Shown here: positions 1-64,000 of the stretch, in pieces | How positions within the stretch are numbered: position 1 is the stretch's first letter | How the letters are laid out: each line of letters begins with the position of its first letter | From: Roseobacter denitrificans OCh 114 | GTDB taxonomy: Bacteria; Pseudomonadota; Alphaproteobacteria; Rhodobacterales; Rhodobacteraceae | Length of the DNA: 64,000 nt | Direction of reading: 5' to 3' | Assembly: GCF_000014045.1 (NCBI RefSeq) | Contig: NC_008209.1 | Span: 620,001 to 684,000, forward strand | The notes under the pieces: model-generated | Databases searched by the model: none | What the model saw: the letters and a program-made list of their open reading frames with translations, nothing else | Told to the model about the DNA's origin: nothing | Position numbers and translations under genes: made by a program

Positions 1-1041
1 GGTGAACAGCGCGGAGCCGTGCGTGCGGGGCAAAAGACCCGTTTCACATACGATATCACGGATTTCATCGGTTTTACGACCGTCGATCCGCTTGCCCGTT
101 TTCACCACGTCGCCGCGCAGGATGGAGGCTTCAAGCCCTTTCATCGCGGAGCCGAGGTTGGGGTCTTCTTTCTGCTCGTCACTCAGCGCGGCCATGATGG
201 TTTCACGGGCGGCAGCAACAGCTGTGGTGCGTTCCTGCTTGTCGGAAATCGCGAAAGCGGCGCGCATCTCTGTCTCACCGGCAGCTTTGACCGCAGCGGA
301 AAGCTCAGAGTAATCGGGCGGTGAAAAGTCAAACGGCTCCTTGGCGCAGTCTTCTGCCAGATCAATGATCAGGTCCAGCACAGGCTGGATCGCGTCATGG
401 GCAAACTTCACCGCACCCAGCATTTCCGCTTCGGACAGCTCATAGGCTTCGGATTCGACCATCATCACCGCGTCTTTGGTTCCGGCAACGACCAGATCAA
501 GGCGCTGTTCAGGGTTCAGGCGCAAATCCTGCATGTCATCAACGGTCGGGTTCAGGATATATTCGCCATCCTCAAAACCGACGCGGGCACCAGCGATTGG
601 CCCCATGAAGGGCGCGCCGGAGATGGTCAGCGCCGCCGAGGCTGCGATCATCGCGACCATATCGGGATCATTCACCAGATCGTGGGACAAAACGGTGCAC
701 ATCACCAGCACTTCGTTCTTGAAGCCGGGGACGAAGAGTGGGCGCAGCGGGCGGTCAATCAGACGTGCTGTCAGTGTCTCTTTTTCAGTCGGGCGCGCTT
801 CGCGCTTGAAGAAACCACCGGGGACTTTGCCTGCCGCGTAGTATTTTTCCTGATAATGTACGGTCAGCGGAAAGAAATCCTGACCCGGTTTTTGTTTCTT
901 GGCAAAGGTGACGTTTGCCATGACGCTGGTCTCGCCCAGCGTTGCAATCACCGACCCATCCGCTTGGCGGGCCACTTTTCCTGTTTCGAGTGTGAGCGTC
1001 TCTTCGCCCCACTCAATCGATTTTTTCGTCTCGTTGAACAT
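1..1041 (-). CDS. pnp: Polyribonucleotide nucleotidyltransferase (PNPase), N-terminal part
   Basis: Reading the minus strand from the ATG at 1041 gives 347 uninterrupted codons running off the left edge of the window. The protein begins [20 protein letters not shown] and continues through the first RNase PH-like domain ([20 protein letters not shown], then [11 protein letters not shown]) into the alpha-helical linker and the start of the second RNase PH domain. PNPase degrades RNA 3' to 5' by phosphorolysis and forms a trimer in the cytoplasm. The C-terminal catalytic part and the KH and S1 domains lie outside the window. Usually pnp follows rpsO directly; here rpsO is about 3.5 kb upstream. 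Confidence 0.97.
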
Positions 1042-1495
1042 CTACGTTTCCTGTTTCGGCCCATTGGCCATTTCATAGAGGGCGAATTCCCCCTGACCCC
1101 GGTATCTTCTTTTGGCGGCGCTGAGGTCCGGGCGCCGGCTTTCAGATTGCGAGGGCATACACGAGATGCGGGCATTTGGAAAGGGATGGATGCACGGGCG
1201 GAATCCGCGGCCGATACGGCCTGCGGTGGCTGCCCGCCGTCGCAGATACCGGTGGGAAACCACAGCCCGCGCAGGCACGGGCAGAGCGGTTGGTGTTTGG
1301 TAGGTTTGTTCAGGGATAATGAACTAACGACAGCACGCCAGCATGATGTCGCCTTGTGCAGAGCGCGCCCGTCTTTCGGCGCGCCTTGCGGTTTTAGAGC
1401 GTCTGACGAATTACCTGAAACATCGAGTATCACGTAACGCGTTGAACCCTTGGTTTCAGGCAGCGTTACGTGATCGAGGTTTTTGCCATGACGCT
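1042..1495. other. Intergenic region upstream of pnp, no convincing gene
   Basis: This gap of about 450 bp separates the symporter stop from the pnp start. Open frames here are short and their predicted proteins look like out-of-frame GC-rich DNA. It holds a 7-bp inverted repeat (1363-1369 with 1378-1384, loop of 8) and most of a dispersed palindromic repeat (1395-1498). The pnp promoter should lie here, but I could not pick a convincing one. Confidence 0.6.
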
Positions 1496-1498
1496 TTA
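1395..1498 (+). repeat. Dispersed imperfect palindromic repeat, copy A
   Basis: The ends are TAGAGCGTC (1395-1403) and GACGCTTTA (1490-1498), an 8/9 inverted terminal match. A perfect 12-bp inverted repeat lies inside: ATCACGTAACGC at 1429-1440 and its complement at 1463-1474. The same sequence recurs in inverse orientation at 26415-26513, sharing TAGAGCGTCTGACG, ATCACGTAACGCGTTGAA and TCAGGCAGC. The right end supplies the TAA stop (1496-1498) of the symporter. It may act as an RNA hairpin that stops transcription or protects 3' ends; function is inferred. Confidence 0.75.
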
Positions 1499-3049
1499 GT
1501 GGCTGAACTTCTTGATTTCACCCGACTTGAGGCGGGCGCTGTAGCTGGCCAGTTCCGCGCGTACCAGTTTCATCAGGAAGTAGAGCGCAAAGATGTTCAC
1601 AACAGCCATGGCAAAGATCGCCGCATCCGAGAAGTCAATGACAGGGCCAAGGCTGGCCGCGGCACCGATCACGATGAAGATGCAGAAGATGACCTTGAAT
1701 ACCAGCTCAGAGGTTTTGCCTTCACCAAACAGATACGTCCATGCTTTCAGCCCGTAGTAGGACCACGAAATCATGGTCGAGAAGGCAAAGAGCACAACCG
1801 CAATTGCGAGAATGAAGGGGAACCAGCTGATGCCGGATGCGAAGGCTGCCGAGGTCAGCGCCACGCCCGAATTCCCATCAACCGTCGCAATCGCAGAGCC
1901 TGCTTCGTTCAGCATGTAATTGCCGGTTGCTTCATCAATGATCAACTGTTGCGAGATGATGATCACCAGGGCTGTCATTGTGCAGATCACCACCGTGTCG
2001 ATCAAAGGTTCCAGCAGGGAGACAAACCCTTCGGTGATCGGTTCCTTGGTTTTCACGGCAGAGTGCGCAATCGCTGCGGAACCCACGCCCGCCTCGTTCG
2101 AAAACGCCGCCCGCTTGAACCCCTGGATCAAAGCACCGACGAAACCGCCCGCGACCCCAAGCCCGGTAAAGGCGCCAACAAAGATCTGACCAAAGGCCCA
2201 GCCGATCATATCGAAGTTCACGATCAGAATGATGAGCGCGGCACCGACATACATGATGCCCATGAAGGGAACGACTTTTTCGGTCACCTTGGCGATGGAT
2301 TTGATCCCGCCGACGATCACGGCGAACACCACACCGGCAAAGATGATACCCGTGATCCAGCCGGGATAGTCCCCGGTGATCTGGGTGATCTGTGCATGTG
2401 CTTGGTTGGCCTGAAACATGTTGCCTCCACCAAGTGCGCCAAGAATACAGAACACTGAGAAGAGGACAGCCAGAATCTTGCCACCGGGCAGGCCAAGCTC
2501 ATCAAAACCTTTGGACATGTAATACATCGGACCACCGGAAACGGTGCCATCGGGGTATTCGTTACGGTATTTGACGCCGAGCGTACATTCGGTGAATTTC
2601 GAGGCCATGCCGAGCAGACCCGCAAGGATCATCCAGAATGTCGCCCCCGGCCCGCCGATGCCCACCGCAACAGCCACACCGGCAATATTGCCGAGGCCGA
2701 CCGTACCGGAAAGCGCGGTTGCAAGGGCCTGAAAGTGGCTGACCTCGCCTGCGTCATCGGGATCGGAATAGTCCCCTTTGACCAGAGAGATCGCGTGACC
2801 AAAGAAGCGAAGCTGCACGAAACCGAAATAGATGGTGAAAATCGTTGCAGCAATTACCAGCCACATCACGATCCATGGGAAGCTCGTGCCCGGAAAAGGC
2901 GCGAAGATCAGGCCAACAAACGGCCCGGTAAATGTTGCGAAGATTTCGTTGACGCGGGCGTCAAGAGAGCTTGCCTCTTGCGCCATGACCGGATTGGCCA
3001 TCGTCGCGAGTGCGGCAGAGGCTGCCAGATAGTTAAGCTTTTTGAGCAT
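1496..3049 (-). CDS. Alanine/glycine:cation symporter family protein (AGCS)
   Basis: This 517-residue inner-membrane protein matches the sodium:alanine/glycine symporter family in length and in motifs such as SGTVGLGNIAGVAVAVGIGG (about 113-132), GGPMYYM and FSNEAGVGSAAIAHS. It has about ten hydrophobic helices. An N-terminal stretch ending in ANPVMAQE looks like a cleavable signal, seen in some family members. It should import small amino acids with Na+ or H+. The start at 3049 has AAGGAAA just upstream. It lies 10 bp after the universal stress gene, so the two are probably co-transcribed. The stop codon is inside repeat copy A. Confidence 0.92.
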   Translation of the reverse strand: MLKKLNYLAASAALATMANPVMAQEASSLDARVNEIFATFTGPFVGLIFAPFPGTSFPWIVMWLVIAATIFTIYFGFVQLRFFGHAISLVKGDYSDPDDAGEVSHFQALATALSGTVGLGNIAGVAVAVGIGGPGATFWMILAGLLGMASKFTECTLGVKYRNEYPDGTVSGGPMYYMSKGFDELGLPGGKILAVLFSVFCILGALGGGNMFQANQAHAQITQITGDYPGWITGIIFAGVVFAVIVGGIKSIAKVTEKVVPFMGIMYVGAALIILIVNFDMIGWAFGQIFVGAFTGLGVAGGFVGALIQGFKRAAFSNEAGVGSAAIAHSAVKTKEPITEGFVSLLEPLIDTVVICTMTALVIIISQQLIIDEATGNYMLNEAGSAIATVDGNSGVALTSAAFASGISWFPFILAIAVVLFAFSTMISWSYYGLKAWTYLFGEGKTSELVFKVIFCIFIVIGAAASLGPVIDFSDAAIFAMAVVNIFALYFLMKLVRAELASYSARLKSGEIKKFSH

Positions 3050-3059
3050 TGTGTTTTCC

Positions 3060-3497
3060 TTATGGGACCACGGTGACGGGGACGGTGGCTTGCATCACCA
3101 GATTGGCAGTGGAGCTGCCGAAAATGCGTTGTGACAGACCGGTTTCGGTTGAGCGACCGACGATAATCTGGTCGGCGGATGAACTGGACGCGATGGATTC
3201 AAGCGTGTCTGACACATTGCCGTGCCGGACCTTGCCCTGGGCTGTGACGCCTTTTTCTTTCAAACTGTCCAAGGCGGGCTGCACGACGCGGGCCATTGCC
3301 GTGGAAATCTCTTCTTCGCGGCGCTTGTGTCGTTGTGCGTTTTCTTCGGCGGTCTGGAAGGAATAGGGCGACCATTCGATGACATAGACCACCAGAAGCG
3401 TGCAGTTTCCGATGAGTTTTGCCAATTCTTCGCCATATGCCAGTGCACGCTCGCCTGAGCTGTGGCCATCAAGGCCCACTAGCAGTGTTGTTGTCAT
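3060..3497 (-). CDS. Universal stress protein (UspA family)
   Basis: A 145-residue single Usp domain. It starts with the strand TTTLLVGLDGHSSGERAL and ends with the nucleotide-binding motif region VGRSTETGLSQRIFGSSTANLV followed by VTVV, typical of ATP-binding Usp proteins. It is cytoplasmic and its precise role is unknown; homologues help survival under energy or redox stress. It is the first gene of a two-gene unit with the AGCS symporter and has a strong candidate promoter plus two upstream direct repeats, suggesting activator control. Confidence 0.92.
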   Translation of the reverse strand: MTTTLLVGLDGHSSGERALAYGEELAKLIGNCTLLVVYVIEWSPYSFQTAEENAQRHKRREEEISTAMARVVQPALDSLKEKGVTAQGKVRHGNVSDTLESIASSSSADQIIVGRSTETGLSQRIFGSSTANLVMQATVPVTVVP

Positions 3498-3616
3498 TGT
3501 GAGTTTTCTCCTGTCCGCCCGCCCATAACCTGGGTCTGTGGCCGGGAGAGGGGGTCCTGTTATTCAGGCCGGTCGCAAACGGTAAGCGGGTTTATTTCCA
3601 CGACCTCTCACAACTG

Positions 3617-3644
3617 ATGATAGAAGAAAACAAGGAATTGTTAA
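3617..3644 (-). promoter_or_regulatory. Sigma-70-type promoter of the universal stress gene
   Basis: On the minus strand, TTAACA (3644-3639) and TATCAT (3622-3617) are separated by 16 bp. Each matches the consensus at five of six positions. Transcription would begin near 3610, about 115 bp before the start codon at 3497. The DNA here is markedly AT-rich compared with its surroundings. Confidence 0.55.
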
Positions 3645-3659
3645 CCTTCATTTTCCCAA

Positions 3660-3712
3660 GATGCAGTGTTTTTGACCAAAATTAACCGCTGATGCAGTGA
3701 ATATGACCAAAA
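3660..3712 (-). promoter_or_regulatory. Two 22-bp direct repeats, probable activator operators
   Basis: GATGCAGTG-N4-TGACCAAAA occurs at 3660-3681 and again at 3691-3712. Both 9-mers are identical between copies and only the 4-bp spacer differs. The period is 31 bp, close to three helical turns. The copies lie about 50-71 and 81-102 bp upstream of the inferred start site of the usp promoter, where tandem activator sites are expected. I do not recognise the regulator. Confidence 0.55.
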
Positions 3713-3771
3713 CACAGAGGATGCGCGTCTGGGTGCGCAGCGCAGCCTGCGGATATCTTGCCCGCTGTCAT

Positions 3772-4362
3772 TCAGAATTGAGCCGTCGCAGCCAGCGCAA
3801 CGACCACCATCATGGAGGCGGCCATGGCGATGTTGATGGCCCTTTGTGTCCGGTCTGGGAGGTTCATTCTGCGCAGGCTGATCCCAAGATAAAGCCATGC
3901 GATATGAATGGGTATCCAAATGGCGTTCACGATCAGAAATTTCAGCGTGATTTCCAGTACCAGATTGCCCGGCAGAAACCCGAAACCGGAAAACAGGGCT
4001 GTATTCACCGCGTAAGCCTTGGGGTTGATCGCCTGCAAGGCGATCCCGCCGATGACGCCCGGCGGTTTTTGCCTCTCGATAAACGCGATCTTACTGCCCG
4101 CAAATGCGATCCGCAGCGCGAGGTATGTCAGATAAGCGACGGAGGCGAAAAACAATATGATGCGCAAGCGGGGGTCGGCGAGAAGAAAGGCGGTCAGCCC
4201 GCTCACGACGGCCAGACACACAAGGTTGGTGCCAATGAACAGCCCGGCCAGATAGCGCACGCCCGCCTGCGCTCCGAATGATGCGCCGACACCGGCAGCG
4301 GACAAAACGCCGGGACCGGGGGTGATGATGAGGAAAAAGACAGCGGCGGCAAAGGTATACAT
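3772..4362 (-). CDS. LysE family translocator
   Basis: A 196-residue inner-membrane protein with about five or six hydrophobic segments. The N-terminus contains FFLIITPGPGVLSAAGVGASFGAQAG, the TPGP signature of the LysE/RhtB export family, and the middle contains LQAINPKAYAVNTALF, the second conserved region (NPKA). Family members export amino acids or small metabolites; the substrate cannot be read from sequence. It is a single gene between rpsO and the universal stress gene, with its own gap on each side. Confidence 0.9.
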   Translation of the reverse strand: MYTFAAAVFFLIITPGPGVLSAAGVGASFGAQAGVRYLAGLFIGTNLVCLAVVSGLTAFLLADPRLRIILFFASVAYLTYLALRIAFAGSKIAFIERQKPPGVIGGIALQAINPKAYAVNTALFSGFGFLPGNLVLEITLKFLIVNAIWIPIHIAWLYLGISLRRMNLPDRTQRAINIAMAASMMVVVALAATAQF

Positions 4363-4412
4363 GTCGCAACCCTAGCGGAAGCAGGCGCGGTTGTGCAGGT
4401 GTCCCGCCCATT

Positions 4413-4440
4413 AAAAAACCGCGTCAAAAGACGCGGTTTT
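4413..4440 (-). terminator. Rho-independent terminator downstream of rpsO
   Basis: AAAACCGCGTC (4415-4425) pairs perfectly with GACGCGGTTTT (4430-4440) around a 4-base loop. Read on the minus strand the stem is followed by a T run. It lies about 100 bp after the rpsO stop and 50 bp before the LysE gene start, so it should end the rpsO transcript and isolate rpsO from pnp. Confidence 0.8.
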
Positions 4441-4536
4441 ATCGGTATTGCGCTGCGCCCTTTTGGCGTGATTAGACCTAGCCGGTTTCGGGCAGGTCAA
4501 AGCCGTCTATTTGCGCGCGGGGTTGGAGTGGTCTGA

Positions 4537-4806
4537 TTAACGACGCAGTCCAAGACGTTTGATCAGGTCCTGATACCGTGCTTCGTCTTTGGCTTTTGTG
4601 TAGTCCAGAAGCTTGCGGCGCGTTGCCACCATCTTGAGCAGGCCACGGCGGCCGTGGTTGTCTTTCTTATGCGTTTTGAAGTGCTCTGTCAGCGTCGCAA
4701 TGCGCGAGCTGAGGATGGCGACCTGTACTTCGGGCGACCCTGTATCGCCTTCCTTGGTCGCGAACTCTTTCATGACGCGGGCTTTTTCTTCTGCTGTAAT
4801 CGACAT
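4537..4806 (-). CDS. rpsO: 30S ribosomal protein S15
   Basis: The 89-residue protein is full length and has the S15 signature: [19 protein letters not shown] near the N-terminus, then [19 protein letters not shown] and the C-terminal LGLRR. S15 binds 16S rRNA early in assembly of the small subunit platform. It has a candidate promoter about 110 bp upstream and its own terminator downstream, so it seems to be a single-gene unit instead of part of the usual rpsO-pnp operon. Confidence 0.98.
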
Positions 4807-4913
4807 CGGGGTCTCCTAATTCTAAAGGTTTCAGTAAGGCGCAGGCCGGGATGTCGTCCAGCACAGGCCCGTGGAGGTTCGCCGTGAGAACGGATTCTTT
4901 CCGGCGATGGGCG

Positions 4914-4942
4914 CGTATAGGCAGGTTTTTGTCGGAAGGCAA
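4914..4942 (-). promoter_or_regulatory. rpsO: Candidate promoter of rpsO
   Basis: On the minus strand TTGCCT (4942-4937) and TATACG (4919-4914) are 17 bp apart. This would give a leader of about 100 nt before the rpsO start at 4806, long enough for the S15 autoregulation known in other bacteria. Matches are 4/6 at each hexamer, so this is a moderate call. Confidence 0.45.
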
Positions 4943-4976
4943 TTATTGAATCGCTGCGATTGCCGCTTTGCGCGCC

Positions 4977-5872
4977 TTAAACTGGTTCAAGGCCAATGCG
5001 CCTCGCGGAACTGCTGGGAATCACTGTGATACCCGATGCGTCCAAACCCGGATCGCCGTGGATTTGAGCCACGCAGCGCCCGTTCATCAGCACCAGTGCC
5101 ACCTGCGCGTCGAAAGGGACTTTTCCAACACCTATATCCGGTGCCGACGCGTCGACAATGGTATCATTCCAGACCAACATCAGGGTGTCCTGACCCGTTT
5201 CATGATCCAAAACTTCGCCCGTTTGGCCGTTTTTTTCCAATCGCTTGGTGCGAATGGCGGTGCGCTGGTGTCTTCAATCATCTGGTCCTGCGGCAGGGTC
5301 GCCGTATCGTCCACGGTTTGTGTCGCTCTGCCTTTTGTGTCAGGCGCGATGCTGTTGGCGTGCGGGTCATGCGCGGTGTCATTCAGCATTTCTTTGTCAA
5401 GCGCGCCGGACAGCGGCCCCATTCGAAGCCAAAGCGGATCAGGGACACTTTCACGATCGGGGAAAAGCGGTCCTTTGTCGCTTGGCAGTCGGTCGACGAA
5501 GATATCCTTGTCCTGTCCCAGGACGGCAAAGGGTACGGGCATGTCCGTGGTGGGTGAAACGGGTCCTGCCAGATCGGTATGGTGATCGCCCGGAGTCGGA
5601 CCGAAGACATAGTCCTCTTTGCGTGGCGGCTCTGGCCCTTCGTCCCTGTCAGGGGATAACAGAAACGGGTCACCGGATAAATCCGGTCCCAATGTGTATG
5701 CCTGACCAGAAACAAGGATCAGATCGCAGTGATCGGACGGTCCCAAGTCGCCGTCGACCACTCCGTTTTCCGGGTCCGTTTCGGGCTGGGACACAAAGAA
5801 GGAGGCCGCGCTGACACCAATCACACCCATCAAACCGGCTAACCACAGCATACGCGGCCTCTGATTGTACAA
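4977..5872 (-). pseudogene. Frameshifted calcium-binding-type (RTX-like tail) protein
   Basis: Two minus-strand frames appear to be one gene. The first (5872 down to 5180) starts with a membrane or signal segment, MLWLAGLMGVIGVSAASFF, followed by an acidic, proline-rich region. The second (5240 down to 4977) reads GEVLDHETGQDTLMLVWNDT, similar to the C-terminal tail of Rhodobacteraceae hemolysin-type calcium-binding proteins. They join at a run of seven A residues (minus strand, 5236-5230); an eighth A would give one frame of about 297 residues through DWKKNGQTGEV. No GGxGxD nonapeptide repeats are visible. Natural decay, slippage or a sequencing error are all possible. Function unknown. Confidence 0.6.
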
Positions 5873-5961
5873 AACACGTCAACAAATCACTCAGACAGCG
5901 GTGTAATGCTAAAACATAACCACCGGGTTAATCGTGCTGTGCTGCGCAAACCTCGCCCTTG

Positions 5962-6543
5962 TCAGACGTCGGTGTGTGAAAAGCTCGGGAACACAAACCT
6001 CTGGGTATCGTCACGAATATAAAGCGGATGCTGGGCGGAGCCGTCCTTGTTCAGCTTGAGGCAGTTCAGCGGTTTACCCGTCCCCCGCAGCGCGCTGACC
6101 GTACGCATAACGACATCCACATAGCGTTTGTGAAGTTTCCCATATGCCATCAGAACCTCATCAACCTGCGCGGCCTCTTCCATCATATTGGGCAGGTTAT
6201 CCGCACTGCAGGCGAGGGCTGGGTCATGCGGCACGTCCTTGGGATTCGTGGCGCGCCAGTCCAGAATGTTTGTTTTCACATAGCGGGTGAAGCCCCAGCG
6301 TCTGGCAAAACGCACCTCCTTGTTGCATGTCGGGTCCGATACTTCTGCGCTGGCGACAGACGGGTTCTGGCCTACGAACATGATGGTGCGGGGGGGATCG
6401 CCCTGTCGGGTCCAGTCGCGGGTCAGCACATGTCGATAGCGCCCGCATGGAGAGAAGATCGCCCCGCCGGTGACGCCATCGCCAAGGCGCAGGTGCACCT
6501 TTCCGCCGGGATCATGAAGGGTCGCGGGGGTGTCTTTGCGCAT
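5962..6543 (-). CDS. DUF1643 domain-containing protein
   Basis: The 193-residue protein carries the DUF1643 pattern: CGRYRHVLTRDW, then IMFVGQNPSVASAEVSDPTC and VRFARRWGFTRYVKTNILDWRATNP, equivalent to the MLNPSTAD...RRWGY motif in homologues. No enzymatic activity is established for this family. It is cytoplasmic and lies alone between the four-helix membrane protein gene and the frameshifted gene. The start at 6543 is the first ATG; alternatives downstream would cut into the conserved region. Confidence 0.85.
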   Translation of the reverse strand: MRKDTPATLHDPGGKVHLRLGDGVTGGAIFSPCGRYRHVLTRDWTRQGDPPRTIMFVGQNPSVASAEVSDPTCNKEVRFARRWGFTRYVKTNILDWRATNPKDVPHDPALACSADNLPNMMEEAAQVDEVLMAYGKLHKRYVDVVMRTVSALRGTGKPLNCLKLNKDGSAQHPLYIRDDTQRFVFPSFSHTDV

Positions 6544-6642
6544 GCGCCCAATCTGCCTGTGATTTTGTGACCACCCCCACCTTCGTGCATTTTACGCCGA
6601 AGCGAAAGGTCACAAGGCCCGCCGTTACCCCTATCTGAAAAC

Positions 6643-6670
6643 AAAAAACCGCCCCGAAAATCGGAGCGGC
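6643..6670 (-). terminator. Rho-independent terminator after the membrane protein gene
   Basis: On the minus strand CCGCTCCG pairs with CGGGGCGG (one G-U or mismatch) around a short AT loop and is followed by a run of six T. It lies 18 bp past the stop of the gene at 6688-7176. Confidence 0.75.
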
Positions 6671-6687
6671 CTTGATCAGGGGGTGGT

Positions 6688-7176
6688 TTAGCCCAGGGCG
6701 AGTTGCGTGCGCTTGGGCAGTTCCATGACCACGCCGCGGCTTTCCAGTATCGCAGCGGCGACGAGCGCATAGACGATGTGACCCCAAAGCGCGACCCAGG
6801 TGATGCCGGTAAAGCCAAGGAAGGGTTTCATTCCAGCCACCAGATGCGCCATGCCGTATAGGGCAAAGGCCCACAGGGCGACACCATAGACGATGGCGGT
6901 GATGCTCCAATGCAGCTTGGGCAAGATGGCGATCTGCACCGGGCGGGCGATGGCAAAATAACCGACGACGTAAAACAGCAATCCGGTCAGGCTGTGCAAG
7001 AGGTAGGCGGCACCGGAAGGGTTCGTACCGAACACCGATTTGATCGTTGCGCCGGCCAGACCCACAGGTGCCAGTTTCGCGTGGCCGAAAAGGGGGCTGA
7101 GTGCTTGACCGAAGACATCAAAAGCAATCGTTGCAAAGGCGCCGGCAGTAAGGAGTGTAAGAGCGGTACGTTTCAT
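6688..7176 (-). CDS. Hypothetical four-helix membrane protein
   Basis: I do not recognise a named family. The 162-residue protein has a hydrophobic N-terminus (MKRTALTLLTAGAFATIAFDVF) and three more probable membrane helices near residues 50-75, 88-113 and 122-147, the second rich in aromatic residues, with several conserved-looking His residues (LLHSLTG, LHWS, MAHLVAG). An upstream in-frame ATG at 7233 exists, but the start at 7176 has a good AAAGGA ribosome site and gives a normal N-terminus. A terminator follows directly, so it is probably monocistronic. Confidence 0.75.
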   Translation of the reverse strand: MKRTALTLLTAGAFATIAFDVFGQALSPLFGHAKLAPVGLAGATIKSVFGTNPSGAAYLLHSLTGLLFYVVGYFAIARPVQIAILPKLHWSITAIVYGVALWAFALYGMAHLVAGMKPFLGFTGITWVALWGHIVYALVAAAILESRGVVMELPKRTQLALG

Positions 7177-7257
7177 ATCGTGTAGTCCTTTCGGGGTCAT
7201 TTCTGTTTCGCTTGACCTCGATATGGGCGACATGCGGCACCACGTGAATGCTGTTCA

Positions 7258-7305
7258 CGCACCGCTGATGCGGTGCGCCGTTTCTGTAACAATCGATGTA
7301 ACAAT
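7258..7305. repeat. Hairpin and short direct repeat upstream of the membrane protein gene
   Basis: CGCACCGC (7258-7265) pairs perfectly with GCGGTGCG (7270-7277) around a TGAT loop. Next to it TGTAACAAT occurs twice (7285-7293 and 7297-7305) with a 12-bp period. No T run follows on the minus strand, so this is not a classical terminator for truB. It could be a regulatory site for the gene starting at 7176. Confidence 0.4.
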
Positions 7306-7363
7306 GGCCATGAATTGATGACGCGGGCGCGAGATTTACGACGAATTGAAACAATCGGTCGTG

Positions 7364-8275
7364 TCAGTCCGGGGCGTTGATCACGCGTACCGGGTGCAAT
7401 TCGCCGGATTTATACCGCCCGATGGCGATTGCGCGGCTTTCAAACGACGCCCAGCAGGTTTCGCCGTACTCGATGCCGCTTGCCAAAACCATACCGGGGT
7501 TGCCATTGCGCAGGCGCACCGCCCCCTCCGCAGTGGCTTTGACCTCGGGCATATCATCAAGCGCGGTTTCCAGCGGCTGGACATGCGCGTCAAGCTCAGG
7601 GGTCCGGGCGAGCGCTTCGATCGTCTCAAGATCCGCTGCGTTTTTAGCATCAAACGGGCCGGACCAGATCCGGCGCAAGGACCGCACATGCGCCAGACAT
7701 CCAAGAGCAGCACCCAGATCGCGCGCGATCGAACGCACGTAGCCGCCCTTGCCGCAGACCATCTCAAGCAGCACATGATCCGCGTCCGGGCGGTCGATCA
7801 GCAGCAGACTGTCCACATAGAGTGGTCGCGCCGCGAGGGTCATCTCCTCACCATCGCGCGCGCGCTTATACGCCCGCTCGCCATCGACCTTGACGGCGGA
7901 GAACTGCGGCGGGACCTGTTCGATATCCCCGATGAACGCGCTCAGCGCTTCCTTGATCTCATCCTCTGTCGGGCGCAGGTCGCTTTGCGCGATCACTTCG
8001 CCCTCGGCGTCATCGGTATTGGTCGCTTGCCCAAGGCGAATTTCAAATTCATAGGCCTTTAGGGCACCCGTCACATAGGGTACGGTTTTCGTCGCCTCCC
8101 CCAAGGCCACGGCCAGAACGCCCGTTGCATCAGGGTCGAGCGTACCGGCATGGCCTGCCTTCTTGGCATCCAGTGCCCAACGGACCTTGTTGACCACAGC
8201 CGTAGACGTGAGCCCAGCGGGTTTGTCCACAATTAGCCAGCCGGAAATATCGCGTCCCTTGCGCCTGCGCCCCAT
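7364..8275 (-). CDS. truB: tRNA pseudouridine(55) synthase
   Basis: The 303-residue enzyme converts U55 of tRNA to pseudouridine. It contains [13 protein letters not shown] at the start, [13 protein letters not shown] with the catalytic Asp (about residues 41-53), and [18 protein letters not shown], all typical of TruB, plus a C-terminal PUA-like part ending in HPVRVI. The ATG at 8275 is preceded by AAGGAG. The gene keeps its usual association with rbfA upstream and rpsO downstream, but non-translation genes lie in both gaps. Confidence 0.97.
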
Positions 8276-8380
8276 GATACACTCCTTAGATACGTGCCGC
8301 GCTCTTAGCGTCAGAAAAACCCGCTGCCCAGCCCCGAAATGACAGATGCGACGCGGCGGCGATCAAAACCACACAACGGT

Positions 8381-9121
8381 CTAATCGGCGGGCGCGACCA
8401 CGCCGATGATCGGACCGAGGGCAAAACCAAAATCCCGCCTGCCCAGATCGGGAGCATATAGTCGCGAGACTTTGCCGTCAAAATACAAGGCATTCGGCAC
8501 GCCGATATAATCGCGAAACAGCGTTCCAAAACTGTGAAAGTTCACCGGCTGATCCGATATGGCAAAGACCACACGCTGCCCATCGGCTGATGTGCCGACG
8601 CCATTGCGAATATGGAGCGATGTCCCATCCGCCAGAAACCTCGGGTGCAGCGCGCCGTCAATCACCAGCATCGGTCCCGATTGGGTCGCATGTTTGCAGG
8701 CCGGGGCCGCTTCGATATAAGCCAGCGTTTCAAACACATCCGTGCGCCCTTCGCGCACACAGAGCACACCGTTCGGCAGTAGCCCAAAATTGCCGGGTCC
8801 GGCGTTGGGAATGACGCGCATGATCTCTTCGCCATTTTCGACGTAGTGGCCCACGGGTGAGCGATCATCGTGATACATGCCTGCGTTCATGGCAAAGACC
8901 AGCTTTTCACCATGCTCTGACAATGCGCGGTCTACAGAAGTGAATTGGCCGTAAATGTCGCCTGCATCATCGCGCAGGAACAGGTCAAGCTGATCCTCGC
9001 CTGCGTCGATCTCGCAGATCGTGTATTGCGCGCCGTTATATGTGACTGCTTCGCAGGTTGCAGCACTCAAAGCGCTGGCGCCCAGACCAAGAAAGAGAGC
9101 CATATACCCAAGCCGGGTCAT
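8381..9121 (-). CDS. Phosphodiester glycosidase family (DUF2233) secreted protein
   Basis: A 246-residue protein with an N-terminal signal peptide ([20 protein letters not shown], cleavage near residue 20). The body matches DUF2233/NAGPA-like proteins: [45 protein letters not shown] and [15 protein letters not shown]. Related eukaryotic proteins remove GlcNAc from phosphodiester-linked mannose; the bacterial substrate is not known. Its start overlaps the rbfA stop by 4 bp, so it is translationally coupled to rbfA, an unusual place for a secreted protein. Confidence 0.85.
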
Positions 9122-9540
9122 TCGGTGTCGCTTTCTCCCGCTGGCACGGGGCCGGTGTCGCGCTTGACTTCGGCGCGGTTGAGCATCTCGCGGGTTTCAT
9201 CCATGCGATCAAAGGTTTCATCCAATTGAAACCGCAGATCAGGCGCGAATTTCAACGTCAGCTTTTTGGCCACCAAGCGCCGCAACTCGCCCTTGTTGCG
9301 CGCCAGCAGGGCGATGACTTCATCCTTGCCTTGGCCGCCAAGGGGCAGGACATAAGCAGTCGCGATCTTGAGGTCCGGGGAGGCGCGCACCTCGCCCACG
9401 GTAACGGACAAGCGGTTCAGGTCAGTGTCATGCACATCGCCGCGCGCCAGAACATCCGACAGCGCACGCCTTATTGTCTCTCCGACGCGGAGCTGGCGTT
9501 GCGACGGGCCGGGGCCGGTGTGAAATTTGTTCTTTCCCAT
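9118..9540 (-). CDS. rbfA: Ribosome-binding factor A
   Basis: RbfA helps mature the 5' end of 16S rRNA in the small subunit. The protein has the KH-like fold signature: [21 protein letters not shown] near the N-terminus and a C-terminal region [20 protein letters not shown], matching the P-x-L-x-F-x-D motif. Two starts are possible, 9549 (MRFMGKNKF) and 9540 (MGKNKF, 140 residues); I prefer the latter because MGKN resembles homologues. dapB is divergent, 88 bp away. Confidence 0.93.
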
Positions 9541-9628
9541 AAATCTCATTTACGCCCTTGCGTGCCCTTTGCCAAGCGGAGCTACGCAGGCTAAGACGCC
9601 CTGTGAGCGACAGATGCAGGAGGGCGCC

Positions 9629-10447
9629 ATGACGACACCCATGAAGATTGCGATTACAGGTGTGTCCGGACGCATGGGCCGGATGCTGGTGGACACCATC
9701 GATACCTCCGATGCCGTGACCCTGTCCGCCGCATTGGAACGACCCGGACATGACTGGATCGGGCGCGATCTGGGTCTGGCGCTGGGCGGTACGGAACGCG
9801 GCGTTCTGGTCAGCGATGACATCGACAGCGCGCTGGCGGACAGTGAGGCGGTGATTGATTTCACCAGCCCCGCCGCAACGATCCGTTTTGCGCAGGCCGC
9901 AGCGCGGGTTGGCGCCATTCATGTTATTGGCACCACCGGGATGACAGAACAGGAGATCGCGCAGATCGATGCGCAGGCGGCGGGTGCGGTGATCGTGCGC
10001 GCGGGAAACATGAGCCTTGGCGTGAACCTGCTGGTGCAGCTGACCAAACGCGTGGCGGCGGCGCTGGACGAAGATTTTGACATTGAAGTCATTGAATCTC
10101 ACCACAATCAGAAAGTCGATGCCCCCTCAGGCACCGCGCTGATGCTGGGGGAGGCGGCGGCAGAGGGGCGAGGGGTGTCGCTCGATGCGGTGTCTGACCG
10201 GGGGCGCGATGGTCTGACCGGCGCGCGCCAAAAGGGGGACATCGGTTTTGTTTCTGTCCGCGGGGGCGATATCGTCGGGGAACATGACGTTCTGTTCGCA
10301 GCGCAGGGGGAGCGGATCACCCTGCGTCATGTGGCCTCTGACCGTTCTGTCTTTGCGCGCGGTGCGCTCAAGGCGGCGTTGTGGGCGCGGCATCGTGCGC
10401 CCGGAGCCTATGACATGCTGGATGTGCTGGGGCTGAAGGACGGCTGA
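9629..10447 (+). CDS. dapB: 4-hydroxy-tetrahydrodipicolinate reductase
   Basis: DapB performs the NAD(P)H-dependent step to tetrahydrodipicolinate in lysine and peptidoglycan precursor synthesis. The 272-residue protein has the Rossmann motif GVSGRMGRM at about 11-19, GTTGMTEQE, and the signature [14 protein letters not shown] (catalytic His pair and Lys). The open frame extends further upstream, but the ATG at 9629 has a good CAGGAGG site 5 bp before it and gives the normal family N-terminus. Confidence 0.97.
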
Positions 10448-10537
10448 TCGGTCGCGGAACTTTTTCACACGAAAAATGATCTGATCCGATGGGTTCTGCG
10501 TACCGTTAGAAAGCAATTCAAGTGGAGTAAGAACACA

Positions 10538-10894
10538 ATGCGCATTGCTCTATCATCCCTGACGATCGCGGCAACACTTATCGCGGCTCCCGCCTTTGCA
10601 GAGTTTTCCAAGGTCGATGACCAATCCGAATTCGTGGCGTTGATCAGCGGCAAGGAATTGCGCCGCCCCTTCGTCAATCTGGAAGTCACACCCGATGGCG
10701 CTATCAACGGATATGGTGCCGCCTGGCCAGTGACGGGAAACTGGACGTGGAGAGATGGCTATTTCTGCCGCGATATTTATTGGGGCGGGGACCCTCTGGG
10801 CTATAACTGTCAGGAAGTTCAGGCAACCGAGGACCGCATCCGCTTCACCTCAGACCGGGGTGCCGGCGATTCGGCGGAGTTCCGTCTGCGGTGA
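10538..10894 (+). CDS. Small secreted protein of unknown function
   Basis: A 118-residue protein with a clear signal peptide (MRIALSSLTIAATLIAAPAFA, cleavage after AFA). The mature part of about 97 residues contains two cysteines (YFCRDIYWGG and GYNCQEV) that could form a disulfide, and a GYGAAWPVTGNWTWRDGYFC stretch. I believe similar small proteins sit beside dapB in other Roseobacter-group genomes and are sometimes mislabelled as the reductase, but it has no DapB motif. Periplasmic; function unknown. Confidence 0.8.
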   Translation: MRIALSSLTIAATLIAAPAFAEFSKVDDQSEFVALISGKELRRPFVNLEVTPDGAINGYGAAWPVTGNWTWRDGYFCRDIYWGGDPLGYNCQEVQATEDRIRFTSDRGAGDSAEFRLR

Positions 10895-10948
10895 TGCCGC
10901 TTCATTCGTGTTGGGGCGGTTAAGCGGCCCTGTATTGTAAAACGCAAG

Positions 10949-10989
10949 AAGGCATCGCGTCAGAAATCGACGGCGATGCCTTTTCTTTC
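10949..10989. terminator. Bidirectional-looking terminator inside the DUF1674 3' end
   Basis: AAGGCATCGC (10949-10958) pairs with GCGATGCCTT (10973-10982), followed on the plus strand by TTCTTT. It should end the small secreted gene transcript. The distal arm and loop are coding sequence of the convergent DUF1674 gene, whose stop is at 10960-10962. Confidence 0.7.
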
Positions 10990-11154
10990 CCAATCCCCGT
11001 AACGGACGGGTTCAGGCCCCTCTCTGCCGCCAAGTTCCGGGGGCATGTTCATGTCTTTCGCTTTCTTACGCCGGGCCTCGGCTTCGGCCAATGCGCGTTG
11101 CGCGGCGGGTGGCAGATCGCTGATGTCTTGCGTGTCATCACTGTCTTGGGTCAT
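10960..11154 (-). CDS. DUF1674 protein (succinate dehydrogenase assembly factor 4 family)
   Basis: A 64-residue protein starting MTQDSDDTQDISDLPPAAQR. The C-terminus GGREGPEPVRYGDWERKGIA then VDF is the hallmark of DUF1674, related to eukaryotic SDHAF4, which assists flavinylation of the succinate dehydrogenase subunit. A longer frame reaches 11250, but its extra residues are not family-like and would run into the promoter region of the divergent rsmB-type gene. No sdh genes are in the window. Confidence 0.85.
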   Translation of the reverse strand: MTQDSDDTQDISDLPPAAQRALAEAEARRKKAKDMNMPPELGGREGPEPVRYGDWERKGIAVDF

Positions 11155-11239
11155 TTCGCTCTGTCCTCTGGCTTGCGTCTTGATATACGTCGCGCTGCGG
11201 GGCAGGCAAGGCACCCGTATGACAAGGAGCACCCGATAG

Positions 11240-12511
11240 ATGGCAGACACAGGCCTTCCGGCGCGCAGAAGCGCTGTTTACCTGCTGGACCAGATCCTTG
11301 GGGAAGGCCGCCTGATGTCGGAGCTTCTGACAGCGGGCACGCTTGACAAGCTGGAACCCGAAGACCGCGCGCGCGCAGCCCGACTGGCGCAGGACACCCT
11401 GAGGGGGTTGGAGCGCGCCGATCGCATCTTGCAAAAACACCTGTCCAAATATCCGCCTTTGACGGTGCGCAATGCCTTGCGGGTCGGAGCGGTGGAACTG
11501 TGCACCGGAACCGCCGCGCACGGCGTGGTGAACGCAATGGTGGAACTGGTATCGCGCCACAAACATTACAGTCACCTTAAAGGGCTGACGAATGCTGTTC
11601 TGCGCAAGGTCGCTGCGGACGGGCCCGCGGCATGGGATGCTTTGCGCGCGCCCCGTCTGCCCAAGTGGCTGCGCGGCCCGCTGGTTGAGGCCTGGGGCGC
11701 GGATGCGATGGCGCGTATGGAGATCGCGCATTTTGCCGGTGCGCCGCTTGATCTGACCGCGAAATCCGACGCCTCCGCTATCGCCGCGCTGACAGGTGGT
11801 ACAGTGTTGCCAACCGGGTCCGTGCGGGTTGAAAATGCAGGTCAGGTCTCGGCCATGCCGGGGTTTTCTGACGGAACATGGTGGGTGCAGGATGCCGCCG
11901 CCGCCTTGCCCGTGCGGATTCTGGCGCCGCAGCCCGGCGAAACCGTGCTTGATCTCTGCGCAGCCCCCGGTGGCAAGACGATGCAACTGGCTGCCGCCGG
12001 TGCGCGGGTCACGGCGGTGGATGATTCTTCGGTGCGCATGGGCCGCGTCGCGGAAAACCTCGCGCGCACGGGCCTCAAAGCCGAGGTGCTGGTGCAGGAT
12101 GCGCGCGCCACGTCGGGGACATTTGACGCGGTGTTGCTAGATGCGCCCTGTTCCGCGACGGGTACGATCCGCCGCCATCCCGATCTGCCCCATGCCAAGG
12201 ACGGGTCGGAGTTTGGCGATCTGATTGCCATGCAGTCTGAACTGATCGACCACGCCTGGGACCGCGTGAAACCCGGCGGACGGTTGGTATTTTGCACCTG
12301 TTCCCTGCTGCCTGATGAAGGCGAAGTGCAGGTGGACGAGGCGCTGGAACGGCATGAAGACATGCGCACGGATGCAGACGCCCTTGGTGTTCCCGGCGTA
12401 GATCCCGCGTGGCGCACCTCCGAGGGGGGGCTGCGATTGCGGCCTGATTACTGGTCTGATCTGGGCGGTCTGGATGGATTTTACATCGCCGTGCTGCGCA
12501 AGGCCGGGTAA
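11240..12511 (+). CDS. rsmB: RsmB family 16S rRNA (cytosine-C5) methyltransferase
   Basis: The 423-residue protein has an N-terminal NusB-like RNA-binding domain (about 1-140) and a C-terminal SAM-dependent methyltransferase domain. Motifs include LDLCAAPGGKT (SAM binding), the LDAPCSATGTIRRHPD motif with one catalytic Cys, and VFCTCSLLPDEGE with the second. It should methylate C967 (E. coli numbering) of 16S rRNA. The start follows an AAGGAG site; DUF1674 is divergent upstream. Confidence 0.93.
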   Translation: MADTGLPARRSAVYLLDQILGEGRLMSELLTAGTLDKLEPEDRARAARLAQDTLRGLERADRILQKHLSKYPPLTVRNALRVGAVELCTGTAAHGVVNAMVELVSRHKHYSHLKGLTNAVLRKVAADGPAAWDALRAPRLPKWLRGPLVEAWGADAMARMEIAHFAGAPLDLTAKSDASAIAALTGGTVLPTGSVRVENAGQVSAMPGFSDGTWWVQDAAAALPVRILAPQPGETVLDLCAAPGGKTMQLAAAGARVTAVDDSSVRMGRVAENLARTGLKAEVLVQDARATSGTFDAVLLDAPCSATGTIRRHPDLPHAKDGSEFGDLIAMQSELIDHAWDRVKPGGRLVFCTCSLLPDEGEVQVDEALERHEDMRTDADALGVPGVDPAWRTSEGGLRLRPDYWSDLGGLDGFYIAVLRKAG

Positions 12512-12618
12512 CATCGCGGCCATATAAGGTTGCGGGTCGACAAAGAGCGGTGACTCGCAGCGGGCGGCGCGCTATCATGCCGCAAAGCGTCGTCAGAACG
12601 CGTCAGGCAGAGATCGCA

Positions 12619-14364
12619 ATGTCCCAAAGCAAGAGTTTTGCAGCCAGAAAGGTGCATTTCCTGAACCGGTGGCACGCCACCCGCGCCGGGCGCATGCGGT
12701 CCCGGCCAGTTGGATTCGTGTCATCGCCTGAACCCCGCACGATTGGCAGCTACGCGCGCGGGCGGCAGTTGCTGGCGGGGAATTTCCTCTTTGCAGGCCA
12801 TCTGCTTGAGAGAAAAGACGCGGACATCTGGGATTTGCCGCCCCCCAATGAAGACTTCAGTCTGGAGCTCAGCGGGTTTCAATGGCTTGACGATCTGGCT
12901 GCTGTCGGAGATGCGGCGGCGCGCGGCAAGGCGCAGGCGTGGCTGTGGGGATGGATCGAACGGTATGGGCGTGGACGTGGTCCCGGCTGGACGCCCGATC
13001 TGACCGGGCGCCGTCTGATCCGCTGGATCAACCACGCGATATTCCTGCTGCGCGGCAGCGACGGTCCGGACAGTGACACGTTTTACCGCAGTTTGAACCA
13101 GCAGACGCATTTCCTGTCGCGGCGATGGCAGGGTGCCGCCAGTGGCCTGCCCCGGTTCGAGGCGCTCACCGGTCTGATCTATGCGGCTTTGTCGCTGGAG
13201 GGGATGCAGGCCATGGCGATGCCTGCTCTCAAGGGTCTGGCGCGCGAGTGTCGTACGCAGATCGACGCGCAAGGGGGCCTGCCCTCGCGCAATCCCGAAG
13301 ACCTTCTGGAAGTGTTCACGCTGCTGACGTGGACAGCCGCAACGCTGAAAGAAGCCGGGTATGCCCCGCCCAGAGAACACCTCGAAGCCATTGCGCGGAT
13401 CGCCCCGACCCTGCGCACACTGCGCCATGCGGATGGTGGTCTGGCGCGGTTTCATGGTGGCGGGCGCGGGGCCGAAGGCTGGCTTGATCACGCCCTTGCG
13501 CAGGCGCGGATCAAGACACAACAACCCGATGGGTTGTCGATGGGTTTTGCGCGCCTTTCGGCGGGGCGCACCAGCGTGATCATTGACGCCAGCGTGCCCC
13601 CGGCCGGGCGCGCGTCATTCAACGCCCATGCCTCCACACTTGCGTTTGAGGTCACCTCCGGGCGTCGCCCCCTGATCGTCAATTGCGGCTCGGGGCGTAC
13701 CTTTGGCCCGGAGTGGCGGCGGGCCGGGCGTGCAACGCCGTCCCATTCAACACTGGCGTTGGGGGGCTATTCCAGTGCGCGCCTTGGCTCGGCGGACCCT
13801 GCAACTGGGGGCGAGCCCCTGATCGAAGCGCCAACCCACGTGCCCATCGAGATCACGGATGCATCGGACGGCATCCGGTTTCAGGGTGGGCATGATGGCT
13901 TTGTGCCAACCCATGGTCTGACCCATGCACGCACGCTTGAGATGACGTTTGACGGGCGCGGCATTGCGGGTGAGGATATGCTGCTTGCCATGGGAGACCG
14001 CGAAAAGCGGCGATTTGATCTGGCGCTGGATGCGACCAAATTGGCCGGTATCGGCTTTGAAATCCGCTTTCATCTGCATCCGGATGTGGATGCGACACTT
14101 GATATGGGCGGGGCGGCGATCTCCATCGCCTTGAAAAGCGGTGAGATCTGGGTGTTTCGCCATGATGGCAGTCAAAAGCTGAAACTCGAACCCTCGGTCT
14201 ATCTGGAGGTGGGCCGTTTAAAGCCACGCTCGGCAAATCAGATTGTGCTTGCCGGTCGGGCTATGTCATATGCGACCCGTGTCAGGTGGTCTTTGTCCAA
14301 GGCGCAGGAAACTGCGATCGGGGTGCGGGACCTGAGCCGAGATACCCTGAATTACACCGATTAG
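12619..14364 (+). CDS. Heparinase II/III family protein
   Basis: A protein of about 581 residues with the heparinase II/III-like architecture: an N-terminal alpha-helical toroid (about 40-320; [28 protein letters not shown]) and a beta-rich C-terminal region beginning near [22 protein letters not shown] and including [16 protein letters not shown]. Known relatives are polysaccharide lyases acting on glycosaminoglycans or alginate. No signal peptide is evident, odd for a lyase of external polymers, so the substrate may be cytoplasmic or activity may differ. The start at 12619 is uncertain (12550 and 12586 are in frame). purH follows 19 bp later. Confidence 0.8.
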
Positions 14365-14383
14365 ATCGCCCAAAGGACCAGAT

Positions 14384-15970
14384 ATGACCGACCTTGCCCC
14401 GCTGCGCCGCGCGCTTCTTTCCGTTTCAGACAAGACCGGGCTGGTGGCGCTGGGGAAGGCGCTGGCCGCGCGCGGTGTCGAGCTTTTGTCGACCGGGGGC
14501 ACGGCGCGGGCGCTGCGCGACGCCGGGCTTGAGGTCAAGGATGTGGCCGAGGTCACGGGATTTCCGGAAATGATGGACGGGCGGGTCAAGACGCTGCACC
14601 CGGCGGTTCACGGCGGTTTGCTGGCGCTGCGCGACAATGACGATCACCTCGCGGCCATGCAGGAACATGGGATCGCGGGCATAGATCTGGTGGTTGTGAA
14701 CCTCTATCCGTTTGAGCAGACGGTCGCCAAGGGCGCGCAATACGACGAAGTCATTGAAAACATTGATATCGGTGGGCCAGCGATGATCCGGTCTGCTGCC
14801 AAGAACCACGGGTTTGTCAGCGTGGTGGTGGATGTGGAGGATTACGATGTCCTGATCGCGCAACTGGAGGCGTATGACGGGCACACGACCTATGCCCTGC
14901 GCCAGCGCCTTGCCCAGACCGCATATGCGCGCACCGCTGCCTATGATACGGCGGTGAGCACATGGATGGCCGCGCAGGTGGGTGAACCGCCACGGCGACG
15001 CAGCTTTGGGGGCACGCTGGCGCAAACACTGCGGTATGGCGAGAATCCACATCAGGATGCGGCGTTTTACCTCGATGGATCGAACAGCCCCGGCGTTGCC
15101 ACCGCGCGCCAGCTTCAGGGCAAGGAGCTGTCATATAACAATATCAATGACACGGATGCGGCCTTTGAGCTTGTCAGTGAATTTGACCAGGGGGATGGGC
15201 CTGCCTGTGCCATCATCAAACATGCAAATCCTTGCGGCGTGGCGCGGGCCGAGACACTGACTGAGGCGTACAGGCGCGCCTTTGATTGTGACCGCACCTC
15301 TGCATTCGGGGGCATCATTGCGCTCAACCAACCGCTGGACGGGGCGACCGCCGAAGAGATTTCGTCGATTTTTACCGAAGTTGTCATCGCGCCGGGTGCG
15401 GACGCAGAGGCACAAGAGGTTTTTGCCAAAAAGAAGAACCTGCGCCTGCTCACCACGGACGGGCTGGCGGACCCCACAGCGCCGGGTCTGGCGATCCGGC
15501 AGGTGTCGGGGGGGTATCTGGTGCAGGACAGGGATACCGGTCGCTTGTCGGCCGATGCGCTTCAAATCGTCACCAAGCGTGCGCCAAGCGATCAGGAAAT
15601 GGCCGATCTGATGTTTGCCTGGACCGTCGCCAAACACGTCAAATCCAATGCCATCATCTATGTCAAAGACGGCGCGACCGTCGGCGTCGGTGCTGGGCAG
15701 ATGAGCCGGGTCGACAGCACGAGAATCGCCGCCCGCAAGGCACAGGACATGGCCGAGGCGATGGGTCTGCCTGCGCCACTGACACAAGGGTCGGTCGTGG
15801 CCTCTGATGCGTTTTTTCCCTTTGCCGACGGGTTGATCACAGCAGCCGAGGCCGGGGCGACCGCGCTTATCCAGCCGGGTGGATCGATGCGCGATGATGA
15901 GGTTATCGCCGCCGCGGATGAGGCAGGTCTCGCGATGGTGTTTACCGGCATGCGTCACTTCAGGCACTGA
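14384..15970 (+). CDS. purH: Bifunctional AICAR transformylase/IMP cyclohydrolase
   Basis: PurH performs the last two steps of de novo IMP synthesis. The 528-residue protein has the MGS-like cyclohydrolase domain first ([53 protein letters not shown]) and the formyltransferase domain after about residue 200 ([36 protein letters not shown]). Length and order are normal. It lies between the heparinase-like gene and lspA with short gaps, probably one transcript. Confidence 0.98.
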
Positions 15971-15984
15971 ACAAGGGGGCCGCC

Positions 15985-16470
15985 ATGCGTTTGCTCTATG
16001 GGGCTGCCGTGATCGCGTTTCTGGTGGATCAGGTCAGCAAATACATCGTGATTCACATGATGGAATTGTGGCGCATTCGTGCGGTCGATGTTTTCCCGCC
16101 CTTTGTGAATTTTCGCTATGGCGAGAACCGGGGTATCAATTTTGGCCTGTTTGACGGCGGGTCGGACGCAGCGCGGTGGGCTCTGATCGGCGTGGCGCTC
16201 GCCATCTGCACGTTCGTTTACATCTGGTCGCGCAAATCGCAACTGGCGGGATGGGCGGCGGCGGCGGCCGGCCTGTTGATCGGCGGCGCGCTTGCGAATG
16301 TACTGGATCGGTTGATCTATGGCTATGTGCTGGATTTTCTGAACATGTCGTGCTGCGGCATCGACAATCCGTTCGTGTTCAACCTCGCTGACGTTTTCAT
16401 TTTCATGGGCGCGATCGGCTTGGTATTCCTTGCGCCGGACCCGAAGGCCGATGCCAACAAGGGCGGTTGA
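15985..16470 (+). CDS. lspA: Lipoprotein signal peptidase (signal peptidase II)
   Basis: This 161-residue inner-membrane aspartic protease removes signal peptides from diacylated prolipoproteins. It has four hydrophobic helices and both catalytic Asp motifs: GGALANVLDRLIYGYVLDFL and FVFNLADVFIFMG; FRYGENRGINFGLFD is the conserved NxGxAFG-type region. It begins 14 bp after purH. The next gene encodes a lipoprotein that would be its substrate. Confidence 0.96.
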   Translation: MRLLYGAAVIAFLVDQVSKYIVIHMMELWRIRAVDVFPPFVNFRYGENRGINFGLFDGGSDAARWALIGVALAICTFVYIWSRKSQLAGWAAAAAGLLIGGALANVLDRLIYGYVLDFLNMSCCGIDNPFVFNLADVFIFMGAIGLVFLAPDPKADANKGG

Positions 16471-16536
16471 AAAAAGGTCAGTGACAACCGCCGTCGCTCT
16501 GGCGTATTGAGAAGTAACCGTGAGGAGACATGTTTC

Positions 16537-17040
16537 ATGCGCATGAAAGTGCCATTTCTTCTGTTAGCCATGACCTTGGCCGCCTGCTCGAACCAGGGGC
16601 TGAAAACCCTGTCGTCCACATCGCGGGGCCCCGATGAATTCATTGTCGAGCCGAAAGCGGAACTGACGCTGCCGCCTGATTTCTCCAACCTGCCGCAACC
16701 AACGCCGGGACAGGCGAACCGCACCGACACCGACCCTCTGGCGGAGATGGTGGTCGCGCTAGGGGGCAGGCCGGGGGATGCATCCGCGCCGGTGCCATCC
16801 TCGGATGGTGCCCTCGTGACAGCGGCAAGCCGGTTTGGCGTTTCCCCTGACATCCGCCAGTCACTTGCAACTGAAGATGCGGAATTCCGCAGAACTCAGT
16901 CACGCTTTACGCAGTTCAAGATTTTTCCCGAAGATGTTTACAACCAAGTCTATCGCGATCAGGCGTTGGACCCGCGTGAAACTGCCGAGGCATGGCGTCG
17001 CGCTGGCGCCCGTACACCCAGTTTTCCGCCTCCGGGATAA
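16537..17040 (+). CDS. DUF3035 lipoprotein (possible Bam complex subunit)
   Basis: A 167-residue lipoprotein: MRMKVPFLLLAMTLAACSNQ has a type II signal with lipobox LAAC. The rest is hydrophilic with the conserved PDEFIVEPKAELTLPPDFSNLP segment characteristic of DUF3035. I recall this alphaproteobacterial family being linked to the BamF subunit of the outer-membrane beta-barrel assembly machine; that is from memory and not shown by the sequence. The ATG at 16537 follows GAGGAG; an upstream in-frame start at 16507 would hide the signal. Likely expressed with lspA. Confidence 0.85.
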   Translation: MRMKVPFLLLAMTLAACSNQGLKTLSSTSRGPDEFIVEPKAELTLPPDFSNLPQPTPGQANRTDTDPLAEMVVALGGRPGDASAPVPSSDGALVTAASRFGVSPDIRQSLATEDAEFRRTQSRFTQFKIFPEDVYNQVYRDQALDPRETAEAWRRAGARTPSFPPPG

Positions 17041-17154
17041 CCTGAAATTAACAGGAAGCCGCTCACATTCGTGACAGCGTGCCTTGAACCATGGCTTTTG
17101 CAACGTACCTAACTGCGCAGACCTATGTGTTTTTACTTTGCGAAAGGATTGCAC

Positions 17155-18489
17155 ATGTTGCGATGTACTGCGTTTGCGGCGCTTTTGAGCCTGATACCCG
17201 TCACCCTGAGTGCCGGCGAAGAGGCGGTGACGACCTTCGAGCTCGAAAATGGCATGCAAGTGGTCGTTGTCGAAGACCACCGCGCCCCCGTGGTTCAGCA
17301 CATGCTCTGGTATCGCGCCGGATCAGCGGATGAGCCCAAAGGGTCTTCAGGTGTTGCACATTTCCTTGAGCATTTGCTGTTCAAGGCGACCGACACTTTG
17401 GCCGAGGGCGAACTGTCCGCTACAGTTGCGCGAAACGGGGGGCGCGATAATGCGTTCACCTCCTATGACTACACGGCCTACTTCCAGCGCGTCGCGTCAG
17501 ACCGCCTTGGGTTGATGATGAAAATGGAAGCGGACAGGATGAAAAACATTCGCCTGACGGAGGAAAACATCGCGACCGAGCGCAACGTGATCATTGAAGA
17601 GCGTAACCAACGCACCGAAAACAATCCCGGTGCCCTTTTCGGGGAGCAGATCAACGCGGCACAGTTTCTCAACCACCGCTACGGTGTGCCGATCATCGGC
17701 TGGATGCACGAGATGGAAACGCTTGATATGGAGGACGCGCTTGGGTTTTACGAGATCTATTATTCGCCCAACAATGCCGTTCTGGTCGTGTCTGGTGACG
17801 TGACGCCCGAAGAGGTGCGCGCCTTGGCCGAAGAACACTACGGCGCAATTCCCAGCAATCCCGACCTGCCCACCCGGATGCGCACACAGGAGCCGCCGCA
17901 AACGGCGGAGCGGCGTTTGATCTATCGCGATGCGCGTGTCGCACAGCCCTATGTGCGCCGTTCGTATCTTGCGCCGGAACGCGACCCCGGCGCGCAGGAA
18001 ACTGCAGCGGCACTTGTGTTCCTGAGCGAGATTTTGGGCGGTGGCACGACTTCATTCCTTGCTGAAGAGTTGCAGTTCAACAATCAGTTAGCGACCTATG
18101 CGGCCAGTTTTTACCGCCCGGTTTCGCTCGATGATACCACGTTCAATCTGATCGTGGTGCCGCGGCCTGACGTTTCGCTGCAGGAAGCCGAAGATGCGAT
18201 GGATGCCGCTCTTGCCAAATTCATGGAAACCGGTGTCGATCCTGAACAGCTTGAGCGGATCAAGTTCCAGATCCGCGCTGATCAGATTTATGCCCGCGAC
18301 GATGTGGACCGGATCGCCAACCGATACGGTCAAGCCCTGACATCCGGTCTTACGGTTGAGGACGTGCAGGTCTGGCCCGACGTCCTGCAGGCTGTGACAG
18401 AAGAAGATATCATGGCCGCGGCGCGTGAGGTTTTTGACCGCCGCGCATCGGTAACAGGCTGGATTATGCGCGAAGAGGTGACACAATGA
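17155..18489 (+). CDS. M16 family zinc metallopeptidase (active-site bearing)
   Basis: A 444-residue periplasmic protein with a signal peptide (MLRCTAFAALLSLIPVTLSA) and the inverted zinc motif HFLEH (His69, Glu72, His73), followed by the distal Glu region TERNVIIEERNQR. The C-terminal half has the second M16 fold. Family relatives include PqqL and mitochondrial processing peptidase. The start at 17155 follows AAAGGA. It overlaps the next gene by 4 bp, giving the usual pair of catalytic and non-catalytic M16 proteins that probably work as a heterodimer. Confidence 0.93.
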   Translation: MLRCTAFAALLSLIPVTLSAGEEAVTTFELENGMQVVVVEDHRAPVVQHMLWYRAGSADEPKGSSGVAHFLEHLLFKATDTLAEGELSATVARNGGRDNAFTSYDYTAYFQRVASDRLGLMMKMEADRMKNIRLTEENIATERNVIIEERNQRTENNPGALFGEQINAAQFLNHRYGVPIIGWMHEMETLDMEDALGFYEIYYSPNNAVLVVSGDVTPEEVRALAEEHYGAIPSNPDLPTRMRTQEPPQTAERRLIYRDARVAQPYVRRSYLAPERDPGAQETAAALVFLSEILGGGTTSFLAEELQFNNQLATYAASFYRPVSLDDTTFNLIVVPRPDVSLQEAEDAMDAALAKFMETGVDPEQLERIKFQIRADQIYARDDVDRIANRYGQALTSGLTVEDVQVWPDVLQAVTEEDIMAAAREVFDRRASVTGWIMREEVTQ

Positions 18490-19805
18490 TGCGATTGATG
18501 ATGACAATTGCTGCGGTTCTTTGTCTGGCGCTCCCGGCGTCTGCGACCGTGGATATCAAGGAAGTCAACACGCCCGGCGGGCTGACGGCCTGGCTGGTCA
18601 AAGACCAGTCGATCCCCTTCATGGCGCTGGAAATTCGGTTCCGGGGCGGTGCGTCGCTGGATGTGGCGGGTAAACGTGGGGCGACCAATCTGATGACCGG
18701 GCTGTTGGACGAAGGCGCTGGCGACATGGACGCGCGCGCATTTGCACGTTCTGTCGAAGGGCTGGCAGCTTCGATCAGCTTTGGTGTGGACGATGACGCG
18801 CTGTCGGTCTCGGCGCGTTTTCTCACCGAGAACCGGGATGAGGCTGTCGCGCTGCTGCGCGCCGCGATGCTGGAACCACGGTTTGATGCCGATGCGATAG
18901 AACGGGTGCGCGAACAGGTGATCAGCGGCATCGAGTCCGACGCGAAAGACCCGGATGCGCTGGCCAGCCGCGCGATGGATCAGATGATGTTTGGCGATCA
19001 TCCATACGCGACCAACCTTTCGGGCACCGTATCGTCGGTTGAAGCGCTCACGCGCGACGATCTGGTAGAGGCGCATCGAAACCTGCTGGCACGCGACCGC
19101 ATCTACATCGGCGCCGTCGGTGATATTACCGAGGAGGATCTCGCCGCTTTGCTCGACGGATTGTTGGGCGCATTGCCGGAAGAAGGCGCGCCAATGCCAC
19201 CACGTGCAAACGTTGAAATTTCCGGTGGGATCACTGTGGTTCCCTTTGAAACACCCCAATCCGTCGCGCGCTTTGCGCAAAAGGGGATCAAGCTGGACCA
19301 CCCTGACTATTTCACCGCCGTTGTTCTGAACCATGTCCTGGGCGGTGGGTCGTTCGAAAGCCGCCTGATGGATGAGGTGCGCGCAAAACGCGGGCTCACC
19401 TACGGGGTGTATTCCTATCTTGCGGGCAAAGATCTGGCGGAGGTTTATATCGGCTCTGTCAGTTCGGCAAATGACCGCATTGCGGAGGCCATCGAGGTTA
19501 TCCGCGATGAATGGGAAAAGGCAGCGACCGAAGGTGTAACGGCACAAGAGGTTGAAAACGCCAAGACCTTCCTGACCGGCGCGTACCCTTTGCGCTTTGA
19601 TGGCAACGGTCCGATCGCGAATATCATGGTGGGCATGCAAATGCTTGGTCTGCCGATCGACTATATTGCGACGCGCAATGAGCGGGTCGAGGCGGTCACT
19701 GTCGAAGGCGTCAAACGCGTTGCCGGCGAACTCCTCGAACCGGAAAACCTGCACTTCGTCGTGGTCGGTCAGCCCGTCGGGCTCGAAACTACGCCCGGCA
19801 ATTAA
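18486..19805 (+). CDS. M16 family peptidase homologue lacking the zinc motif
   Basis: A 439-residue secreted protein (signal MMRLMMTIAAVLCLALPASA). It aligns in architecture with the upstream M16 peptidase, but the position of HxxEH reads ATNLMTGLLDEGAG, so it cannot bind zinc in the usual way. The C-terminal half includes VLGGGSFESRLMDEVRAKRGLTYGVYSY, the conserved R/Y motif of the partner subunit. It is probably the substrate-binding partner of the preceding gene, with ATGA start-stop coupling. Confidence 0.92.
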   Translation: MMRLMMTIAAVLCLALPASATVDIKEVNTPGGLTAWLVKDQSIPFMALEIRFRGGASLDVAGKRGATNLMTGLLDEGAGDMDARAFARSVEGLAASISFGVDDDALSVSARFLTENRDEAVALLRAAMLEPRFDADAIERVREQVISGIESDAKDPDALASRAMDQMMFGDHPYATNLSGTVSSVEALTRDDLVEAHRNLLARDRIYIGAVGDITEEDLAALLDGLLGALPEEGAPMPPRANVEISGGITVVPFETPQSVARFAQKGIKLDHPDYFTAVVLNHVLGGGSFESRLMDEVRAKRGLTYGVYSYLAGKDLAEVYIGSVSSANDRIAEAIEVIRDEWEKAATEGVTAQEVENAKTFLTGAYPLRFDGNGPIANIMVGMQMLGLPIDYIATRNERVEAVTVEGVKRVAGELLEPENLHFVVVGQPVGLETTPGN

Positions 19806-19817
19806 AGCGTGGGCATA

Positions 19818-19842
19818 TCTGCCCCGACCAGCGCGGGGCAGA
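19818..19842. terminator. Hairpin between convergent M16 and aldehyde dehydrogenase genes
   Basis: TCTGCCCCG (19818-19826) pairs perfectly with CGGGGCAGA (19834-19842) around a 7-base loop, in the 42-bp gap between two convergent genes. There is no long T run on either side, so termination is inferred from position and stem strength. Confidence 0.45.
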
Positions 19843-19847
19843 CGGTC

Positions 19848-22190
19848 TTATTCCCCGTAAGGAATCCAGACGTTTTTCACTTCTGTCGCGGCTTCCAGAA
19901 AGGCCCGGCCTTCACCGTCTGGGCCATTCCAGTCACGGGCCCGCCCATGGTTGACCCATGTGCGTTTGAGGTTGCTGGCAGCGGCTTTTTCAACCGTTTC
20001 CGACAAGCCAGCCGCACCGAAACACCATACTGCATCAACATCCATATGCCCCGCGAGCGGTGCGGCACTATCGGCATGATCTCCGGTAAGAATATTGACG
20101 ACACCGGCAGGGACATCCGAGGTCTCAAGCACCTGTACGAAGTCGGTCGCTGCAAGTGGAAAGGGCTCAGATGCTGCCAGAATGACCCGGTTTCCCATAG
20201 CAATGGCAGGCGCCATGCAGGAAACAAGCCCAAGCAGGGGGGCCTCGTCGGGACAGATCGCACCGATCACGCCTACCGGTTCCTTCATCCCCAAGGCGAC
20301 GCCGCGCAGGGGGACCCCGTGTATCTGACCGTCGAATTTGTCCGCCCATGCCGCATAGGTAAAGAGCCGCTGCACCGTTGCCTCAACCTCTGCCGCCCCG
20401 CGCGTACCACCCTGCAAAGCGTTCAGCCGGGCGGCGAACTCCCCGGCGCGCGCCGACAGGTTCTCGGCGATGTAGTACAGGATCTGCGCGCGCAGATGCC
20501 CGGTTGTTTTTGACCATGCACCGGCGCTGCGCGCGGCCTCCACGGCATTGCGCACATCCTTGCGGTTGGCCAGTGACACATGACCCGCCAGCCCGCCCGA
20601 TTTATTGAAAACGGGCCTTGAATAGCCGCCATCCGGGCGTGCCTGTTTCCCCCCAATGTACAGTTTGGAGGTGCGATCTATCGCGTCGGCGGGTGATGCC
20701 TTGCCCGTAACGCGGGCGATTTTCCTCAGCGGTTTTGGTTTGCTCTTCGGTTTTGTGTAGGCAGCCAAACCTTCCCAACCGCCTTCGCGCCCGAAACCGC
20801 TTTCGCGCACACCGCCGAACCCGGCTGCGGCGTCCATCATGTTGGTGCCATTGATCCAGACGATCCCGGCGGCAAGTTTGGGTGCGATGTCCAATGCAAG
20901 GTTGATGTTCTCGCTCCAGACCGTCGCCGCGAGGCCATAGCGCGTGTTGTTCGCGAGTTGCACGGCCTCCGCCGGGGTGCGGAACGTGGTTGAGACGAGA
21001 ACGGGGCCAAAGATCTCTTCCTGCATCAACGTATCGGCAGGGTTGAGCCCGGTGATCAATGTGGGCGGGTAAAACGACCCTGTTTGCGGGATCGTGACCG
21101 GCGCCACATGGGTGTCGCCGGACCGGTTCGCAGAGACGAGGCCGGAAATGTGACTGACCTGAACCGGATCAACAATCGCGCCCACATCAGTGTTCTTGTC
21201 CATCGGATCGCCCACGCGCAGCTTGTCCATCCGTGCGCGCAGTTTCCTGTAAAACACATCCGCCACCGGTTCGTGGACCAGCAGTCTTGAACCGGCACAA
21301 CAAACCTGCCCCTGATTGAACCAGATCGCATCCACCAGCCCTTCGACGGCGCTGTCGATATCGGCATCGTCGAAAACGATGTAGGGTGATTTTCCGCCCA
21401 GTTCCAAGGTGAGCGCCTTGCCACTGCCTGCGGTCTGTTCGCGAATGCGGCGGCCGACCTCGGTGGAGCCGGTGAAAGCGATCTTGTCGACTGGGGCGGC
21501 AACAACCCTTTCACCAACCGCGCCATCGCCGATCACGATATTTACGACACCCTTGGGCAGACCGGCCTGCGTGCAAATCTCAGCAAACAGCAACGCGGTC
21601 AGAGAGGTGTATTCCGCCGGTTTCAACACCACCGTGTTGCCCATCGCCAGCGCGGGCGCGATTTTCCACGCAAGCATCAAAAGCGGGAAATTCCAGGGGA
21701 TGATCTGACCACAAACGCCAATCGGCGCGCGGTCTGCCAGTTCGGTCGGCATCAGCTGCGCCATGCCTGCGTGGAAATAGAAATGGCGTTGTGCAAGCGG
21801 GATGTCAATGTCGCGCGCCTCGCGAATGGGTTTGCCATTGTCGAGCGTTTCGAGCACCGCAAACAGCCTGCTGTGTTTTTGCAACAGGCGCGCCAGAGAA
21901 TAGAGAAACCGCGCACGCCCATGCCCGCCCAGTTTTTCCCAGCGCGGTTGCGCCCGGCGAGCGGCAGCAACTGCGCGGTCCACATCATCCTGTGTTGCCT
22001 GGCTGAGCCGCGCGAGCGTCTCGCCCGTGGCGGGGTTTCGCGTTTCGAACCCTTCACCGGGGGACGTAAATGCACCGTCGATGAAATGTCCGAATTGCCC
22101 GCCCTGTTCAGCAATCCAAGCCAGCGCGTCCGCAGCACTTTCAGGGGCTGTGCCATATTCCATCGAAGCGAAGATTTCAGATACGGTCAT
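19848..22190 (-). CDS. Double-domain aldehyde dehydrogenase
   Basis: A 780-residue protein with two aldehyde dehydrogenase units. The first (about 1-480) is complete: GQIIPWNFPLLMLAWK, FTGSTEVGR, LELGGKSPYIVFDDADID and the catalytic cysteine motif GQVCCAGSR. The second (about 505-780) matches the N-terminal NAD-binding part (GVIGAICPDEAPLLG) but lacks a recognisable catalytic Cys segment, so it is degenerate or structural. It lies 27 bp after deoC, so it probably oxidises acetaldehyde or a related aldehyde released by the aldolase. Confidence 0.9.
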   Translation of the reverse strand: MTVSEIFASMEYGTAPESAADALAWIAEQGGQFGHFIDGAFTSPGEGFETRNPATGETLARLSQATQDDVDRAVAAARRAQPRWEKLGGHGRARFLYSLARLLQKHSRLFAVLETLDNGKPIREARDIDIPLAQRHFYFHAGMAQLMPTELADRAPIGVCGQIIPWNFPLLMLAWKIAPALAMGNTVVLKPAEYTSLTALLFAEICTQAGLPKGVVNIVIGDGAVGERVVAAPVDKIAFTGSTEVGRRIREQTAGSGKALTLELGGKSPYIVFDDADIDSAVEGLVDAIWFNQGQVCCAGSRLLVHEPVADVFYRKLRARMDKLRVGDPMDKNTDVGAIVDPVQVSHISGLVSANRSGDTHVAPVTIPQTGSFYPPTLITGLNPADTLMQEEIFGPVLVSTTFRTPAEAVQLANNTRYGLAATVWSENINLALDIAPKLAAGIVWINGTNMMDAAAGFGGVRESGFGREGGWEGLAAYTKPKSKPKPLRKIARVTGKASPADAIDRTSKLYIGGKQARPDGGYSRPVFNKSGGLAGHVSLANRKDVRNAVEAARSAGAWSKTTGHLRAQILYYIAENLSARAGEFAARLNALQGGTRGAAEVEATVQRLFTYAAWADKFDGQIHGVPLRGVALGMKEPVGVIGAICPDEAPLLGLVSCMAPAIAMGNRVILAASEPFPLAATDFVQVLETSDVPAGVVNILTGDHADSAAPLAGHMDVDAVWCFGAAGLSETVEKAAASNLKRTWVNHGRARDWNGPDGEGRAFLEAATEVKNVWIPYGE

Positions 22191-22217
22191 TGGAGGCTCC
22201 CGGCGCGGCGTGTTGGT

Positions 22218-23222
22218 TTAACTGGTGGCATGACGATACCCGGCGGAATACTGGCCGGTCACATGGTGTTCTAACTGCCGCTCGATGTCGTTGAGTAGCG
22301 AGGATGCGCCAAATCGAAACAGGTTCGGCGCAAGCCACGCTGTGCCAAGCTCTTCCTTGATCAGCGCCAGATAGGTGAGCGCGTCCTTGGCCTTGGAAAT
22401 GCCCCCTGCCGGTTTGTAGCCGACGCGGTAACCGCTGCGTTCGTAATAGTCCCGGATGGCGCGGATCATGACCAATGTGACAGGCAGCGTGGCGTTGACG
22501 CTTTCCTTGCCGGTCGAGGTTTTGATGAAATCCGCCCCGGCCATCATGCACACCATCGAGGCGCGCGCCACGTTGCGCAGGCTGCCCAATTCGCCGGTAG
22601 CCAGGATGGCCTTTACATGCGCGTTCCCGCAGGCCGCGCGGAAGGCGCGCATTTCGTCATAAAGGGCCTGCCAGTTGCCGGTCAGCACATGGCGGCGTGA
22701 AATCACGATGTCTATTTCTGCCGCACCCGCTGCCACGCTCTCCTCTATTTCCGCGATGCGCAGATGTAGCGGGGAAAGCCCTGCGGGAAACCCCGTGCTG
22801 ACCGCCGCCACCGGAATGCCGGACCCCTCAAGCGCGCGCAGCGCCGCCGGGATCATTTCGTGATAGACGCAGACCGCGCCGGTTTTGATGTCATCCACGC
22901 CAAGTGCGCTCAGCAAGCTGTCCGACACCGGGTGCATCGCCTTGGCGCACAGGCGTTCGACGCGCCGTTCGGTATCATCGCCAGACAGCGTTGTGAGGTC
23001 GATACAGGTGATCGCGCGCAGCAACCACGCCGCCTGATGCGCCTTTTTGACAGAGCGGCGTGCGGGCAATGTTGCCGCGCGGCGTTCAATGGCAGAGGTA
23101 TTGGCCTGCAGGCGCATCACCCAATCCATGTCCAGATCCATCCCCGGATTGCGCGGCTCAACGACCTGCGGCAAGGCTTGCTGCGCGGTTTGCGATTGGG
23201 GGGCGGTATCGGTTGTTTCCAT
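22218..23222 (-). CDS. deoC: Deoxyribose-phosphate aldolase
   Basis: DeoC cleaves 2-deoxyribose 5-phosphate to acetaldehyde and glyceraldehyde 3-phosphate in deoxynucleoside breakdown. The 334-residue protein has TCIDLTTLSGDDT, GAAEIDIVISRR, the Schiff-base lysine motif DFIKTSTGK and a second lysine in GYKPAGGI. It has an N-terminal extension of about 70 residues compared with short bacterial DeoC, as in the long DeoC subgroup. The start at 23222 has a CAGGA site; 23231 and 23261 are alternatives. mutL is divergent. Confidence 0.95.
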   Translation of the reverse strand: METTDTAPQSQTAQQALPQVVEPRNPGMDLDMDWVMRLQANTSAIERRAATLPARRSVKKAHQAAWLLRAITCIDLTTLSGDDTERRVERLCAKAMHPVSDSLLSALGVDDIKTGAVCVYHEMIPAALRALEGSGIPVAAVSTGFPAGLSPLHLRIAEIEESVAAGAAEIDIVISRRHVLTGNWQALYDEMRAFRAACGNAHVKAILATGELGSLRNVARASMVCMMAGADFIKTSTGKESVNATLPVTLVMIRAIRDYYERSGYRVGYKPAGGISKAKDALTYLALIKEELGTAWLAPNLFRFGASSLLNDIERQLEHHVTGQYSAGYRHATS

Positions 23223-23353
23223 GATGCACATCCTGTGTCCGGGAGAGTCGGAAAGTCGCATGACCCATGTATCTTGGCAAGCGGTCTGACATGTCCGAGG
23301 CTCCGCGTGTTACGGGTTTCAGAATCGTGCCAAAGCATGCTAAGTGTAGTATC

Positions 23354-25186
23354 ATGAACGTAGCGAACCCCAATATAGGCGCAAGTCGGCCCGTAATCCG
23401 CCAGTTGGACGAGGGGGCCGTGAACCGCATTGCGGCAGGTGAGGTGGTGGAACGCCCTGCCTCTGCCATCAAGGAACTCGTCGAAAATGCACTCGATGCA
23501 AGCGCGCGCAAGATCGCGATTGATTACGGGGATGGTGGCAAGACACTGATCCGGGTTCAGGATGATGGCTGCGGGATGACGGCCACTGATTTGCCGCTGG
23601 CCTTGTCGCGTCATGCGACGTCCAAGATTGACGGCAGTGATTTGCTGAACATCCAGACATTCGGGTTTCGTGGGGAGGCGTTGCCGTCTCTGGCTGCCGT
23701 TGGCCGGCTGACGATTGTCACGCGCGCCGGTGGCGATGACGGGGTCGAGGCGAGCGTTTCAGGCGGGGATGAAAAGCCACTCAAGCCAGCGGCCTGCAAC
23801 CCGGGAACGACGGTCACGATCCGCGATCTGTTTTACGCCACGCCAGCGCGGCTGAAATTCCTGCGCAGTGATCGGGCGGAGGCGCAGGCGATTATCGACG
23901 TGGTCAAACGCCTCGCCATGGCGGAGCCTTTCGTGCAGTTTGTGCTGCGCGATGTCTCCGGCGATGGACCGGGCCGTGAAGTGTTTCGCGCCGACGCGCA
24001 GCAGGGCGATCTGTTTGGCGCGTTGCATGGGCGGCTTGCGCGCGTTCTGGGCCGTGAGTTTGCAGAAAATGCGCTGGCAATTGATGCGGAACGTGAAGGG
24101 TTGCATCTGACGGGCTTTGCGGCCCTGCCGACCTATTCGCGCGGCTCCGCTGTGGCGCAGTATTTTTTCGTCAACGGACGCCCGGTCAAGGACAAGCTGC
24201 TGGTTGGGGCGCTCCGGGGTGCCTATTCCGATTTCCTGAGCAGGGACCGCCACCCGGCCGCGGCGCTGTTTCTGGATTGTGATCCCAAACTGGTCGATGT
24301 GAATGTCCACCCGGCCAAATCAGAGGTGCGGTTTCGCGACCCCGGTATCGCGCGCGGCCTGATCGTTTCAGCGCTGCGCCACGCGCTGGCCGAGGCAGGC
24401 CATCGTGCATCAACGACTGTCAGCACAGCGACCCTTGGGGCGATGCAGCCTGAACCCATCGGCGCGCGCGTCTACCAGATGGATCAAGCCTCAAGGCCGG
24501 TGTCCGCGCCGCCGCCGCAAACACCGGCTTTTCAGGAGGTTGCCGCGCCTTGGGGGCGTGTGGCAGAAACAGACCCTGACGAGCAAACGGCAGGTGATCC
24601 CGGTGACTATCCGCTTGGTGCGGCGCGCGGTCAGGTGCATGAGAACTACATCATTGCGCAGACCGCGACCGGCATGGTCATCGTCGATCAGCACGCCGCG
24701 CACGAACGTCTCGTCTATGAAAAGCTGAAACGCCAGATGGCGGAGAATGGGGTCGCTTCGCAAGCCTTGCTGATCCCTGAGATTGTTGAACTGTCCGCCG
24801 CTGATTGCGCGTCTTTGATGCAGATTTCCGATGACCTGGCCCGGTTGGGTTTTGTTGTGGAGCCTTTTGGCGGGGATGCGATCGCGGTGCGTGAGACACC
24901 GGCCATTCTCGGGGTGGTGGATGCACGCGCGCTGATACTGGATATTCTGGATGAGCTTGCGGATCAGAACGCGTCTGAAAACATACGCATGCGTATAGAT
25001 GCGATCCTGAGCCGGGTGGCCTGCCATGGGTCGATCCGCTCGGGGCGCTGGATGAAAACCGAAGAGATGAATGCCCTGCTGCGCGAGATGGAGGCGACGC
25101 CGCATTCCGGGCAATGCAACCATGGGCGGCCCACATATGTGGAACTCAAACTGTCCGACATCGAACGCTTGTTTGGCCGCACATGA
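23354..25186 (+). CDS. mutL: DNA mismatch repair protein MutL
   Basis: The 610-residue protein has the GHKL ATPase motifs: IRQLDEGAVNRIAAGEVVER, ELVENALDAS, VQDDGCGM, HATSKI and GFRGEALPSLA, then NVHPAKSEVRF, followed by a variable proline-rich linker (about 350-420) and a C-terminal dimerisation domain (IVDQHAAHERLVYEKLK; ATPHSGQCNHGRPT). MutL couples mismatch recognition to strand incision. The frame continues upstream to 23267, but the ATG at 23354 gives the better N-terminus. Its stop overlaps the start of rmuC (ATGA). Confidence 0.97.
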   Translation: MNVANPNIGASRPVIRQLDEGAVNRIAAGEVVERPASAIKELVENALDASARKIAIDYGDGGKTLIRVQDDGCGMTATDLPLALSRHATSKIDGSDLLNIQTFGFRGEALPSLAAVGRLTIVTRAGGDDGVEASVSGGDEKPLKPAACNPGTTVTIRDLFYATPARLKFLRSDRAEAQAIIDVVKRLAMAEPFVQFVLRDVSGDGPGREVFRADAQQGDLFGALHGRLARVLGREFAENALAIDAEREGLHLTGFAALPTYSRGSAVAQYFFVNGRPVKDKLLVGALRGAYSDFLSRDRHPAAALFLDCDPKLVDVNVHPAKSEVRFRDPGIARGLIVSALRHALAEAGHRASTTVSTATLGAMQPEPIGARVYQMDQASRPVSAPPPQTPAFQEVAAPWGRVAETDPDEQTAGDPGDYPLGAARGQVHENYIIAQTATGMVIVDQHAAHERLVYEKLKRQMAENGVASQALLIPEIVELSAADCASLMQISDDLARLGFVVEPFGGDAIAVRETPAILGVVDARALILDILDELADQNASENIRMRIDAILSRVACHGSIRSGRWMKTEEMNALLREMEATPHSGQCNHGRPTYVELKLSDIERLFGRT

Positions 25187-26418
25187 TCGAGTTTGCGGGA
25201 CATACGATTGATCTCACGGACCCCGTTGTTCTGGCGGCAATGGGCGGCGGTGCTGTGGTTCTGCTGATCCTTGTGCTGCTTGTGATGGCAGTGCGGGCGG
25301 CGGCGCGCTCGGCGAAATCGACCGAGCCTTTGATGCAGCAATTGGGTGTGTTGGGGCAGCATGTGCAGCATCTTTCGGCGGGTCAGGAACAGTTGCGCGG
25401 TGGTTTGCAGACGGTGTCGGACACGCAGGCCAATGCGCAGACACAGGTGATACAAACGGTTGAGGCGCGCCTTGCCGCCGTGCAGCAGCAGATGCAGGAT
25501 CGGTTGGCGGACAACGCGATGCGCTCGCAGCGCGCATTGACCGATATGCAGGAACGCATGAAAGAAACGCTGCATGGCTCCAGCAAGCAGACGACCACGT
25601 CCCTGACCCAGTTGCAGGAACGGCTGGCCTCCATCGACAAGGCGCAGGACAATATCACGAAACTATCCGGTGACGTATTGTCCTTGCAGGACATCCTCAG
25701 CAACAAACAAACGCGCGGTGCCTTTGGCGAAATCCAGCTGCACGATATCGTCTCCAAAGCGTTGCCGAACGACAGCTATGCCTTGCAGCATACTTTGAGC
25801 AATGGAAAACGCGCGGATTGCCTGATCCATCTGCCAAACCCACCGGGCCCGATTGTGATCGACAGCAAATTCCCGCTGGAGGCTTACGAACAATTGCGCG
25901 CTGCTAAAACGGAGTGGGACCTCAAAGACGCGGTTGCGAAAATGAAAACGGCCGTCACGAAACACATCAATGATATCTCTGAAAAATACATCATTGAGGG
26001 CGAAACGGCGGATGGCGCGCTGATGTTTCTACCGTCCGAAGCCGTCTATGCTGAACTTCATTCAAATTTCCCCGAACTTGTGCGCAAGGGGTTTGACGCG
26101 CGGGTCTGGATTGTTTCACCCACCACATGCATGGCGACGCTGAACACGATGCGGGCCATTCTGAAAGACGCCAGAATGCGCGAACAGGCCGGTGCGATCC
26201 GCAAGACGCTCAAGATGTTGCACCGGGATGTGGAACTGGTTGTGGAACGGGTCGGCAAGCTGGACACGCATTTCAGGCAGGCGCAGCGTGACGTGCATGA
26301 AATCAGCACAGCAGCGGAACGCGCAGGCAAGCGCGCGGTCAAACTGGACAACTTCGACTTTGAGGAGTTGTCGCAGGAGGATGACAAGATCCTGCCCCTC
26401 ACCCGCACTGAGGCTTGA
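25183..26418 (+). CDS. rmuC: DNA recombination protein RmuC
   Basis: A 411-residue protein with one N-terminal membrane helix (about 12-38), a long coiled coil (about 50-170) and the RmuC nuclease-like domain: GAFGEIQLHDIVSKALP, LIHLPNPPGPIVIDSKFPLEAYEQL, DGALMFLPSEAVYAEL and VWIVSPTTCMATLNTM. RmuC limits inversions at short repeats; its mechanism is not settled. Translation is coupled to mutL. The TGA stop is at the end of repeat copy B. Confidence 0.94.
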   Translation: MIEFAGHTIDLTDPVVLAAMGGGAVVLLILVLLVMAVRAAARSAKSTEPLMQQLGVLGQHVQHLSAGQEQLRGGLQTVSDTQANAQTQVIQTVEARLAAVQQQMQDRLADNAMRSQRALTDMQERMKETLHGSSKQTTTSLTQLQERLASIDKAQDNITKLSGDVLSLQDILSNKQTRGAFGEIQLHDIVSKALPNDSYALQHTLSNGKRADCLIHLPNPPGPIVIDSKFPLEAYEQLRAAKTEWDLKDAVAKMKTAVTKHINDISEKYIIEGETADGALMFLPSEAVYAELHSNFPELVRKGFDARVWIVSPTTCMATLNTMRAILKDARMREQAGAIRKTLKMLHRDVELVVERVGKLDTHFRQAQRDVHEISTAAERAGKRAVKLDNFDFEELSQEDDKILPLTRTEA

Positions 26419-26513
26419 AGTGTGGCGCGAAATACCTGAAACACGCATTGCTGCCTGACATCAAAGGTTTCAACGCGTTACGTGATCTACGGGTATTGCG
26501 TCAGACGCTCTAG
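26415..26513 (-). repeat. Dispersed imperfect palindromic repeat, copy B
   Basis: Read on the minus strand it begins CTAGAGCGTCTGACG (26513 downward), contains ATCACGTAACGCGTTGAA, then TCAGGCAGC, and ends near CTTCAAG (26415). It aligns end to end with copy A at 1395-1498 with small gaps, although the inner inverted arm is more decayed than in copy A. It fills the whole gap between the convergent genes rmuC and uxuA: the TGA of rmuC lies at one end and the TAG of uxuA at the other. Confidence 0.72.
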
Positions 26514-27697
26514 GCCGCGTCAAACGCCGCCATGATCCCGCGCAATTCCGCAAGGCCCCGCATGCGCCCGATCAGCGGATAGCCAGGCATGCTGTCGCCG
26601 CCCAGATCGCTGAGCAGTTCCTGCCCATGATCAGGGCGCATGGGGATTTCCCAATCGGCACGGCCTGCGGCTTTACGGCGCTGTTCTTCGGCCAGCAGCG
26701 CCTTGATGGTGGCGACCATATCGGTGTCGCCTTCCAGATGCGCGGCCTCAAAGAAATCTGGTCGCGCCCGGTCTGATCCGGGCAGGCGTTTGGTATTGCG
26801 CAGGTGCACAAAGTGGATCTTGTCGCCAAGGCGGCTGACAAACTCGACCGGGTCGAAACCTTCCGCCACGCCGAGCGATCCGGTGCACAGTGTCGCACCA
26901 TTTGCCGGGCTGGGAACGGCATCAAGGATATGCGCATAGTCGTCCGTGGACGACATGATGCGCGGCAGACCCAGCAGTGAAAAGGGCGGATCATCCGGGT
27001 GGCAACACAGGCGCAGGCCAAGCTCTTCGGCGACGGGACACACCTCGGACAGGAAATCAATGAGGTTCTGGCGCAGTTGTGTGGGCGAAATGTCCTGATA
27101 GGTCGCCAGATGCGCCCGCACATCATCCGTCGTCCACTTGTCGTTGGACCCGGGCAGGCCCGCGACGATGTTGTTCTGAAGTGCGACCCGCTGCGCGTCG
27201 GTCAGATCGGCAAACCGCTGTGCCGCCATTTCTTGCAACTCTTGCGAATAATCCGCGGTAGCGCCGTCCCGTTGCAGGATATGCAGATCAAACACGGCAA
27301 AATCGAGAAAACAGAACAGCATGGCCGTCCCACCGTGGGGTTGTTTTGCACGCAGTTCGGTTCGGGTCCAATCGAGGATCGGCATGAAGTTATAGCAGAT
27401 GGTGCTGATACCAGCCGCTGCCAGATTGCGCAGGCTTTTCTTATAGGCCAGCAGATGATCTGCCATCTGCGGGCTTTGCGTCTTTATGCTTTCCGAAACG
27501 GGAAGGCTTTCGACAACCGTCCAGTCAAAGCCCTGTTGGTGCAGCATATCCTGCCGTTGCCGGATCGCTTCGGGCGTCCAAAGCGCACCGGGCAGGATAT
27601 CATGCAGGGCGCTCACGATGCCTTGCACCCCGACCTGATGCAGATCGGGCAAGGCGATCTTATCTGCGGGTCCGAACCAGCGCCAACATTGTTTCAT
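26510..27697 (-). CDS. uxuA: Mannonate dehydratase
   Basis: UxuA dehydrates D-mannonate to 2-keto-3-deoxygluconate (KDG). The 395-residue protein starts MKQCWRWFGPADKIAL and contains GISTICYNFMPILDWTRT, the metal-site region LRLCCHPDDPPFSLLGLPRIMSS, HFVHLRNTKR and IPMRPDHGQELLSD, diagnostic of UxuA. The ATG at 27697 overlaps the stop of the preceding oxidoreductase gene. It is the last gene of the 15-gene operon, and its TAG stop lies in repeat copy B. Confidence 0.96.
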   Translation of the reverse strand: MKQCWRWFGPADKIALPDLHQVGVQGIVSALHDILPGALWTPEAIRQRQDMLHQQGFDWTVVESLPVSESIKTQSPQMADHLLAYKKSLRNLAAAGISTICYNFMPILDWTRTELRAKQPHGGTAMLFCFLDFAVFDLHILQRDGATADYSQELQEMAAQRFADLTDAQRVALQNNIVAGLPGSNDKWTTDDVRAHLATYQDISPTQLRQNLIDFLSEVCPVAEELGLRLCCHPDDPPFSLLGLPRIMSSTDDYAHILDAVPSPANGATLCTGSLGVAEGFDPVEFVSRLGDKIHFVHLRNTKRLPGSDRARPDFFEAAHLEGDTDMVATIKALLAEEQRRKAAGRADWEIPMRPDHGQELLSDLGGDSMPGYPLIGRMRGLAELRGIMAAFDAA

Positions 27698-28746
27698 GGT
27701 ATCCATCCGTTGAATAAGGGGTGAGCCGATGACAGCGGCAACGAAACACGCGCGCCGCTTCGGGCAGAATGATATACCGCGCTCACCAGTTCAATAGAGG
27801 CCGCACCATCGGCGAGCGAAACAGCACCAGATGGCCGCCCCGCCAGATCATCTGCAATAGCCGCCAGAAACCCTGTGAAACCCGACGCTTCATCCGGGGT
27901 TTTTGTCAGGGCGTGATCAATATCTGGCTGGTCATTCGGGTCGCGGGCCATGAAGGACCAGTCTGATGTGCCGGGCGCATAGGGATTTGAACCCGATGTG
28001 ACGGTCAGCTTTTCAAACACGAACCGCAGGCGCGTTTCATCTGTTGCCGCCCCGAGGGTGATGTTGCTGGTTGCCAGTGCCCCATTCGCCATCTCAAAGG
28101 TCAGTGCCGCACAGTCCTCCGTTTCGATCGGATTGACGCGGGTCGTCGTCACCGCTGAAACGGCGCGGACTGGTCCCATGAAATGGGTCAGCAGGTCATG
28201 GGCGTGGATGGCATGGCCAAGAACCGCACCGCCCTGTTCGCCCGCCCATGTGCCGCGCCATGGCACGTCATAATAGGTACTGTCCCGCGACCAATGCGTT
28301 TCCAGCGCGGCCACCAGGGGCTGGCCCAAGAGGTCTGCGCGCTGCAGGTGGCGCAGCTGTGCACATGAACGACCCCAGCGATATTGAAAAACTGGATATA
28401 CCTTTCGGTTGTGGCGTTTGGCGGTCTGGGCAATCTGTTCCACCCCGGCGAGGCTGGTGGCCAGCGGTTTTTCACAGATGGCATTTTTGCCCGCAGCCAG
28501 TGCTTCCAGCGTGACGGGCAGATGCAGGTGCGGGGGCAGGCAAATGTCGATCAGGTCAATGTCGGGCCTTGCAAAAACGCCGTTCCAATCTGGTGTGATC
28601 AGGAAATCATGCGTGCCGCGCAGCGCCTCGGCACGGGTTTGATCCTTGTCCACAAGGGCCACAACCCGGAACAGATGCGGCAGCGCCTGATAGGCGGCAA
28701 GATGTTGCGCGCCGATTCCGGCCCCCAGAATGGCGACATTCAACAT
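27694..28746 (-). CDS. Gfo/Idh/MocA family oxidoreductase (first of four)
   Basis: A 350-residue NAD(P)-dependent dehydrogenase with the Rossmann motif GAGIGAQHL at 7-15, the EKP motif in CEKPLATS, and the catalytic GGAVLGHAIHAHD segment in the second domain. YYDVPWRGTW precedes it and is shared in form with the third Gfo/Idh protein here. Substrates of this family are sugars, inositols or sugar acids. It overlaps uxuA and begins one base after the next oxidoreductase gene ends. The start MLNVAILGAG at 28746 is preferred over 28785. Confidence 0.9.
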   Translation of the reverse strand: MLNVAILGAGIGAQHLAAYQALPHLFRVVALVDKDQTRAEALRGTHDFLITPDWNGVFARPDIDLIDICLPPHLHLPVTLEALAAGKNAICEKPLATSLAGVEQIAQTAKRHNRKVYPVFQYRWGRSCAQLRHLQRADLLGQPLVAALETHWSRDSTYYDVPWRGTWAGEQGGAVLGHAIHAHDLLTHFMGPVRAVSAVTTTRVNPIETEDCAALTFEMANGALATSNITLGAATDETRLRFVFEKLTVTSGSNPYAPGTSDWSFMARDPNDQPDIDHALTKTPDEASGFTGFLAAIADDLAGRPSGAVSLADGAASIELVSAVYHSARSGARVSLPLSSAHPLFNGWIP

Positions 28747-28747
28747 G

Positions 28748-29749
28748 TTACGCCCCTTCGGCCAGCGCTTGCGCTTGCAAGGCAAGCTCCATCACCTTAA
28801 AACAATGCGCTTGTGTCATCGCCGTTTCCGTGCGGTTTTCGATGTCATTGAGCAACTGGCCGAAATAGGGCAAGCCAGCGTCTGACGCGTCGATCTTTTC
28901 ACATCTGTCTCCGGTGACTAGGATCAGGTGATCCGTCCCTGCGCTGCCCCCGACATCCACGTATTTGCGCAACTCGATATAGCCTTCGGTGCCCAGAATG
29001 GTCAGCCGCCCATCGCCCCATGTAGGCAGCGCGTGGGGCGTGTACCAATCTACCCTGATGGACCCCGTGCCCTGATCGCTTTTCAAGGTGATCTCACCAA
29101 AATCCTGAAGCCCGGGGTGGGCCGGGTTCGCGTGGTTGGCCACGAAAGCATGGGTCACCTCGGCCTCTGTGGAGCCGGTGAAATGCAGGAACTGGTCGAT
29201 CTGATGCGAGGCGATATCCGTGAGGATACCGCCATATCGGCCGCGGTCAAAAAACCAATCCGGCCTGGTTTCCTTGTTCAGCCGGTGCGGTCCCAGCCCG
29301 GCGGTGTGCACGACCCGACCGATCGCGCCCTCGGCCACCAATGTGCTGGCGCGCGTCACGGCGGGGACTTCGAACCGTTCGGAAAAGTTGATCGACCAGA
29401 TCCGCCCGGTGTCACGCACAGTGCTGCGCAGATCGTCCAGCTGCGCCATGGTCGTGCAGCCGGGTTTGTCGGTCATCACATCCATGCCGCGCTGCATGCA
29501 TTGGATCGCCAGTGCTGCACGATCCGCCGGGATTGCAGCGATCAAGGCCAGATCTGCGCCAGACGCCAGTGCAGCATCGAGTGTTTCAAATCGGGTCAGA
29601 TGGGGAAAGCGTTTGCGAAACCCCTCAAGGCTGTGTAGCGTGCCTTCGGTCCAGAAGCCAAGGCATTGCGCCCCGGCGTCCAGCATGTTTTGCGTCATGC
29701 CGAAAATATGCCGGTGATCGAGACCGATTGCGACGAATTTGACGCTCAA
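28748..29749 (-). CDS. Gfo/Idh/MocA family oxidoreductase (second of four)
   Basis: A protein of about 333 residues (VKFVAIGLDHRHIFGMT...) with DKPG in place of EKP and GGILTDIASHQIDQFLHF as the active-site segment. It lacks the standard GxGxxG spacing: the N-terminus reads AIGLDHRHIFG, a divergent variant seen in some members. The start is probably the TTG at 29749, whose TTGA overlaps the preceding gene's stop and has AAAAGG upstream. It is the most divergent of the three adjacent paralogues, so it probably has a different substrate or step. Confidence 0.85.
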   Translation of the reverse strand: MSVKFVAIGLDHRHIFGMTQNMLDAGAQCLGFWTEGTLHSLEGFRKRFPHLTRFETLDAALASGADLALIAAIPADRAALAIQCMQRGMDVMTDKPGCTTMAQLDDLRSTVRDTGRIWSINFSERFEVPAVTRASTLVAEGAIGRVVHTAGLGPHRLNKETRPDWFFDRGRYGGILTDIASHQIDQFLHFTGSTEAEVTHAFVANHANPAHPGLQDFGEITLKSDQGTGSIRVDWYTPHALPTWGDGRLTILGTEGYIELRKYVDVGGSAGTDHLILVTGDRCEKIDASDAGLPYFGQLLNDIENRTETAMTQAHCFKVMELALQAQALAEGA

Positions 29750-30783
29750 ACCTGTGCCACCTTTTCCCAAGACCGTAACTTGCCGGATCGTTCCATTGCA
29801 TCAATGACCGCATGCGCCATTAGGGCCTGTTTCCCGGTGGCCATCGGGGCGCGCTGATCGGTGATGGCCAGCGCGAAGTCTTCGATCACGCTTTGATGCC
29901 ACGCGTGGGTAAAGGCCATGGGGTCCGCGCCGCCGCCAGTCGTGGCGCTGGCGCCATGTGTTTCTGTCTCCCCGTCCAGATGGGCAATCGTGAGCACGCC
30001 GCTTTCCAGATGCGCGCTGGCCTTGGTGCCGTGCAGGCTGATGGTTTCCGCCGTTCCCGGAAAAGCCGAAGTTGTGGCCGTCAGTGTACCCACACAGCCC
30101 CCGGCGGTTTCAAACAAGGCACCGGCCCAGTTTTCAGCCTCCAGCCTGTGCAGGGCGGTTTGGTGCATATGCGCGCAGACCTTGGAAAACGGTCCCAGTA
30201 ACCACAGCGCAAGGTCAAGTGTATGGATCGCCTGCGACATCATCACGCCACCGCCATCGCGGGCATAGGTGCCGCGCCCCGGGGCATCGTAATAGTCCTG
30301 ATCCCGCCACCACGGAACGCGAATTTCGGCATTGGTGATATCGCCCAGCTTGCCTTGATCAAGCGCCTGTTTCAACGCCTGTGACGCGGCGCGCGCGCGG
30401 TGCTGGAAGACGATACCAAGCGGCACAGCATGATCTGCGCAGAGCGTGACAATGTCTTGTGCGGCTTCAAGGGTCCGCTCAACGGGTTTTTCCATCAGGA
30501 TTGGTTTGCCCGCTCGCACCAAAGGCGCAATCAAGTCGCGCCGTGCATCCGGGGGCGTTGCAATGACAACGAAATCGACCCCAGGGTCGGCGGCAACCTC
30601 ATCCGCGTTTTGATAGGTTTTCACTGCGCGGCCAAGCACCTCAGCAGCATGTCTGCCATAGGCGCGAGCCTTTTCCGGGTCGCGCCCCATGATGCCGGAT
30701 AGATAAACGGTTTCAGCATCCCGAAAGGCCGTAAGATGTGTATCCGCCACCATGCCAAGCCCGATCAGAACGGCGTTTTTCAT
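29746..30783 (-). CDS. Gfo/Idh/MocA family oxidoreductase (third of four)
   Basis: A 345-residue protein with IGLGMVADTH at the nucleotide site, EKPVERT as the EKP motif and GGGVMMSQAIHTLDLALW as the catalytic segment. QDYYDAPGRGTYARD corresponds to YYDVPWRGTW in the first paralogue. Expected to oxidise or reduce a cyclic sugar or related polyol with NAD(P). The ATG at 30783 overlaps the KDG kinase stop (ATGA). Together with two neighbours it forms a tandem of three paralogues. Confidence 0.9.
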   Translation of the reverse strand: MKNAVLIGLGMVADTHLTAFRDAETVYLSGIMGRDPEKARAYGRHAAEVLGRAVKTYQNADEVAADPGVDFVVIATPPDARRDLIAPLVRAGKPILMEKPVERTLEAAQDIVTLCADHAVPLGIVFQHRARAASQALKQALDQGKLGDITNAEIRVPWWRDQDYYDAPGRGTYARDGGGVMMSQAIHTLDLALWLLGPFSKVCAHMHQTALHRLEAENWAGALFETAGGCVGTLTATTSAFPGTAETISLHGTKASAHLESGVLTIAHLDGETETHGASATTGGGADPMAFTHAWHQSVIEDFALAITDQRAPMATGKQALMAHAVIDAMERSGKLRSWEKVAQV

Positions 30784-31661
30784 GGCGCCGCCTTGGGTAT
30801 GATTGCCCCCCGATATTGTACGACCTGTGCCGCGCAATCATGTCCGGCACGCAAAGCCTGCGCCTGCGATCCGCCTGCCAAAAGCGCGGCGAGATAGGCA
30901 CCGTTGAAGCTGTCGCCCGCCGCCGTGGTATCCAGCACATGGGGCGCGGCACCGTAGGCTTGCGAGACTGCATCGCCCAGACTGATTGGCCCGTCAGCCC
31001 CGCGTTTCAACGCACCGGTGCCGTGATATCGGGTAAATCGCGCCTCAACCGCTGCGGCATCCTCATCAAAGAGCAGCATTTCATCATCAATGGAGGGCAG
31101 GCAGATGTCTGCACGTTCCCACAGCGCAGATGTCACGCGCTGTGCGGTCGGTTTATCCTCCCACAGGCGGGGTCGATAATTGCTGTCATAGGCCAGTTTG
31201 ATGGGTGTTCTGCCCAGCCACTCAACCAAAGCACTGCGCGCCGCATCAGGCAGGATCGCCACACTGATGCCCGAGAGGTACACAAGGTCATAGGCCTCAA
31301 GGATCGCGAAATCATAACCGGCACCGGTCTGGAACAGATCCCGCGCAGCGGCAGCACTGCGCCAATAGGTGAAGGAGCGTTCGCCATCCTCCGTGGTTGT
31401 GATCGCATAAAGGCCGGGGGATTTCCCGGTCAGGCGGGTCACAGCACCGGTGCCGATTGCTTGTGCTGCGATGAAGTCCTCGATCTGGTCCGAAAACGGA
31501 TCATCACCGAGGCAAGTCACGTAGTCGACGCTGAATTGCGGCGCGTTCCGTTTGAGGTAAATCGCCGTATTCAACGTGTCGCCCGCCACACCAACTTGGG
31601 AGGTCTGCCCCAGAATGGACAGTTCGATCATCGCTTCTCCGACGCAGGCGATACGGGTCAT
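30780..31661 (-). CDS. kdgK: 2-dehydro-3-deoxygluconokinase (PfkB family)
   Basis: KDG kinase phosphorylates 2-keto-3-deoxygluconate. The 293-residue protein begins MTRIACVGEAMIEL, has GVAGDTLNTAIYLKR, the KDG-kinase motif GERSFTYWRSAAAARDLF and the ATP-site PfkB signature LDTTAAGDSFNGAYLAAL with the catalytic Asp. It links the UxuA product to KDPG; the KDPG aldolase needed next is not in the window. It overlaps its two neighbours by 4 bp each. Confidence 0.92.
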   Translation of the reverse strand: MTRIACVGEAMIELSILGQTSQVGVAGDTLNTAIYLKRNAPQFSVDYVTCLGDDPFSDQIEDFIAAQAIGTGAVTRLTGKSPGLYAITTTEDGERSFTYWRSAAAARDLFQTGAGYDFAILEAYDLVYLSGISVAILPDAARSALVEWLGRTPIKLAYDSNYRPRLWEDKPTAQRVTSALWERADICLPSIDDEMLLFDEDAAAVEARFTRYHGTGALKRGADGPISLGDAVSQAYGAAPHVLDTTAAGDSFNGAYLAALLAGGSQAQALRAGHDCAAQVVQYRGAIIPKAAP

Positions 31662-32542
31662 TTACGCTGTTCCCTTTTCCAGATGACGAGGCCGGACGCC
31701 ACGATCACCAAGGCGCCGACGACGACCCAGAAATCAGGCACATCGCCAAAGATCAACCAACTGAAGGCGGCGATATAGATCATGAACGAATAGGTATAAG
31801 GCATCAGCGTATTGGCGGGCGCAAAGCGGTGCGCATTGGTGAGCAACTGATGCCCGCCCCAGCCCATCACGCCCAGCCCGACCAGCAATGCTGTGTCCAA
31901 TAGACTTTGCGGCGGAATCCAGAACCAGAGGGCAAAGGGCAGGGTCAGCATGGTTCCCAAAGCGCCGAGGTAGAGTTGCTGCGTTTCGGTTGCGACAATT
32001 CCGGCGAGTCTGCGGGTCATCAGGGAGTACAGCGCCAGTGCAGTCGCGTTATACAGTGGGAGGATCATGGCCGGATGGAACGTCTCGCCAAACGGGCGGA
32101 TCACGATCAGAACGCCGGCAAACCCCAACAGGATCGCCCCCCAGCGCCACGGCCCGATTTGTTCTTTCAGGATGGTCATCGACAAAAAGCACACGATGAT
32201 CGGGCTGGAAAACATGATCGCCGAAATGATCGTCAGTGGCAGATAGCTCAGCGCATAGAAATTACCCAATGTCGCGGATATCAGCAGCAAGGCCCGGCTC
32301 AGTACCAGCCAGATGTGATCGGTGCGAAACCGATCGAGGGCCATGCCATCCTTGGCAATCATGCCCACCGAAATCACCAGATGCCCGGCGTAGCGCATGA
32401 ACACCAGTTGAAACGCCGGATAGCCCGCCAGCGCAAGCCATTTGGCCGAAACATCGACCATCGCAAAGAAGTACCAGGCCACCAGCATCATGAGAATGCC
32501 AAGCTGGGGCCGGTCTTCTATGGCTCGCGCTGCGACCGCCAT
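31658..32542 (-). CDS. DMT family transporter (EamA)
   Basis: A 294-residue membrane protein with ten predicted helices and two EamA repeats (about 15-145 and 160-290). It contains WYFFAMVDVSAKWLALAG in the first repeat and GWGGHQLLTNAHRFAPANTLMPYTY in the second. It may import or export a metabolite of the pathway; substrate unknown. Its start directly abuts the stop of the beta-hydroxyacid dehydrogenase gene, and it overlaps kdgK, so it is an integral member of the operon. Confidence 0.88.
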   Translation of the reverse strand: MAVAARAIEDRPQLGILMMLVAWYFFAMVDVSAKWLALAGYPAFQLVFMRYAGHLVISVGMIAKDGMALDRFRTDHIWLVLSRALLLISATLGNFYALSYLPLTIISAIMFSSPIIVCFLSMTILKEQIGPWRWGAILLGFAGVLIVIRPFGETFHPAMILPLYNATALALYSLMTRRLAGIVATETQQLYLGALGTMLTLPFALWFWIPPQSLLDTALLVGLGVMGWGGHQLLTNAHRFAPANTLMPYTYSFMIYIAAFSWLIFGDVPDFWVVVGALVIVASGLVIWKREQRK

Positions 32543-33430
32543 TTAGCCGCTGTATTTAACGGCAAAGAAATCAACCATCTGGCTGACCATGTCATCGCCA
32601 CGCCCGGTATCGCGCGCCTCTGTCAAAGCGGAGAGGGCGCATTGCGACATCATGCTTTTGACGCCTGCGTCATCCGCCATCTTCGAATAGTACCCGACGT
32701 CCTTGGCCGCGTTCTTGATCGCAAAAGCCAGCAGGTTCGGATCGCCGTCCACGCCGTACCCTTTGACGAAATCCATCATCCCGCTGTGCAGCGGTCCGGC
32801 GGCCATCACGTCATAAAGTTCCTTGCGGTTCACACCGGCGATGTCGGCCATGGCAAAGGCTTCGGCCATGGCATTGGCCACGGTCATGCCAAAGAAGTTG
32901 TTGATCAGCTTGATCGTATGCCCGGACCCGAGGGCACCGAGGTGAAACACGTTTTCGCCCAGATCTTTCAAGACACCTTCGACCTTGTCAAAGGCCGTCT
33001 TGTCGCCCGAACACATGATGTTGAGCAATCCGTCCTTGGCGTGGCTGGGGGTGCGGCCAAGGGGAGCATCCAGATAGGTGCCGTCTGCTTCTGCGACCTC
33101 TGTGCCGAGCGCACGGGTGGATGCTGGCAGCGATGTGCCGAAATCAATCACCACAGCGCCGGGTTTGAGACCGGCAATCACGCCATCCTCGCCGCGCATC
33201 CGGCTTTCCACGTGGTCTGATGTGCCCATGCACAGCATGATAATGTCGCTGGCTGCGGCCACCTCTTTGGCGCTGGCGGCTTCCGTTGCCCCGCGGGCGA
33301 TGGCAGCGTCCAGATGGGTACGGTCGCGGTTGCCCAAGACTGTCAGCGTGTATCCCTGATCCTGCAGGCGGCCGACCATGGCCCCGCCCATAAGCCCAAG
33401 GCCGATGAATCCGATCGTTGGTTTTGTCAT
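32543..33430 (-). CDS. NAD(P)-dependent beta-hydroxyacid dehydrogenase
   Basis: A 295-residue member of the 3-hydroxyisobutyrate/tartronate-semialdehyde reductase family. Motifs: GFIGLGLMGGAMVGRL (nucleotide binding), DFGTSLPASTRALG, DAPLGRTPSHAKDGLLNIMC (substrate loop) and GSGHTIKLINNFFG with the catalytic Lys. It probably reduces tartronate semialdehyde or oxidises a related hydroxyacid in the sugar-acid pathway. AGGAGA precedes the ATG at 33430; the PhyH gene ends 12 bp upstream. Confidence 0.9.
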   Translation of the reverse strand: MTKPTIGFIGLGLMGGAMVGRLQDQGYTLTVLGNRDRTHLDAAIARGATEAASAKEVAAASDIIMLCMGTSDHVESRMRGEDGVIAGLKPGAVVIDFGTSLPASTRALGTEVAEADGTYLDAPLGRTPSHAKDGLLNIMCSGDKTAFDKVEGVLKDLGENVFHLGALGSGHTIKLINNFFGMTVANAMAEAFAMADIAGVNRKELYDVMAAGPLHSGMMDFVKGYGVDGDPNLLAFAIKNAAKDVGYYSKMADDAGVKSMMSQCALSALTEARDTGRGDDMVSQMVDFFAVKYSG

Positions 33431-33442
33431 GCGAGGTGTCTC

Positions 33443-34330
33443 CTATTTCGCGGTATCAAAGGCACGTTTTTTCATGCCTTTCTGGATTTCGTAGATTGAT
33501 ATCGGCACGTCCGGCTGCGGTTGCGGGATCCGCACAGGGATGTTTTTCAGGCGTGGGTTTTTCGTGGGCTGCCCGCAAAGCATACGGGTATCGTAATCCT
33601 CGATCCCGTCCCAGCGCGTCATGGACCCCATGATCGGAAAGGCATCCGCCGCCATCATTTCGAAAAACAGGATACGGCGTGGCCGGTCAGAGGTATTCAG
33701 CGCCGAGCCATGCACAATGCGGCCGTGATGGATGCTGATAGACCCCGCCGGGCCGGTCAGTTGAACCGCGTCGTCAGGGTTCAGCCCATTGTCCTCGGGC
33801 AGCATCGCACCCGCAAAGACGCCATCCACATGATGATCATAGACCGGCCCCTTATGGCTTTCCGGGTAGACCATAAGCGGCCCGTTTTCAGCGGCCATAT
33901 CGTCGATCAATACCCCGATGGCCAGAATGTCATCGTTGGTATGGGGGTAAAAGGCATAGTCCTGATGCCATTCGACCGCCGCGCCATAGCCCGCCGATTT
34001 CATATTCAGTTTGGTCGTGTGCAGACGCAGGTCAGGCCCGATCAGATCGCGTGCCGGGCCGAGAATGTGGTCTGAAACCATCAAGTCGCGCACCACATCC
34101 GATATCATATGCGGCAGTTTCACACGCCTCAGACGTGGCTCGGCTGGCGTATGGGTATCCTCAAGGTCCAGGCGGTCGTTCGACTGCGTCATGCCAGCGG
34201 CTTCGGTCTCAAACCGGGTGATCTCGTCGCGGAGTTGCGTGATCCATTCGGGCGGTATCTGGTTTTCCACAACCAGATAGCCACGGTCATTGTATCGCGT
34301 GACCTGTTCAGGCGAGAGCACTTCGGGCAT
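33443..34330 (-). CDS. Phytanoyl-CoA dioxygenase (PhyH) family protein, first copy
   Basis: A 295-residue Fe(II)/2-oxoglutarate-dependent oxygenase. The metal ligands are visible: EWHQDYAFYPH (His-x-Asp) and IVHGSALNTSDRPRR (distal His, then Arg for 2-oxoglutarate). It begins MPEVLSPEQVTRYNDRGYLV, typical of bacterial PhyH proteins. Such enzymes hydroxylate small molecules or demethylate ethers. The start at 34330 has AGGAGA upstream and the gene overlaps the neighbouring Gfo/Idh gene by 23 bp. No CoA-related gene is nearby, so the substrate is probably not an acyl-CoA. Confidence 0.9.
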   Translation of the reverse strand: MPEVLSPEQVTRYNDRGYLVVENQIPPEWITQLRDEITRFETEAAGMTQSNDRLDLEDTHTPAEPRLRRVKLPHMISDVVRDLMVSDHILGPARDLIGPDLRLHTTKLNMKSAGYGAAVEWHQDYAFYPHTNDDILAIGVLIDDMAAENGPLMVYPESHKGPVYDHHVDGVFAGAMLPEDNGLNPDDAVQLTGPAGSISIHHGRIVHGSALNTSDRPRRILFFEMMAADAFPIMGSMTRWDGIEDYDTRMLCGQPTKNPRLKNIPVRIPQPQPDVPISIYEIQKGMKKRAFDTAK

Positions 34331-35330
34331 GGCCGTCTCCTGTCGTCTGAGCTGCCAGTTGGTCTTCGATGGCCAGTGCGATTTCAAGCGTTCGGGTCGC
34401 ATCCGCAACATCAATCAGTGGCGCGGCCCCGTCCATCACGTCAAGGAAATGATCCAGCTGTGCGTCGAGGGGTGGTTTCGTGTTGTCCGCGCGGACCAAA
34501 GGTTTTTGGCGCGCGGATTTCCCCCAGTCTGTTCCCTGCCACAGCGTCATGGAGGGAAAACTGACCGCGCCATCCGTGCCGGAAATCCGCAGCATATCCT
34601 GACCGGTTGTGCCGATATTGGGGTTCTCGCCGGTGGCTGCTTCGAACCCCCAGGGGCTGGGCGTGGTATCGGCAAAGCTGATGGTGCCTGTCGCCCCATC
34701 TTCAAAGGCCAGCGCGATGGCACCGGATTCGATCCGCGTCTCCCCGCGCAGGCCGCGCCCGCGCAAGGCTGCTGTTGCAACGATCTCACCGACCACGAAA
34801 CGCAAAGTGTCAATGTCATGCACGAGGTTGATAAGAACAGGACTGCCGCCTGCCGTGCGCCAATTCCCGTCAAAATAAGCATCCGGCTTGCGCATGGCCC
34901 AGATCATGCTGAGCGTGACCGGCGTCCCAATAGCGCCCTCGGTCAGCAGGTGTTTCAATTGCTGGACCGACGCGTGATAGCGGCGATGATGTCCGACCAG
35001 CGAACCGACACCAGCCTGTTGCACCGCATCGCCGAGCGCGCGCGCGGCGCCCATATCGCCCGCGACAGGTTTTTCGATCAGCATATGCCAGCCATGTTCG
35101 GCGGCATACTGACCCTGTGCGCTGTGTAAATCCGTCGGTGTCGCGAGGATCACACCGTCCACGGGTGTTGTCACCTGCGCCATGTCTTCAAAGCGTGGGA
35201 TGCCTTCGCCAGTTTTGATATCAGGGTTCGGATCAACGAGGCCAACCAGCGTGCAGCGTGGGTGGTCTTTCACTGTCTGCACGTGACGTGCACCAATCAA
35301 CCCTCCACCCACGATGAGGACTTTTTTCAC
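34308..35330 (-). CDS. Gfo/Idh/MocA family oxidoreductase (fourth)
   Basis: A 340-residue protein with VLIVGGGLIGARHV at the nucleotide site, LIEKPVAGDMGAARAL (EKP) and GGSPVLINLVHDIDTLRF as the active-site segment with His and Asp. It sits between a PhyH gene and the UxaA-family gene, apart from the other three paralogues. The GTG at 35330 overlaps the UxaA stop (GTGA). The oxidised substrate may be the product of one of the dioxygenases; this is inference. Confidence 0.9.
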   Translation of the reverse strand: MKKVLIVGGGLIGARHVQTVKDHPRCTLVGLVDPNPDIKTGEGIPRFEDMAQVTTPVDGVILATPTDLHSAQGQYAAEHGWHMLIEKPVAGDMGAARALGDAVQQAGVGSLVGHHRRYHASVQQLKHLLTEGAIGTPVTLSMIWAMRKPDAYFDGNWRTAGGSPVLINLVHDIDTLRFVVGEIVATAALRGRGLRGETRIESGAIALAFEDGATGTISFADTTPSPWGFEAATGENPNIGTTGQDMLRISGTDGAVSFPSMTLWQGTDWGKSARQKPLVRADNTKPPLDAQLDHFLDVMDGAAPLIDVADATRTLEIALAIEDQLAAQTTGDGHARSALA

Positions 35331-36835
35331 ATCACAGCCCCGATTTGCCATGGCACGAATTCGTAATCGCCAAGGCCTTGCGCTTCGGATTTTGTTGCCT
35401 CGCCTGAGGCGACGCGCAAAAACATCTCGTAAATCTCGCGCCCCTTCTCTTCGACGCTTATGCCCTCGGTCAGGATGGTGCCGGCATCAACATCCATGTC
35501 CTCGCTCATGCGCTTTGCCATGGCCGAATTGGTCGCCACCTTGATGGTCGGGCTGGGTTTTGACCCAAATGCGGAGCCGCGCCCCGTGGTGAAACAAACC
35601 AGATTGCAGCCCCCAGCGATCTGGCCCGTGACGGAAGCCGGATCATAGCCGGGGCTGTCCATGAAGGTGAAGCCGCGCGCGCGTACAGGTTCGGCGTATT
35701 TGTAGACCCCCATCAGCGGTGAGGTGCCGCCCTTGGCCGCAGCACCGAGCGATTTTTCAAGGATCGTGGTCAAGCCGCCTGCCTTGTTGCCGGGCGACGG
35801 GTTGTTGTCCATCGTGCCTTTGTTGCGGGCGGTGTAATCCTCCCACCACTTGATCAGGCCGACAAGCTGTTCACCGGTTGCGCGGTCTATGGCGCGACGC
35901 GTTAGCAAGTGCTCAGCGCCATAAATCTCGGGTGTTTCCGCCAAAACGCCGGTGCCGCCCTGTGCTGCCAGCAGATCACAGGCATGACCCAGCGCAGGGT
36001 TCGCCGTGATGCCCGACCATGCGTCTGATCCGCCGCATTGCAAGGCGACCATTAACTCGGACGCGGGGCACTGCGTGCGTGTCGCCTGATTGGCGATGGG
36101 CAGCATCGCCTCGATCTTCTGGATGCCCATTTCGATGGTCTTGCGCAGGCCCGCAACCGACTGGATGTTCATGACCTGAAAGGTTTTGCTTTGCTTCAGG
36201 CCATAGGCTTCGAGGAGCCAGTCGATCTGGTTCATTTCGCACCCAAGACCGACCATCAAAACGCCAGCATGGTTCGGATGGCGCGCATAGCCCCACATCA
36301 CCCGTTGCAGGGCCTCAAACCCATCGCCATCACCTGCCATACCGCAGCCCGTGCCATGCACGAAAGCCGCCACACCGTCGACGTTGGGATAGGCGGCCAT
36401 CACCTCGGGGGTGAAGTGGTTGGCAATCATCCGCGCCGCCGTGGCCGAGCAGTTTACCGAGGTGACAATCGCGATGTAGTTGCGCGTGCCCACCGCGCCG
36501 TTCTCGCGCCGAAAGCCCATAAAGGTGTCGCGCTCCGCCTCTGGCACAGGTGTGACGGGCCGTTGATCGGTTGAGAATTCATAGTCGGCATCTGTATTGC
36601 GAAACTCGACGTTTTGCGTGTGTACGTGATCACCTGCGGCGATATCCTCAATGGCATAGCCAATGATCTGTGCATATTTGCGGATAGCATCGCCCTTGGG
36701 GATCGCTTGCGTTGCGATCTTATGCCCTGAGGGGATCAACGCGTTCGTGGTTGCGCCGCCGATTTCAACGCCGACTTCGAGCGCGCGGGTGGCAGTCACG
36801 ACATTATCTGAGGGATCAAGGCGAACAATTTCCAT
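35327..36835 (-). CDS. UxaA family dehydratase (altronate dehydratase-like)
   Basis: A 502-residue protein. The short N-terminal SAF domain (about 1-95) is followed by the large UxaA/GarD catalytic domain: VGTRNYIAIVTSVNCSATAARMI, FVHGTGCGM, LMVGLGCEMNQID and LQCGGSDAWSGITANPALG, with conserved cysteines for an iron centre. Family members dehydrate altronate, galactarate or sulfolactate; altronate is likeliest in this context but not proven. The start at 36835 gives the normal SAF beginning (MEIVRLDPSDNVVTATRAL). Confidence 0.9.
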   Translation of the reverse strand: MEIVRLDPSDNVVTATRALEVGVEIGGATTNALIPSGHKIATQAIPKGDAIRKYAQIIGYAIEDIAAGDHVHTQNVEFRNTDADYEFSTDQRPVTPVPEAERDTFMGFRRENGAVGTRNYIAIVTSVNCSATAARMIANHFTPEVMAAYPNVDGVAAFVHGTGCGMAGDGDGFEALQRVMWGYARHPNHAGVLMVGLGCEMNQIDWLLEAYGLKQSKTFQVMNIQSVAGLRKTIEMGIQKIEAMLPIANQATRTQCPASELMVALQCGGSDAWSGITANPALGHACDLLAAQGGTGVLAETPEIYGAEHLLTRRAIDRATGEQLVGLIKWWEDYTARNKGTMDNNPSPGNKAGGLTTILEKSLGAAAKGGTSPLMGVYKYAEPVRARGFTFMDSPGYDPASVTGQIAGGCNLVCFTTGRGSAFGSKPSPTIKVATNSAMAKRMSEDMDVDAGTILTEGISVEEKGREIYEMFLRVASGEATKSEAQGLGDYEFVPWQIGAVM

Positions 36836-36846
36836 GAGAGGTCCTT

Positions 36847-37797
36847 TTACGCGCAGAAAGGCGCATCTGATGTCCAGCGGTGAATCGGAATATGCGGCGC
36901 GTCGGAAAGCCGTGCGCGGGCGTCTTCCCACATCGCTTTCCATACCCGCCAGTCGCGCAATTCGCTGTCCGGGTTGGCGCGCGAGCGGGCGACAAAATCG
37001 GGGAAATGACTGCGCCCTGTCGGCTCACCCGTGACATTGTAGCGGATGTCGAAGGACCAGCGGAACGCATCCGTCTGATTTGTGAGCGAAGCATGGGGCG
37101 TGAGCGGATGAAACAGCACAACACCCCCCGCCTTGATGGGCAGCGGGATGGCGGCGGCTTCATCGACGAACCCATCCGCGATGCCGGTCTGCGTGCGCGC
37201 GCAATGGGGCAGGATACCCTGATCCGGCGATTTTGCCTGAACCTGCAGGCAGCCGTTTTCAATGGTGGCATCCGTGACCGCGATCCAGACGGTAACCATG
37301 CGGGTTTCATCCGCTTCTTCCAGCGCGACGGCGCGGTCCTGATGCCAGTCGGTGGCGGTGATATGGGCGCGGATCTCATCTGATTGCAGATCGGTAGCAG
37401 GCGGCTTCAACCTGACGTGTTGGATGGGGTTGGACGTCAGCTCCGGCCCCAGCAGGCTTTCAACCACATCCAGCAGGCGCGGCTCGCGCAGCAAATCGAA
37501 CACGGCCGGGCCAAAATGAAACGGTGTGTCCGCTTTGATCTTGTCGCCCGGCAGGCTGATGTCCAGCGGCTGGAACCAATCGCATTTGGCGCGATACGCT
37601 TCGATCAGCTTGCCCCAGAAATCGAGTCTGCCGGGGGGCGTGCTGACACGCCCCTGTTCGAACCAGCCTGTATATAGATCGTCCAGACGGGCGGCGTATT
37701 CGGTTTTGACACGGTTCAGCACGTCAGTCGGGATCACGTCCGGTACGACCAGATAGCCGCGGGTTTCGAAGGTCTCGATTTGCTCAGGCGTCAGCAT
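36847..37797 (-). CDS. Phytanoyl-CoA dioxygenase (PhyH) family protein, second copy
   Basis: A 316-residue Fe(II)/2-oxoglutarate oxygenase: MLTPEQIETFETRGYLVV at the N-terminus, ATDWHQDRAVALEEADE with the His-x-Asp pair, and FHPLTPHASLTNQTDAFRWS with the distal His and Arg. It is only distantly similar to the first PhyH protein and has a longer middle region, so it is not a recent duplicate. It lies between the TRAP permease gene and the UxaA-family gene, with gaps of 15 and 11 bp. Confidence 0.9.
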   Translation of the reverse strand: MLTPEQIETFETRGYLVVPDVIPTDVLNRVKTEYAARLDDLYTGWFEQGRVSTPPGRLDFWGKLIEAYRAKCDWFQPLDISLPGDKIKADTPFHFGPAVFDLLREPRLLDVVESLLGPELTSNPIQHVRLKPPATDLQSDEIRAHITATDWHQDRAVALEEADETRMVTVWIAVTDATIENGCLQVQAKSPDQGILPHCARTQTGIADGFVDEAAAIPLPIKAGGVVLFHPLTPHASLTNQTDAFRWSFDIRYNVTGEPTGRSHFPDFVARSRANPDSELRDWRVWKAMWEDARARLSDAPHIPIHRWTSDAPFCA

Positions 37798-37812
37798 GAA
37801 ATCCTCCCATCT

Positions 37813-39435
37813 CTACAAAAGCAGGGTTACGATGTTTGGCCAGATCAGCAGCACCGACAGGGCGCAAAGCTGGATGCCGATGAAAGGCAGGAACCCACGG
37901 AAAATATCCGTCAGGCTGATATGCGGCGGGGCCACCGATTTCAGGTAGAACGCCGCCGGGCCAAAGGGGGGCGACAGAAAGCTGACCTGCATGTTCATAC
38001 AGAAGACAACGCCGAACCAGATGGCGATGTGCTGCGGCTCCAACTGACCGATGAAGCCGATTTCCTCGATGGGCAGGCGGCGGATGATGGGCAGGAACAC
38101 GGGGATAATCAGCAGCACGATACCGACCCAATCCATGAAGGCCCCCATGAACAGCAGGATCAGCATCATCGCCAGAATGATCCCCATGGTGGGCAGATCG
38201 GTGCCGACGATGAAATCCGCCACGTAAGTTGGGCCGCCCGCGATGGTGTAGGCGCCCGCGAGCGCTGCGGCCCCGATGGTCACCCAGATGATGGTGCCGG
38301 TGGATTTCAGCGTGCGCATCAGGCTGTCCCAGATCAGATCCCACGATGCCTCACCGCGCAGAATGGCGATGACCAGAACGGCGAAGGCACCCATGCCTGC
38401 GGCTTCGGTAATGCCCGTGATGCCGCCATAGATTGACCCCATGACAACGCCGATGACGACAATGGGGGCCACCAGACCCTTACCCATGTTCCAGCCGGTC
38501 CTCGTGTTTGCCCAGCCAAAGACGAATTGCATCAGGGCCAGCATCAACAGGAACACGCCCGCAAACCAAGGCAGCCAGTCGGCGGTGCCAAGGGCAAAGG
38601 GGTCGCCTTCGTTCGCGGCATTGGCTCCGGTGAATTCGAAGAACGCCGCGCGCAGGAAGAGCGCCACGGTGAAACCTGCCGTCACCACGGCGAGGAAAGC
38701 CGCAAAGAGCATGCCCTTTTCGCGGCCCTGTGGATCACCGGGGACCGGATCAGGCAGGGGCGCATCCTCGGGGTGCATCTGCGTGCGGATGATGATGTAG
38801 ATGATGATGAACGTGGCCAGCATGAAACCCGGCAGGAAGGACGCGGTGAACAGCGCCTTGATCGAGGTTTCGGTGATCAGGCCGTAGATGATCAGAACGA
38901 TGGACGGCGGGATCATCGTTCCGAGACTGCCCGAGGCGCATATGACCCCGATCGCAAGGTTCTGATTATACCCCAGCCTGAGCATCTGCGGCAGCGCAAT
39001 GAGGCCAAGCAAGACCACTTCGCCCCCGATAATACCCGACATGGCCGCCATGATCACGGCCATGATTGAGGTCACGATGGCGATGCCCCCCCGCGTGCCC
39101 GACAGCCAGACGTTGAGCGAGGAATACATGTCCTTGGCCACGCCTGAGCGCTCCAGAAGGGCGGCCATGAAGATGAACAGCGGAATGGATATGAGCACGT
39201 AGTCCGTTAAAAGCCCGTATATTTTCTGCGTTAGAATATATAACGGCCCCGTCCCCGGTCGTGAGGTCAGGATACCCTCGCCAAAGCTCATCGGGTTGGA
39301 CAGAAGCGTGGGTTCGAACTTCATCACCAGCACAAGAACCGCCAGTGACGCCGAGGCCAGCCCCAGTGGCATGCCGATGGCCAGCAGCAGGATCAGTGCC
39401 AGCATCAGCACCAAAGAGATCGTTCCAATATCCAT
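37813..39435 (-). CDS. TRAP transporter large permease (DctM), enlarged
   Basis: A 540-residue inner-membrane protein of the DctM family (SIPLFIFMAALLERSGVA; GGEVVLLGLIALPQMLRLGY; GSLGTMIPPSIVLIIYG). Most DctM proteins have about 425-440 residues. Here about 100 extra residues (roughly 220-325) are inserted in the middle: a charged PEDAPLPDP loop and two more hydrophobic helices. It forms the ion-coupled channel with DctQ and takes substrate from DctP. Its ATG overlaps the dctQ stop by one base. Confidence 0.93.
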   Translation of the reverse strand: MDIGTISLVLMLALILLLAIGMPLGLASASLAVLVLVMKFEPTLLSNPMSFGEGILTSRPGTGPLYILTQKIYGLLTDYVLISIPLFIFMAALLERSGVAKDMYSSLNVWLSGTRGGIAIVTSIMAVIMAAMSGIIGGEVVLLGLIALPQMLRLGYNQNLAIGVICASGSLGTMIPPSIVLIIYGLITETSIKALFTASFLPGFMLATFIIIYIIIRTQMHPEDAPLPDPVPGDPQGREKGMLFAAFLAVVTAGFTVALFLRAAFFEFTGANAANEGDPFALGTADWLPWFAGVFLLMLALMQFVFGWANTRTGWNMGKGLVAPIVVIGVVMGSIYGGITGITEAAGMGAFAVLVIAILRGEASWDLIWDSLMRTLKSTGTIIWVTIGAAALAGAYTIAGGPTYVADFIVGTDLPTMGIILAMMLILLFMGAFMDWVGIVLLIIPVFLPIIRRLPIEEIGFIGQLEPQHIAIWFGVVFCMNMQVSFLSPPFGPAAFYLKSVAPPHISLTDIFRGFLPFIGIQLCALSVLLIWPNIVTLLL

Positions 39436-40277
39436 CAGTCTTGTCCTACCGCGCGTTTAAGGGCCTGAATTTCGTCTTCATCCGGCGTGTCGTCATGTAT
39501 CTCAGGTTCTGCGTTCCAGTCGGAAATCAGGTTGAGCACCGCCTGTACCGCCACCAGCGAAATCATGATCAGCACAAGCGGTTGCAGGGTTGCGGGGATC
39601 GGCGGGTCAAAGGCCGTGCCGAATGTTTCCCATTTGTAGAGCTTGTTCTCAAAGACCTGCTTGTAGCTGCCGTAGACCAGAAAGAAGGCAAACATCACGA
39701 TCAAAACCGTTGTGATGCAGTCAAAGAGACGCTGCACCCAGCGGGGGCAGACATCGTAGAGCAGAAAGATGCGGATATGGCTGCGTTGCTGCATCGCATA
39801 AAGCCCGGCCATAAGGAAGACAAACCCGGCCAGCCAGAGCGACAGCTCATTTGCCCAGAGCGTCGGGCGTTCCAGCACGTAGCGCAAAAATACCTCATAG
39901 AGCATGACGCTCGTCAAAAGCACGACCAGCATCATGGTGACCCGCCCGATGAACATGGCGGCGCGGTCTACGCTGCGCCAGTGTTCGAATTCCATGTTCG
40001 CGCGCCGGACGGTCATGGCACCAGCAATGAACAAGACCGGGACCAACAGCAGCGTCACCAGATCGACGATGTCGATCTTGCCGAACAGCGGCGTGAGGTT
40101 GGGCGTCACATCATTGCGGTCAAAAATCGCACTGACCTGACCGAACATGGATTCGTTCTCATGGGGGAACCATGTCAGGATATAGGCCGGCATGTGCCAG
40201 ATCGCCCAGCCGGCACAAAAGATGAAGGCCAGCGGGATCAGCCATTCTATGAGGCTGCCTGAAGTTCTCTGCATCAT
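39435..40277 (-). CDS. TRAP transporter small permease (DctQ), enlarged
   Basis: A 280-residue inner-membrane protein with about six hydrophobic segments. The central part (about 120-250) matches DctQ: LTSVMLYEVFLRYVL, WANELSLWLAGFVFLMAGLYA and a C-terminal helix. DctQ proteins usually have 160-200 residues; the extra N-terminal part adds two helices and a loop (residues 1-110). The enlarged DctM suggests both belong to one TRAP subtype with larger membrane subunits. The start follows AAGGAG. Confidence 0.88.
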   Translation of the reverse strand: MMQRTSGSLIEWLIPLAFIFCAGWAIWHMPAYILTWFPHENESMFGQVSAIFDRNDVTPNLTPLFGKIDIVDLVTLLLVPVLFIAGAMTVRRANMEFEHWRSVDRAAMFIGRVTMMLVVLLTSVMLYEVFLRYVLERPTLWANELSLWLAGFVFLMAGLYAMQQRSHIRIFLLYDVCPRWVQRLFDCITTVLIVMFAFFLVYGSYKQVFENKLYKWETFGTAFDPPIPATLQPLVLIMISLVAVQAVLNLISDWNAEPEIHDDTPDEDEIQALKRAVGQD

Positions 40278-40301
40278 TTTGCTCCTTCGTTTTTGGCGTG
40301 G

Positions 40302-41471
40302 TTACGCGGCTAAAGCGTAATGGGCGATAAAGTCCCGATCTGGTTCGACCCCGATACCGGGGCCGTCTGGAATGGTGACGCGACCTGCGTTGGCCTTGAC
40401 CTGCGCCTGAATGTTCAGGGGCTGCGTCAGCAGGTCGTCGCGGAATTTGTTGTCGGTGGTGTCAAACTCCAGCATCGGCTCCCACGGGTGCAGGCCACCG
40501 GGCAGGGGGGGCATGGCGGCGAGCAGTTGCAGGTTCGCAGCAACAGCAATAGCGGATCCCCAAACGTGGTTCACCACGGGGGTGAAATGCGCATGACACA
40601 GGGCGAGAACCCGCAGGTATTCGCTGATGCCACCAAGGGCGCAAACTTCGGGTTGGGCGATATCCAGCCCGCGGTTTTCAAGGATCGCGCGCCAACCCCA
40701 ACGGCCGAATTCTGCCTCCCCACCCGAGATATTGACCGACAGCCCGCGCCGCAGTTCGGCATACCCGGCATGGTCCTCGGGCGCGATGGGCTCTTCGAAC
40801 CAATAGGCGTCCAGTTCGTCCAACGCCCGGCCCACGTAAAATGCGTCAGAGGTGGTGTAGGCGTGATTGGCATCCACCATGAAAGGATACCCATCGCCGA
40901 CGCCTTTGCGCACGGCGGTGCAAAGGGCCACATCCGGTTTGGGGCCGAAACCTGTTTTCATCTTGGTGGCGACGAAACCCATGTCCCTGATTGCGGCGGC
41001 TTCATCGGTGAAACGGGCGGCGAGCGCGTCAACGGGTTCATCCCGGAGCATCATGCCGTACCCGTAACAGGGCACCGACGTGCGATGTGCGCCGCCGATC
41101 ATTTTATGGAGCGGCAAGCCTGCGACTTTGCCAGCAATATCCCACAGGGCGATATCCACCCCGGACAGGGACTGCATCGGCATCCCCTTTTGCCCGTGGT
41201 CGCGCATGAGATTGTAAACCTTGTGCCAGATCACGTCGCGGTCCATCGGATCCATGCCGAGCACCATGGGCTGGATCACCTTTTCGACGATGCCCTTATT
41301 GGCCAGCGCGATGTTGCCCGGCCCGAAACACTCGCCCCAGCCAGTGATACCCTCATCCGTCTCCACCTCGACCAGATGCGCCGTGCGCCGGTCATAATAC
41401 TGCTGCGAATACCCAAGCTGCTCGGGCATTTCATACTGCAATACATGGCTGATGATGCGGGTGATTTTCAT
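40302..41471 (-). CDS. Enolase-superfamily sugar acid dehydratase (MR/MLE), TRAP-linked
   Basis: A 389-residue mandelate racemase/muconate lactonizing type enzyme. Catalytic residues can be placed: Lys170-x-Lys172 (ATKMKTG), metal ligands Asp200, Glu226 and Glu252, and His302 in VNHVWGS. It should abstract the alpha proton of an acid sugar and eliminate water to a 2-keto-3-deoxy acid. The exact substrate cannot be assigned. It lies between dctP and dctQ, separated from dctP by a hairpin, so the transported substrate is probably its substrate or a close precursor. Confidence 0.9.
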   Translation of the reverse strand: MKITRIISHVLQYEMPEQLGYSQQYYDRRTAHLVEVETDEGITGWGECFGPGNIALANKGIVEKVIQPMVLGMDPMDRDVIWHKVYNLMRDHGQKGMPMQSLSGVDIALWDIAGKVAGLPLHKMIGGAHRTSVPCYGYGMMLRDEPVDALAARFTDEAAAIRDMGFVATKMKTGFGPKPDVALCTAVRKGVGDGYPFMVDANHAYTTSDAFYVGRALDELDAYWFEEPIAPEDHAGYAELRRGLSVNISGGEAEFGRWGWRAILENRGLDIAQPEVCALGGISEYLRVLALCHAHFTPVVNHVWGSAIAVAANLQLLAAMPPLPGGLHPWEPMLEFDTTDNKFRDDLLTQPLNIQAQVKANAGRVTIPDGPGIGVEPDRDFIAHYALAA

Positions 41472-41491
41472 GAGCTGCCTGAGGGAAAAGA

Positions 41492-41515
41492 GGCAGGGCC
41501 ATTTCTAGCCCTGCC
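41492..41515 (-). terminator. Attenuating hairpin between dctP and the dehydratase gene
   Basis: GGCAGGGC (41492-41499) pairs perfectly with GCCCTGCC (41508-41515) around an 8-base loop. On the minus strand it is followed by TCTTTT. It lies 28 bp after dctP. A partial terminator here would make the binding protein more abundant than the downstream enzymes, as is common in such operons. Confidence 0.65.
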
Positions 41516-41542
41516 ACTATGTCGATAACGCGGATGCGTGGC

Positions 41543-42565
41543 TTACTTCATCGCGCCCATGTCTTGAAGGAAGCTGATGTGGCTTGCCAAAAGCGCTTGT
41601 GCTTCGGGTGTCGTGGCAAACTCTGTCCAGCCCTTTTGAACCGCATCACGGTAGACCTGCAGATCTTCAGCGGACCACTCATAAAGGTTCACACCCTTGG
41701 CGCGAAGGTCTTTCGCGGTTTGCGCGTTTTGCACTTCGTTGATTGTCGCGTTGTGCAGCGCGAGGCTGTCCATGGCGACTTCCATGATGCGCTTGTGGTG
41801 ATCGGGCATCGCGTCCCACACGTCCTTGTTGCAGGCCAGGTGATCGGCAGGCATGGAGTGGAAGCCGGGGTAGTTGGTGTGCTCGGCGATGTCATAAAGA
41901 CCCAAGCCCACGTTGTTGGTCAGGTTCGCGGCATCTGCACCGTCGATGATACCGGTTTCAAGCGCTGTGAAGATTTCGGTGAAATCCATCACGATGGGTG
42001 ACGCGCCGAGGTTCGCGAAAACCTTTGTGGCCAGACCGGGAGGGGAGCGGAATTTCCAGTCCTTGAAGTCTGCGACGTTGCGAATGGGTTTGGTCGAGGA
42101 CAGCGATTCCGGACCGGGGATCCACCAGCCGATGAATTCCATGCCATAGGGGTTGTAAAGCTCGTTCAGCGCCGCCTTGCCATCACCGTGCAAAAGCCAT
42201 GCCATCTGCTGATAGGGATTCTGATAGCCGCCCATCAAGTCGCCCGCGAATTGGAACGCAGGGTTCTTACCGGTCTGATAGGCGCCGCCCGTCATGTCGC
42301 AATCAAGGATACCTGTGGCTGCCGCATCGAACGTCTCAACGGATTTGACCACGGATGAGCTGTAAAACATCTCGATCTGGATTTCGCCGTTGGACATGGT
42401 TGTCACGTCGTCGATGAATTTCGCCGCCAGTTGACCCGACAGTTGTTCAGGCGAAAAATGCGTCTGAATGCGCAGCGTTGTTGTTTGTGCCGATGCGGTC
42501 ATCGCCGTTGTTGCCGCCAATGCAGCGACTGCGGCAACGCTTGCCGCTTTCTTCAGTAGGTTCAT
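41543..42565 (-). CDS. TRAP transporter substrate-binding protein (DctP)
   Basis: A 340-residue periplasmic protein with a signal peptide (MNLLKKAASVAAVAALAATTAMTASAQ, cleavage near residue 27). DctP features include LRIQTHFSPEQLSGQLAAKF, FKDWKFRSPPGLATKVFANLGASP with the conserved Arg that binds a carboxylate, and IFTALETGIIDGAD. The NPYGMEFIGWWIPGPESL stretch recalls binding proteins for 2-oxo acids and related carboxylates. It is the first gene of the 15-gene operon, next to a divergent GntR gene. Confidence 0.93.
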   Translation of the reverse strand: MNLLKKAASVAAVAALAATTAMTASAQTTTLRIQTHFSPEQLSGQLAAKFIDDVTTMSNGEIQIEMFYSSSVVKSVETFDAAATGILDCDMTGGAYQTGKNPAFQFAGDLMGGYQNPYQQMAWLLHGDGKAALNELYNPYGMEFIGWWIPGPESLSSTKPIRNVADFKDWKFRSPPGLATKVFANLGASPIVMDFTEIFTALETGIIDGADAANLTNNVGLGLYDIAEHTNYPGFHSMPADHLACNKDVWDAMPDHHKRIMEVAMDSLALHNATINEVQNAQTAKDLRAKGVNLYEWSAEDLQVYRDAVQKGWTEFATTPEAQALLASHISFLQDMGAMK

Positions 42566-42671
42566 GTTGTCCTCCCAGACGTTGAAGCGTTGTTATTGCT
42601 GAGCCGCCGCTGGCCGCTCATTTTGAATACGCTGGCAGAACGTTATGCGGGGCTGACCATTCCCGCAATAG

Positions 42672-42693
42672 AATTTTCATATTTCTGAAAATT
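42672..42693. promoter_or_regulatory. Inverted repeat in the dctP/GntR intergenic region
   Basis: AATTTTCA (42672-42679) and TGAAAATT (42686-42693) form a perfect 8-bp inverted repeat with a 6-bp centre. It lies in the most AT-rich 100 bp of the neighbourhood, between divergent dctP and gntR starts. Nearer the regulator, GTACGTG-type sequence occurs twice (GTACGTGAGGTACGTGG, about 42745-42761). Either could be the GntR operator; the choice is unresolved. Confidence 0.4.
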
Positions 42694-42761
42694 TTGAGAT
42701 TTATATGGATTATTGAAATTATCTTGGTACGGTCGGGGTAAGTAGTACGTGAGGTACGTGG

Positions 42762-43439
42762 ATGTTCGACCGCGACATTTACTCAGATTTGCAGCATCGC
42801 CTCATCACCAATGATTTCGATCATGGCGAAAAACTGCGTGCAGAACAATTGAAACGTGACTACGGCTGCTCCGCCAGTACCGTGCGTGAGGCGCTCTTTC
42901 GGCTATCGACGGAAGGGCTGGTCGATTTTCAGGAACAGCGCGGTTTTCGCGTGCCGGAAAAATCGGCTGCGGTTCTGGCTGAACTGACGCACATCCGAAT
43001 CCTGCTTGAGGGCGAGGGCACGGTGCTGTCGATCCGGCAGGGCGGGGTGGCCTGGGAGGCGCGGCTGACAGCGGCGCACCATCAACTCAGCCATATCGAA
43101 AAGCGAATCCACGCCAGCGAAGACCCGACCGATCTGGTGCCGTTGTGGTTTCAGGCTGAACTGGAGTTTCACCAGACGCTGATTTCGGCCTGCGACTCTG
43201 CCACGCTCAAGGCGATGCATGTGCAGGTCTACCGACGCTTCCGGCAGCAGTTGATGATTGCCGATCGCAGTTTTGATTTCATTTCAAAGAACATCCAGCA
43301 TCATCACGCGATCATGGTCGCCGCCCTTGATGGCAATGAGGATCTGACGCGCCAGAAAATCCACGACCATCTGGCACGGCATCTTGGCGGTGCATTCAGC
43401 GCGCAAGCCGCTCAGCGGTTCAAATCCTCCGCAATGTAG
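42762..43439 (+). CDS. GntR family transcriptional regulator (FCD domain)
   Basis: A 225-residue DNA-binding protein with an N-terminal winged helix (about 5-70; QLKRDYGCSASTVREALFRLSTEGLVDFQEQRGFRV) and a C-terminal FCD effector domain (about 75-215; EFHQTLISACDS, HHAIMVAALDGNEDLTRQKIHDHLARHL with metal-type His residues). Such proteins are usually repressors released by a pathway sugar acid. It is divergent from dctP and probably controls the whole island. Its 3' end overlaps the convergent dehydrogenase gene by 28 bp. Confidence 0.9.
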   Translation: MFDRDIYSDLQHRLITNDFDHGEKLRAEQLKRDYGCSASTVREALFRLSTEGLVDFQEQRGFRVPEKSAAVLAELTHIRILLEGEGTVLSIRQGGVAWEARLTAAHHQLSHIEKRIHASEDPTDLVPLWFQAELEFHQTLISACDSATLKAMHVQVYRRFRQQLMIADRSFDFISKNIQHHHAIMVAALDGNEDLTRQKIHDHLARHLGGAFSAQAAQRFKSSAM

Positions 43440-44383
43440 ATTTCGATGATCTCGTCAAAACTGGCTTCGGCCTTGAACCCGAGTGCCTCTGCGCGGGCAG
43501 GATTGAAATCGCGCGGCCAGCCTTCGACGATCTTGGCAATATCCGCGTTCGGCCGTGGCACGATCAGGTCCACAACCTTTTGGCCTGCCACGCGGCGCAA
43601 GGCTTCGATCTGTTCGGCAACGGTGCAGCTGATCCCCGGCAGGTTGAGCGCGCGACGACCGCCTAAACGGTTCGTATCAAGGCCTGCGGCATGCACCAGA
43701 AACCCGGCGGCAGATCGCGGCGATGCGTGCCAGTGGCGCACCGTATCAGGCACGGGCAAAATGGCTTCCTGCCCGTTCAGCGGTTCACGTATGATGCCTG
43801 AGAAAAACGAAGAGGCCGCGAGGTTCGCCTTGCCCGGGCGTACGCAAATGGTCGGGAAGCGCAGCGACATGCCATCGACAAAACCCTTTCGGCTGAAATC
43901 GCTCAGCATCAACTCGCAGCTTGCCTTCTGCGCGCCGTAGCTCGTTTGCGGGGCGGAGAGGAATTCGTCGTCAATCCTGTCCGGGAACGGGCCGCCAAAG
44001 ACCGCGATGGACGAGGTGAACACCACCCGCGGAACATAAGCCCCGCCGGTGGCATTATGCTCGGACCGCAACGCTTTGAGCAGATGCCACATGGACATCA
44101 TGTTGACGGCCCAGCCTTTGTCAAAATCGGTTTCCGCCTCGCCCGACACGATGGCGGCGAGATGAAAGATCACCTCGAAACGCTGTGTGGCGAGGGTCTG
44201 TATCGCCGCTGCGTCCGTCAGGTTCCCTGTGATCTGCACGCCCGGCGCGCTGGTCGGTGGAAAGCCCATATCGAAAAGCGTCACATCAAGGTCCTGAGCA
44301 CCCGCGAGGCCTGATGTTGCCAAGCGGTGTGCCAGTTTCTGGCCGACCATGCCACCGCCGCCGATGATCAAAACGCGGGTCAT
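43412..44383 (-). CDS. NAD-dependent epimerase/dehydratase, D-erythronate dehydrogenase-like
   Basis: A 323-residue extended SDR protein with IGGGGMVGQKLAHRL at the nucleotide site, FHLAAIVSGEAETDFDKGWAVN and YGAQKASCEL (Tyr-x3-Lys). The LAAIVSGEAE and IADFSRKG-like layout resembles DenD, which oxidises D-erythronate to 2-keto-D-erythronate. No DenE or DenA partner genes are seen, so the substrate may be another C4-C6 acid. It overlaps the next gene's stop by 4 bp and the convergent regulator by 28 bp. Confidence 0.82.
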   Translation of the reverse strand: MTRVLIIGGGGMVGQKLAHRLATSGLAGAQDLDVTLFDMGFPPTSAPGVQITGNLTDAAAIQTLATQRFEVIFHLAAIVSGEAETDFDKGWAVNMMSMWHLLKALRSEHNATGGAYVPRVVFTSSIAVFGGPFPDRIDDEFLSAPQTSYGAQKASCELMLSDFSRKGFVDGMSLRFPTICVRPGKANLAASSFFSGIIREPLNGQEAILPVPDTVRHWHASPRSAAGFLVHAAGLDTNRLGGRRALNLPGISCTVAEQIEALRRVAGQKVVDLIVPRPNADIAKIVEGWPRDFNPARAEALGFKAEASFDEIIEIYIAEDLNR

Positions 44384-45267
44384 GTCGCCAGCCCATTGCG
44401 CTGTTTCAGCTCCAGATAAAGGCCCGAGTGGTCTTTTTCCGCGCCCCCCATGGCGTCACTGAAATGCTGGAAACGGTCGCGCACGGTTTCGGTGGCGGGC
44501 AGGGTCAGACCAAGGCTCGCGGCTTCGTCCAGGGTATTGTTCAGGTCCTTGATCTGGAACTTGGTCAGCCCGCCGGGTTCAAAATCGCCCTTCGTCATCC
44601 GCTCCCCATGCTGTTGAAGAATAGTGCTATCGGCAAACCCACCTTTGAGGGCAGCGCGCACGGCTGCGGGGTCCGCACCACCCTGCTCCACCAGCAGCAT
44701 CGCTTCGGCGACGGCGGAAATTGTGACGGCGACGATTGTCTGGTTCGCCAGTTTTGACAACTGCCCCGTGCCCGAGGGGCCGACATGCACCGGGCGACCC
44801 ATGGCCTCAAACACGGCACGGGCCGCTTCGAATGTCTCGGCTTTGCCGCCGACCATGATGGCCAGTGTTGCATCCTGCGCGCCTTTGGTACCACCTGAGA
44901 CGGGCGCATCCAGATGGCCAAAACCGAGCGCTGTGAGGGTGGCATGCTGCGCGCGGGCGTGCTCGGGCTTGGTGCTCGACATGTCGATCCAGATCGCGCC
45001 GGGGCTTAACGCGGCCTGAATGGCCGGGTCATCCACGAGCGCGCCGGTGGCATAGCCATCCGACAGCATGGTGATCACGAATTCTGCGCCCTGCACAGCC
45101 TGCACCGCGTCGGCTGCCAGCTTCGCACCATCGGCGACAAGCGGTTGAGCACGCGCAGCGGTCCGGTTCCAGACGGTCACGTCATGCCCGGCTTTCAAAA
45201 GGTTCCGCGCCATGGGAACACCCATCAGGCCGGTTCCGATAAGTGTGATTTTTCTGGATTGTGCCAT
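44380..45267 (-). CDS. NAD(P)-dependent beta-hydroxyacid dehydrogenase, second copy
   Basis: A 295-residue protein with LIGTGLMGVPMARNLLKAGH, WIDMSSTKPEHARAQ, LDAPVSGGTKGAQDATLAIM and the catalytic Lys in GTGQLSKLANQTIVA. It is of the same family as the protein at 32543 but clearly different in sequence. Paired with the DenD-like gene it could act as an L-threonate-type dehydrogenase or tartronate-semialdehyde reductase. Its start is divergent from the plus-strand SDR gene, 199 bp away. Confidence 0.9.
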   Translation of the reverse strand: MAQSRKITLIGTGLMGVPMARNLLKAGHDVTVWNRTAARAQPLVADGAKLAADAVQAVQGAEFVITMLSDGYATGALVDDPAIQAALSPGAIWIDMSSTKPEHARAQHATLTALGFGHLDAPVSGGTKGAQDATLAIMVGGKAETFEAARAVFEAMGRPVHVGPSGTGQLSKLANQTIVAVTISAVAEAMLLVEQGGADPAAVRAALKGGFADSTILQQHGERMTKGDFEPGGLTKFQIKDLNNTLDEAASLGLTLPATETVRDRFQHFSDAMGGAEKDHSGLYLELKQRNGLAT

Positions 45268-45466
45268 CGGCCCTGTTTCCCCGTCGTGGTTGATCTTCTA
45301 TGCAGTAGCCAAAGCGGCTGCGCTGTCATACGCTAACCTAAAGCAGCCATTGGACCAGCCCGTCCGGTGGTTTTTTGATGAAAGTCAGCAAAAAATGTGC
45401 AAGGCGAGGCGGGTCGAAACCTGCCATCCGCCGACAACACACATGCTGATAAAGGGAGAGAATATT

Positions 45467-46228
45467 ATGCCTGGGCAAAGACTTAAAGGAAAACGCGCGC
45501 TTGTAACCGCCGCCGGTCAGGGGATTGGCCGCGCCAGTGCATTGGCGATGGCTGAAGAGGGGGCGCAGGTCTTTGCGACAGACATAGACATGGATGCGCT
45601 TTCAACGATTCGGGAGGCGAATCACGAAAATATCGAAATTTTCGAACTTGATGCCCGCAGCGATGACAGCGTGGCCGCCGGTGTCGAACGGGCCAGACCG
45701 GACGTTTTGTTCAACTGTGCAGGCTTTGTGCATCACGGCACAATTCTGGATGCAACGGATGGTGATTGGGACTTTGCCTTTGATCTGAACGTGCGCTCCA
45801 TGTTGCGCACCATCAAGGCGGCACTGCCCGGCATGCTGAATCGCGGTGTCGGGTCGATCGTCAATATGTCGTCTGCCTGCTCTTCGGTCATGGGTGCGCC
45901 AAACCGGTTTATCTATGGCACGACCAAGGCTGCGGTGATCGGGCTGACCAAATCGGTTGCGCTGGATTTCATCGACAAGGGCATCCGCTGCAATGCGATC
46001 TGCCCGGGCACGGTGGAAAGCCCAAGCTGGCTTGAACGCGTGGACGCTCTGGGCAAACAGTTGGGCAGCCGGGAGGAAGCGCTGGCGCAATTCGTGGCCC
46101 GGCAACCCATGGGGCGCGTTGCCAGTGCCGATGAGATCGCCTCGCTCGTCGTCTATCTTGCCAGCGATGAAAGCGCGTTCACCACAGGGCATCCCCATAT
46201 CATTGACGGAGGCTGGTCAGGCCAATGA
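45467..46228 (+). CDS. Short-chain dehydrogenase, 2-keto-3-deoxy-sugar-acid type
   Basis: A 253-residue SDR with [20 protein letters not shown] (cofactor), [36 protein letters not shown] (Ser, Tyr-x3-Lys) and [15 protein letters not shown], close to the 2-keto-3-deoxy-L-fuconate dehydrogenase and human BDH2/DHRS6 type. With the FAH hydrolase two genes downstream it fits a route in which C4 of a 2-keto-3-deoxy acid is oxidised. AAAGGGAGAG precedes the ATG at 45467. It is first in a five-gene operon and overlaps the next gene (ATGA). Confidence 0.88.
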
Positions 46229-48024
46229 CAAAGAAAATCGGTATCGAAGACTTGCGGTCGCGCAAGTGGTTCATGAACCCGGACAATCCGGAAATGACCG
46301 CGCTTTATCTTGAGCGCTATCTCAATTACGGGCTGACGCGGGGCGAGTTACAATCGGGCAAGCCGATCATCGGTATTGCGCAAACCGGCAGTGACCTCAG
46401 CCCCTGTAACCGCCATCACCTCGAGTTGACCAAGCGCGTACGCGACGGGATCATTGCGGCAGGCGGCACCTGCATCGAGGTGCCCGTGCACCCCATTCAG
46501 GAAACCGGCAAACGCCCTACGGCGATGCTGGATCGCAACCTTGCCTATCTGTCGCTGGTTGAGACGCTGTTTGGCTACCCGCTGGATGGTGTTGTGCTGA
46601 ATATCGGCTGTGACAAGACCACGCCTGCGCTTTTGATGGCGGCTGCGACGGTGAACATTCCTGCGATTGCCCTGTCGGTGGGGCCAATGCTGAACGGCTG
46701 GTTCAAGGGTGAGCGGACAGGGTCCGGGACAATCGTCTGGAAGGCGCGCGAAATGCTGGCCGCCGGAGAGATTGATGACGACGGTTTCATGGAGCTTGTT
46801 GCCTCTTCCGCGCCGTCGGTGGGCTATTGCAACACGATGGGCACCGCGACCACGATGAATTCACTGGCGGAGGCCTTGGGCATGCAACTGCCCGGTTCCG
46901 CGGCGATCCCGGCACCCTACCGCGAGCGGGGACAGATCAGCTATGAAACCGGGCGGCGCATTGTGGACATGGTCTGGGAAGACCTGCGCCCCTCGCAGAT
47001 CATGACGCGCGAGGCTTTCGAGAACGCGATTGTCATCAATTCCGCCATTGGGGGGTCGACGAATGCGCCGATCCACCTGAACGGGATCGCGCGCCATCTG
47101 GGTGTTCCGCTGGACAATAACGATTGGCAGAAGCTGGGCCATGATGTGCCGTTGTTGGTCAACTTGCAGCCGGCGGGTGAATACCTTGGCGAAGACTACA
47201 GCCATGCGGGCGGGGTGCCTGCCGTCGTGGGTGAGTTGATGGCAGAGGGCATGTTGCCGCATCCCGACGTGATCACCGTGAATGGCAAAACCATGGGCGA
47301 GAACTGCGCCGATATGCGCAGCGCGGATACCAAGGTGATCAAGACCGTTGCGGATCCATTGAAAGCGCAGGCGGGTTTTATCAACCTGACCGGCAATCTT
47401 TTTGACAGTGCGATCATGAAGACCAGCGTGATCAGCGAGAGTTTTCGCGCCAAATATCTGTCGAACCCTGAGGATCCGAATGCTTTTGAGGGGCGTGCGG
47501 TTGTCTTTGACGGGCCGGAGGATTTTCACAACCGCATCGACGATCCCGCCGAGGCGATCGACGAAAACTGCATCCTCTTCATGCGCGGTGCAGGCCCAAA
47601 GGGGTATCCCGGTGGGGCTGAGGTGGTGAACATGCGCCCCCCGTCCTATCTGATCAAACAGGGTGTTGAAGCCTTGCCCTGCGTGGGTGACGGGCGGCAA
47701 TCGGGAACCTCGGGCAGCCCATCGATCCTGAACGCCTCCCCTGAGGCGGCGGCGGGTGGTGGTCTTGCGCTGTTGCAAAACGGGGACCCTGTGCGCATCG
47801 ATTTGCAAAAATGCACCGCCAACAGCCTCGTGCCGCTGGATGAACTGGCGGAACGCGCCCGCTTGTTCGAGGCTAATGGCGGCTACGACGCCCCCGAAAG
47901 CCAGTCGCCCTGGCAGCAATATTTCCGCGAAAAAGTCGGCCGTTTTGACGAGGGAATGATCCTCGAAGATGCCGACAAATATCAGGACATCTCGCGTCGG
48001 TTCATGCCGCGCGACAACCACTAG
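46225..48024 (+). CDS. IlvD/Edd family sugar acid dehydratase
   Basis: A 599-residue iron-sulfur dehydratase of the L-arabinonate/D-xylonate subgroup. Three conserved cysteines are visible: Cys61 (SPCN), Cys129 (GCDKT) and Cys202 (GYCNTMGTA), matching the [2Fe-2S] ligands known in that subgroup. [13 protein letters not shown] is the family signature and [13 protein letters not shown] lies near the C-terminus. It dehydrates an aldonic acid to the 2-keto-3-deoxy acid; pentonate or hexonate preference cannot be read. It is coupled to the SDR gene. Confidence 0.93.
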
Positions 48025-48057
48025 GCGCTGCGGCGCACAGACGAAAAGGAAGAAGAC

Positions 48058-48906
48058 ATGAAACTTGTAAGATACGGTGACGCAGGCGCAGAAAAACCCG
48101 GCATGCTGGATGCAGAAGGCGCGTTGCGCGATCTGTCGGGCCATGTGGATGACATTGCGGGCGACGTGCTGTCCGACGCGGGCCTTGATAAGCTGCGCGC
48201 GATTGATCCGACCAGCCTGCCCGTTGTGGATGGCAGCCCGCGCATTGGTCCTTGCGTTGGCAATATCGGTAAATTCATGTGCATCGGGCTGAACTATTCC
48301 GATCATGCCGCCGAAACAGGTGCCGCCATCCCCGAGCATCCGATCCTGTTCTTCAAGGCCAATTCTGCGGTCGTGGGGCCGAATGACGATGTGTCCATGC
48401 CGCGCGGCTCCACCCACACCGATTGGGAGGTCGAACTGGGCGTCGTGATCGGGACCACGGCCAAATATGTGTCCAAAGAGAACGCATTGGATCACGTGGC
48501 AGGCTATTGCGTGATCAACGACGTCTCCGAGCGGCATTTCCAGACGCAGCTGACGGGGCAGTGGACCAAGGGTAAATCCTGCGACACCTTCGGGCCGACC
48601 GGGCCTTGGCTGGTGACGCGTGACGAGGTGGCGGACCCGCAAGCCCTGGACATGTGGCTGGACGTGAACGGCAAGCGGATGCAGACCGGCACGACCAGTA
48701 CCATGATCTTTACCGTGGCCGAGATCATCGAACACCTCTCGGGGCTGATGACGCTGCATCCGGGTGATGTGATCACCACCGGCACGCCTCCCGGTGTCGG
48801 CATGGGGATAAAGCCCGAACCCGTCTATCTGAAAAAAGGCGATGTGATGGAGTTGTGGATCGAAGGGTTGGGGACGCAGCGGCAGACCGTGACGGAGGAC
48901 GCATAG
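48058..48906 (+). CDS. Fumarylacetoacetate hydrolase family protein
   Basis: A 282-residue FAH-fold hydrolase: CIGLNYSDHAAETG, IPEHPILFFKANSAVVGPND, DWEVELGVVIG with the metal-binding Glu pair, VINDVSERHFQ and GDVITTGTPPGVGMG. In Xanthomonas-type L-fucose catabolism a member of this subgroup hydrolyses 2,4-diketo-3-deoxy-L-fuconate to pyruvate and lactate, and its gene sits beside an SDR, as here. The same role on a related diketo acid is inferred. It starts 33 bp after the dehydratase stop. Confidence 0.9.
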   Translation: MKLVRYGDAGAEKPGMLDAEGALRDLSGHVDDIAGDVLSDAGLDKLRAIDPTSLPVVDGSPRIGPCVGNIGKFMCIGLNYSDHAAETGAAIPEHPILFFKANSAVVGPNDDVSMPRGSTHTDWEVELGVVIGTTAKYVSKENALDHVAGYCVINDVSERHFQTQLTGQWTKGKSCDTFGPTGPWLVTRDEVADPQALDMWLDVNGKRMQTGTTSTMIFTVAEIIEHLSGLMTLHPGDVITTGTPPGVGMGIKPEPVYLKKGDVMELWIEGLGTQRQTVTEDA

Positions 48907-49836
48907 ATGCCGGACCTGTTGCAAATCGGCGGTGTCACCGATGTCATGCGCGAAAGGCTGGAGGCGGCGTTTACCATCCACAAGCTGGCCGACGGCGCCT
49001 ACCCGGCGGAGGCGATCACGCATATTGCCACCAATGGGCATGACGGTGTGCCCGCCGATGTGATGAGCGCGTTGCCCAACCTCAAGATGATCAGCTGCTA
49101 TGGCGTTGGCTATGACGCGGTGGACGTCACGGTAGCAAAGGCGCGTGGCATCGTCGTGACGCATACGCCGAATGTGTTGAACGGTGAAGTTGCCACCACG
49201 GCGGTGATGCTGATGATGGCCTGTTATCGTGAACTGTTGCGCGATGATGCCTGGGTCCGTTCCGGCGATTGGGAGGCGAAAGGCAATGCGCCGCTGACCC
49301 GTTCGGTGGACAATCAGACGGTTGGAATTCTGGGCCTTGGACGCATTGGCCAGGCGATTGCTGACAAGCTCGCGCCCTTTGGCACGACGATCGTGTATCA
49401 TTCCCGCACGCAGAAAGACGTGGCCTATCAATACTACGCTGATCTGACGGAAATGGCGGCCAACGTGGATTGTCTGATCTGCATCACACCGGGTGGGCCA
49501 GCGACCAACAAGATCGTCAACAAAGACGTTCTGGACGCCTTGGGGCCCAAGGGAACGCTGATCAATGTGAGCCGCGGGTCGGTCGTGGATGAGGCCGCGA
49601 TGATTGCAGCCTTGCAGGAAAAACGCCTTGGTTGGGCTGGGCTGGACGTCTTTGAGGCGGAACCCAAGGTGCCGCAGGCCCTGCGCGATCTGCCCAATGT
49701 CGTTCTGTTACCCCATGTCGGCAGCGCTACGGTTGAAACGCGCGCCGCGATGGGGGCTTTGACCGTCGACAACCTGTTGCAGCACCTCTCCGATGGTAGC
49801 ACCGTATCCCCGGTGCCGGAATGCGCGGATATGTGA
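48907..49836 (+). CDS. D-isomer specific 2-hydroxyacid dehydrogenase
   Basis: A 309-residue protein of the glyoxylate/hydroxypyruvate reductase type: [33 protein letters not shown] (cofactor), [15 protein letters not shown] with the substrate Arg, FEAEPKVP with Glu and [12 protein letters not shown] with the catalytic His. It may reduce the glycolaldehyde- or glyoxylate-derived product, or a 2-keto acid, of the upstream hydrolase. It begins on the base after the FAH stop. Confidence 0.92.
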
Positions 49837-49837
49837 C

Positions 49838-50938
49838 ATGAGCCGGATCGCCACGGTTCAGGCCCGGCTTTTCAATGTGCCCTTGGATGAGGTGTTGGTG
49901 GATGCCAAACACGGCAGTCACAGCCACTTTCACCTCATCACGGCGACCATAACGCTGGAAGACGGGCGTCAGGGCACGGGTTATACCTATAACGGCGGGC
50001 GCGGCGGGCATGCGACGGCGGCGATGATCACGCATGATCTGGCGCCCTTTCTCATCGGCAAGTACGCGCAGGACGTCGAAGCGCTGAACGATGCGATGCA
50101 ATGGCATATGCATTACGTGGGGCGTGGCGGCATCGTCAGCTTTGCGATCTCGGCGGTCGATATCGCCCTGTGGGATTTGCGCTGCAAGGCGCATGGCGCG
50201 CCCCTCTGGCAACTGGCGGGTGGCGTGGATAACAGTTGCAAAGCCTATGGCGGCGGCATTGATCTTGCCTTTCCGCTGCCCAAACTGCTCACGCATGTGC
50301 AGGGCTATCTCGATGCGGGCCTGAATGCGGTCAAAATCAAGGTCGGCCAGCCAGATATGGCAGACGATATTGCCCGTATCCGTGCCGTGCGTCGCCATAT
50401 CGGTCCCGACGCCGATTTCATGATCGACGCGAATTATGCGTTGACGGTGGAGCAGGCGATCACCCTCGCCAATGCGGTGAAGGACCAGAATATCCTATGG
50501 TTTGAAGAGCCGATCATCCCGGACAATTACCCCGGATATGCGCAGATCACCAAAGCGACGGGCATGGCCGTGGCGCAGGGCGAAAACCTGCACACGATCC
50601 ACGAGTTTGAAATGGCCGTGGCGCAGTCAGATCTGGGCTTCATCCAGCCCGATGCATCTAATTGCGGTGGTATCACGGGGTGGTTGCAGGTTGCGGCGCT
50701 GACCGAACAAAGCGGCATCGCACTATGTTCGCATGGCATGCAGGAATTGCACGTGAGCCTTGTTTCCGCTCAGGCGCACGCCGGCTGGATCGAAGTGCAC
50801 AGCTTTCCAATCGACCGATACACGATGCGTCCGCTGGTGATTGAGGACGCACGCGCGGTTGCGCCGGATGAATCCGGGATCGGCGTGACGTTCGATTGGC
50901 AAAGGTTGCAGGCCTTTGAGGTCGTGCAACCAGCTTAA
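49838..50938 (+). CDS. Enolase-superfamily sugar acid dehydratase (MR/MLE), second
   Basis: A 366-residue MR/MLE enzyme with Lys166-x-Lys168 (VKIKVG), metal ligands Asp197, Glu223 and Glu249, and His299 (CSHGMQELH). [14 protein letters not shown] near the N-terminus and the KxK/His pair resemble talarate/galactarate dehydratases, but not conclusively. It differs clearly from the TRAP-linked enzyme at 40302, so the island has two separate enolase-superfamily dehydratases. It starts 1 base after the previous stop and overlaps the convergent chrR stop by 4 bp. Confidence 0.88.
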
Positions 50939-51588
50939 ATCCTGAGGAACCGTTGCGCGATCTTCGGCAGCAGGCGGTCGAATTCCAGCGGCGCATCCGC
51001 AACTGCAAGGCAGATGCAATCCTCGTGGATGTCCGCAACCGGCGTGTGGTGCAGGTCACTGTCGGCGATTTCCACGTCGCCACGTGCGAAATATCCGTCA
51101 TCGTCCTGAAACGCGCCTTTGAGCACCATGGTCATTTCGGTGCCCTTGTGTCCGTGATCCGGCATCGCGGTGCCCGCCGGGATCAGCAACAAACGTGCGG
51201 TTGCGTCTTTCGATGTCGGCAAAATCGCTTGCTTCACGCCCATGCCAATTGGCTTCCACTTGATGCTGTCAAGATCGCCGCCCACGTAATCCTGTATCGG
51301 CTTGGGCAGCACGCCTGGTGTCGTTTTCGCCGCAGGCATGGTCACATCGATATCGCCACCCGCGATCAGATCCATGGTGTTCGCAAAACTGTTGTTGTCC
51401 ATTTCGGTATCGGCGCTTTGCTCAAGCAGAGCACCGCCGAGCGCGTCAAAGCTCTCCGCCTGCGCACGGCAGCTGTCGCAGAGCGACAGATGTGCCGCGA
51501 CCATCAGGTTGAAGGCTTCAGGTAGCGTTCCGGCAGAATAGGCCATGAGAATGGCGTCATTGAGATGGTGTTTAATGGTATCAGTCAT
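50935..51588 (-). CDS. chrR: ChrR family anti-sigma factor
   Basis: A 217-residue zinc anti-sigma factor. The N-terminal domain has the zinc ligands His33, Cys37 and Cys40 ([10 protein letters not shown]), and the C-terminal cupin domain has His145, His147, Glu151 and His180/181 ([15 protein letters not shown]), as in R. sphaeroides ChrR. It holds RpoE inactive until singlet oxygen or organic peroxide triggers its loss. It begins 7 bp after rpoE. Confidence 0.93.
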
Positions 51589-51595
51589 CGTTTCA

Positions 51596-52147
51596 TCACT
51601 TCATTGCGTGGCGTAATCTGTCCAACGCCAGTCTTATTCTCGATTTGATCGTGCCAAGCGGCAGACCGGTTTGTGCGGCAATCTCGCTGTGGGTCAGGTC
51701 CCCGAAATATGCCTTTTCTATCAATTCTCTTTGCGCGGGCGGCAGCGCCGCGAGGGCCGAAACCAATATCTCTGACTCCTGCTGCAGGCCCAGTACTTCC
51801 GCCTGATCCGGTTCCGCTTCGGGACCCCAGGTCAGGTCTTCCGGCTCCGGGCGTCTGTTGCGACGCAGCAGGTCAATCTTGCGGTTTCGCGCGATGGTGA
51901 AAATCCACGTTGCGACAGAGGCCCGCGAGGGGTCGAACTGATGCGACTTGTGCCAGAGCGTGGCCATCACGTCCTGTGTGCATTCCTCGGCCAGGGTCGA
52001 ATCCGCACCGGATTTGATCAGGAACCCTTTGACGCGCGGCGCGAAGTGATCAAACAACTCCGCGAATGCGGCGCGGTCCTGATCATCCCGGATACGCGTC
52101 ATGTGAGATACCCAGAGCATCCGTTTCGATGGTTCACTTGACGTCAC
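51596..52147 (-). CDS. rpoE: RNA polymerase ECF sigma factor RpoE (ChrR-controlled)
   Basis: The sigma-70-like region 2 (FAELFDHFAPRVKGFLIKSG; TQDVMATLWHKSHQFDPSRASVATWIFTIARNRKIDLLRR) and region 4 (LPPAQRELIEKAYFGDLTHSEIAAQTGLPLGTIKSRIR) match the ECF11 group. The open frame extends to 52252, but the likely start is further in: GTG 52147 (183 residues, chosen here), ATG 52120 or ATG 52102. It heads the rpoE-chrR operon and is divergent from a five-gene operon probably under its control. Confidence 0.92.
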   Translation of the reverse strand: MTSSEPSKRMLWVSHMTRIRDDQDRAAFAELFDHFAPRVKGFLIKSGADSTLAEECTQDVMATLWHKSHQFDPSRASVATWIFTIARNRKIDLLRRNRRPEPEDLTWGPEAEPDQAEVLGLQQESEILVSALAALPPAQRELIEKAYFGDLTHSEIAAQTGLPLGTIKSRIRLALDRLRHAMK

Positions 52148-52256
52148 TTGCTCACGTCCCGTTTTCACTACTTTCAAATGCCCAGAAGTACCCGGCCCGA
52201 CGAGCTGGAATGGCGATGCCGTGTCCGGTTGGATGGTCAGATTTGCACACATACCA

Positions 52257-52286
52257 AGGATACGCCATGCGACAGAATTTGGATCA
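52257..52286 (-). promoter_or_regulatory. rpoE: Weak candidate RpoE-dependent promoter of rpoE
   Basis: On the minus strand TGATCC (52286-52281) matches the -35 element I recall for R. sphaeroides RpoE. After 18 bp the sequence is TATCCT, a poor fit to the expected TAAG-type -10. It lies about 110 bp upstream of the preferred GTG start. No equivalent was found on the plus strand for the divergent operon. Confidence 0.3.
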
Positions 52287-52375
52287 CTCTTATTTAAGGA
52301 TGGTTTTCAATTCATCCAGCGACCAATATGCCGCGTATACCTCTGCAAGACTGTCACCAAGGTAGAAAGACATCA

Positions 52376-53704
52376 ATGCCGTTTGAAGCTCTCACGCTGG
52401 GCGAGTTGCCAGCGTACACACCTCCTCAAAATCAAACCAAAGTTGCGATCATTGGCGCTGGAATCTCCGGGTTGGGGGCCGCGCATATGCTGTCCAAGAC
52501 CCACAAGGTCACCCTGTTCGAAGCCGAGGATCGTCTGGGCGGTCACGCGCGCACCAAGATGGCGGGCAAGCGGGGGGATCAGCCGGTGGATACCGGCTTC
52601 ATCGTCTTTAATTATGCCAATTATCCCTATATGGCCGCGCTGTTCGAACAACTGGATGTGCCGGTCGTAAAATCGAACATGAGCTTTGGCGCATCCATCG
52701 ACGGGGGTGCGCTGGAATATGCGCTGACCTCTCTTGATGCGCTTTTTGCGCAACGGCGAAATGCGGTTCATCCTGCGTTTTTGCGCATGGTGCGGGACAT
52801 CTTCAAATTCAACAAACATGCCATCACTGTCGCGCAGGACGAAAGCCTGACGCTGGGGGAATTCCTTGACAAGATGGGCACGGGTCCGTGGTTTCGCGAT
52901 TACTATCTGTTGCCGCTGTCCGGGGCCATCTGGTCCACTCCGGTTGAGAAAATCATGGATTTCCCGGCCTATGCGCTGATCCGGTTCTTCGAAAACCATG
53001 CGCTGTTGAATACCACTGGACAGCATCAATGGTACACGGTGCAGGGCGGGTCGACGCAATATGTGCGGCGGCTGGAAAATGCCCTGCTGGCGCAGGGTGT
53101 CGAGATGCGCCTCGGGGCGGCTGTTCAATCGGTGCGTCGTGTGGGGGGCAAGGTGTTCATCCGTCCGTGGGGCGGTGAAGAGGAGGCGTTCGATCATGTG
53201 ATCATGGCGACCCATTCGGATGATTCCCTCAAGATGCTGGCTGACCCCAGCGCGCAGGAAACTGCCGCATTGGATGCCGTCGCCTATCAGCCAAATGACA
53301 TTGTGCTGCACGCGGATGCAAGCATCATGCCGAAGCGTAAAAAGACATGGGCGAGCTGGGTCTACACAGAGGACAAGGATGCCCTGTCCGACCGGATTGA
53401 TCTGACCTATTGGATGAATTCGCTGCAGCCCATCCCGCATGATGACCCGCATTTCGTGACGTTGAACACGAAACGCACGATCCGCGAAGAGTTGATCTAC
53501 GATCAGGCCACGCTGCGCCATCCGGTCTATGATCTCGCGGCCTTGACGGCACAGAAGGAGGTTGCGGATTTTAACGGGGCACAAAACACGTGGTTCTGCG
53601 GGGCATGGATGAAAAACGGCTTTCATGAAGACGGACTGTCCAGCGCGGTCGACGTCGTGCGCAAGCTGCGCAGCAATGAGCAGATGAAAGTCGCGGCCGA
53701 GTGA
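52376..53704 (+). CDS. FAD-dependent amine-oxidase-like oxidoreductase
   Basis: A 442-residue flavoprotein with the Rossmann motif VAIIGAGISGLGAAHMLSKTH followed by LFEAEDRLGGHARTKM, and a C-terminal FAD-binding end ENGFHEDGLSSAVD-like (MKNGFHEDGLSSAVD). It resembles flavin desaturase/amine oxidase-type proteins. In R. sphaeroides the adjacent, RpoE-controlled homologue is tied, as I recall, to furan fatty acid synthesis (UfaD); this is memory, not shown here. The ATG at 52376 is chosen over 52328 because MPFEAL starts the conserved part. Confidence 0.85.
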   Translation: MPFEALTLGELPAYTPPQNQTKVAIIGAGISGLGAAHMLSKTHKVTLFEAEDRLGGHARTKMAGKRGDQPVDTGFIVFNYANYPYMAALFEQLDVPVVKSNMSFGASIDGGALEYALTSLDALFAQRRNAVHPAFLRMVRDIFKFNKHAITVAQDESLTLGEFLDKMGTGPWFRDYYLLPLSGAIWSTPVEKIMDFPAYALIRFFENHALLNTTGQHQWYTVQGGSTQYVRRLENALLAQGVEMRLGAAVQSVRRVGGKVFIRPWGGEEEAFDHVIMATHSDDSLKMLADPSAQETAALDAVAYQPNDIVLHADASIMPKRKKTWASWVYTEDKDALSDRIDLTYWMNSLQPIPHDDPHFVTLNTKRTIREELIYDQATLRHPVYDLAALTAQKEVADFNGAQNTWFCGAWMKNGFHEDGLSSAVDVVRKLRSNEQMKVAAE

Positions 53705-54459
53705 CCTTAGGCATCGATCATATCTCCGGGCTGACGTATCATGGCCGCAAGGGTGCGATCAGCAACGCGTTTCGCTATTCGGTGGATTACGTGCTGCTGG
53801 ACGCCGAAGCGGAGGTAAAGACCCCATGGTTGTTCTCGCGAAACGGGCGCGGGTTCACCGGTCTGAAAGACCTTGATCACGGCGGCGCACCCGGGCAGGG
53901 GCGCGGTGCCTCTTGGGTGCGCGAGGTGCTTGGCCAGCATCAGATCCGCGATGTGGAAACGATTGAACTTCTGGCACAGCCGCGGGTGTTGGGGCATGTG
54001 TTCAACCCCGTGAGTTTCTGGTTGTGCCGTCGCTCTGACGGGGCCTTGATCACGGTGATCGCAGAAGTTTCGAACACCTTCGGGGACCGGCACAGTTATC
54101 TGTGCGCGCATTCTGATCAGCGCCCGATTGAACCGAGTGACACGCTTCAGGCGACCAAGATTTTCCATGTCTCACCCTTTCAGCCGGTGGAAGGCGGGTA
54201 CAAGTTCCGCTTTGATGTGACGGATGCGCGCATCGGCATCTGGATTGATTACGCGCGCCCGGATGGCGGTTTGATCGCCACGCTGACGGGCCATCGCAAA
54301 CCATTGACCAACGGCGCAATCCTGCGCGCGGCGTTTCGCCGACCTCTTGGCGCGCGCCGCGTTCTGGCGCTCATCCACTGGCAGGCGCTCAAGCTCTGGA
54401 TCAAGGGGGCCATCTATCGCGGACGTCCCAAACCGCCATCAAAAGAAGTGTCAAGATAG
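53701..54459 (+). CDS. DUF1365 domain-containing protein
   Basis: A 252-residue protein with the DUF1365 pattern: LTYHGRKGAISNAFRYSVDYVLLD, LLAQPRVLGHVFNPVSFWLC, NTFGDRHSYLC and KIFHVSPFQPVEGGYKF. The biochemical function is unknown; it regularly follows the amine-oxidase-like gene and often a cyclopropane-fatty-acid synthase gene, suggesting lipid modification. GTG start at 53701 overlapping the previous stop (GTGA). Confidence 0.9.
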   Translation: MTLGIDHISGLTYHGRKGAISNAFRYSVDYVLLDAEAEVKTPWLFSRNGRGFTGLKDLDHGGAPGQGRGASWVREVLGQHQIRDVETIELLAQPRVLGHVFNPVSFWLCRRSDGALITVIAEVSNTFGDRHSYLCAHSDQRPIEPSDTLQATKIFHVSPFQPVEGGYKFRFDVTDARIGIWIDYARPDGGLIATLTGHRKPLTNGAILRAAFRRPLGARRVLALIHWQALKLWIKGAIYRGRPKPPSKEVSR

Positions 54460-55688
54460 TGCAAAAGACGCAGAGGTTACCCGCCTATTCGCTTTTTGCG
54501 GCTCTGCTGGCAGCGGCGGGTTTGCCGATATACATCCACGCGCCGAAATTCTATCTGGATGAATATGGTGTGTCGCTTGCGGCCTTGGGCGCGGTGCTGT
54601 TCGGGCTGCGCCTGCTTGATGTGGTTCAGGACCCGCTGCTGGGCAAACTGGCGGAAAAAACCCGCACGCAGCGCCGCACCTATGTCTCCATTGCTGCGCT
54701 GATCATGGCTGTTGCCATGGTTGCGCTTTTTGCGGTGCCGCCTTTGCTGCCCCCGCTGGTGTGGTTCGGTCTGTGCCTGACGTTCGTGTTTTCAGCGTTC
54801 AGCTTTCTGACCATCAACTTTTACGCACAGGGCGTGATCAAGGCGGATGCGATGCCCGGGCAAGGGCATCTGCGTCTTGCCCGTTGGCGCGAAAGCGGTG
54901 CGCTCACTGGCGTATGCGTGGCTTCGGTCGCGCCGGTTGCCCTGGGGGCGGCGATGAATGCGCCTTTTGCGGGGTTTGCCATCGGGTTTTGTGTACTGGG
55001 CCTCGCGGCCGTCTGGGCGATGAGAGAGGAATGGAGCACGGCCGGCGTCGCGGCGTCCACCGGGTTTGCCACGGTGCTCAAAGACCCGCTGGCGCGGCGT
55101 TTGTTGTTGATCGCCATGGTCAACGCCGCCCCCGTTGCCGTCAGTTCCACGCTGTTTTTGTTCTTTGTGGAAAGCAAGCTGGCCGCCCCGGGTTTCGAGG
55201 GGCCACTGCTGTTGCTCTTCTTCTTGTCCGCAGCGCTTGCCGCCCCGGTCTGGAGCGCTCTGGCAGAGCGTTTTGGGCCGCGCAATGTACTTTTGCTTGC
55301 GATGGGTCTGGCCATCGCGGCTTTTGGACTTACCTTAACGCTCGGTCCCGGCGATTGGGTGCTGTTTGCTCTGATCTGCTTGGCGTCCGGTGCGACTCTG
55401 GGGGCTGATCTGACATTGTTACCGGCGATTTTTGCGTCCCGTATGGCGCAAATCTCGCCATCGGCATCAGAGGGCTTTGGGCTTTGGTCGTTTGTTTCGA
55501 AACTGACCCTTGCCTTTGCGGCAGTCACTTTGTTGCCCCTGCTTGAACGGGCAGGCTTTCAAAGCGGGTCATTGCAAAACCCGCCGGAGGCCTTGGCACT
55601 GCTGACGCTGCTTTACGCGGCGGTGCCGTGTGCCTTGAAACTAATCGCCATCGCCTTGCTGGTGATGACCGACCTGAAGGAGGCCTGA
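54459..55688 (+). CDS. MFS transporter (GPH-like)
   Basis: A 409-residue protein with about 12 membrane helices and the motif LLGKLAEKTRTQRRTYV after helix 2, typical of glycoside-pentoside-hexuronide-type MFS carriers. In this operon it is paired with lipid-modifying candidates, so a lipid or peroxide-product role is conceivable, but the substrate is unknown. GTG start at 54459. Confidence 0.87.
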   Translation: MQKTQRLPAYSLFAALLAAAGLPIYIHAPKFYLDEYGVSLAALGAVLFGLRLLDVVQDPLLGKLAEKTRTQRRTYVSIAALIMAVAMVALFAVPPLLPPLVWFGLCLTFVFSAFSFLTINFYAQGVIKADAMPGQGHLRLARWRESGALTGVCVASVAPVALGAAMNAPFAGFAIGFCVLGLAAVWAMREEWSTAGVAASTGFATVLKDPLARRLLLIAMVNAAPVAVSSTLFLFFVESKLAAPGFEGPLLLLFFLSAALAAPVWSALAERFGPRNVLLLAMGLAIAAFGLTLTLGPGDWVLFALICLASGATLGADLTLLPAIFASRMAQISPSASEGFGLWSFVSKLTLAFAAVTLLPLLERAGFQSGSLQNPPEALALLTLLYAAVPCALKLIAIALLVMTDLKEA

Positions 55689-55691
55689 AGA

Positions 55692-56252
55692 GTGAATATG
55701 TGGTTCTATATCCTGATCGGTGCGCTTCTCGCGTTCACCCTTGTCTGGATGCGGCGTACCTTCTGGAGTTTCACCGCGCAGACCCCGGAGGATTACGAAG
55801 ATGAAAACCCCGCATTCGACGTGCGCGAACACCTCAATGGCCCGATCCTGTGCGAAGGTGTGATCTATGGCCCACTGGGCCGTGTCAGCAGCCGTTTTGT
55901 CGCTGATTTCGATGCCTCGTGGGAAGGCAACACGGGTGTTATGAAAGAACGGTTCGTCTATGACGATGGCACCGTTCAGGATCGCGAATGGCATCTGACG
56001 CTCGGAAATGACGGTAAAATCCGCGCCTTGGCGTCCGATGTTGTCGGGGAAGGACAAGGCAGGCAATCCGGTTCAACCGTGCTGTTGAAATACGACATTC
56101 GCCTTCCGGAGGCGTCAGGCGGTCATGTTCTCAATACCGTTGACTGGATGTATCTGACGCCGAATGGTACGATCATGAACCGCTCGCAGTTCAGAAAATT
56201 CGGCATCAAGGTTGCGGAGCTTGTCGCGACGATGCGGCCTAAGGAAGCATAA
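55692..56252 (+). CDS. DUF3833 domain-containing protein
   Basis: A 186-residue protein with one N-terminal membrane helix (FYILIGALLAFTLVWM) and a globular part containing HLNGPILCEGVIYGPLGRVSSRF, DGTVQDREWHLTLG and LNTVDWMYLTPNGTIMNRSQ, the DUF3833 pattern. Function unknown; predicted periplasmic and anchored. It is the fourth gene of the RpoE-linked operon, with 3- and 1-bp junctions to its neighbours. The start may be GTG 55692 or ATG 55698. Confidence 0.88.
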   Translation: MNMWFYILIGALLAFTLVWMRRTFWSFTAQTPEDYEDENPAFDVREHLNGPILCEGVIYGPLGRVSSRFVADFDASWEGNTGVMKERFVYDDGTVQDREWHLTLGNDGKIRALASDVVGEGQGRQSGSTVLLKYDIRLPEASGGHVLNTVDWMYLTPNGTIMNRSQFRKFGIKVAELVATMRPKEA

Positions 56253-56983
56253 TGCGTGACTGGAAAGGCAAACGATACTGGCTTGTTGGCGCAAGTGACG
56301 GTTTGGGCGCGGCGCTCGCGCTGAAGATGAGCCGCGCCGGCGCGCATGTCATCCTGTCCGCCCGGTCCGCGGATAAACTGGCCGCCGTTGCGGAAAACCT
56401 GCCGAATGAGGCTTCGGTTCAGGTGGTTGACGTGTCGGATGATGCAAGTGTCGATCAGGCCGCAAACGCAATCGGGCAGATAGATGGCGTCGTCTATCTG
56501 GCGGGCGTCTACTGGCCATTTGCGGCACAGGAGTGGGATGCCGAAAAAGCGACCGCGATGGCGGATATCAATTTCACCGGCCTGGTGCGTGTGATGGGGC
56601 GGATCGTGCCGCAATTCGTGTCCAGAGGCGCGGGCCATGTGGTGATCACCGGCAGTCTGTCGGGGTTTCGCGGGCTTCCCGGTTCGATCGGATACACGGC
56701 ATCAAAGGCCGGTACGATGTCGCTGGCGGAATGCATGTATGCGGACCTGCGCGGCAGCGGTGTGGACGTGCAGGTGTCAAACCCCGGCTTTATCAAGACG
56801 CAATTGACGGACAAGAACGACTTTTCCATGCCCTTCATCATGACACCGGATGAGGCAGCGGATCACATGTTCCGTCACATGAACACCAAGCGTTTCAAGA
56901 ACAGTTTTCCGACGCTGTTTTCATGGGTGTTTCGGGGCAGCCAATTCCTGCCGGACTGGCTTTATTTCCGTATCTTTTCCTGA
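56252..56983 (+). CDS. SDR family oxidoreductase
   Basis: A 243-residue short-chain dehydrogenase with VGASDGLGAALALKMSRAGAHVI (cofactor), VYLAGVYWPF, ITGSLSGFRGLPGSIGYTASKAGTM (Ser, Tyr-x3-Lys) and NPGFIKTQLTDKN. It closes the RpoE-linked operon and overlaps the DUF3833 stop by 1 bp (TAATG). Its substrate is unknown; lipid-derived carbonyls would suit an oxidative-stress operon. Confidence 0.9.
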   Translation: MRDWKGKRYWLVGASDGLGAALALKMSRAGAHVILSARSADKLAAVAENLPNEASVQVVDVSDDASVDQAANAIGQIDGVVYLAGVYWPFAAQEWDAEKATAMADINFTGLVRVMGRIVPQFVSRGAGHVVITGSLSGFRGLPGSIGYTASKAGTMSLAECMYADLRGSGVDVQVSNPGFIKTQLTDKNDFSMPFIMTPDEAADHMFRHMNTKRFKNSFPTLFSWVFRGSQFLPDWLYFRIFS

Positions 56984-56986
56984 GCG

Positions 56987-58039
56987 CTAAAGCCTGTCGC
57001 GGTGCGTCCTGTAGGTCGTCGCAGCGCGTTGCCAGATAGCGCTATTGTCCTTCAGGGACATCAGCGTCGGCAGCAATTGCGCGGCATAATCCTGACTGCT
57101 TTCGAGCGGCAACAGCGAGGGCAGGTTGTCGATGGCCGTCACATCGAGCATCGGTTGATCATGCACGCGTCGCGCCGGTTCTGCCCATGTCGTCGTCCGG
57201 TCATAGACCTTGATCGGGGAAAAATCGCTGTCCGGGTCGCAGGCAATATCCGCGATGACCGATAGCCGTCGCGCAGCGTCTGCGGTCTGTGCAGGGACGA
57301 AAACCGGCGTGCCGGGACGCGCCAGCACACAGTTGAAAAACAGATCATGCGCCAGCACCTCGGGGAAAGGGCCGCCACCTGTGGTTTCGGCCATATCCCA
57401 TTTCGTGCAGGCAACACCCATCGCCGTGCACAGATCGAAAACACCCGTTCCGACGCGCCCCAGCGCACCGATGATCAGGGCCGTCGGGCGGTGCGTGCCC
57501 GTTGCCAGCAGATCGCTTTGCAGATCGGCCAGCAGATGCGTGGAACTGTCATGAGGCGTGACCGGGCCTGCGATACTGCCCCTTTGTTGCGCGGCCCAGC
57601 ATTTCAGCGCGACCGCCGCCCCGGCGTAGCCTGCCCAGTATCCAAAGGCGGCAACCCGTCGGTTCTGATCATCCACCAGATATTCCAGATCCAGCAGCGT
57701 GCCACCGCCCGCTTTGAAGCGTTGCAACAGAACGCGTCCCGCTGGTTGCCCCTTGAACGCGTGACCAAACATGATGTGACGGTGCGGCAGGGGCGTTCCA
57801 TCCTCGGGCAGCTCTTTCAGGCCGAAGATGATCGCGTCTTTCGGCGCATCGGGCCAGCTGTGCGCGGGGGCCATCGTGCAGCCTGTCGCGGCGTAGGCGG
57901 CATCGGGAATGACGCGCGTCGGGCTTTGTTCAACCGTGAGGGTGATGCCCGATGCAATCAGCTGGCGTGCCCCATCAGGCGTCAACCCGACGCGCGTTTC
58001 ATTGTCGCGTTGTTCAGCGCGTACCCAAAGATGTGTCAT
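56987..58039 (-). CDS. Saccharopine dehydrogenase-like protein (lysine-forming type)
   Basis: A 350-residue protein of the NAD-dependent saccharopine dehydrogenase (L-lysine-forming)/alanine dehydrogenase fold: LWVRAEQRDNETRVGLTPDG, IFGLKELPEDGTPLPHRHIMFGHAFKGQ, LIIGALGRVGTGVFDLC (cofactor) and IADIACDPDSDFSPI. It resembles the fungal LYS1 type. Bacterial members may act in lysine or amino-acid catabolism. It overlaps the upstream GST gene by 4 bp. Confidence 0.88.
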   Translation of the reverse strand: MTHLWVRAEQRDNETRVGLTPDGARQLIASGITLTVEQSPTRVIPDAAYAATGCTMAPAHSWPDAPKDAIIFGLKELPEDGTPLPHRHIMFGHAFKGQPAGRVLLQRFKAGGGTLLDLEYLVDDQNRRVAAFGYWAGYAGAAVALKCWAAQQRGSIAGPVTPHDSSTHLLADLQSDLLATGTHRPTALIIGALGRVGTGVFDLCTAMGVACTKWDMAETTGGGPFPEVLAHDLFFNCVLARPGTPVFVPAQTADAARRLSVIADIACDPDSDFSPIKVYDRTTTWAEPARRVHDQPMLDVTAIDNLPSLLPLESSQDYAAQLLPTLMSLKDNSAIWQRAATTYRTHRDRL

Positions 58040-58656
58040 GCCGGTAGCATCCCCGCCTTTACTGCCTGACGCACGCCATCGCGCGCCCGCATCCGTTTGT
58101 CAAACGCGGTGATCTTGGGAAAATCATCCAAACGCACTCCGTCCCCCTCCAGCCACGAACAGACGACAAACAGGTAAGGGTCCGCGAGGGACAGACGATC
58201 CCCGGTGACAAAATCGCCCTTCAGGCAATGGTCCTCAACGTATCGTGCATTTTGCGTCATATTCAGCGTCGCCCTGGCGGCCATATCCGCGAGGCTTTCG
58301 GGGTGATCTGCCCAGCGGTTGCCGCGCAGGCGGTGCGCGTGGTTCACATGCATGGTCGAGGCAAGATAATACATCACGGCGCGCATATGTGCAGCCTTCA
58401 GCGGGTCCTGCGGCACAAGGGCGGCCTGCGGGGCGAGGGCTGCGATGTATTCAAGGATCGCGCCGGTTTCGGTTAGAAGGTTGCCACCTGTGTCGAGTGT
58501 CGGGACGCGGCCTTTGGGGTTGAGGCCGAGGTAGGGTGCCTTTGTCTGCTCTGCATCCGCAAAACTCACTTTGACAGGCTCAAATGGCAGTTGTGCTTCG
58601 TAAAGGGTGATTGCGACGGCAACCGCGATCGAACCGGGCGAATAATAGAGACGCAT
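58036..58656 (-). CDS. Glutathione S-transferase family protein
   Basis: A 206-residue protein starting MRLYYSPGSIAVAVAITLYE, with the thioredoxin-fold N-domain (KAPYLGLNPKGRVPTLDTGGNLLTETGAILEYI) and an alpha-helical C-domain (DRLSLADPYLFVVCSWLEG). The active-site Ser/Cys position near YSPGS suggests a bacterial-type GST. AAGGAGC precedes the ATG at 58656. It overlaps the saccharopine-type gene. Confidence 0.93.
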   Translation of the reverse strand: MRLYYSPGSIAVAVAITLYEAQLPFEPVKVSFADAEQTKAPYLGLNPKGRVPTLDTGGNLLTETGAILEYIAALAPQAALVPQDPLKAAHMRAVMYYLASTMHVNHAHRLRGNRWADHPESLADMAARATLNMTQNARYVEDHCLKGDFVTGDRLSLADPYLFVVCSWLEGDGVRLDDFPKITAFDKRMRARDGVRQAVKAGMLPA

Positions 58657-58666
58657 GGAAGCTCCT

Positions 58667-59320
58667 TCAGACGTGGGTCTGGGCGAAGTGGCGGCTTGGG
58701 TCTTCCAGATGCGGAATCGCGTTGAACATGGTCGGCGACAACTGCCCGCCAATGGGGAACAGCCGATGTTGCGACGTATTGTAGATGGCGAGCGCGAGTT
58801 GCGCCATGGCGCCGATGTCCAGCCGCAGGACCTGCCGCATGGCACAGGCAATCAGCCCACCGGAGGTGACGACCAATGCGGGTCCGTCCCCCTCAGCTAT
58901 TTCGCGCAGAACGTCCGAAATCCGGGCTTCAAATTCGCAAAACCGTTCCGGTGCCCCGGCGATCTCATCCCTTTGCCACGCGGCAAAGAGCATGGGCAAA
59001 TGGGTCGTGAAACCTGCCTGATCCGTCGGAAAGGGAACCCCGTGTTCTTTTTCCATGGCACGCGCAAGTGTCAGGTATTCCAGCTCATTCAGGCGCGCGT
59101 CCCTGATCGGTGTCAGGCCCATTTGCATGGCCGCTTCGGTTTCGACGTGCCGCCGCAAGGTGCCGGTGAAAAGCCGTGCGTGATGTTGGTTTTGCGCCTT
59201 CAGATGTGCCCCCAGCCACGCGGATTGCTGATGGCCCAAGGTGCTCAACTTGTCGTAGCTTTGCTCGTCAGTGGCACCTGAATTTGCCTGACCGTGGCGA
59301 ATAAGGGTAATGTGGGACAT
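58667..59320 (-). CDS. Histidine phosphatase family protein
   Basis: A 217-residue phosphatase with the signature LIRHGQANSG near the N-terminus (catalytic His), the second Arg in FTGTLRRHVETE, Glu in LNELEYL and the second His region LVVTSGGLIACAM, where the usual GGH reads SGG. That substitution needs care: the second catalytic His is not where I expect it. The start at 59320 (MSHITLIRHG) is preferred over 59398. It lies 10 bp before the GST gene. Confidence 0.87.
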   Translation of the reverse strand: MSHITLIRHGQANSGATDEQSYDKLSTLGHQQSAWLGAHLKAQNQHHARLFTGTLRRHVETEAAMQMGLTPIRDARLNELEYLTLARAMEKEHGVPFPTDQAGFTTHLPMLFAAWQRDEIAGAPERFCEFEARISDVLREIAEGDGPALVVTSGGLIACAMRQVLRLDIGAMAQLALAIYNTSQHRLFPIGGQLSPTMFNAIPHLEDPSRHFAQTHV

Positions 59321-59653
59321 GCGTTCTTTCTGCTTGGTATCGCTTTTATTAAGCCACTGCGTTGCGGGTTGAAAGACCACTTGGATTGCGTGATGCACAT
59401 CGCAGGCTTTTCCCGCTGAACGACGCTGCGGGTTTGCTTGCTTGAAAACTGTCGCGCGATTGATGTTGAGGACAGCGTTTTCGATCCCGATGGTTTGGCG
59501 CGCGTCTTCGAGATTCTGGCCCCGTCGCAGTCAGGCGGTGGCCAAATGAAACTAAAAAGTTGACCTTCATCTGAAAACTTACATTGTTGTGCACACGACG
59601 GTCAAAAAACGACCGCACTTGCCTTTCAATGGCAAGGTCTGGGAGGACGAAAA
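59321..59653. other. Divergent intergenic region, with gene-like remnant
   Basis: The 333 bp between the phosphatase and acyl-CoA synthetase starts hold no complete gene. A plus-strand stretch (about 59352-59563) looks coding in two pieces and is listed separately. A possible -35 TTGACC occurs at 59560, but no clear -10 pairs with it. GGGAGG at 59641 is the ribosome site of the TTG start at 59654. Confidence 0.5.
59352..59563 (+). pseudogene. Possible gene remnant broken by a 4-bp duplication
   Basis: One frame reads VERPLGLRDAHRRLF then PLNDAAGLL; another continues LLENCRAIDVEDSVFDP and GLARVFEILAPSQSGG to a TGA at 59561-59563. They join exactly if one copy of the duplicated GCTT in TTGCTTGCTTGAA (about 59434-59446) is removed. 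Codon use looks coding. I do not recognise the family, and no good start is seen, so this is a tentative remnant. Confidence 0.3.
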
Positions 59654-61624
59654 TTGAATACTGTTCCAACGCAGGTCGACGGACCACAGTCCGTCCCGGC
59701 GCTGCTGCATCGTAATGCCAAAGAGTTCGCGGACGCACCTGCGTATCGCGAGAAAGAGTACGGGATCTGGCAGTCGTGGACATGGGCCGAGACCTTGGAA
59801 GAGGTCGAAGCGCTGGCCCTTGGGCTTGTTGACTTGGGTGTGCAGGAAGGTGACTTCATTGCAGTCATCGGGCGCAATCGGCCCCGGCTTTACTGGGCAA
59901 TGATCGCTGCAGAGATGGTCGGCGCGGTGCCGGTTCCGCTCTATCAGGATGCGGTGGCCGAAGAGATGGCCTATGTCCTGAGCCACTGTGGTGCGCGTTT
60001 CGTGATCGTGGGCGATCAGGAGCAGGTCGATAAGGTCATCGAAATCGGTGACCAACTGCCCAGTTTCGAGCAGATGATCTATCTCGACCCGCGCGGTCTG
60101 CGCAAATACGATCATTCGAAACTGCACCAGTATACACATGTGCAGGATGCAGGCCGCGCCAAGCGGGACGAACTGCTGCCCGAAATCACGGCCCGGCAGG
60201 CCAAGCTGAATTACGACAGCACCTGCGTCATGCTCTATACGTCCGGCACTACGGGCAAGCCAAAAGGGGTGGTGCTGAGCAACCGCAATGTGATTGAGAC
60301 TTCCAAATCATCCTCGGAATTTGATGATCTGCGGCAAACGGATTCGATCCTTGCCTATTTGCCGATGGCATGGGTCGGGGATTTCATTTTTTCCGTCGGT
60401 CAGGCGCTGTGGACAGGGTTTTGCACCAACTGCCCGGAAAGTGCCGAGACAATGCACACCGACCTGCGTGAGATTGGTCCGACCTATTACTTTGCACCGC
60501 CGCGCGTTTTCGAGACGCAGTTGACCAATGTGATGATCCGTATGGAAGACGCAGGCCGGTTCAAAAAATGGCTGTTTGACTATTTCATGGCCCATGCGCG
60601 CCGCGTCGGGCCGGATATTCTGGATGGTCAACCGGTGAACCAATGGGACCGCTTCAAATACAACATTGGCGAATTGGCGATTTACGGGCCCCTCAAGAAT
60701 ACATTGGGGTTCAGCCGGATTCGGGTGGGGTACACGGCTGGCGAAGCGATCGGGCCCGAGATTTTCGACTTTTTTCGCTCACTCGGGATCAACCTCAAGC
60801 AGCTTTACGGGCAGACCGAAGCGACCGTGTTCATCACCGCGCAACCCGATGGCGAGGTGCGATCCGACACGGTTGGTGTGACCTGCCCCGGTGTTGAATT
60901 GAAGATCGCGGAGAATGGCGAAGTCTTTTACCGCAGTCCGGGCGTGTTTGTCGAATATTTCAAAAACCCCGAAAGCACGGCAGACACCAAGGACGCCGAG
61001 GGTTGGGTGGCCACGGGGGATGCGGGCTTTATCGAAGAGGACACGGGCCACCTGAGGATCATCGACCGCGCCAAGGATGTCGGGAAAATGGCCGACGGAT
61101 CCCTCTTTGCGCCGAAATACGCCGAGAATAAGCTCAAGTTTTTCCCGAATATTCTGGAAGCGGTCGTGTTTGGCAACGGGCGCGACGAATGCACGGCCTT
61201 TATCAACATCGACCTGACTGCCGTAGGTAACTGGGCGGAGCGGAACAACATTGGCTACGCGTCCTATCAGGAACTGGCGCGTCACCCGCAGGTGATGGGC
61301 ATGATTCAGGAACACGTCGAAGAAGTGAACGCATCCGTCGCCGAGGATGTGATGCTGTCGGGCTGTCAGGTTCATCGTTTTGTGGTGCTGCACAAGGAAC
61401 TGGACGCGGATGATGGCGAGCTGACCCGCACCCGCAAGGTGCGCCGTCGGATCATCGAAGAGAAATACGCCGATATCATTGCAGCACTCTATGATGGGTC
61501 GCCCGAGGTCTCGACTGTGACCGAAGTGACCTATGAAGACGGGCGCAAGGGCTCAATCTCCGCAACGCTGGAAGTTCGGGTGGCAGCGGTGCACCCGGTT
61601 GGCGCAAGGATGGCAGCGCAATGA
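59654..61624 (+). CDS. AMP-dependent acyl-CoA synthetase (long-chain type)
   Basis: A 656-residue adenylate-forming ligase: LYTSGTTGKPKGVVLSNRN (P-loop), LPMAWVGDFIF, LYGQTEATVFITAQPDGEV, and GWVATGDAGFIEED then LRIIDRAKDVGKM. It activates a carboxylic acid with ATP and CoA. Its TTG start at 59654 is supported by GGGAGG 7 bp upstream; no ATG nearby fits. It is followed by LivG and LivH genes, an arrangement that suggests import and activation of the same acid. Confidence 0.92.
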   Translation: MNTVPTQVDGPQSVPALLHRNAKEFADAPAYREKEYGIWQSWTWAETLEEVEALALGLVDLGVQEGDFIAVIGRNRPRLYWAMIAAEMVGAVPVPLYQDAVAEEMAYVLSHCGARFVIVGDQEQVDKVIEIGDQLPSFEQMIYLDPRGLRKYDHSKLHQYTHVQDAGRAKRDELLPEITARQAKLNYDSTCVMLYTSGTTGKPKGVVLSNRNVIETSKSSSEFDDLRQTDSILAYLPMAWVGDFIFSVGQALWTGFCTNCPESAETMHTDLREIGPTYYFAPPRVFETQLTNVMIRMEDAGRFKKWLFDYFMAHARRVGPDILDGQPVNQWDRFKYNIGELAIYGPLKNTLGFSRIRVGYTAGEAIGPEIFDFFRSLGINLKQLYGQTEATVFITAQPDGEVRSDTVGVTCPGVELKIAENGEVFYRSPGVFVEYFKNPESTADTKDAEGWVATGDAGFIEEDTGHLRIIDRAKDVGKMADGSLFAPKYAENKLKFFPNILEAVVFGNGRDECTAFINIDLTAVGNWAERNNIGYASYQELARHPQVMGMIQEHVEEVNASVAEDVMLSGCQVHRFVVLHKELDADDGELTRTRKVRRRIIEEKYADIIAALYDGSPEVSTVTEVTYEDGRKGSISATLEVRVAAVHPVGARMAAQ

Positions 61625-61661
61625 TGCACGCGGCGTGCCCCCTCGTTTATCAGAGGTATGA

Positions 61662-62480
61662 ATGAAAGATACTATTGACGGCTACGTGACCGAAGATGGC
61701 CGCCGGATCGGTCCGGTGGTGATGGAGATGAAGAACATCACCCTGCGCTTTGGTGGGGTGGAGGCGATCAAGGACATCTCGTTCGACATCCGGGAGGGCG
61801 AAATCCGGGCCATCATCGGGCCGAACGGGGCCGGGAAGTCTTCGATGCTGAACGTGATTTCCGGGTTCTATGTCCCGCAAGAGGGGCAGGTGTTTTACAA
61901 AGGTGCGCAGCGTCCGGCGATGAAACCCTATCAGGTGGCGCGTCAGGGCATTGCGCGCACGTTCCAGAACATCGCCTTGTTCGAAGGCATGTCAGTGCTC
62001 GACAATGTGATGACTGGGCGTCTGACGCATATGAAAACCAACATCTGGCGGCAGGCGATCTGGCGTGGCAAAGCCGAAGCCGAAGAGACTGAAAACCGGG
62101 AAGTTGCTGAAAAGATTATTGATTTCCTCGAAATTCAGGCGATCCGCAAAACGCCGGTATCCCGGCTGCCCTATGGGTTGAAGAAGCGTGTGGAACTGGC
62201 GCGGGCCTTGGCGGCGGAGCCGTCTTTGTTGCTGCTGGATGAGCCGATGGCGGGCATGAACGTGGAGGAAAAGGAGGATATGAGCCGCTTTATCCTTGAT
62301 GTGAACGATGAATTCGGCACGACGATTGCGCTGATCGAGCATGACATGGGCGTGGTCATGGACCTTTCAGACCGGGTGGTTGTGATGGATTACGGCAAAA
62401 AGATCGGCGACGGCACGCCGGACGAGGTGCGCAACAATCAGGCGGTGATCGACGCCTATCTGGGGGTGGCGCATGACTGA
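61662..62480 (+). CDS. Branched-chain amino acid-type ABC transporter ATP-binding protein (LivG-like)
   Basis: A 272-residue ATPase with Walker A GPNGAGKSS (about 60-68), signature region LPYGLKKRVELARALA, Walker B LLLLDEPMAGMN and the switch His in LIEHDMGVVM. The FGGVEAIKDISFDI start is typical of LivG. It pairs with the permease gene downstream. Genes for LivM, LivF and the binding protein should follow past the window edge. Confidence 0.93.
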   Translation: MKDTIDGYVTEDGRRIGPVVMEMKNITLRFGGVEAIKDISFDIREGEIRAIIGPNGAGKSSMLNVISGFYVPQEGQVFYKGAQRPAMKPYQVARQGIARTFQNIALFEGMSVLDNVMTGRLTHMKTNIWRQAIWRGKAEAEETENREVAEKIIDFLEIQAIRKTPVSRLPYGLKKRVELARALAAEPSLLLLDEPMAGMNVEEKEDMSRFILDVNDEFGTTIALIEHDMGVVMDLSDRVVVMDYGKKIGDGTPDEVRNNQAVIDAYLGVAHD

Positions 62481-62488
62481 TTTGGGGC

Positions 62489-62532
62489 GTCGGTATCACG
62501 TCGGTATGACGTCGGTATTGCGTCGGTGCGGC
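62489..62532 (+). repeat. Four tandem 11-bp units between livG-like and livH-like genes
   Basis: GTCGGTATCAC, GTCGGTATGAC, GTCGGTATTGC and GTCGGTGCGGC follow each other at 62489-62532. The first eight bases are constant in three units; the last unit has drifted. The 101-bp gap would otherwise be a normal intercistronic spacer. Confidence 0.75.
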
Positions 62533-62581
62533 GCTTCAACCGGCAAGCCCGCTCTCATTCGCTCACGCAGGGAGACTTCCG

Positions 62582-63571
62582 ATGCCTGAACAACTGCTTT
62601 GGACCGCCGAGGTTTTTCTGAACGGGCTGATGGCGGGCGTCCTTTATGCGCTCGTGGCGCTGGGCTTTGTGCTGATCTACAAGGCCAGCGGAATTTTCAA
62701 CTTTGCCCAAGGCGTCATGGCGCTTTTCGCGGCGATGACGCTTTACGGCATCATGAATGGTCAGGTGCCCTTTGCGCATCTGATCAATGCGATTTTCGGC
62801 ACGGAGATCCATTATTTCGGCTGGAATGTACCGGCGCTGGCGGCAATTTTCCTGACGATGTGCGTCATGGTGCTGTTCAGTTGGCTGGTGCAGCGATACA
62901 TCTTCCGGTTTTTGGTCGGGCAGGAGCCGATCATCCTGTTCATGGCGACCATCGGGCTGGCCTATTTCCTCGAAGGCGTTGGGGATTTGATGTGGGGCTC
63001 AGACATCAAAACGCTTGAAGTCGGCCTGCCGCAGGGCATCAACGAAACCATTGACGCCGTGACTTTCGAGGCCTTTGGGTACGGGTTTTTCATCGATAAT
63101 CTGGATATTGTGGCCTCGGTCGTGGCCGCCATTCTGGTGCTGGGCCTCGTGTTGTTTGCGCAATACACCAAGCAGGGCCGGGCCATGCGGGCGGTGGCGG
63201 ATGATCATCAGGCGGCCTTGTCCGTGGGTGTTTCGCTCAATTTCATCTGGATTCTGGTGTGGTCGCTGGCGGGTTTCGTGGCCCTTGTTGCCGGTATCAT
63301 GTGGGGGGCGAAATCGGGTGTGCAGTTTTCGCTGTCCCTTATTGCGCTCAAAGCGCTGCCGGTGCTGATGCTTGGCGGTTTCACCTCGATCCCCGGCGCG
63401 ATCGTTGGCGGTCTGATCATCGGGGTTGGTGAAAAACTGTTCGAGTTTCTGATTGGTCAGCCGTACCTTGGCGGCGCCACGGAAAACTGGTTTGCCTATA
63501 TGTTGGCGCTGGTATTCTTGCTGTTCCGGCCTCAGGGCCTCTTTGGGGAGAAGATCATTGAGCGCGTTTGA
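62582..63571 (+). CDS. Branched-chain amino acid-type ABC transporter permease (LivH-like)
   Basis: A 329-residue inner-membrane permease with about eight helices: LNGLMAGVLYALVALGFVLIYKASGIFNFAQG is the LivH signature, followed by RAMRAVADDHQAALSVGVS (the EAA-like coupling loop) and ALPVLMLGGFTSIPGAIVGGLIIG. It forms the channel with a LivM partner expected further right. It starts 101 bp after the ATPase gene. Confidence 0.93.
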   Translation: MPEQLLWTAEVFLNGLMAGVLYALVALGFVLIYKASGIFNFAQGVMALFAAMTLYGIMNGQVPFAHLINAIFGTEIHYFGWNVPALAAIFLTMCVMVLFSWLVQRYIFRFLVGQEPIILFMATIGLAYFLEGVGDLMWGSDIKTLEVGLPQGINETIDAVTFEAFGYGFFIDNLDIVASVVAAILVLGLVLFAQYTKQGRAMRAVADDHQAALSVGVSLNFIWILVWSLAGFVALVAGIMWGAKSGVQFSLSLIALKALPVLMLGGFTSIPGAIVGGLIIGVGEKLFEFLIGQPYLGGATENWFAYMLALVFLLFRPQGLFGEKIIERV

Positions 63572-63601
63572 CGTCATGGGGGCGCACCGGGGCGCGCAGC
63601 G

Positions 63602-63940
63602 TCAGTCGTCCTTGACCTGCAACAAGGCCACGCTGAGCGCTGCGAGGATCGTCACGCCCAGGGTCAGCGCCAGATTGAGATCGGGCAGGAACAGCAAGGT
63701 CAGGCTGATGCACAGGCTCATCACCAACAGGCAGACCACCAGACCGAGACCCAATGCGGAGGACCCCTGCCGTCGCGCCTTGCGGGCCGTGGGTGCCGGG
63801 GTGATGTCGATGAAATCGCTTTCTGCGTCTTCGATGTCCTGCAGAAGCTGCCCGCGTGCCGCTTCATACTCCGCCGGGGTGATCTCCCCCCGGTCCAGCC
63901 GCGCATCCAGATTTCTGATTTCGTTCAGTACCGCCGTCAT
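63602..63940 (-). CDS. Small SHOCT-like membrane protein
   Basis: A 112-residue protein: an N-terminal helix-turn region LNEIRNLDARLDRGEITPAEYEAARGQLLQDIEDAE resembling the SHOCT motif (short, oligomerisation-type), a basic linker and two C-terminal membrane helices (about 64-85 and 88-105). The ATG at 63940 follows GGAG; an in-frame GTG at 63949 is the alternative. Function unknown. It is convergent with the LivH gene. Confidence 0.7.
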   Translation of the reverse strand: MTAVLNEIRNLDARLDRGEITPAEYEAARGQLLQDIEDAESDFIDITPAPTARKARRQGSSALGLGLVVCLLVMSLCISLTLLFLPDLNLALTLGVTILAALSVALLQVKDD

Positions 63941-64000
63941 GTCACCCACTCCGTCCCACCAAAGACGTTGTGCCGGTGCAATTGGGGCAAAATTAGGAAA

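Follow-up and report, generated by a model that had tools for sequence, protein, structure and literature searches.

Agar and carrageenan are abundant, and the anhydro sugars are the part of them that is hard to use. Among the described systems closest to the locus analyzed here, the 3,6-anhydro-L-galactose pathway of Vibrio sp. EJY3 includes VejAHGD and the 3,6-anhydro-L-galactonate cycloisomerase VejACI, and the carrageenan pathway of Zobellia and Pseudoalteromonas is encoded by dauABCD. According to a 2024 review, the entry of L-2-keto-3-deoxygalactonate (L-KDGal) into the central metabolism of E. coli is still to be elucidated. Agrobacterium possesses a galactarolactone cycloisomerase, AtGCI, and the nonphosphorylating Route III of Herbaspirillum huttiense employs an L-2-keto-3-deoxyfuconate (L-KDF) 4-dehydrogenase, a 2,4-diketo acid hydrolase, and a GarD-family D-arabinonate dehydratase.

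The present study concerns a 24-kb stretch of the genome of Roseobacter denitrificans OCh 114, contained in a window of 64,000 nucleotides (NC_008209.1, positions 620,001 to 684,000; positions below are those of the window). Judged by sequence comparison, the locus, which is conserved among marine roseobacters, is probably a modular sugar-acid gene cluster with two points of entry for anhydrogalactonates.

Results

The locus, at 26510..50938, contains the following genes, assigned by profile or family match where no other evidence is given.

26510..27706, minus strand: UxuA, D-mannonate dehydratase (TIGR00695, 443.4 bits, above the cut-off of 199.55; 4eac, 419 bits; the only PF03786 match in the genome)
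27694..28785, minus strand: Gfo/Idh/MocA oxidoreductase A
28748..29770, minus strand: Gfo/Idh/MocA oxidoreductase B
29746..30837, minus strand: Gfo/Idh/MocA oxidoreductase C
30780..31661, minus strand: PfkB-family, 2-keto-3-deoxygluconate (KDG)-kinase-like protein (269 bits, below the equivalog cut-off of 400)
31658..32542, minus strand: EamA/DMT permease
32543..33430, minus strand: HAD1, beta-hydroxyacid dehydrogenase, tartronate-semialdehyde-reductase-like (TSAR-like; score below cut-off)
33443..34414, minus strand: PhyH1, PhyH-family dioxygenase 1 (PF05721)
34308..35351, minus strand: GfoD, Gfo/Idh/MocA oxidoreductase D
35327..36943, minus strand: GarD-like dehydratase of the UxaA/GarD superfamily, in an uncharacterized clade of its own (PF20629, PF04295, SAF; tree; cysteines)
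36847..37797, minus strand: PhyH2, PhyH-family dioxygenase 2
37813..39435, minus strand: DctM, TRAP large permease
39435..40277, minus strand: DctQ, TRAP small permease
40302..41471, minus strand: ENS1, enolase superfamily, predicted DauB-type 3,6-anhydro-D-galactonate cycloisomerase (tree, residues, contexts)
41543..42565, minus strand: DctP, TRAP solute-binding protein of a lineage tracking cycloisomerases (family match, tree)
42762..43439, plus strand: GntR/FCD regulator
43412..44383, minus strand: DenD, D-erythronate dehydrogenase family (NF043036, 362.1 bits, above the cut-off of 325)
44380..45267, minus strand: HAD2, beta-hydroxyacid dehydrogenase, TSAR-like (score below cut-off)
45467..46228, plus strand: SDR, L-KDF 4-dehydrogenase family (8xwk, 285 bits; 58.0% identity; binding residues)
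46225..48024, plus strand: IlvD/Edd-family sugar-acid dehydratase (PRK13017, 1005.2 bits, above the cut-off of 684)
48058..48906, plus strand: FAH-family 2,4-diketo-3-deoxy acid hydrolase (NF053535, 445.6 bits, below the equivalog cut-off of 500; 8gsr, 344 bits)
48907..49836, plus strand: DHDH, D-2-hydroxyacid dehydrogenase
49838..50938, plus strand: ENS2, predicted 3,6-anhydro-L-galactonate cycloisomerase (VejACI match, tree, residues)

Profile matches confirm that UxuA, a UxaA-family protein, two enolase-superfamily proteins, and an IlvD/Edd protein all lie within this stretch, as a sequence-only reading had held, and the active-site residues that it described as intact are kept. ENS1 and ENS2 have identical residues at the metal-ligand, base, and acid positions (K166, D194, E220, E246, and H296, numbered as in AtGCI); the GarD-like protein has the four cysteines that UxaA and GarD of E. 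coli share with two plasmid relatives (ORF positions 165, 200, 235, and 303), a pattern described for the UxaA/GarD superfamily; and in the alignments the IlvD/Edd protein shares three cysteines with its two best solved chains and UxuA shares motifs with E. coli UxuA, residues that in these last two proteins we take to be catalytic. The count of five dehydratases has to be revised: solved-structure matches, the tree, and identity place ENS1 and ENS2 closest to cycloisomerases, namely the ring-opening enzymes of red-algal anhydro-sugar acids.

The best solved relative of ENS2 is VejACI (525 bits, 62.6% identity), with the next different protein at 307 bits. VejACI falls inside the 28-row group of ENS2 (support 87/80, group not starred), and metal ligands, base, and acid are present in all 28 rows; the cycloisomerase trees comprise rows above the score limits and leave out the ENS2 of L014. 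The ENS2 ORF opens at 49793, within the preceding gene, and the real start is likely 49838. By kinship, ENS2 is a VejACI-type cycloisomerase and not a dehydratase, with a predicted activity that would turn the 3,6-anhydro-L-galactonate of agar or porphyran into L-KDGal. Its neighbors here belong to C4-dehydrogenase and hydrolase families. Relatives of ENS2 are present in 18 plasmid records, of which 10 were opened; in 7 of these 10 an ADH+SDR pair adjoins it instead, accompanied in six of the seven by an aldehyde dehydrogenase; in one record this SDR is annotated as 2,5-didehydro-3-deoxy-L-galactonate 5-reductase. No homologue of the pair was seen within the window. An ENS2 of at least 63% identity is present in 15 genomes of the family, the one studied here included. 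It adjoins SDR/IlvD/FAH/DHDH in four of them, which are spread over two starred branches of its tree, ADH+SDR in seven, and neither in four. Enterobacter and Mesorhizobium records hold ENS2 orthologs that no ADH+SDR pair adjoins, and some orthologs may therefore act on other acids.

The gaps along SDR–IlvD–FAH–DHDH–ENS2 are −4, 33, 0, and 1 bp, with ENS2 as the last gene of the operon. The SDR keeps R148, R192, R214, and W252 and the catalytic Y and K (numbering of the published paper, offset 4), and by sequence the FAH protein is of the hydrolase family for the step that follows. SDR, FAH, and a GarD-superfamily protein with four cysteines are the same three families as in the H. huttiense route; however, the operon here ends with a cycloisomerase and includes an IlvD/Edd dehydratase, and the clade of the GarD-like protein is not that of the fucose-operon GarDs, the Herbaspirillum GarD being known by description and standing outside this comparison. 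The Herbaspirillum L-KDF 4-dehydrogenase is reported to oxidize L-KDGal (kcat/Km 1480 vs. 7900 for L-KDF), such that the expected product of ENS2 is a substrate accepted by a member of the SDR family. The SDR would oxidize C4 of L-KDGal to a 2,4-diketo acid, the FAH protein would split this acid into pyruvate and L-glycerate, and DHDH may act on the resulting 2-hydroxyacid. Other acids whose C4 configuration matches may enter the branch by way of the IlvD/Edd and GarD-like dehydratases. For DHDH and the TSAR-like HAD1 and HAD2, no pathway step of their own emerged. Within the open-access papers searched, the sole match joining anhydro-L-galactose and 4-dehydrogenase concerns an arabinitol enzyme.

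The operon and the GarD-like protein could also serve L-fuconate, D-arabinonate, D-xylonate, or L-galactonate, in which case ENS2 would simply be adjacent and other enzymes would consume its product. In L-fucose operons (FucU, lactonase, aldo/keto reductase), GarD relatives are accompanied by members of these SDR and FAH families, the Herbaspirillum GarD-family enzyme prefers D-arabinonate, and most such loci lack ENS2, which is present in 2 of the 15 that could be judged among 80 GarD loci. We nonetheless consider this unlikely, given the position of ENS2 directly after the operon in two branches of its tree, the lack of an ADH+SDR homologue in the window, and the L-KDGal oxidation reported for the published dehydrogenase.

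ENS1 groups with carrageenan-plasmid DauB-type proteins, and its clade and that of AtGCI are separate, each starred. ENS1 is 66.1% identical to the protein at the dauB position of P. carrageenovora (a gene published as dauB), 41.0% to AtGCI, and 34.1% to the characterized Zobellia DauB (ZgDauB), which lies outside the ENS1 clade on a long branch. The members of this clade are annotated proteins, from which a conversion of 3,6-anhydro-D-galactonate, from carrageenan, to D-2-keto-3-deoxygalactonate is predicted. An aldehyde dehydrogenase precedes all four plasmid relatives of at least 60% identity, and a KDGal kinase and KDPGal aldolase come after two of the four; kdgD instead precedes all three opened relatives of less than 60%. 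Clade and context led us to reject ENS1 as a galactarolactone cycloisomerase, despite the superfamily and catalytic residues that it shares with AtGCI. The predicted ENS1 product could enter the DgoK/DgoA steps encoded elsewhere in the genome, where DgoK and a KDPGal aldolase form a pair (C1:2737351-2738750). The differences from dauABCD are that dauA is missing next to ENS1 and has no close match elsewhere in the genome, that kinase and aldolase stand at another site, and that ENS1 is within a TRAP operon. Among 80 genomes, each representing a different genus, 12 carry ENS1 and 15 carry ENS2; both are present in 8 (Fisher p 7.6e-5).

GarD relatives align from about residue 33 of the GarD-like ORF, and the true start is probably downstream of the ORF start. 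This protein was rejected as the L-fuconate dehydratase of fucose operons, since it falls in a separate starred clade (10 rows, 97/100), and as a galactarate dehydratase, scoring 380.2 bits against the TIGR03248 cut-off of 730.85. These results bear on the proposal that the locus is a uronate/aldarate island, in which ENS1 would be a galactarolactone cycloisomerase, the GarD-like protein would dehydrate galactarate or altronate, and the TSAR-like genes would provide the last steps of the pathway. UxuA, the KDG-kinase-like gene, and two TSAR-like genes fit it, as do the higher identity of ENS1 to AtGCI than to ZgDauB and a Thalassococcus plasmid bearing UxaC and a mannitol-dehydrogenase-family gene within the same gene set. 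It is nevertheless improbable: ENS1 does not belong to the clade of AtGCI, in which the members opened come after kdgD; the GarD-like protein scores below the galactarate dehydratase cut-off and falls outside a three-row clade of UxuB/UxaC-linked proteins; and ENS2 is left unexplained. The sequence-only reading would have counted it against itself if the dehydratases fell in clades of a single known substrate; the trees give a mixed answer, with ENS2 beside a characterized enzyme, ENS1 beside an annotated one for a different substrate, and the GarD-like protein in a clade without any characterized member.

In a survey of GarD contexts (80 loci kept out of 582 relatives, many ending at contig ends), a large part of the gene set is repeatedly present near GarD, more than by chance. 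The recurrence of PhyH and Gfo/Idh genes with GarD, together with the long minus-strand run, whose ORFs overlap or stand close together, would suit a single substrate for all 24 kb, such as a methylated or modified algal sugar acid first unmasked by PhyH and Gfo/Idh enzymes. This we hold to be the least probable reading, as the modules vary separately (ENS1 in 16 loci, UxuA in 22, PhyH1 in 39, GfoD in 44), and one genome has ENS1, ENS2, TRAP, and PhyH2 together without GarD. Four Gfo/Idh and two PhyH genes stayed unexplained. The term island does not hold in its strict sense, there being neither deviating composition nor a tRNA border; the Thalassococcus plasmid bears most of the set, and hence the locus can move.

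The glucuronate route is not missing, as had been supposed for its uronate isomerase and mannonate oxidoreductase: UxaC and an adjoining fructuronate-reductase-family gene lie ~2.1 Mb away (about C1:2.81 Mb), in keeping with the suggestion that some upstream steps lie elsewhere. KDPG aldolase is absent from the locus, as stated, but not from the genome, which holds two PF01081 matches. UxuA and the KDG-kinase-like gene would complete the route that those two enzymes begin.

In its tree, which omits L086, L092, and L098 (taken for the same genomes as L024, L074, and L058), the DctP lineage tracks the presence of cycloisomerases, suggesting that the acids may be imported directly; the statistic is not free of kinship, as GntR, EamA, KdgK, and PhyH2 differ as well. 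Solved relatives of DctP indicated no clear ligand, and a search of open-access papers returned nothing joining anhydro-L-galactose or anhydro-D-galactose with a TRAP transporter. Neither a close anhydrogalactose dehydrogenase (best 35–38%), a difference from Vibrio sp. EJY3, nor GH16, the sole agarase/carrageenase family looked for, was found in the genome, and the acids would thus need to come from outside.

Discussion

Read from gene identities, kinship, residues, contexts, and the genome inventory, with every reaction and transporter substrate predicted, the locus most plausibly combines two anhydrogalactonate entries with a glucuronate route and import of one or more of these acids by the TRAP transporter. 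Counting against this explanation, equivalog cut-offs are not reached by FAH, the KDG-kinase-like protein, or either of the TSAR-like proteins, and ENS2 beside this operon is a minority arrangement (4/15). The earlier view that several different acid sugars are processed here is supported; a marine polymer remains a likely source, and the two entry enzymes suggest anhydrogalactonates of agar and carrageenan in place of uronates as the main theme. More tentatively, and with somewhat less than even confidence, we propose that GH16-less roseobacters scavenge both mirror forms of free 3,6-anhydrogalactonic acids by a dedicated TRAP transporter, and that the L form enters an undescribed cycloisomerase/C4-dehydrogenase/FAH branch, free of kinase and aldolase, to yield pyruvate and L-glycerate.

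The locus would offer a concrete route onward from L-KDGal that can be tested quickly, along with a candidate importer of the acids in free form. Roseobacter genes annotated as “mandelate racemase family” may be seaweed-sugar cycloisomerases and not uronate dehydratases, and the locus suggests a new predicted breakdown route for one red-seaweed anhydro sugar.

Locus organization and conservation

The locus at 26510-50938 is real, conserved, modular and catabolic. Family scans of its genes gave the following layout, with the longest open reading frames taken.

42565-26510, minus strand, in order: DctP (TRAP transporter protein), ENS1 (enolase superfamily, 40302-41471), DctQ, DctM, PhyH2, GarD-like (UxaA/GarD superfamily), GfoD, PhyH1, HAD1 (beta-hydroxyacid dehydrogenase), EamA, KDG-kinase-like, GfoC, GfoB, GfoA, UxuA
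33443-34414 and 36847-37797, within the minus run: two PhyH-family dioxygenases
Beyond DctP: GntR gene (plus strand), then DenD and HAD2 (minus strand)
Plus-strand run: SDR, IlvD/Edd, FAH (2,4-diketo acid hydrolase family), D-2-hydroxyacid dehydrogenase (DHDH), ENS2 (enolase superfamily, 49838-50938)
50935-54459, directly past the locus: ChrR-type anti-sigma factor, ECF sigma factor, amine-oxidase-family protein and DUF1365 protein, presumably resembling a light or singlet-oxygen response module

Minus-run genes overlap or are separated by at most 71 bp, and the spacings from SDR to ENS2 are -4, 33, 0 and 1 bp. The sequence-only reading had described five dehydratases here; all five enzymes are present, but the class does not hold for ENS1 and ENS2, both cycloisomerase-type by their nearest solved relatives and trees.

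Among the best 80 of 582 GarD loci, many cut by contig ends, relatives at 45% identity or above were counted for DctM (64), HAD1 (62), SDR (56), KdgK (49), IlvD (42), FAH (32), DHDH (25), UxuA (22), ENS1 (16) and ENS2 (4); ENS2 follows DHDH in 2 of the 15 loci where that place is visible. The nearest named related loci are from Roseobacter sp. Most of the locus, with UxaC and a mannitol-dehydrogenase-family gene, is carried on the 45.8-kb Thalassococcus plasmid pS3C (L113:1-45797), which also bears a D-erythronate operon. In two ENS1/ENS2 loci (L096, L099), PhyH2 relatives follow the TRAP genes and GarD is absent from that stretch.

ENS2 and its alternative partners

The top solved match of ENS2 is the Vibrio 3,6-anhydro-L-galactonate cycloisomerase VejACI (525 bits, 62.6% identity; next different protein, 307). 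The two share a 28-row tree group (support 87/80, under the limit we star), in which the catalytic residues are identical in 28/28 rows; a Catenovulum relative (L121), with a neighbor named after the pathway, lies immediately outside it.

In a survey of 80 family genomes, one per genus label, ENS2 was found at 63% identity or above in 15, our own included. Beside it stand SDR/IlvD/FAH/DHDH in four (own, G019, G001, G027), an ADH+SDR pair in seven (G066, G007, G059, G022, G058, G072, G054) and neither module in four (G040, G049, G052, with a DHDPS-family gene, and G075, with a DHDH relative). ENS2 proteins accompanied by SDR/IlvD/FAH/DHDH fall in {window, L086, L016} and {L092, L098}, both starred branches, with L080 apart. 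ENS2 relatives are present in 18 plasmid records, of which 10 were examined: ADH+SDR directly adjoins the relative in seven (L108, L111, L112, L118, L119, L121, L122), six of which (not L118) have an aldehyde dehydrogenase nearby, and in none of L113, L120 and L123. The Enterobacter record L123 has an ENS2 ortholog (5962-7077, 66%) beside ADH and mannitol-dehydrogenase-family genes, near dnaA and gyrB. We read these alternative modules as meeting one predicted product, L-2-keto-3-deoxygalactonate (L-KDGal). At L097:8303-10512 a DHDPS-family aldolase-like gene is divergent from the adjoining ENS2 ortholog; the aldolase-like protein possibly provides a third way of using L-KDGal.

A proposed C4 route

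The top solved match of the SDR is the H. huttiense L-2-keto-3-deoxyfuconate (L-KDF) 4-dehydrogenase (285 bits, 58.0% identity). PMC11199699 gives kcat/Km values for that enzyme of 7900 (L-KDF), 1480 (L-KDGal), 641 (D-KDP) and 75.2 (D-KDGlu), substrates sharing a 4(S)-OH, and names R148, R192, R214 and W252, all kept in the locus SDR. D-KDGal, as the enantiomer of L-KDGal, would not be expected to fit the locus enzyme; it would instead pass to DgoK and KDPGal aldolase, whose genes adjoin each other in the genome. Among solved proteins, FAH best matches L-2,4-diketo-3-deoxyrhamnonate hydrolase (344 bits) and scores under its family cut-off (445.6 of 500).

The other dehydratases

The UxuA assignment, as a prediction from sequence, is firm, and the gene is the sole copy in the genome. 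The classical route that had been thought missing is represented about 2.1 Mb away by UxaC and a fructuronate-reductase-family gene. The top solved match of the IlvD/Edd protein, at 993 bits, bears the name galactonate dehydratase, and the next, at 775 bits, is labeled as xylonate-type. The GarD-like protein shares 36.8% identity with E. coli UxaA and 35.5% with E. coli GarD, and forms its own 10-row clade (97/100) apart from fucose-operon relatives and a three-row UxuB/UxaC-linked clade. L150, a GarD relative adjoining UxaC, is placed among the fucose-operon relatives; gene context is therefore an imperfect guide. According to PMC6336799, members of this superfamily dehydrate D-arabinonate, D-idonate, altronate or galactarate. 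Any 4(S)-OH products of the GarD-like or IlvD/Edd enzymes could also feed the SDR/FAH branch.

ENS1, transport and supply

Among solved proteins, ENS1 scores highest against 4ggb (308 bits), followed by 5olc (270 bits). Its clade of 23 rows (100/99) also holds proteins encoded on plasmids of P. carrageenovora (66.1%), Sulfitobacter, Roseibium and P. seriniphilus; the Agrobacterium galactarolactone cycloisomerase lies in a separate clade (100/100), and the characterized Zobellia DauB (ZgDauB), a 3,6-anhydro-D-galactonate cycloisomerase, lies outside both. The P. carrageenovora gene at the place of the ENS1 relative is annotated dauB by homology, at 40% to ZgDauB, in PMC6262041. Of 60 plasmid records with a relative, seven were examined: in the four at 60% identity or above, an aldehyde dehydrogenase is directly upstream in all and KDGal kinase and KDPGal aldolase lie downstream in two, and in the three taken from the 56 under 60%, kdgD is upstream in all.

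In the same sample of GarD loci, median DctP identity to ours is 84.0% with ENS1 (14 loci) versus 67.4% without (48 loci; p 2.7e-5), and no such difference is seen for DctQ, DctM, GarD, HAD1, GfoD, SDR or DenD. GntR, EamA, KdgK and PhyH2 differ too (p 3.0e-4 to 4.0e-3), and kinship is therefore not fully removed from the comparison. A quick 72-row DctP tree has a starred clade of 16, comprising 14 ENS1 loci and two with ENS2 instead (L090, L095), and three ENS1 loci (L014, L026, L067) lie outside it; labels change 5 times versus 15.6 in shuffles, with 0/500 shuffles as low. Of the 80 family genomes, 12 carry ENS1, 15 carry ENS2 and 8 carry both (Fisher p 7.6e-5). The genome has no close 3,6-anhydrogalactose dehydrogenase (best 38% to an L-type and 35% to a D-type candidate, where true ones may share only 40% with each other), and no GH16 was found in it; import of free acids would therefore be the likeliest supply. 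Of what is new here, the joining of a cycloisomerase to a C4-oxidation branch is of most interest.
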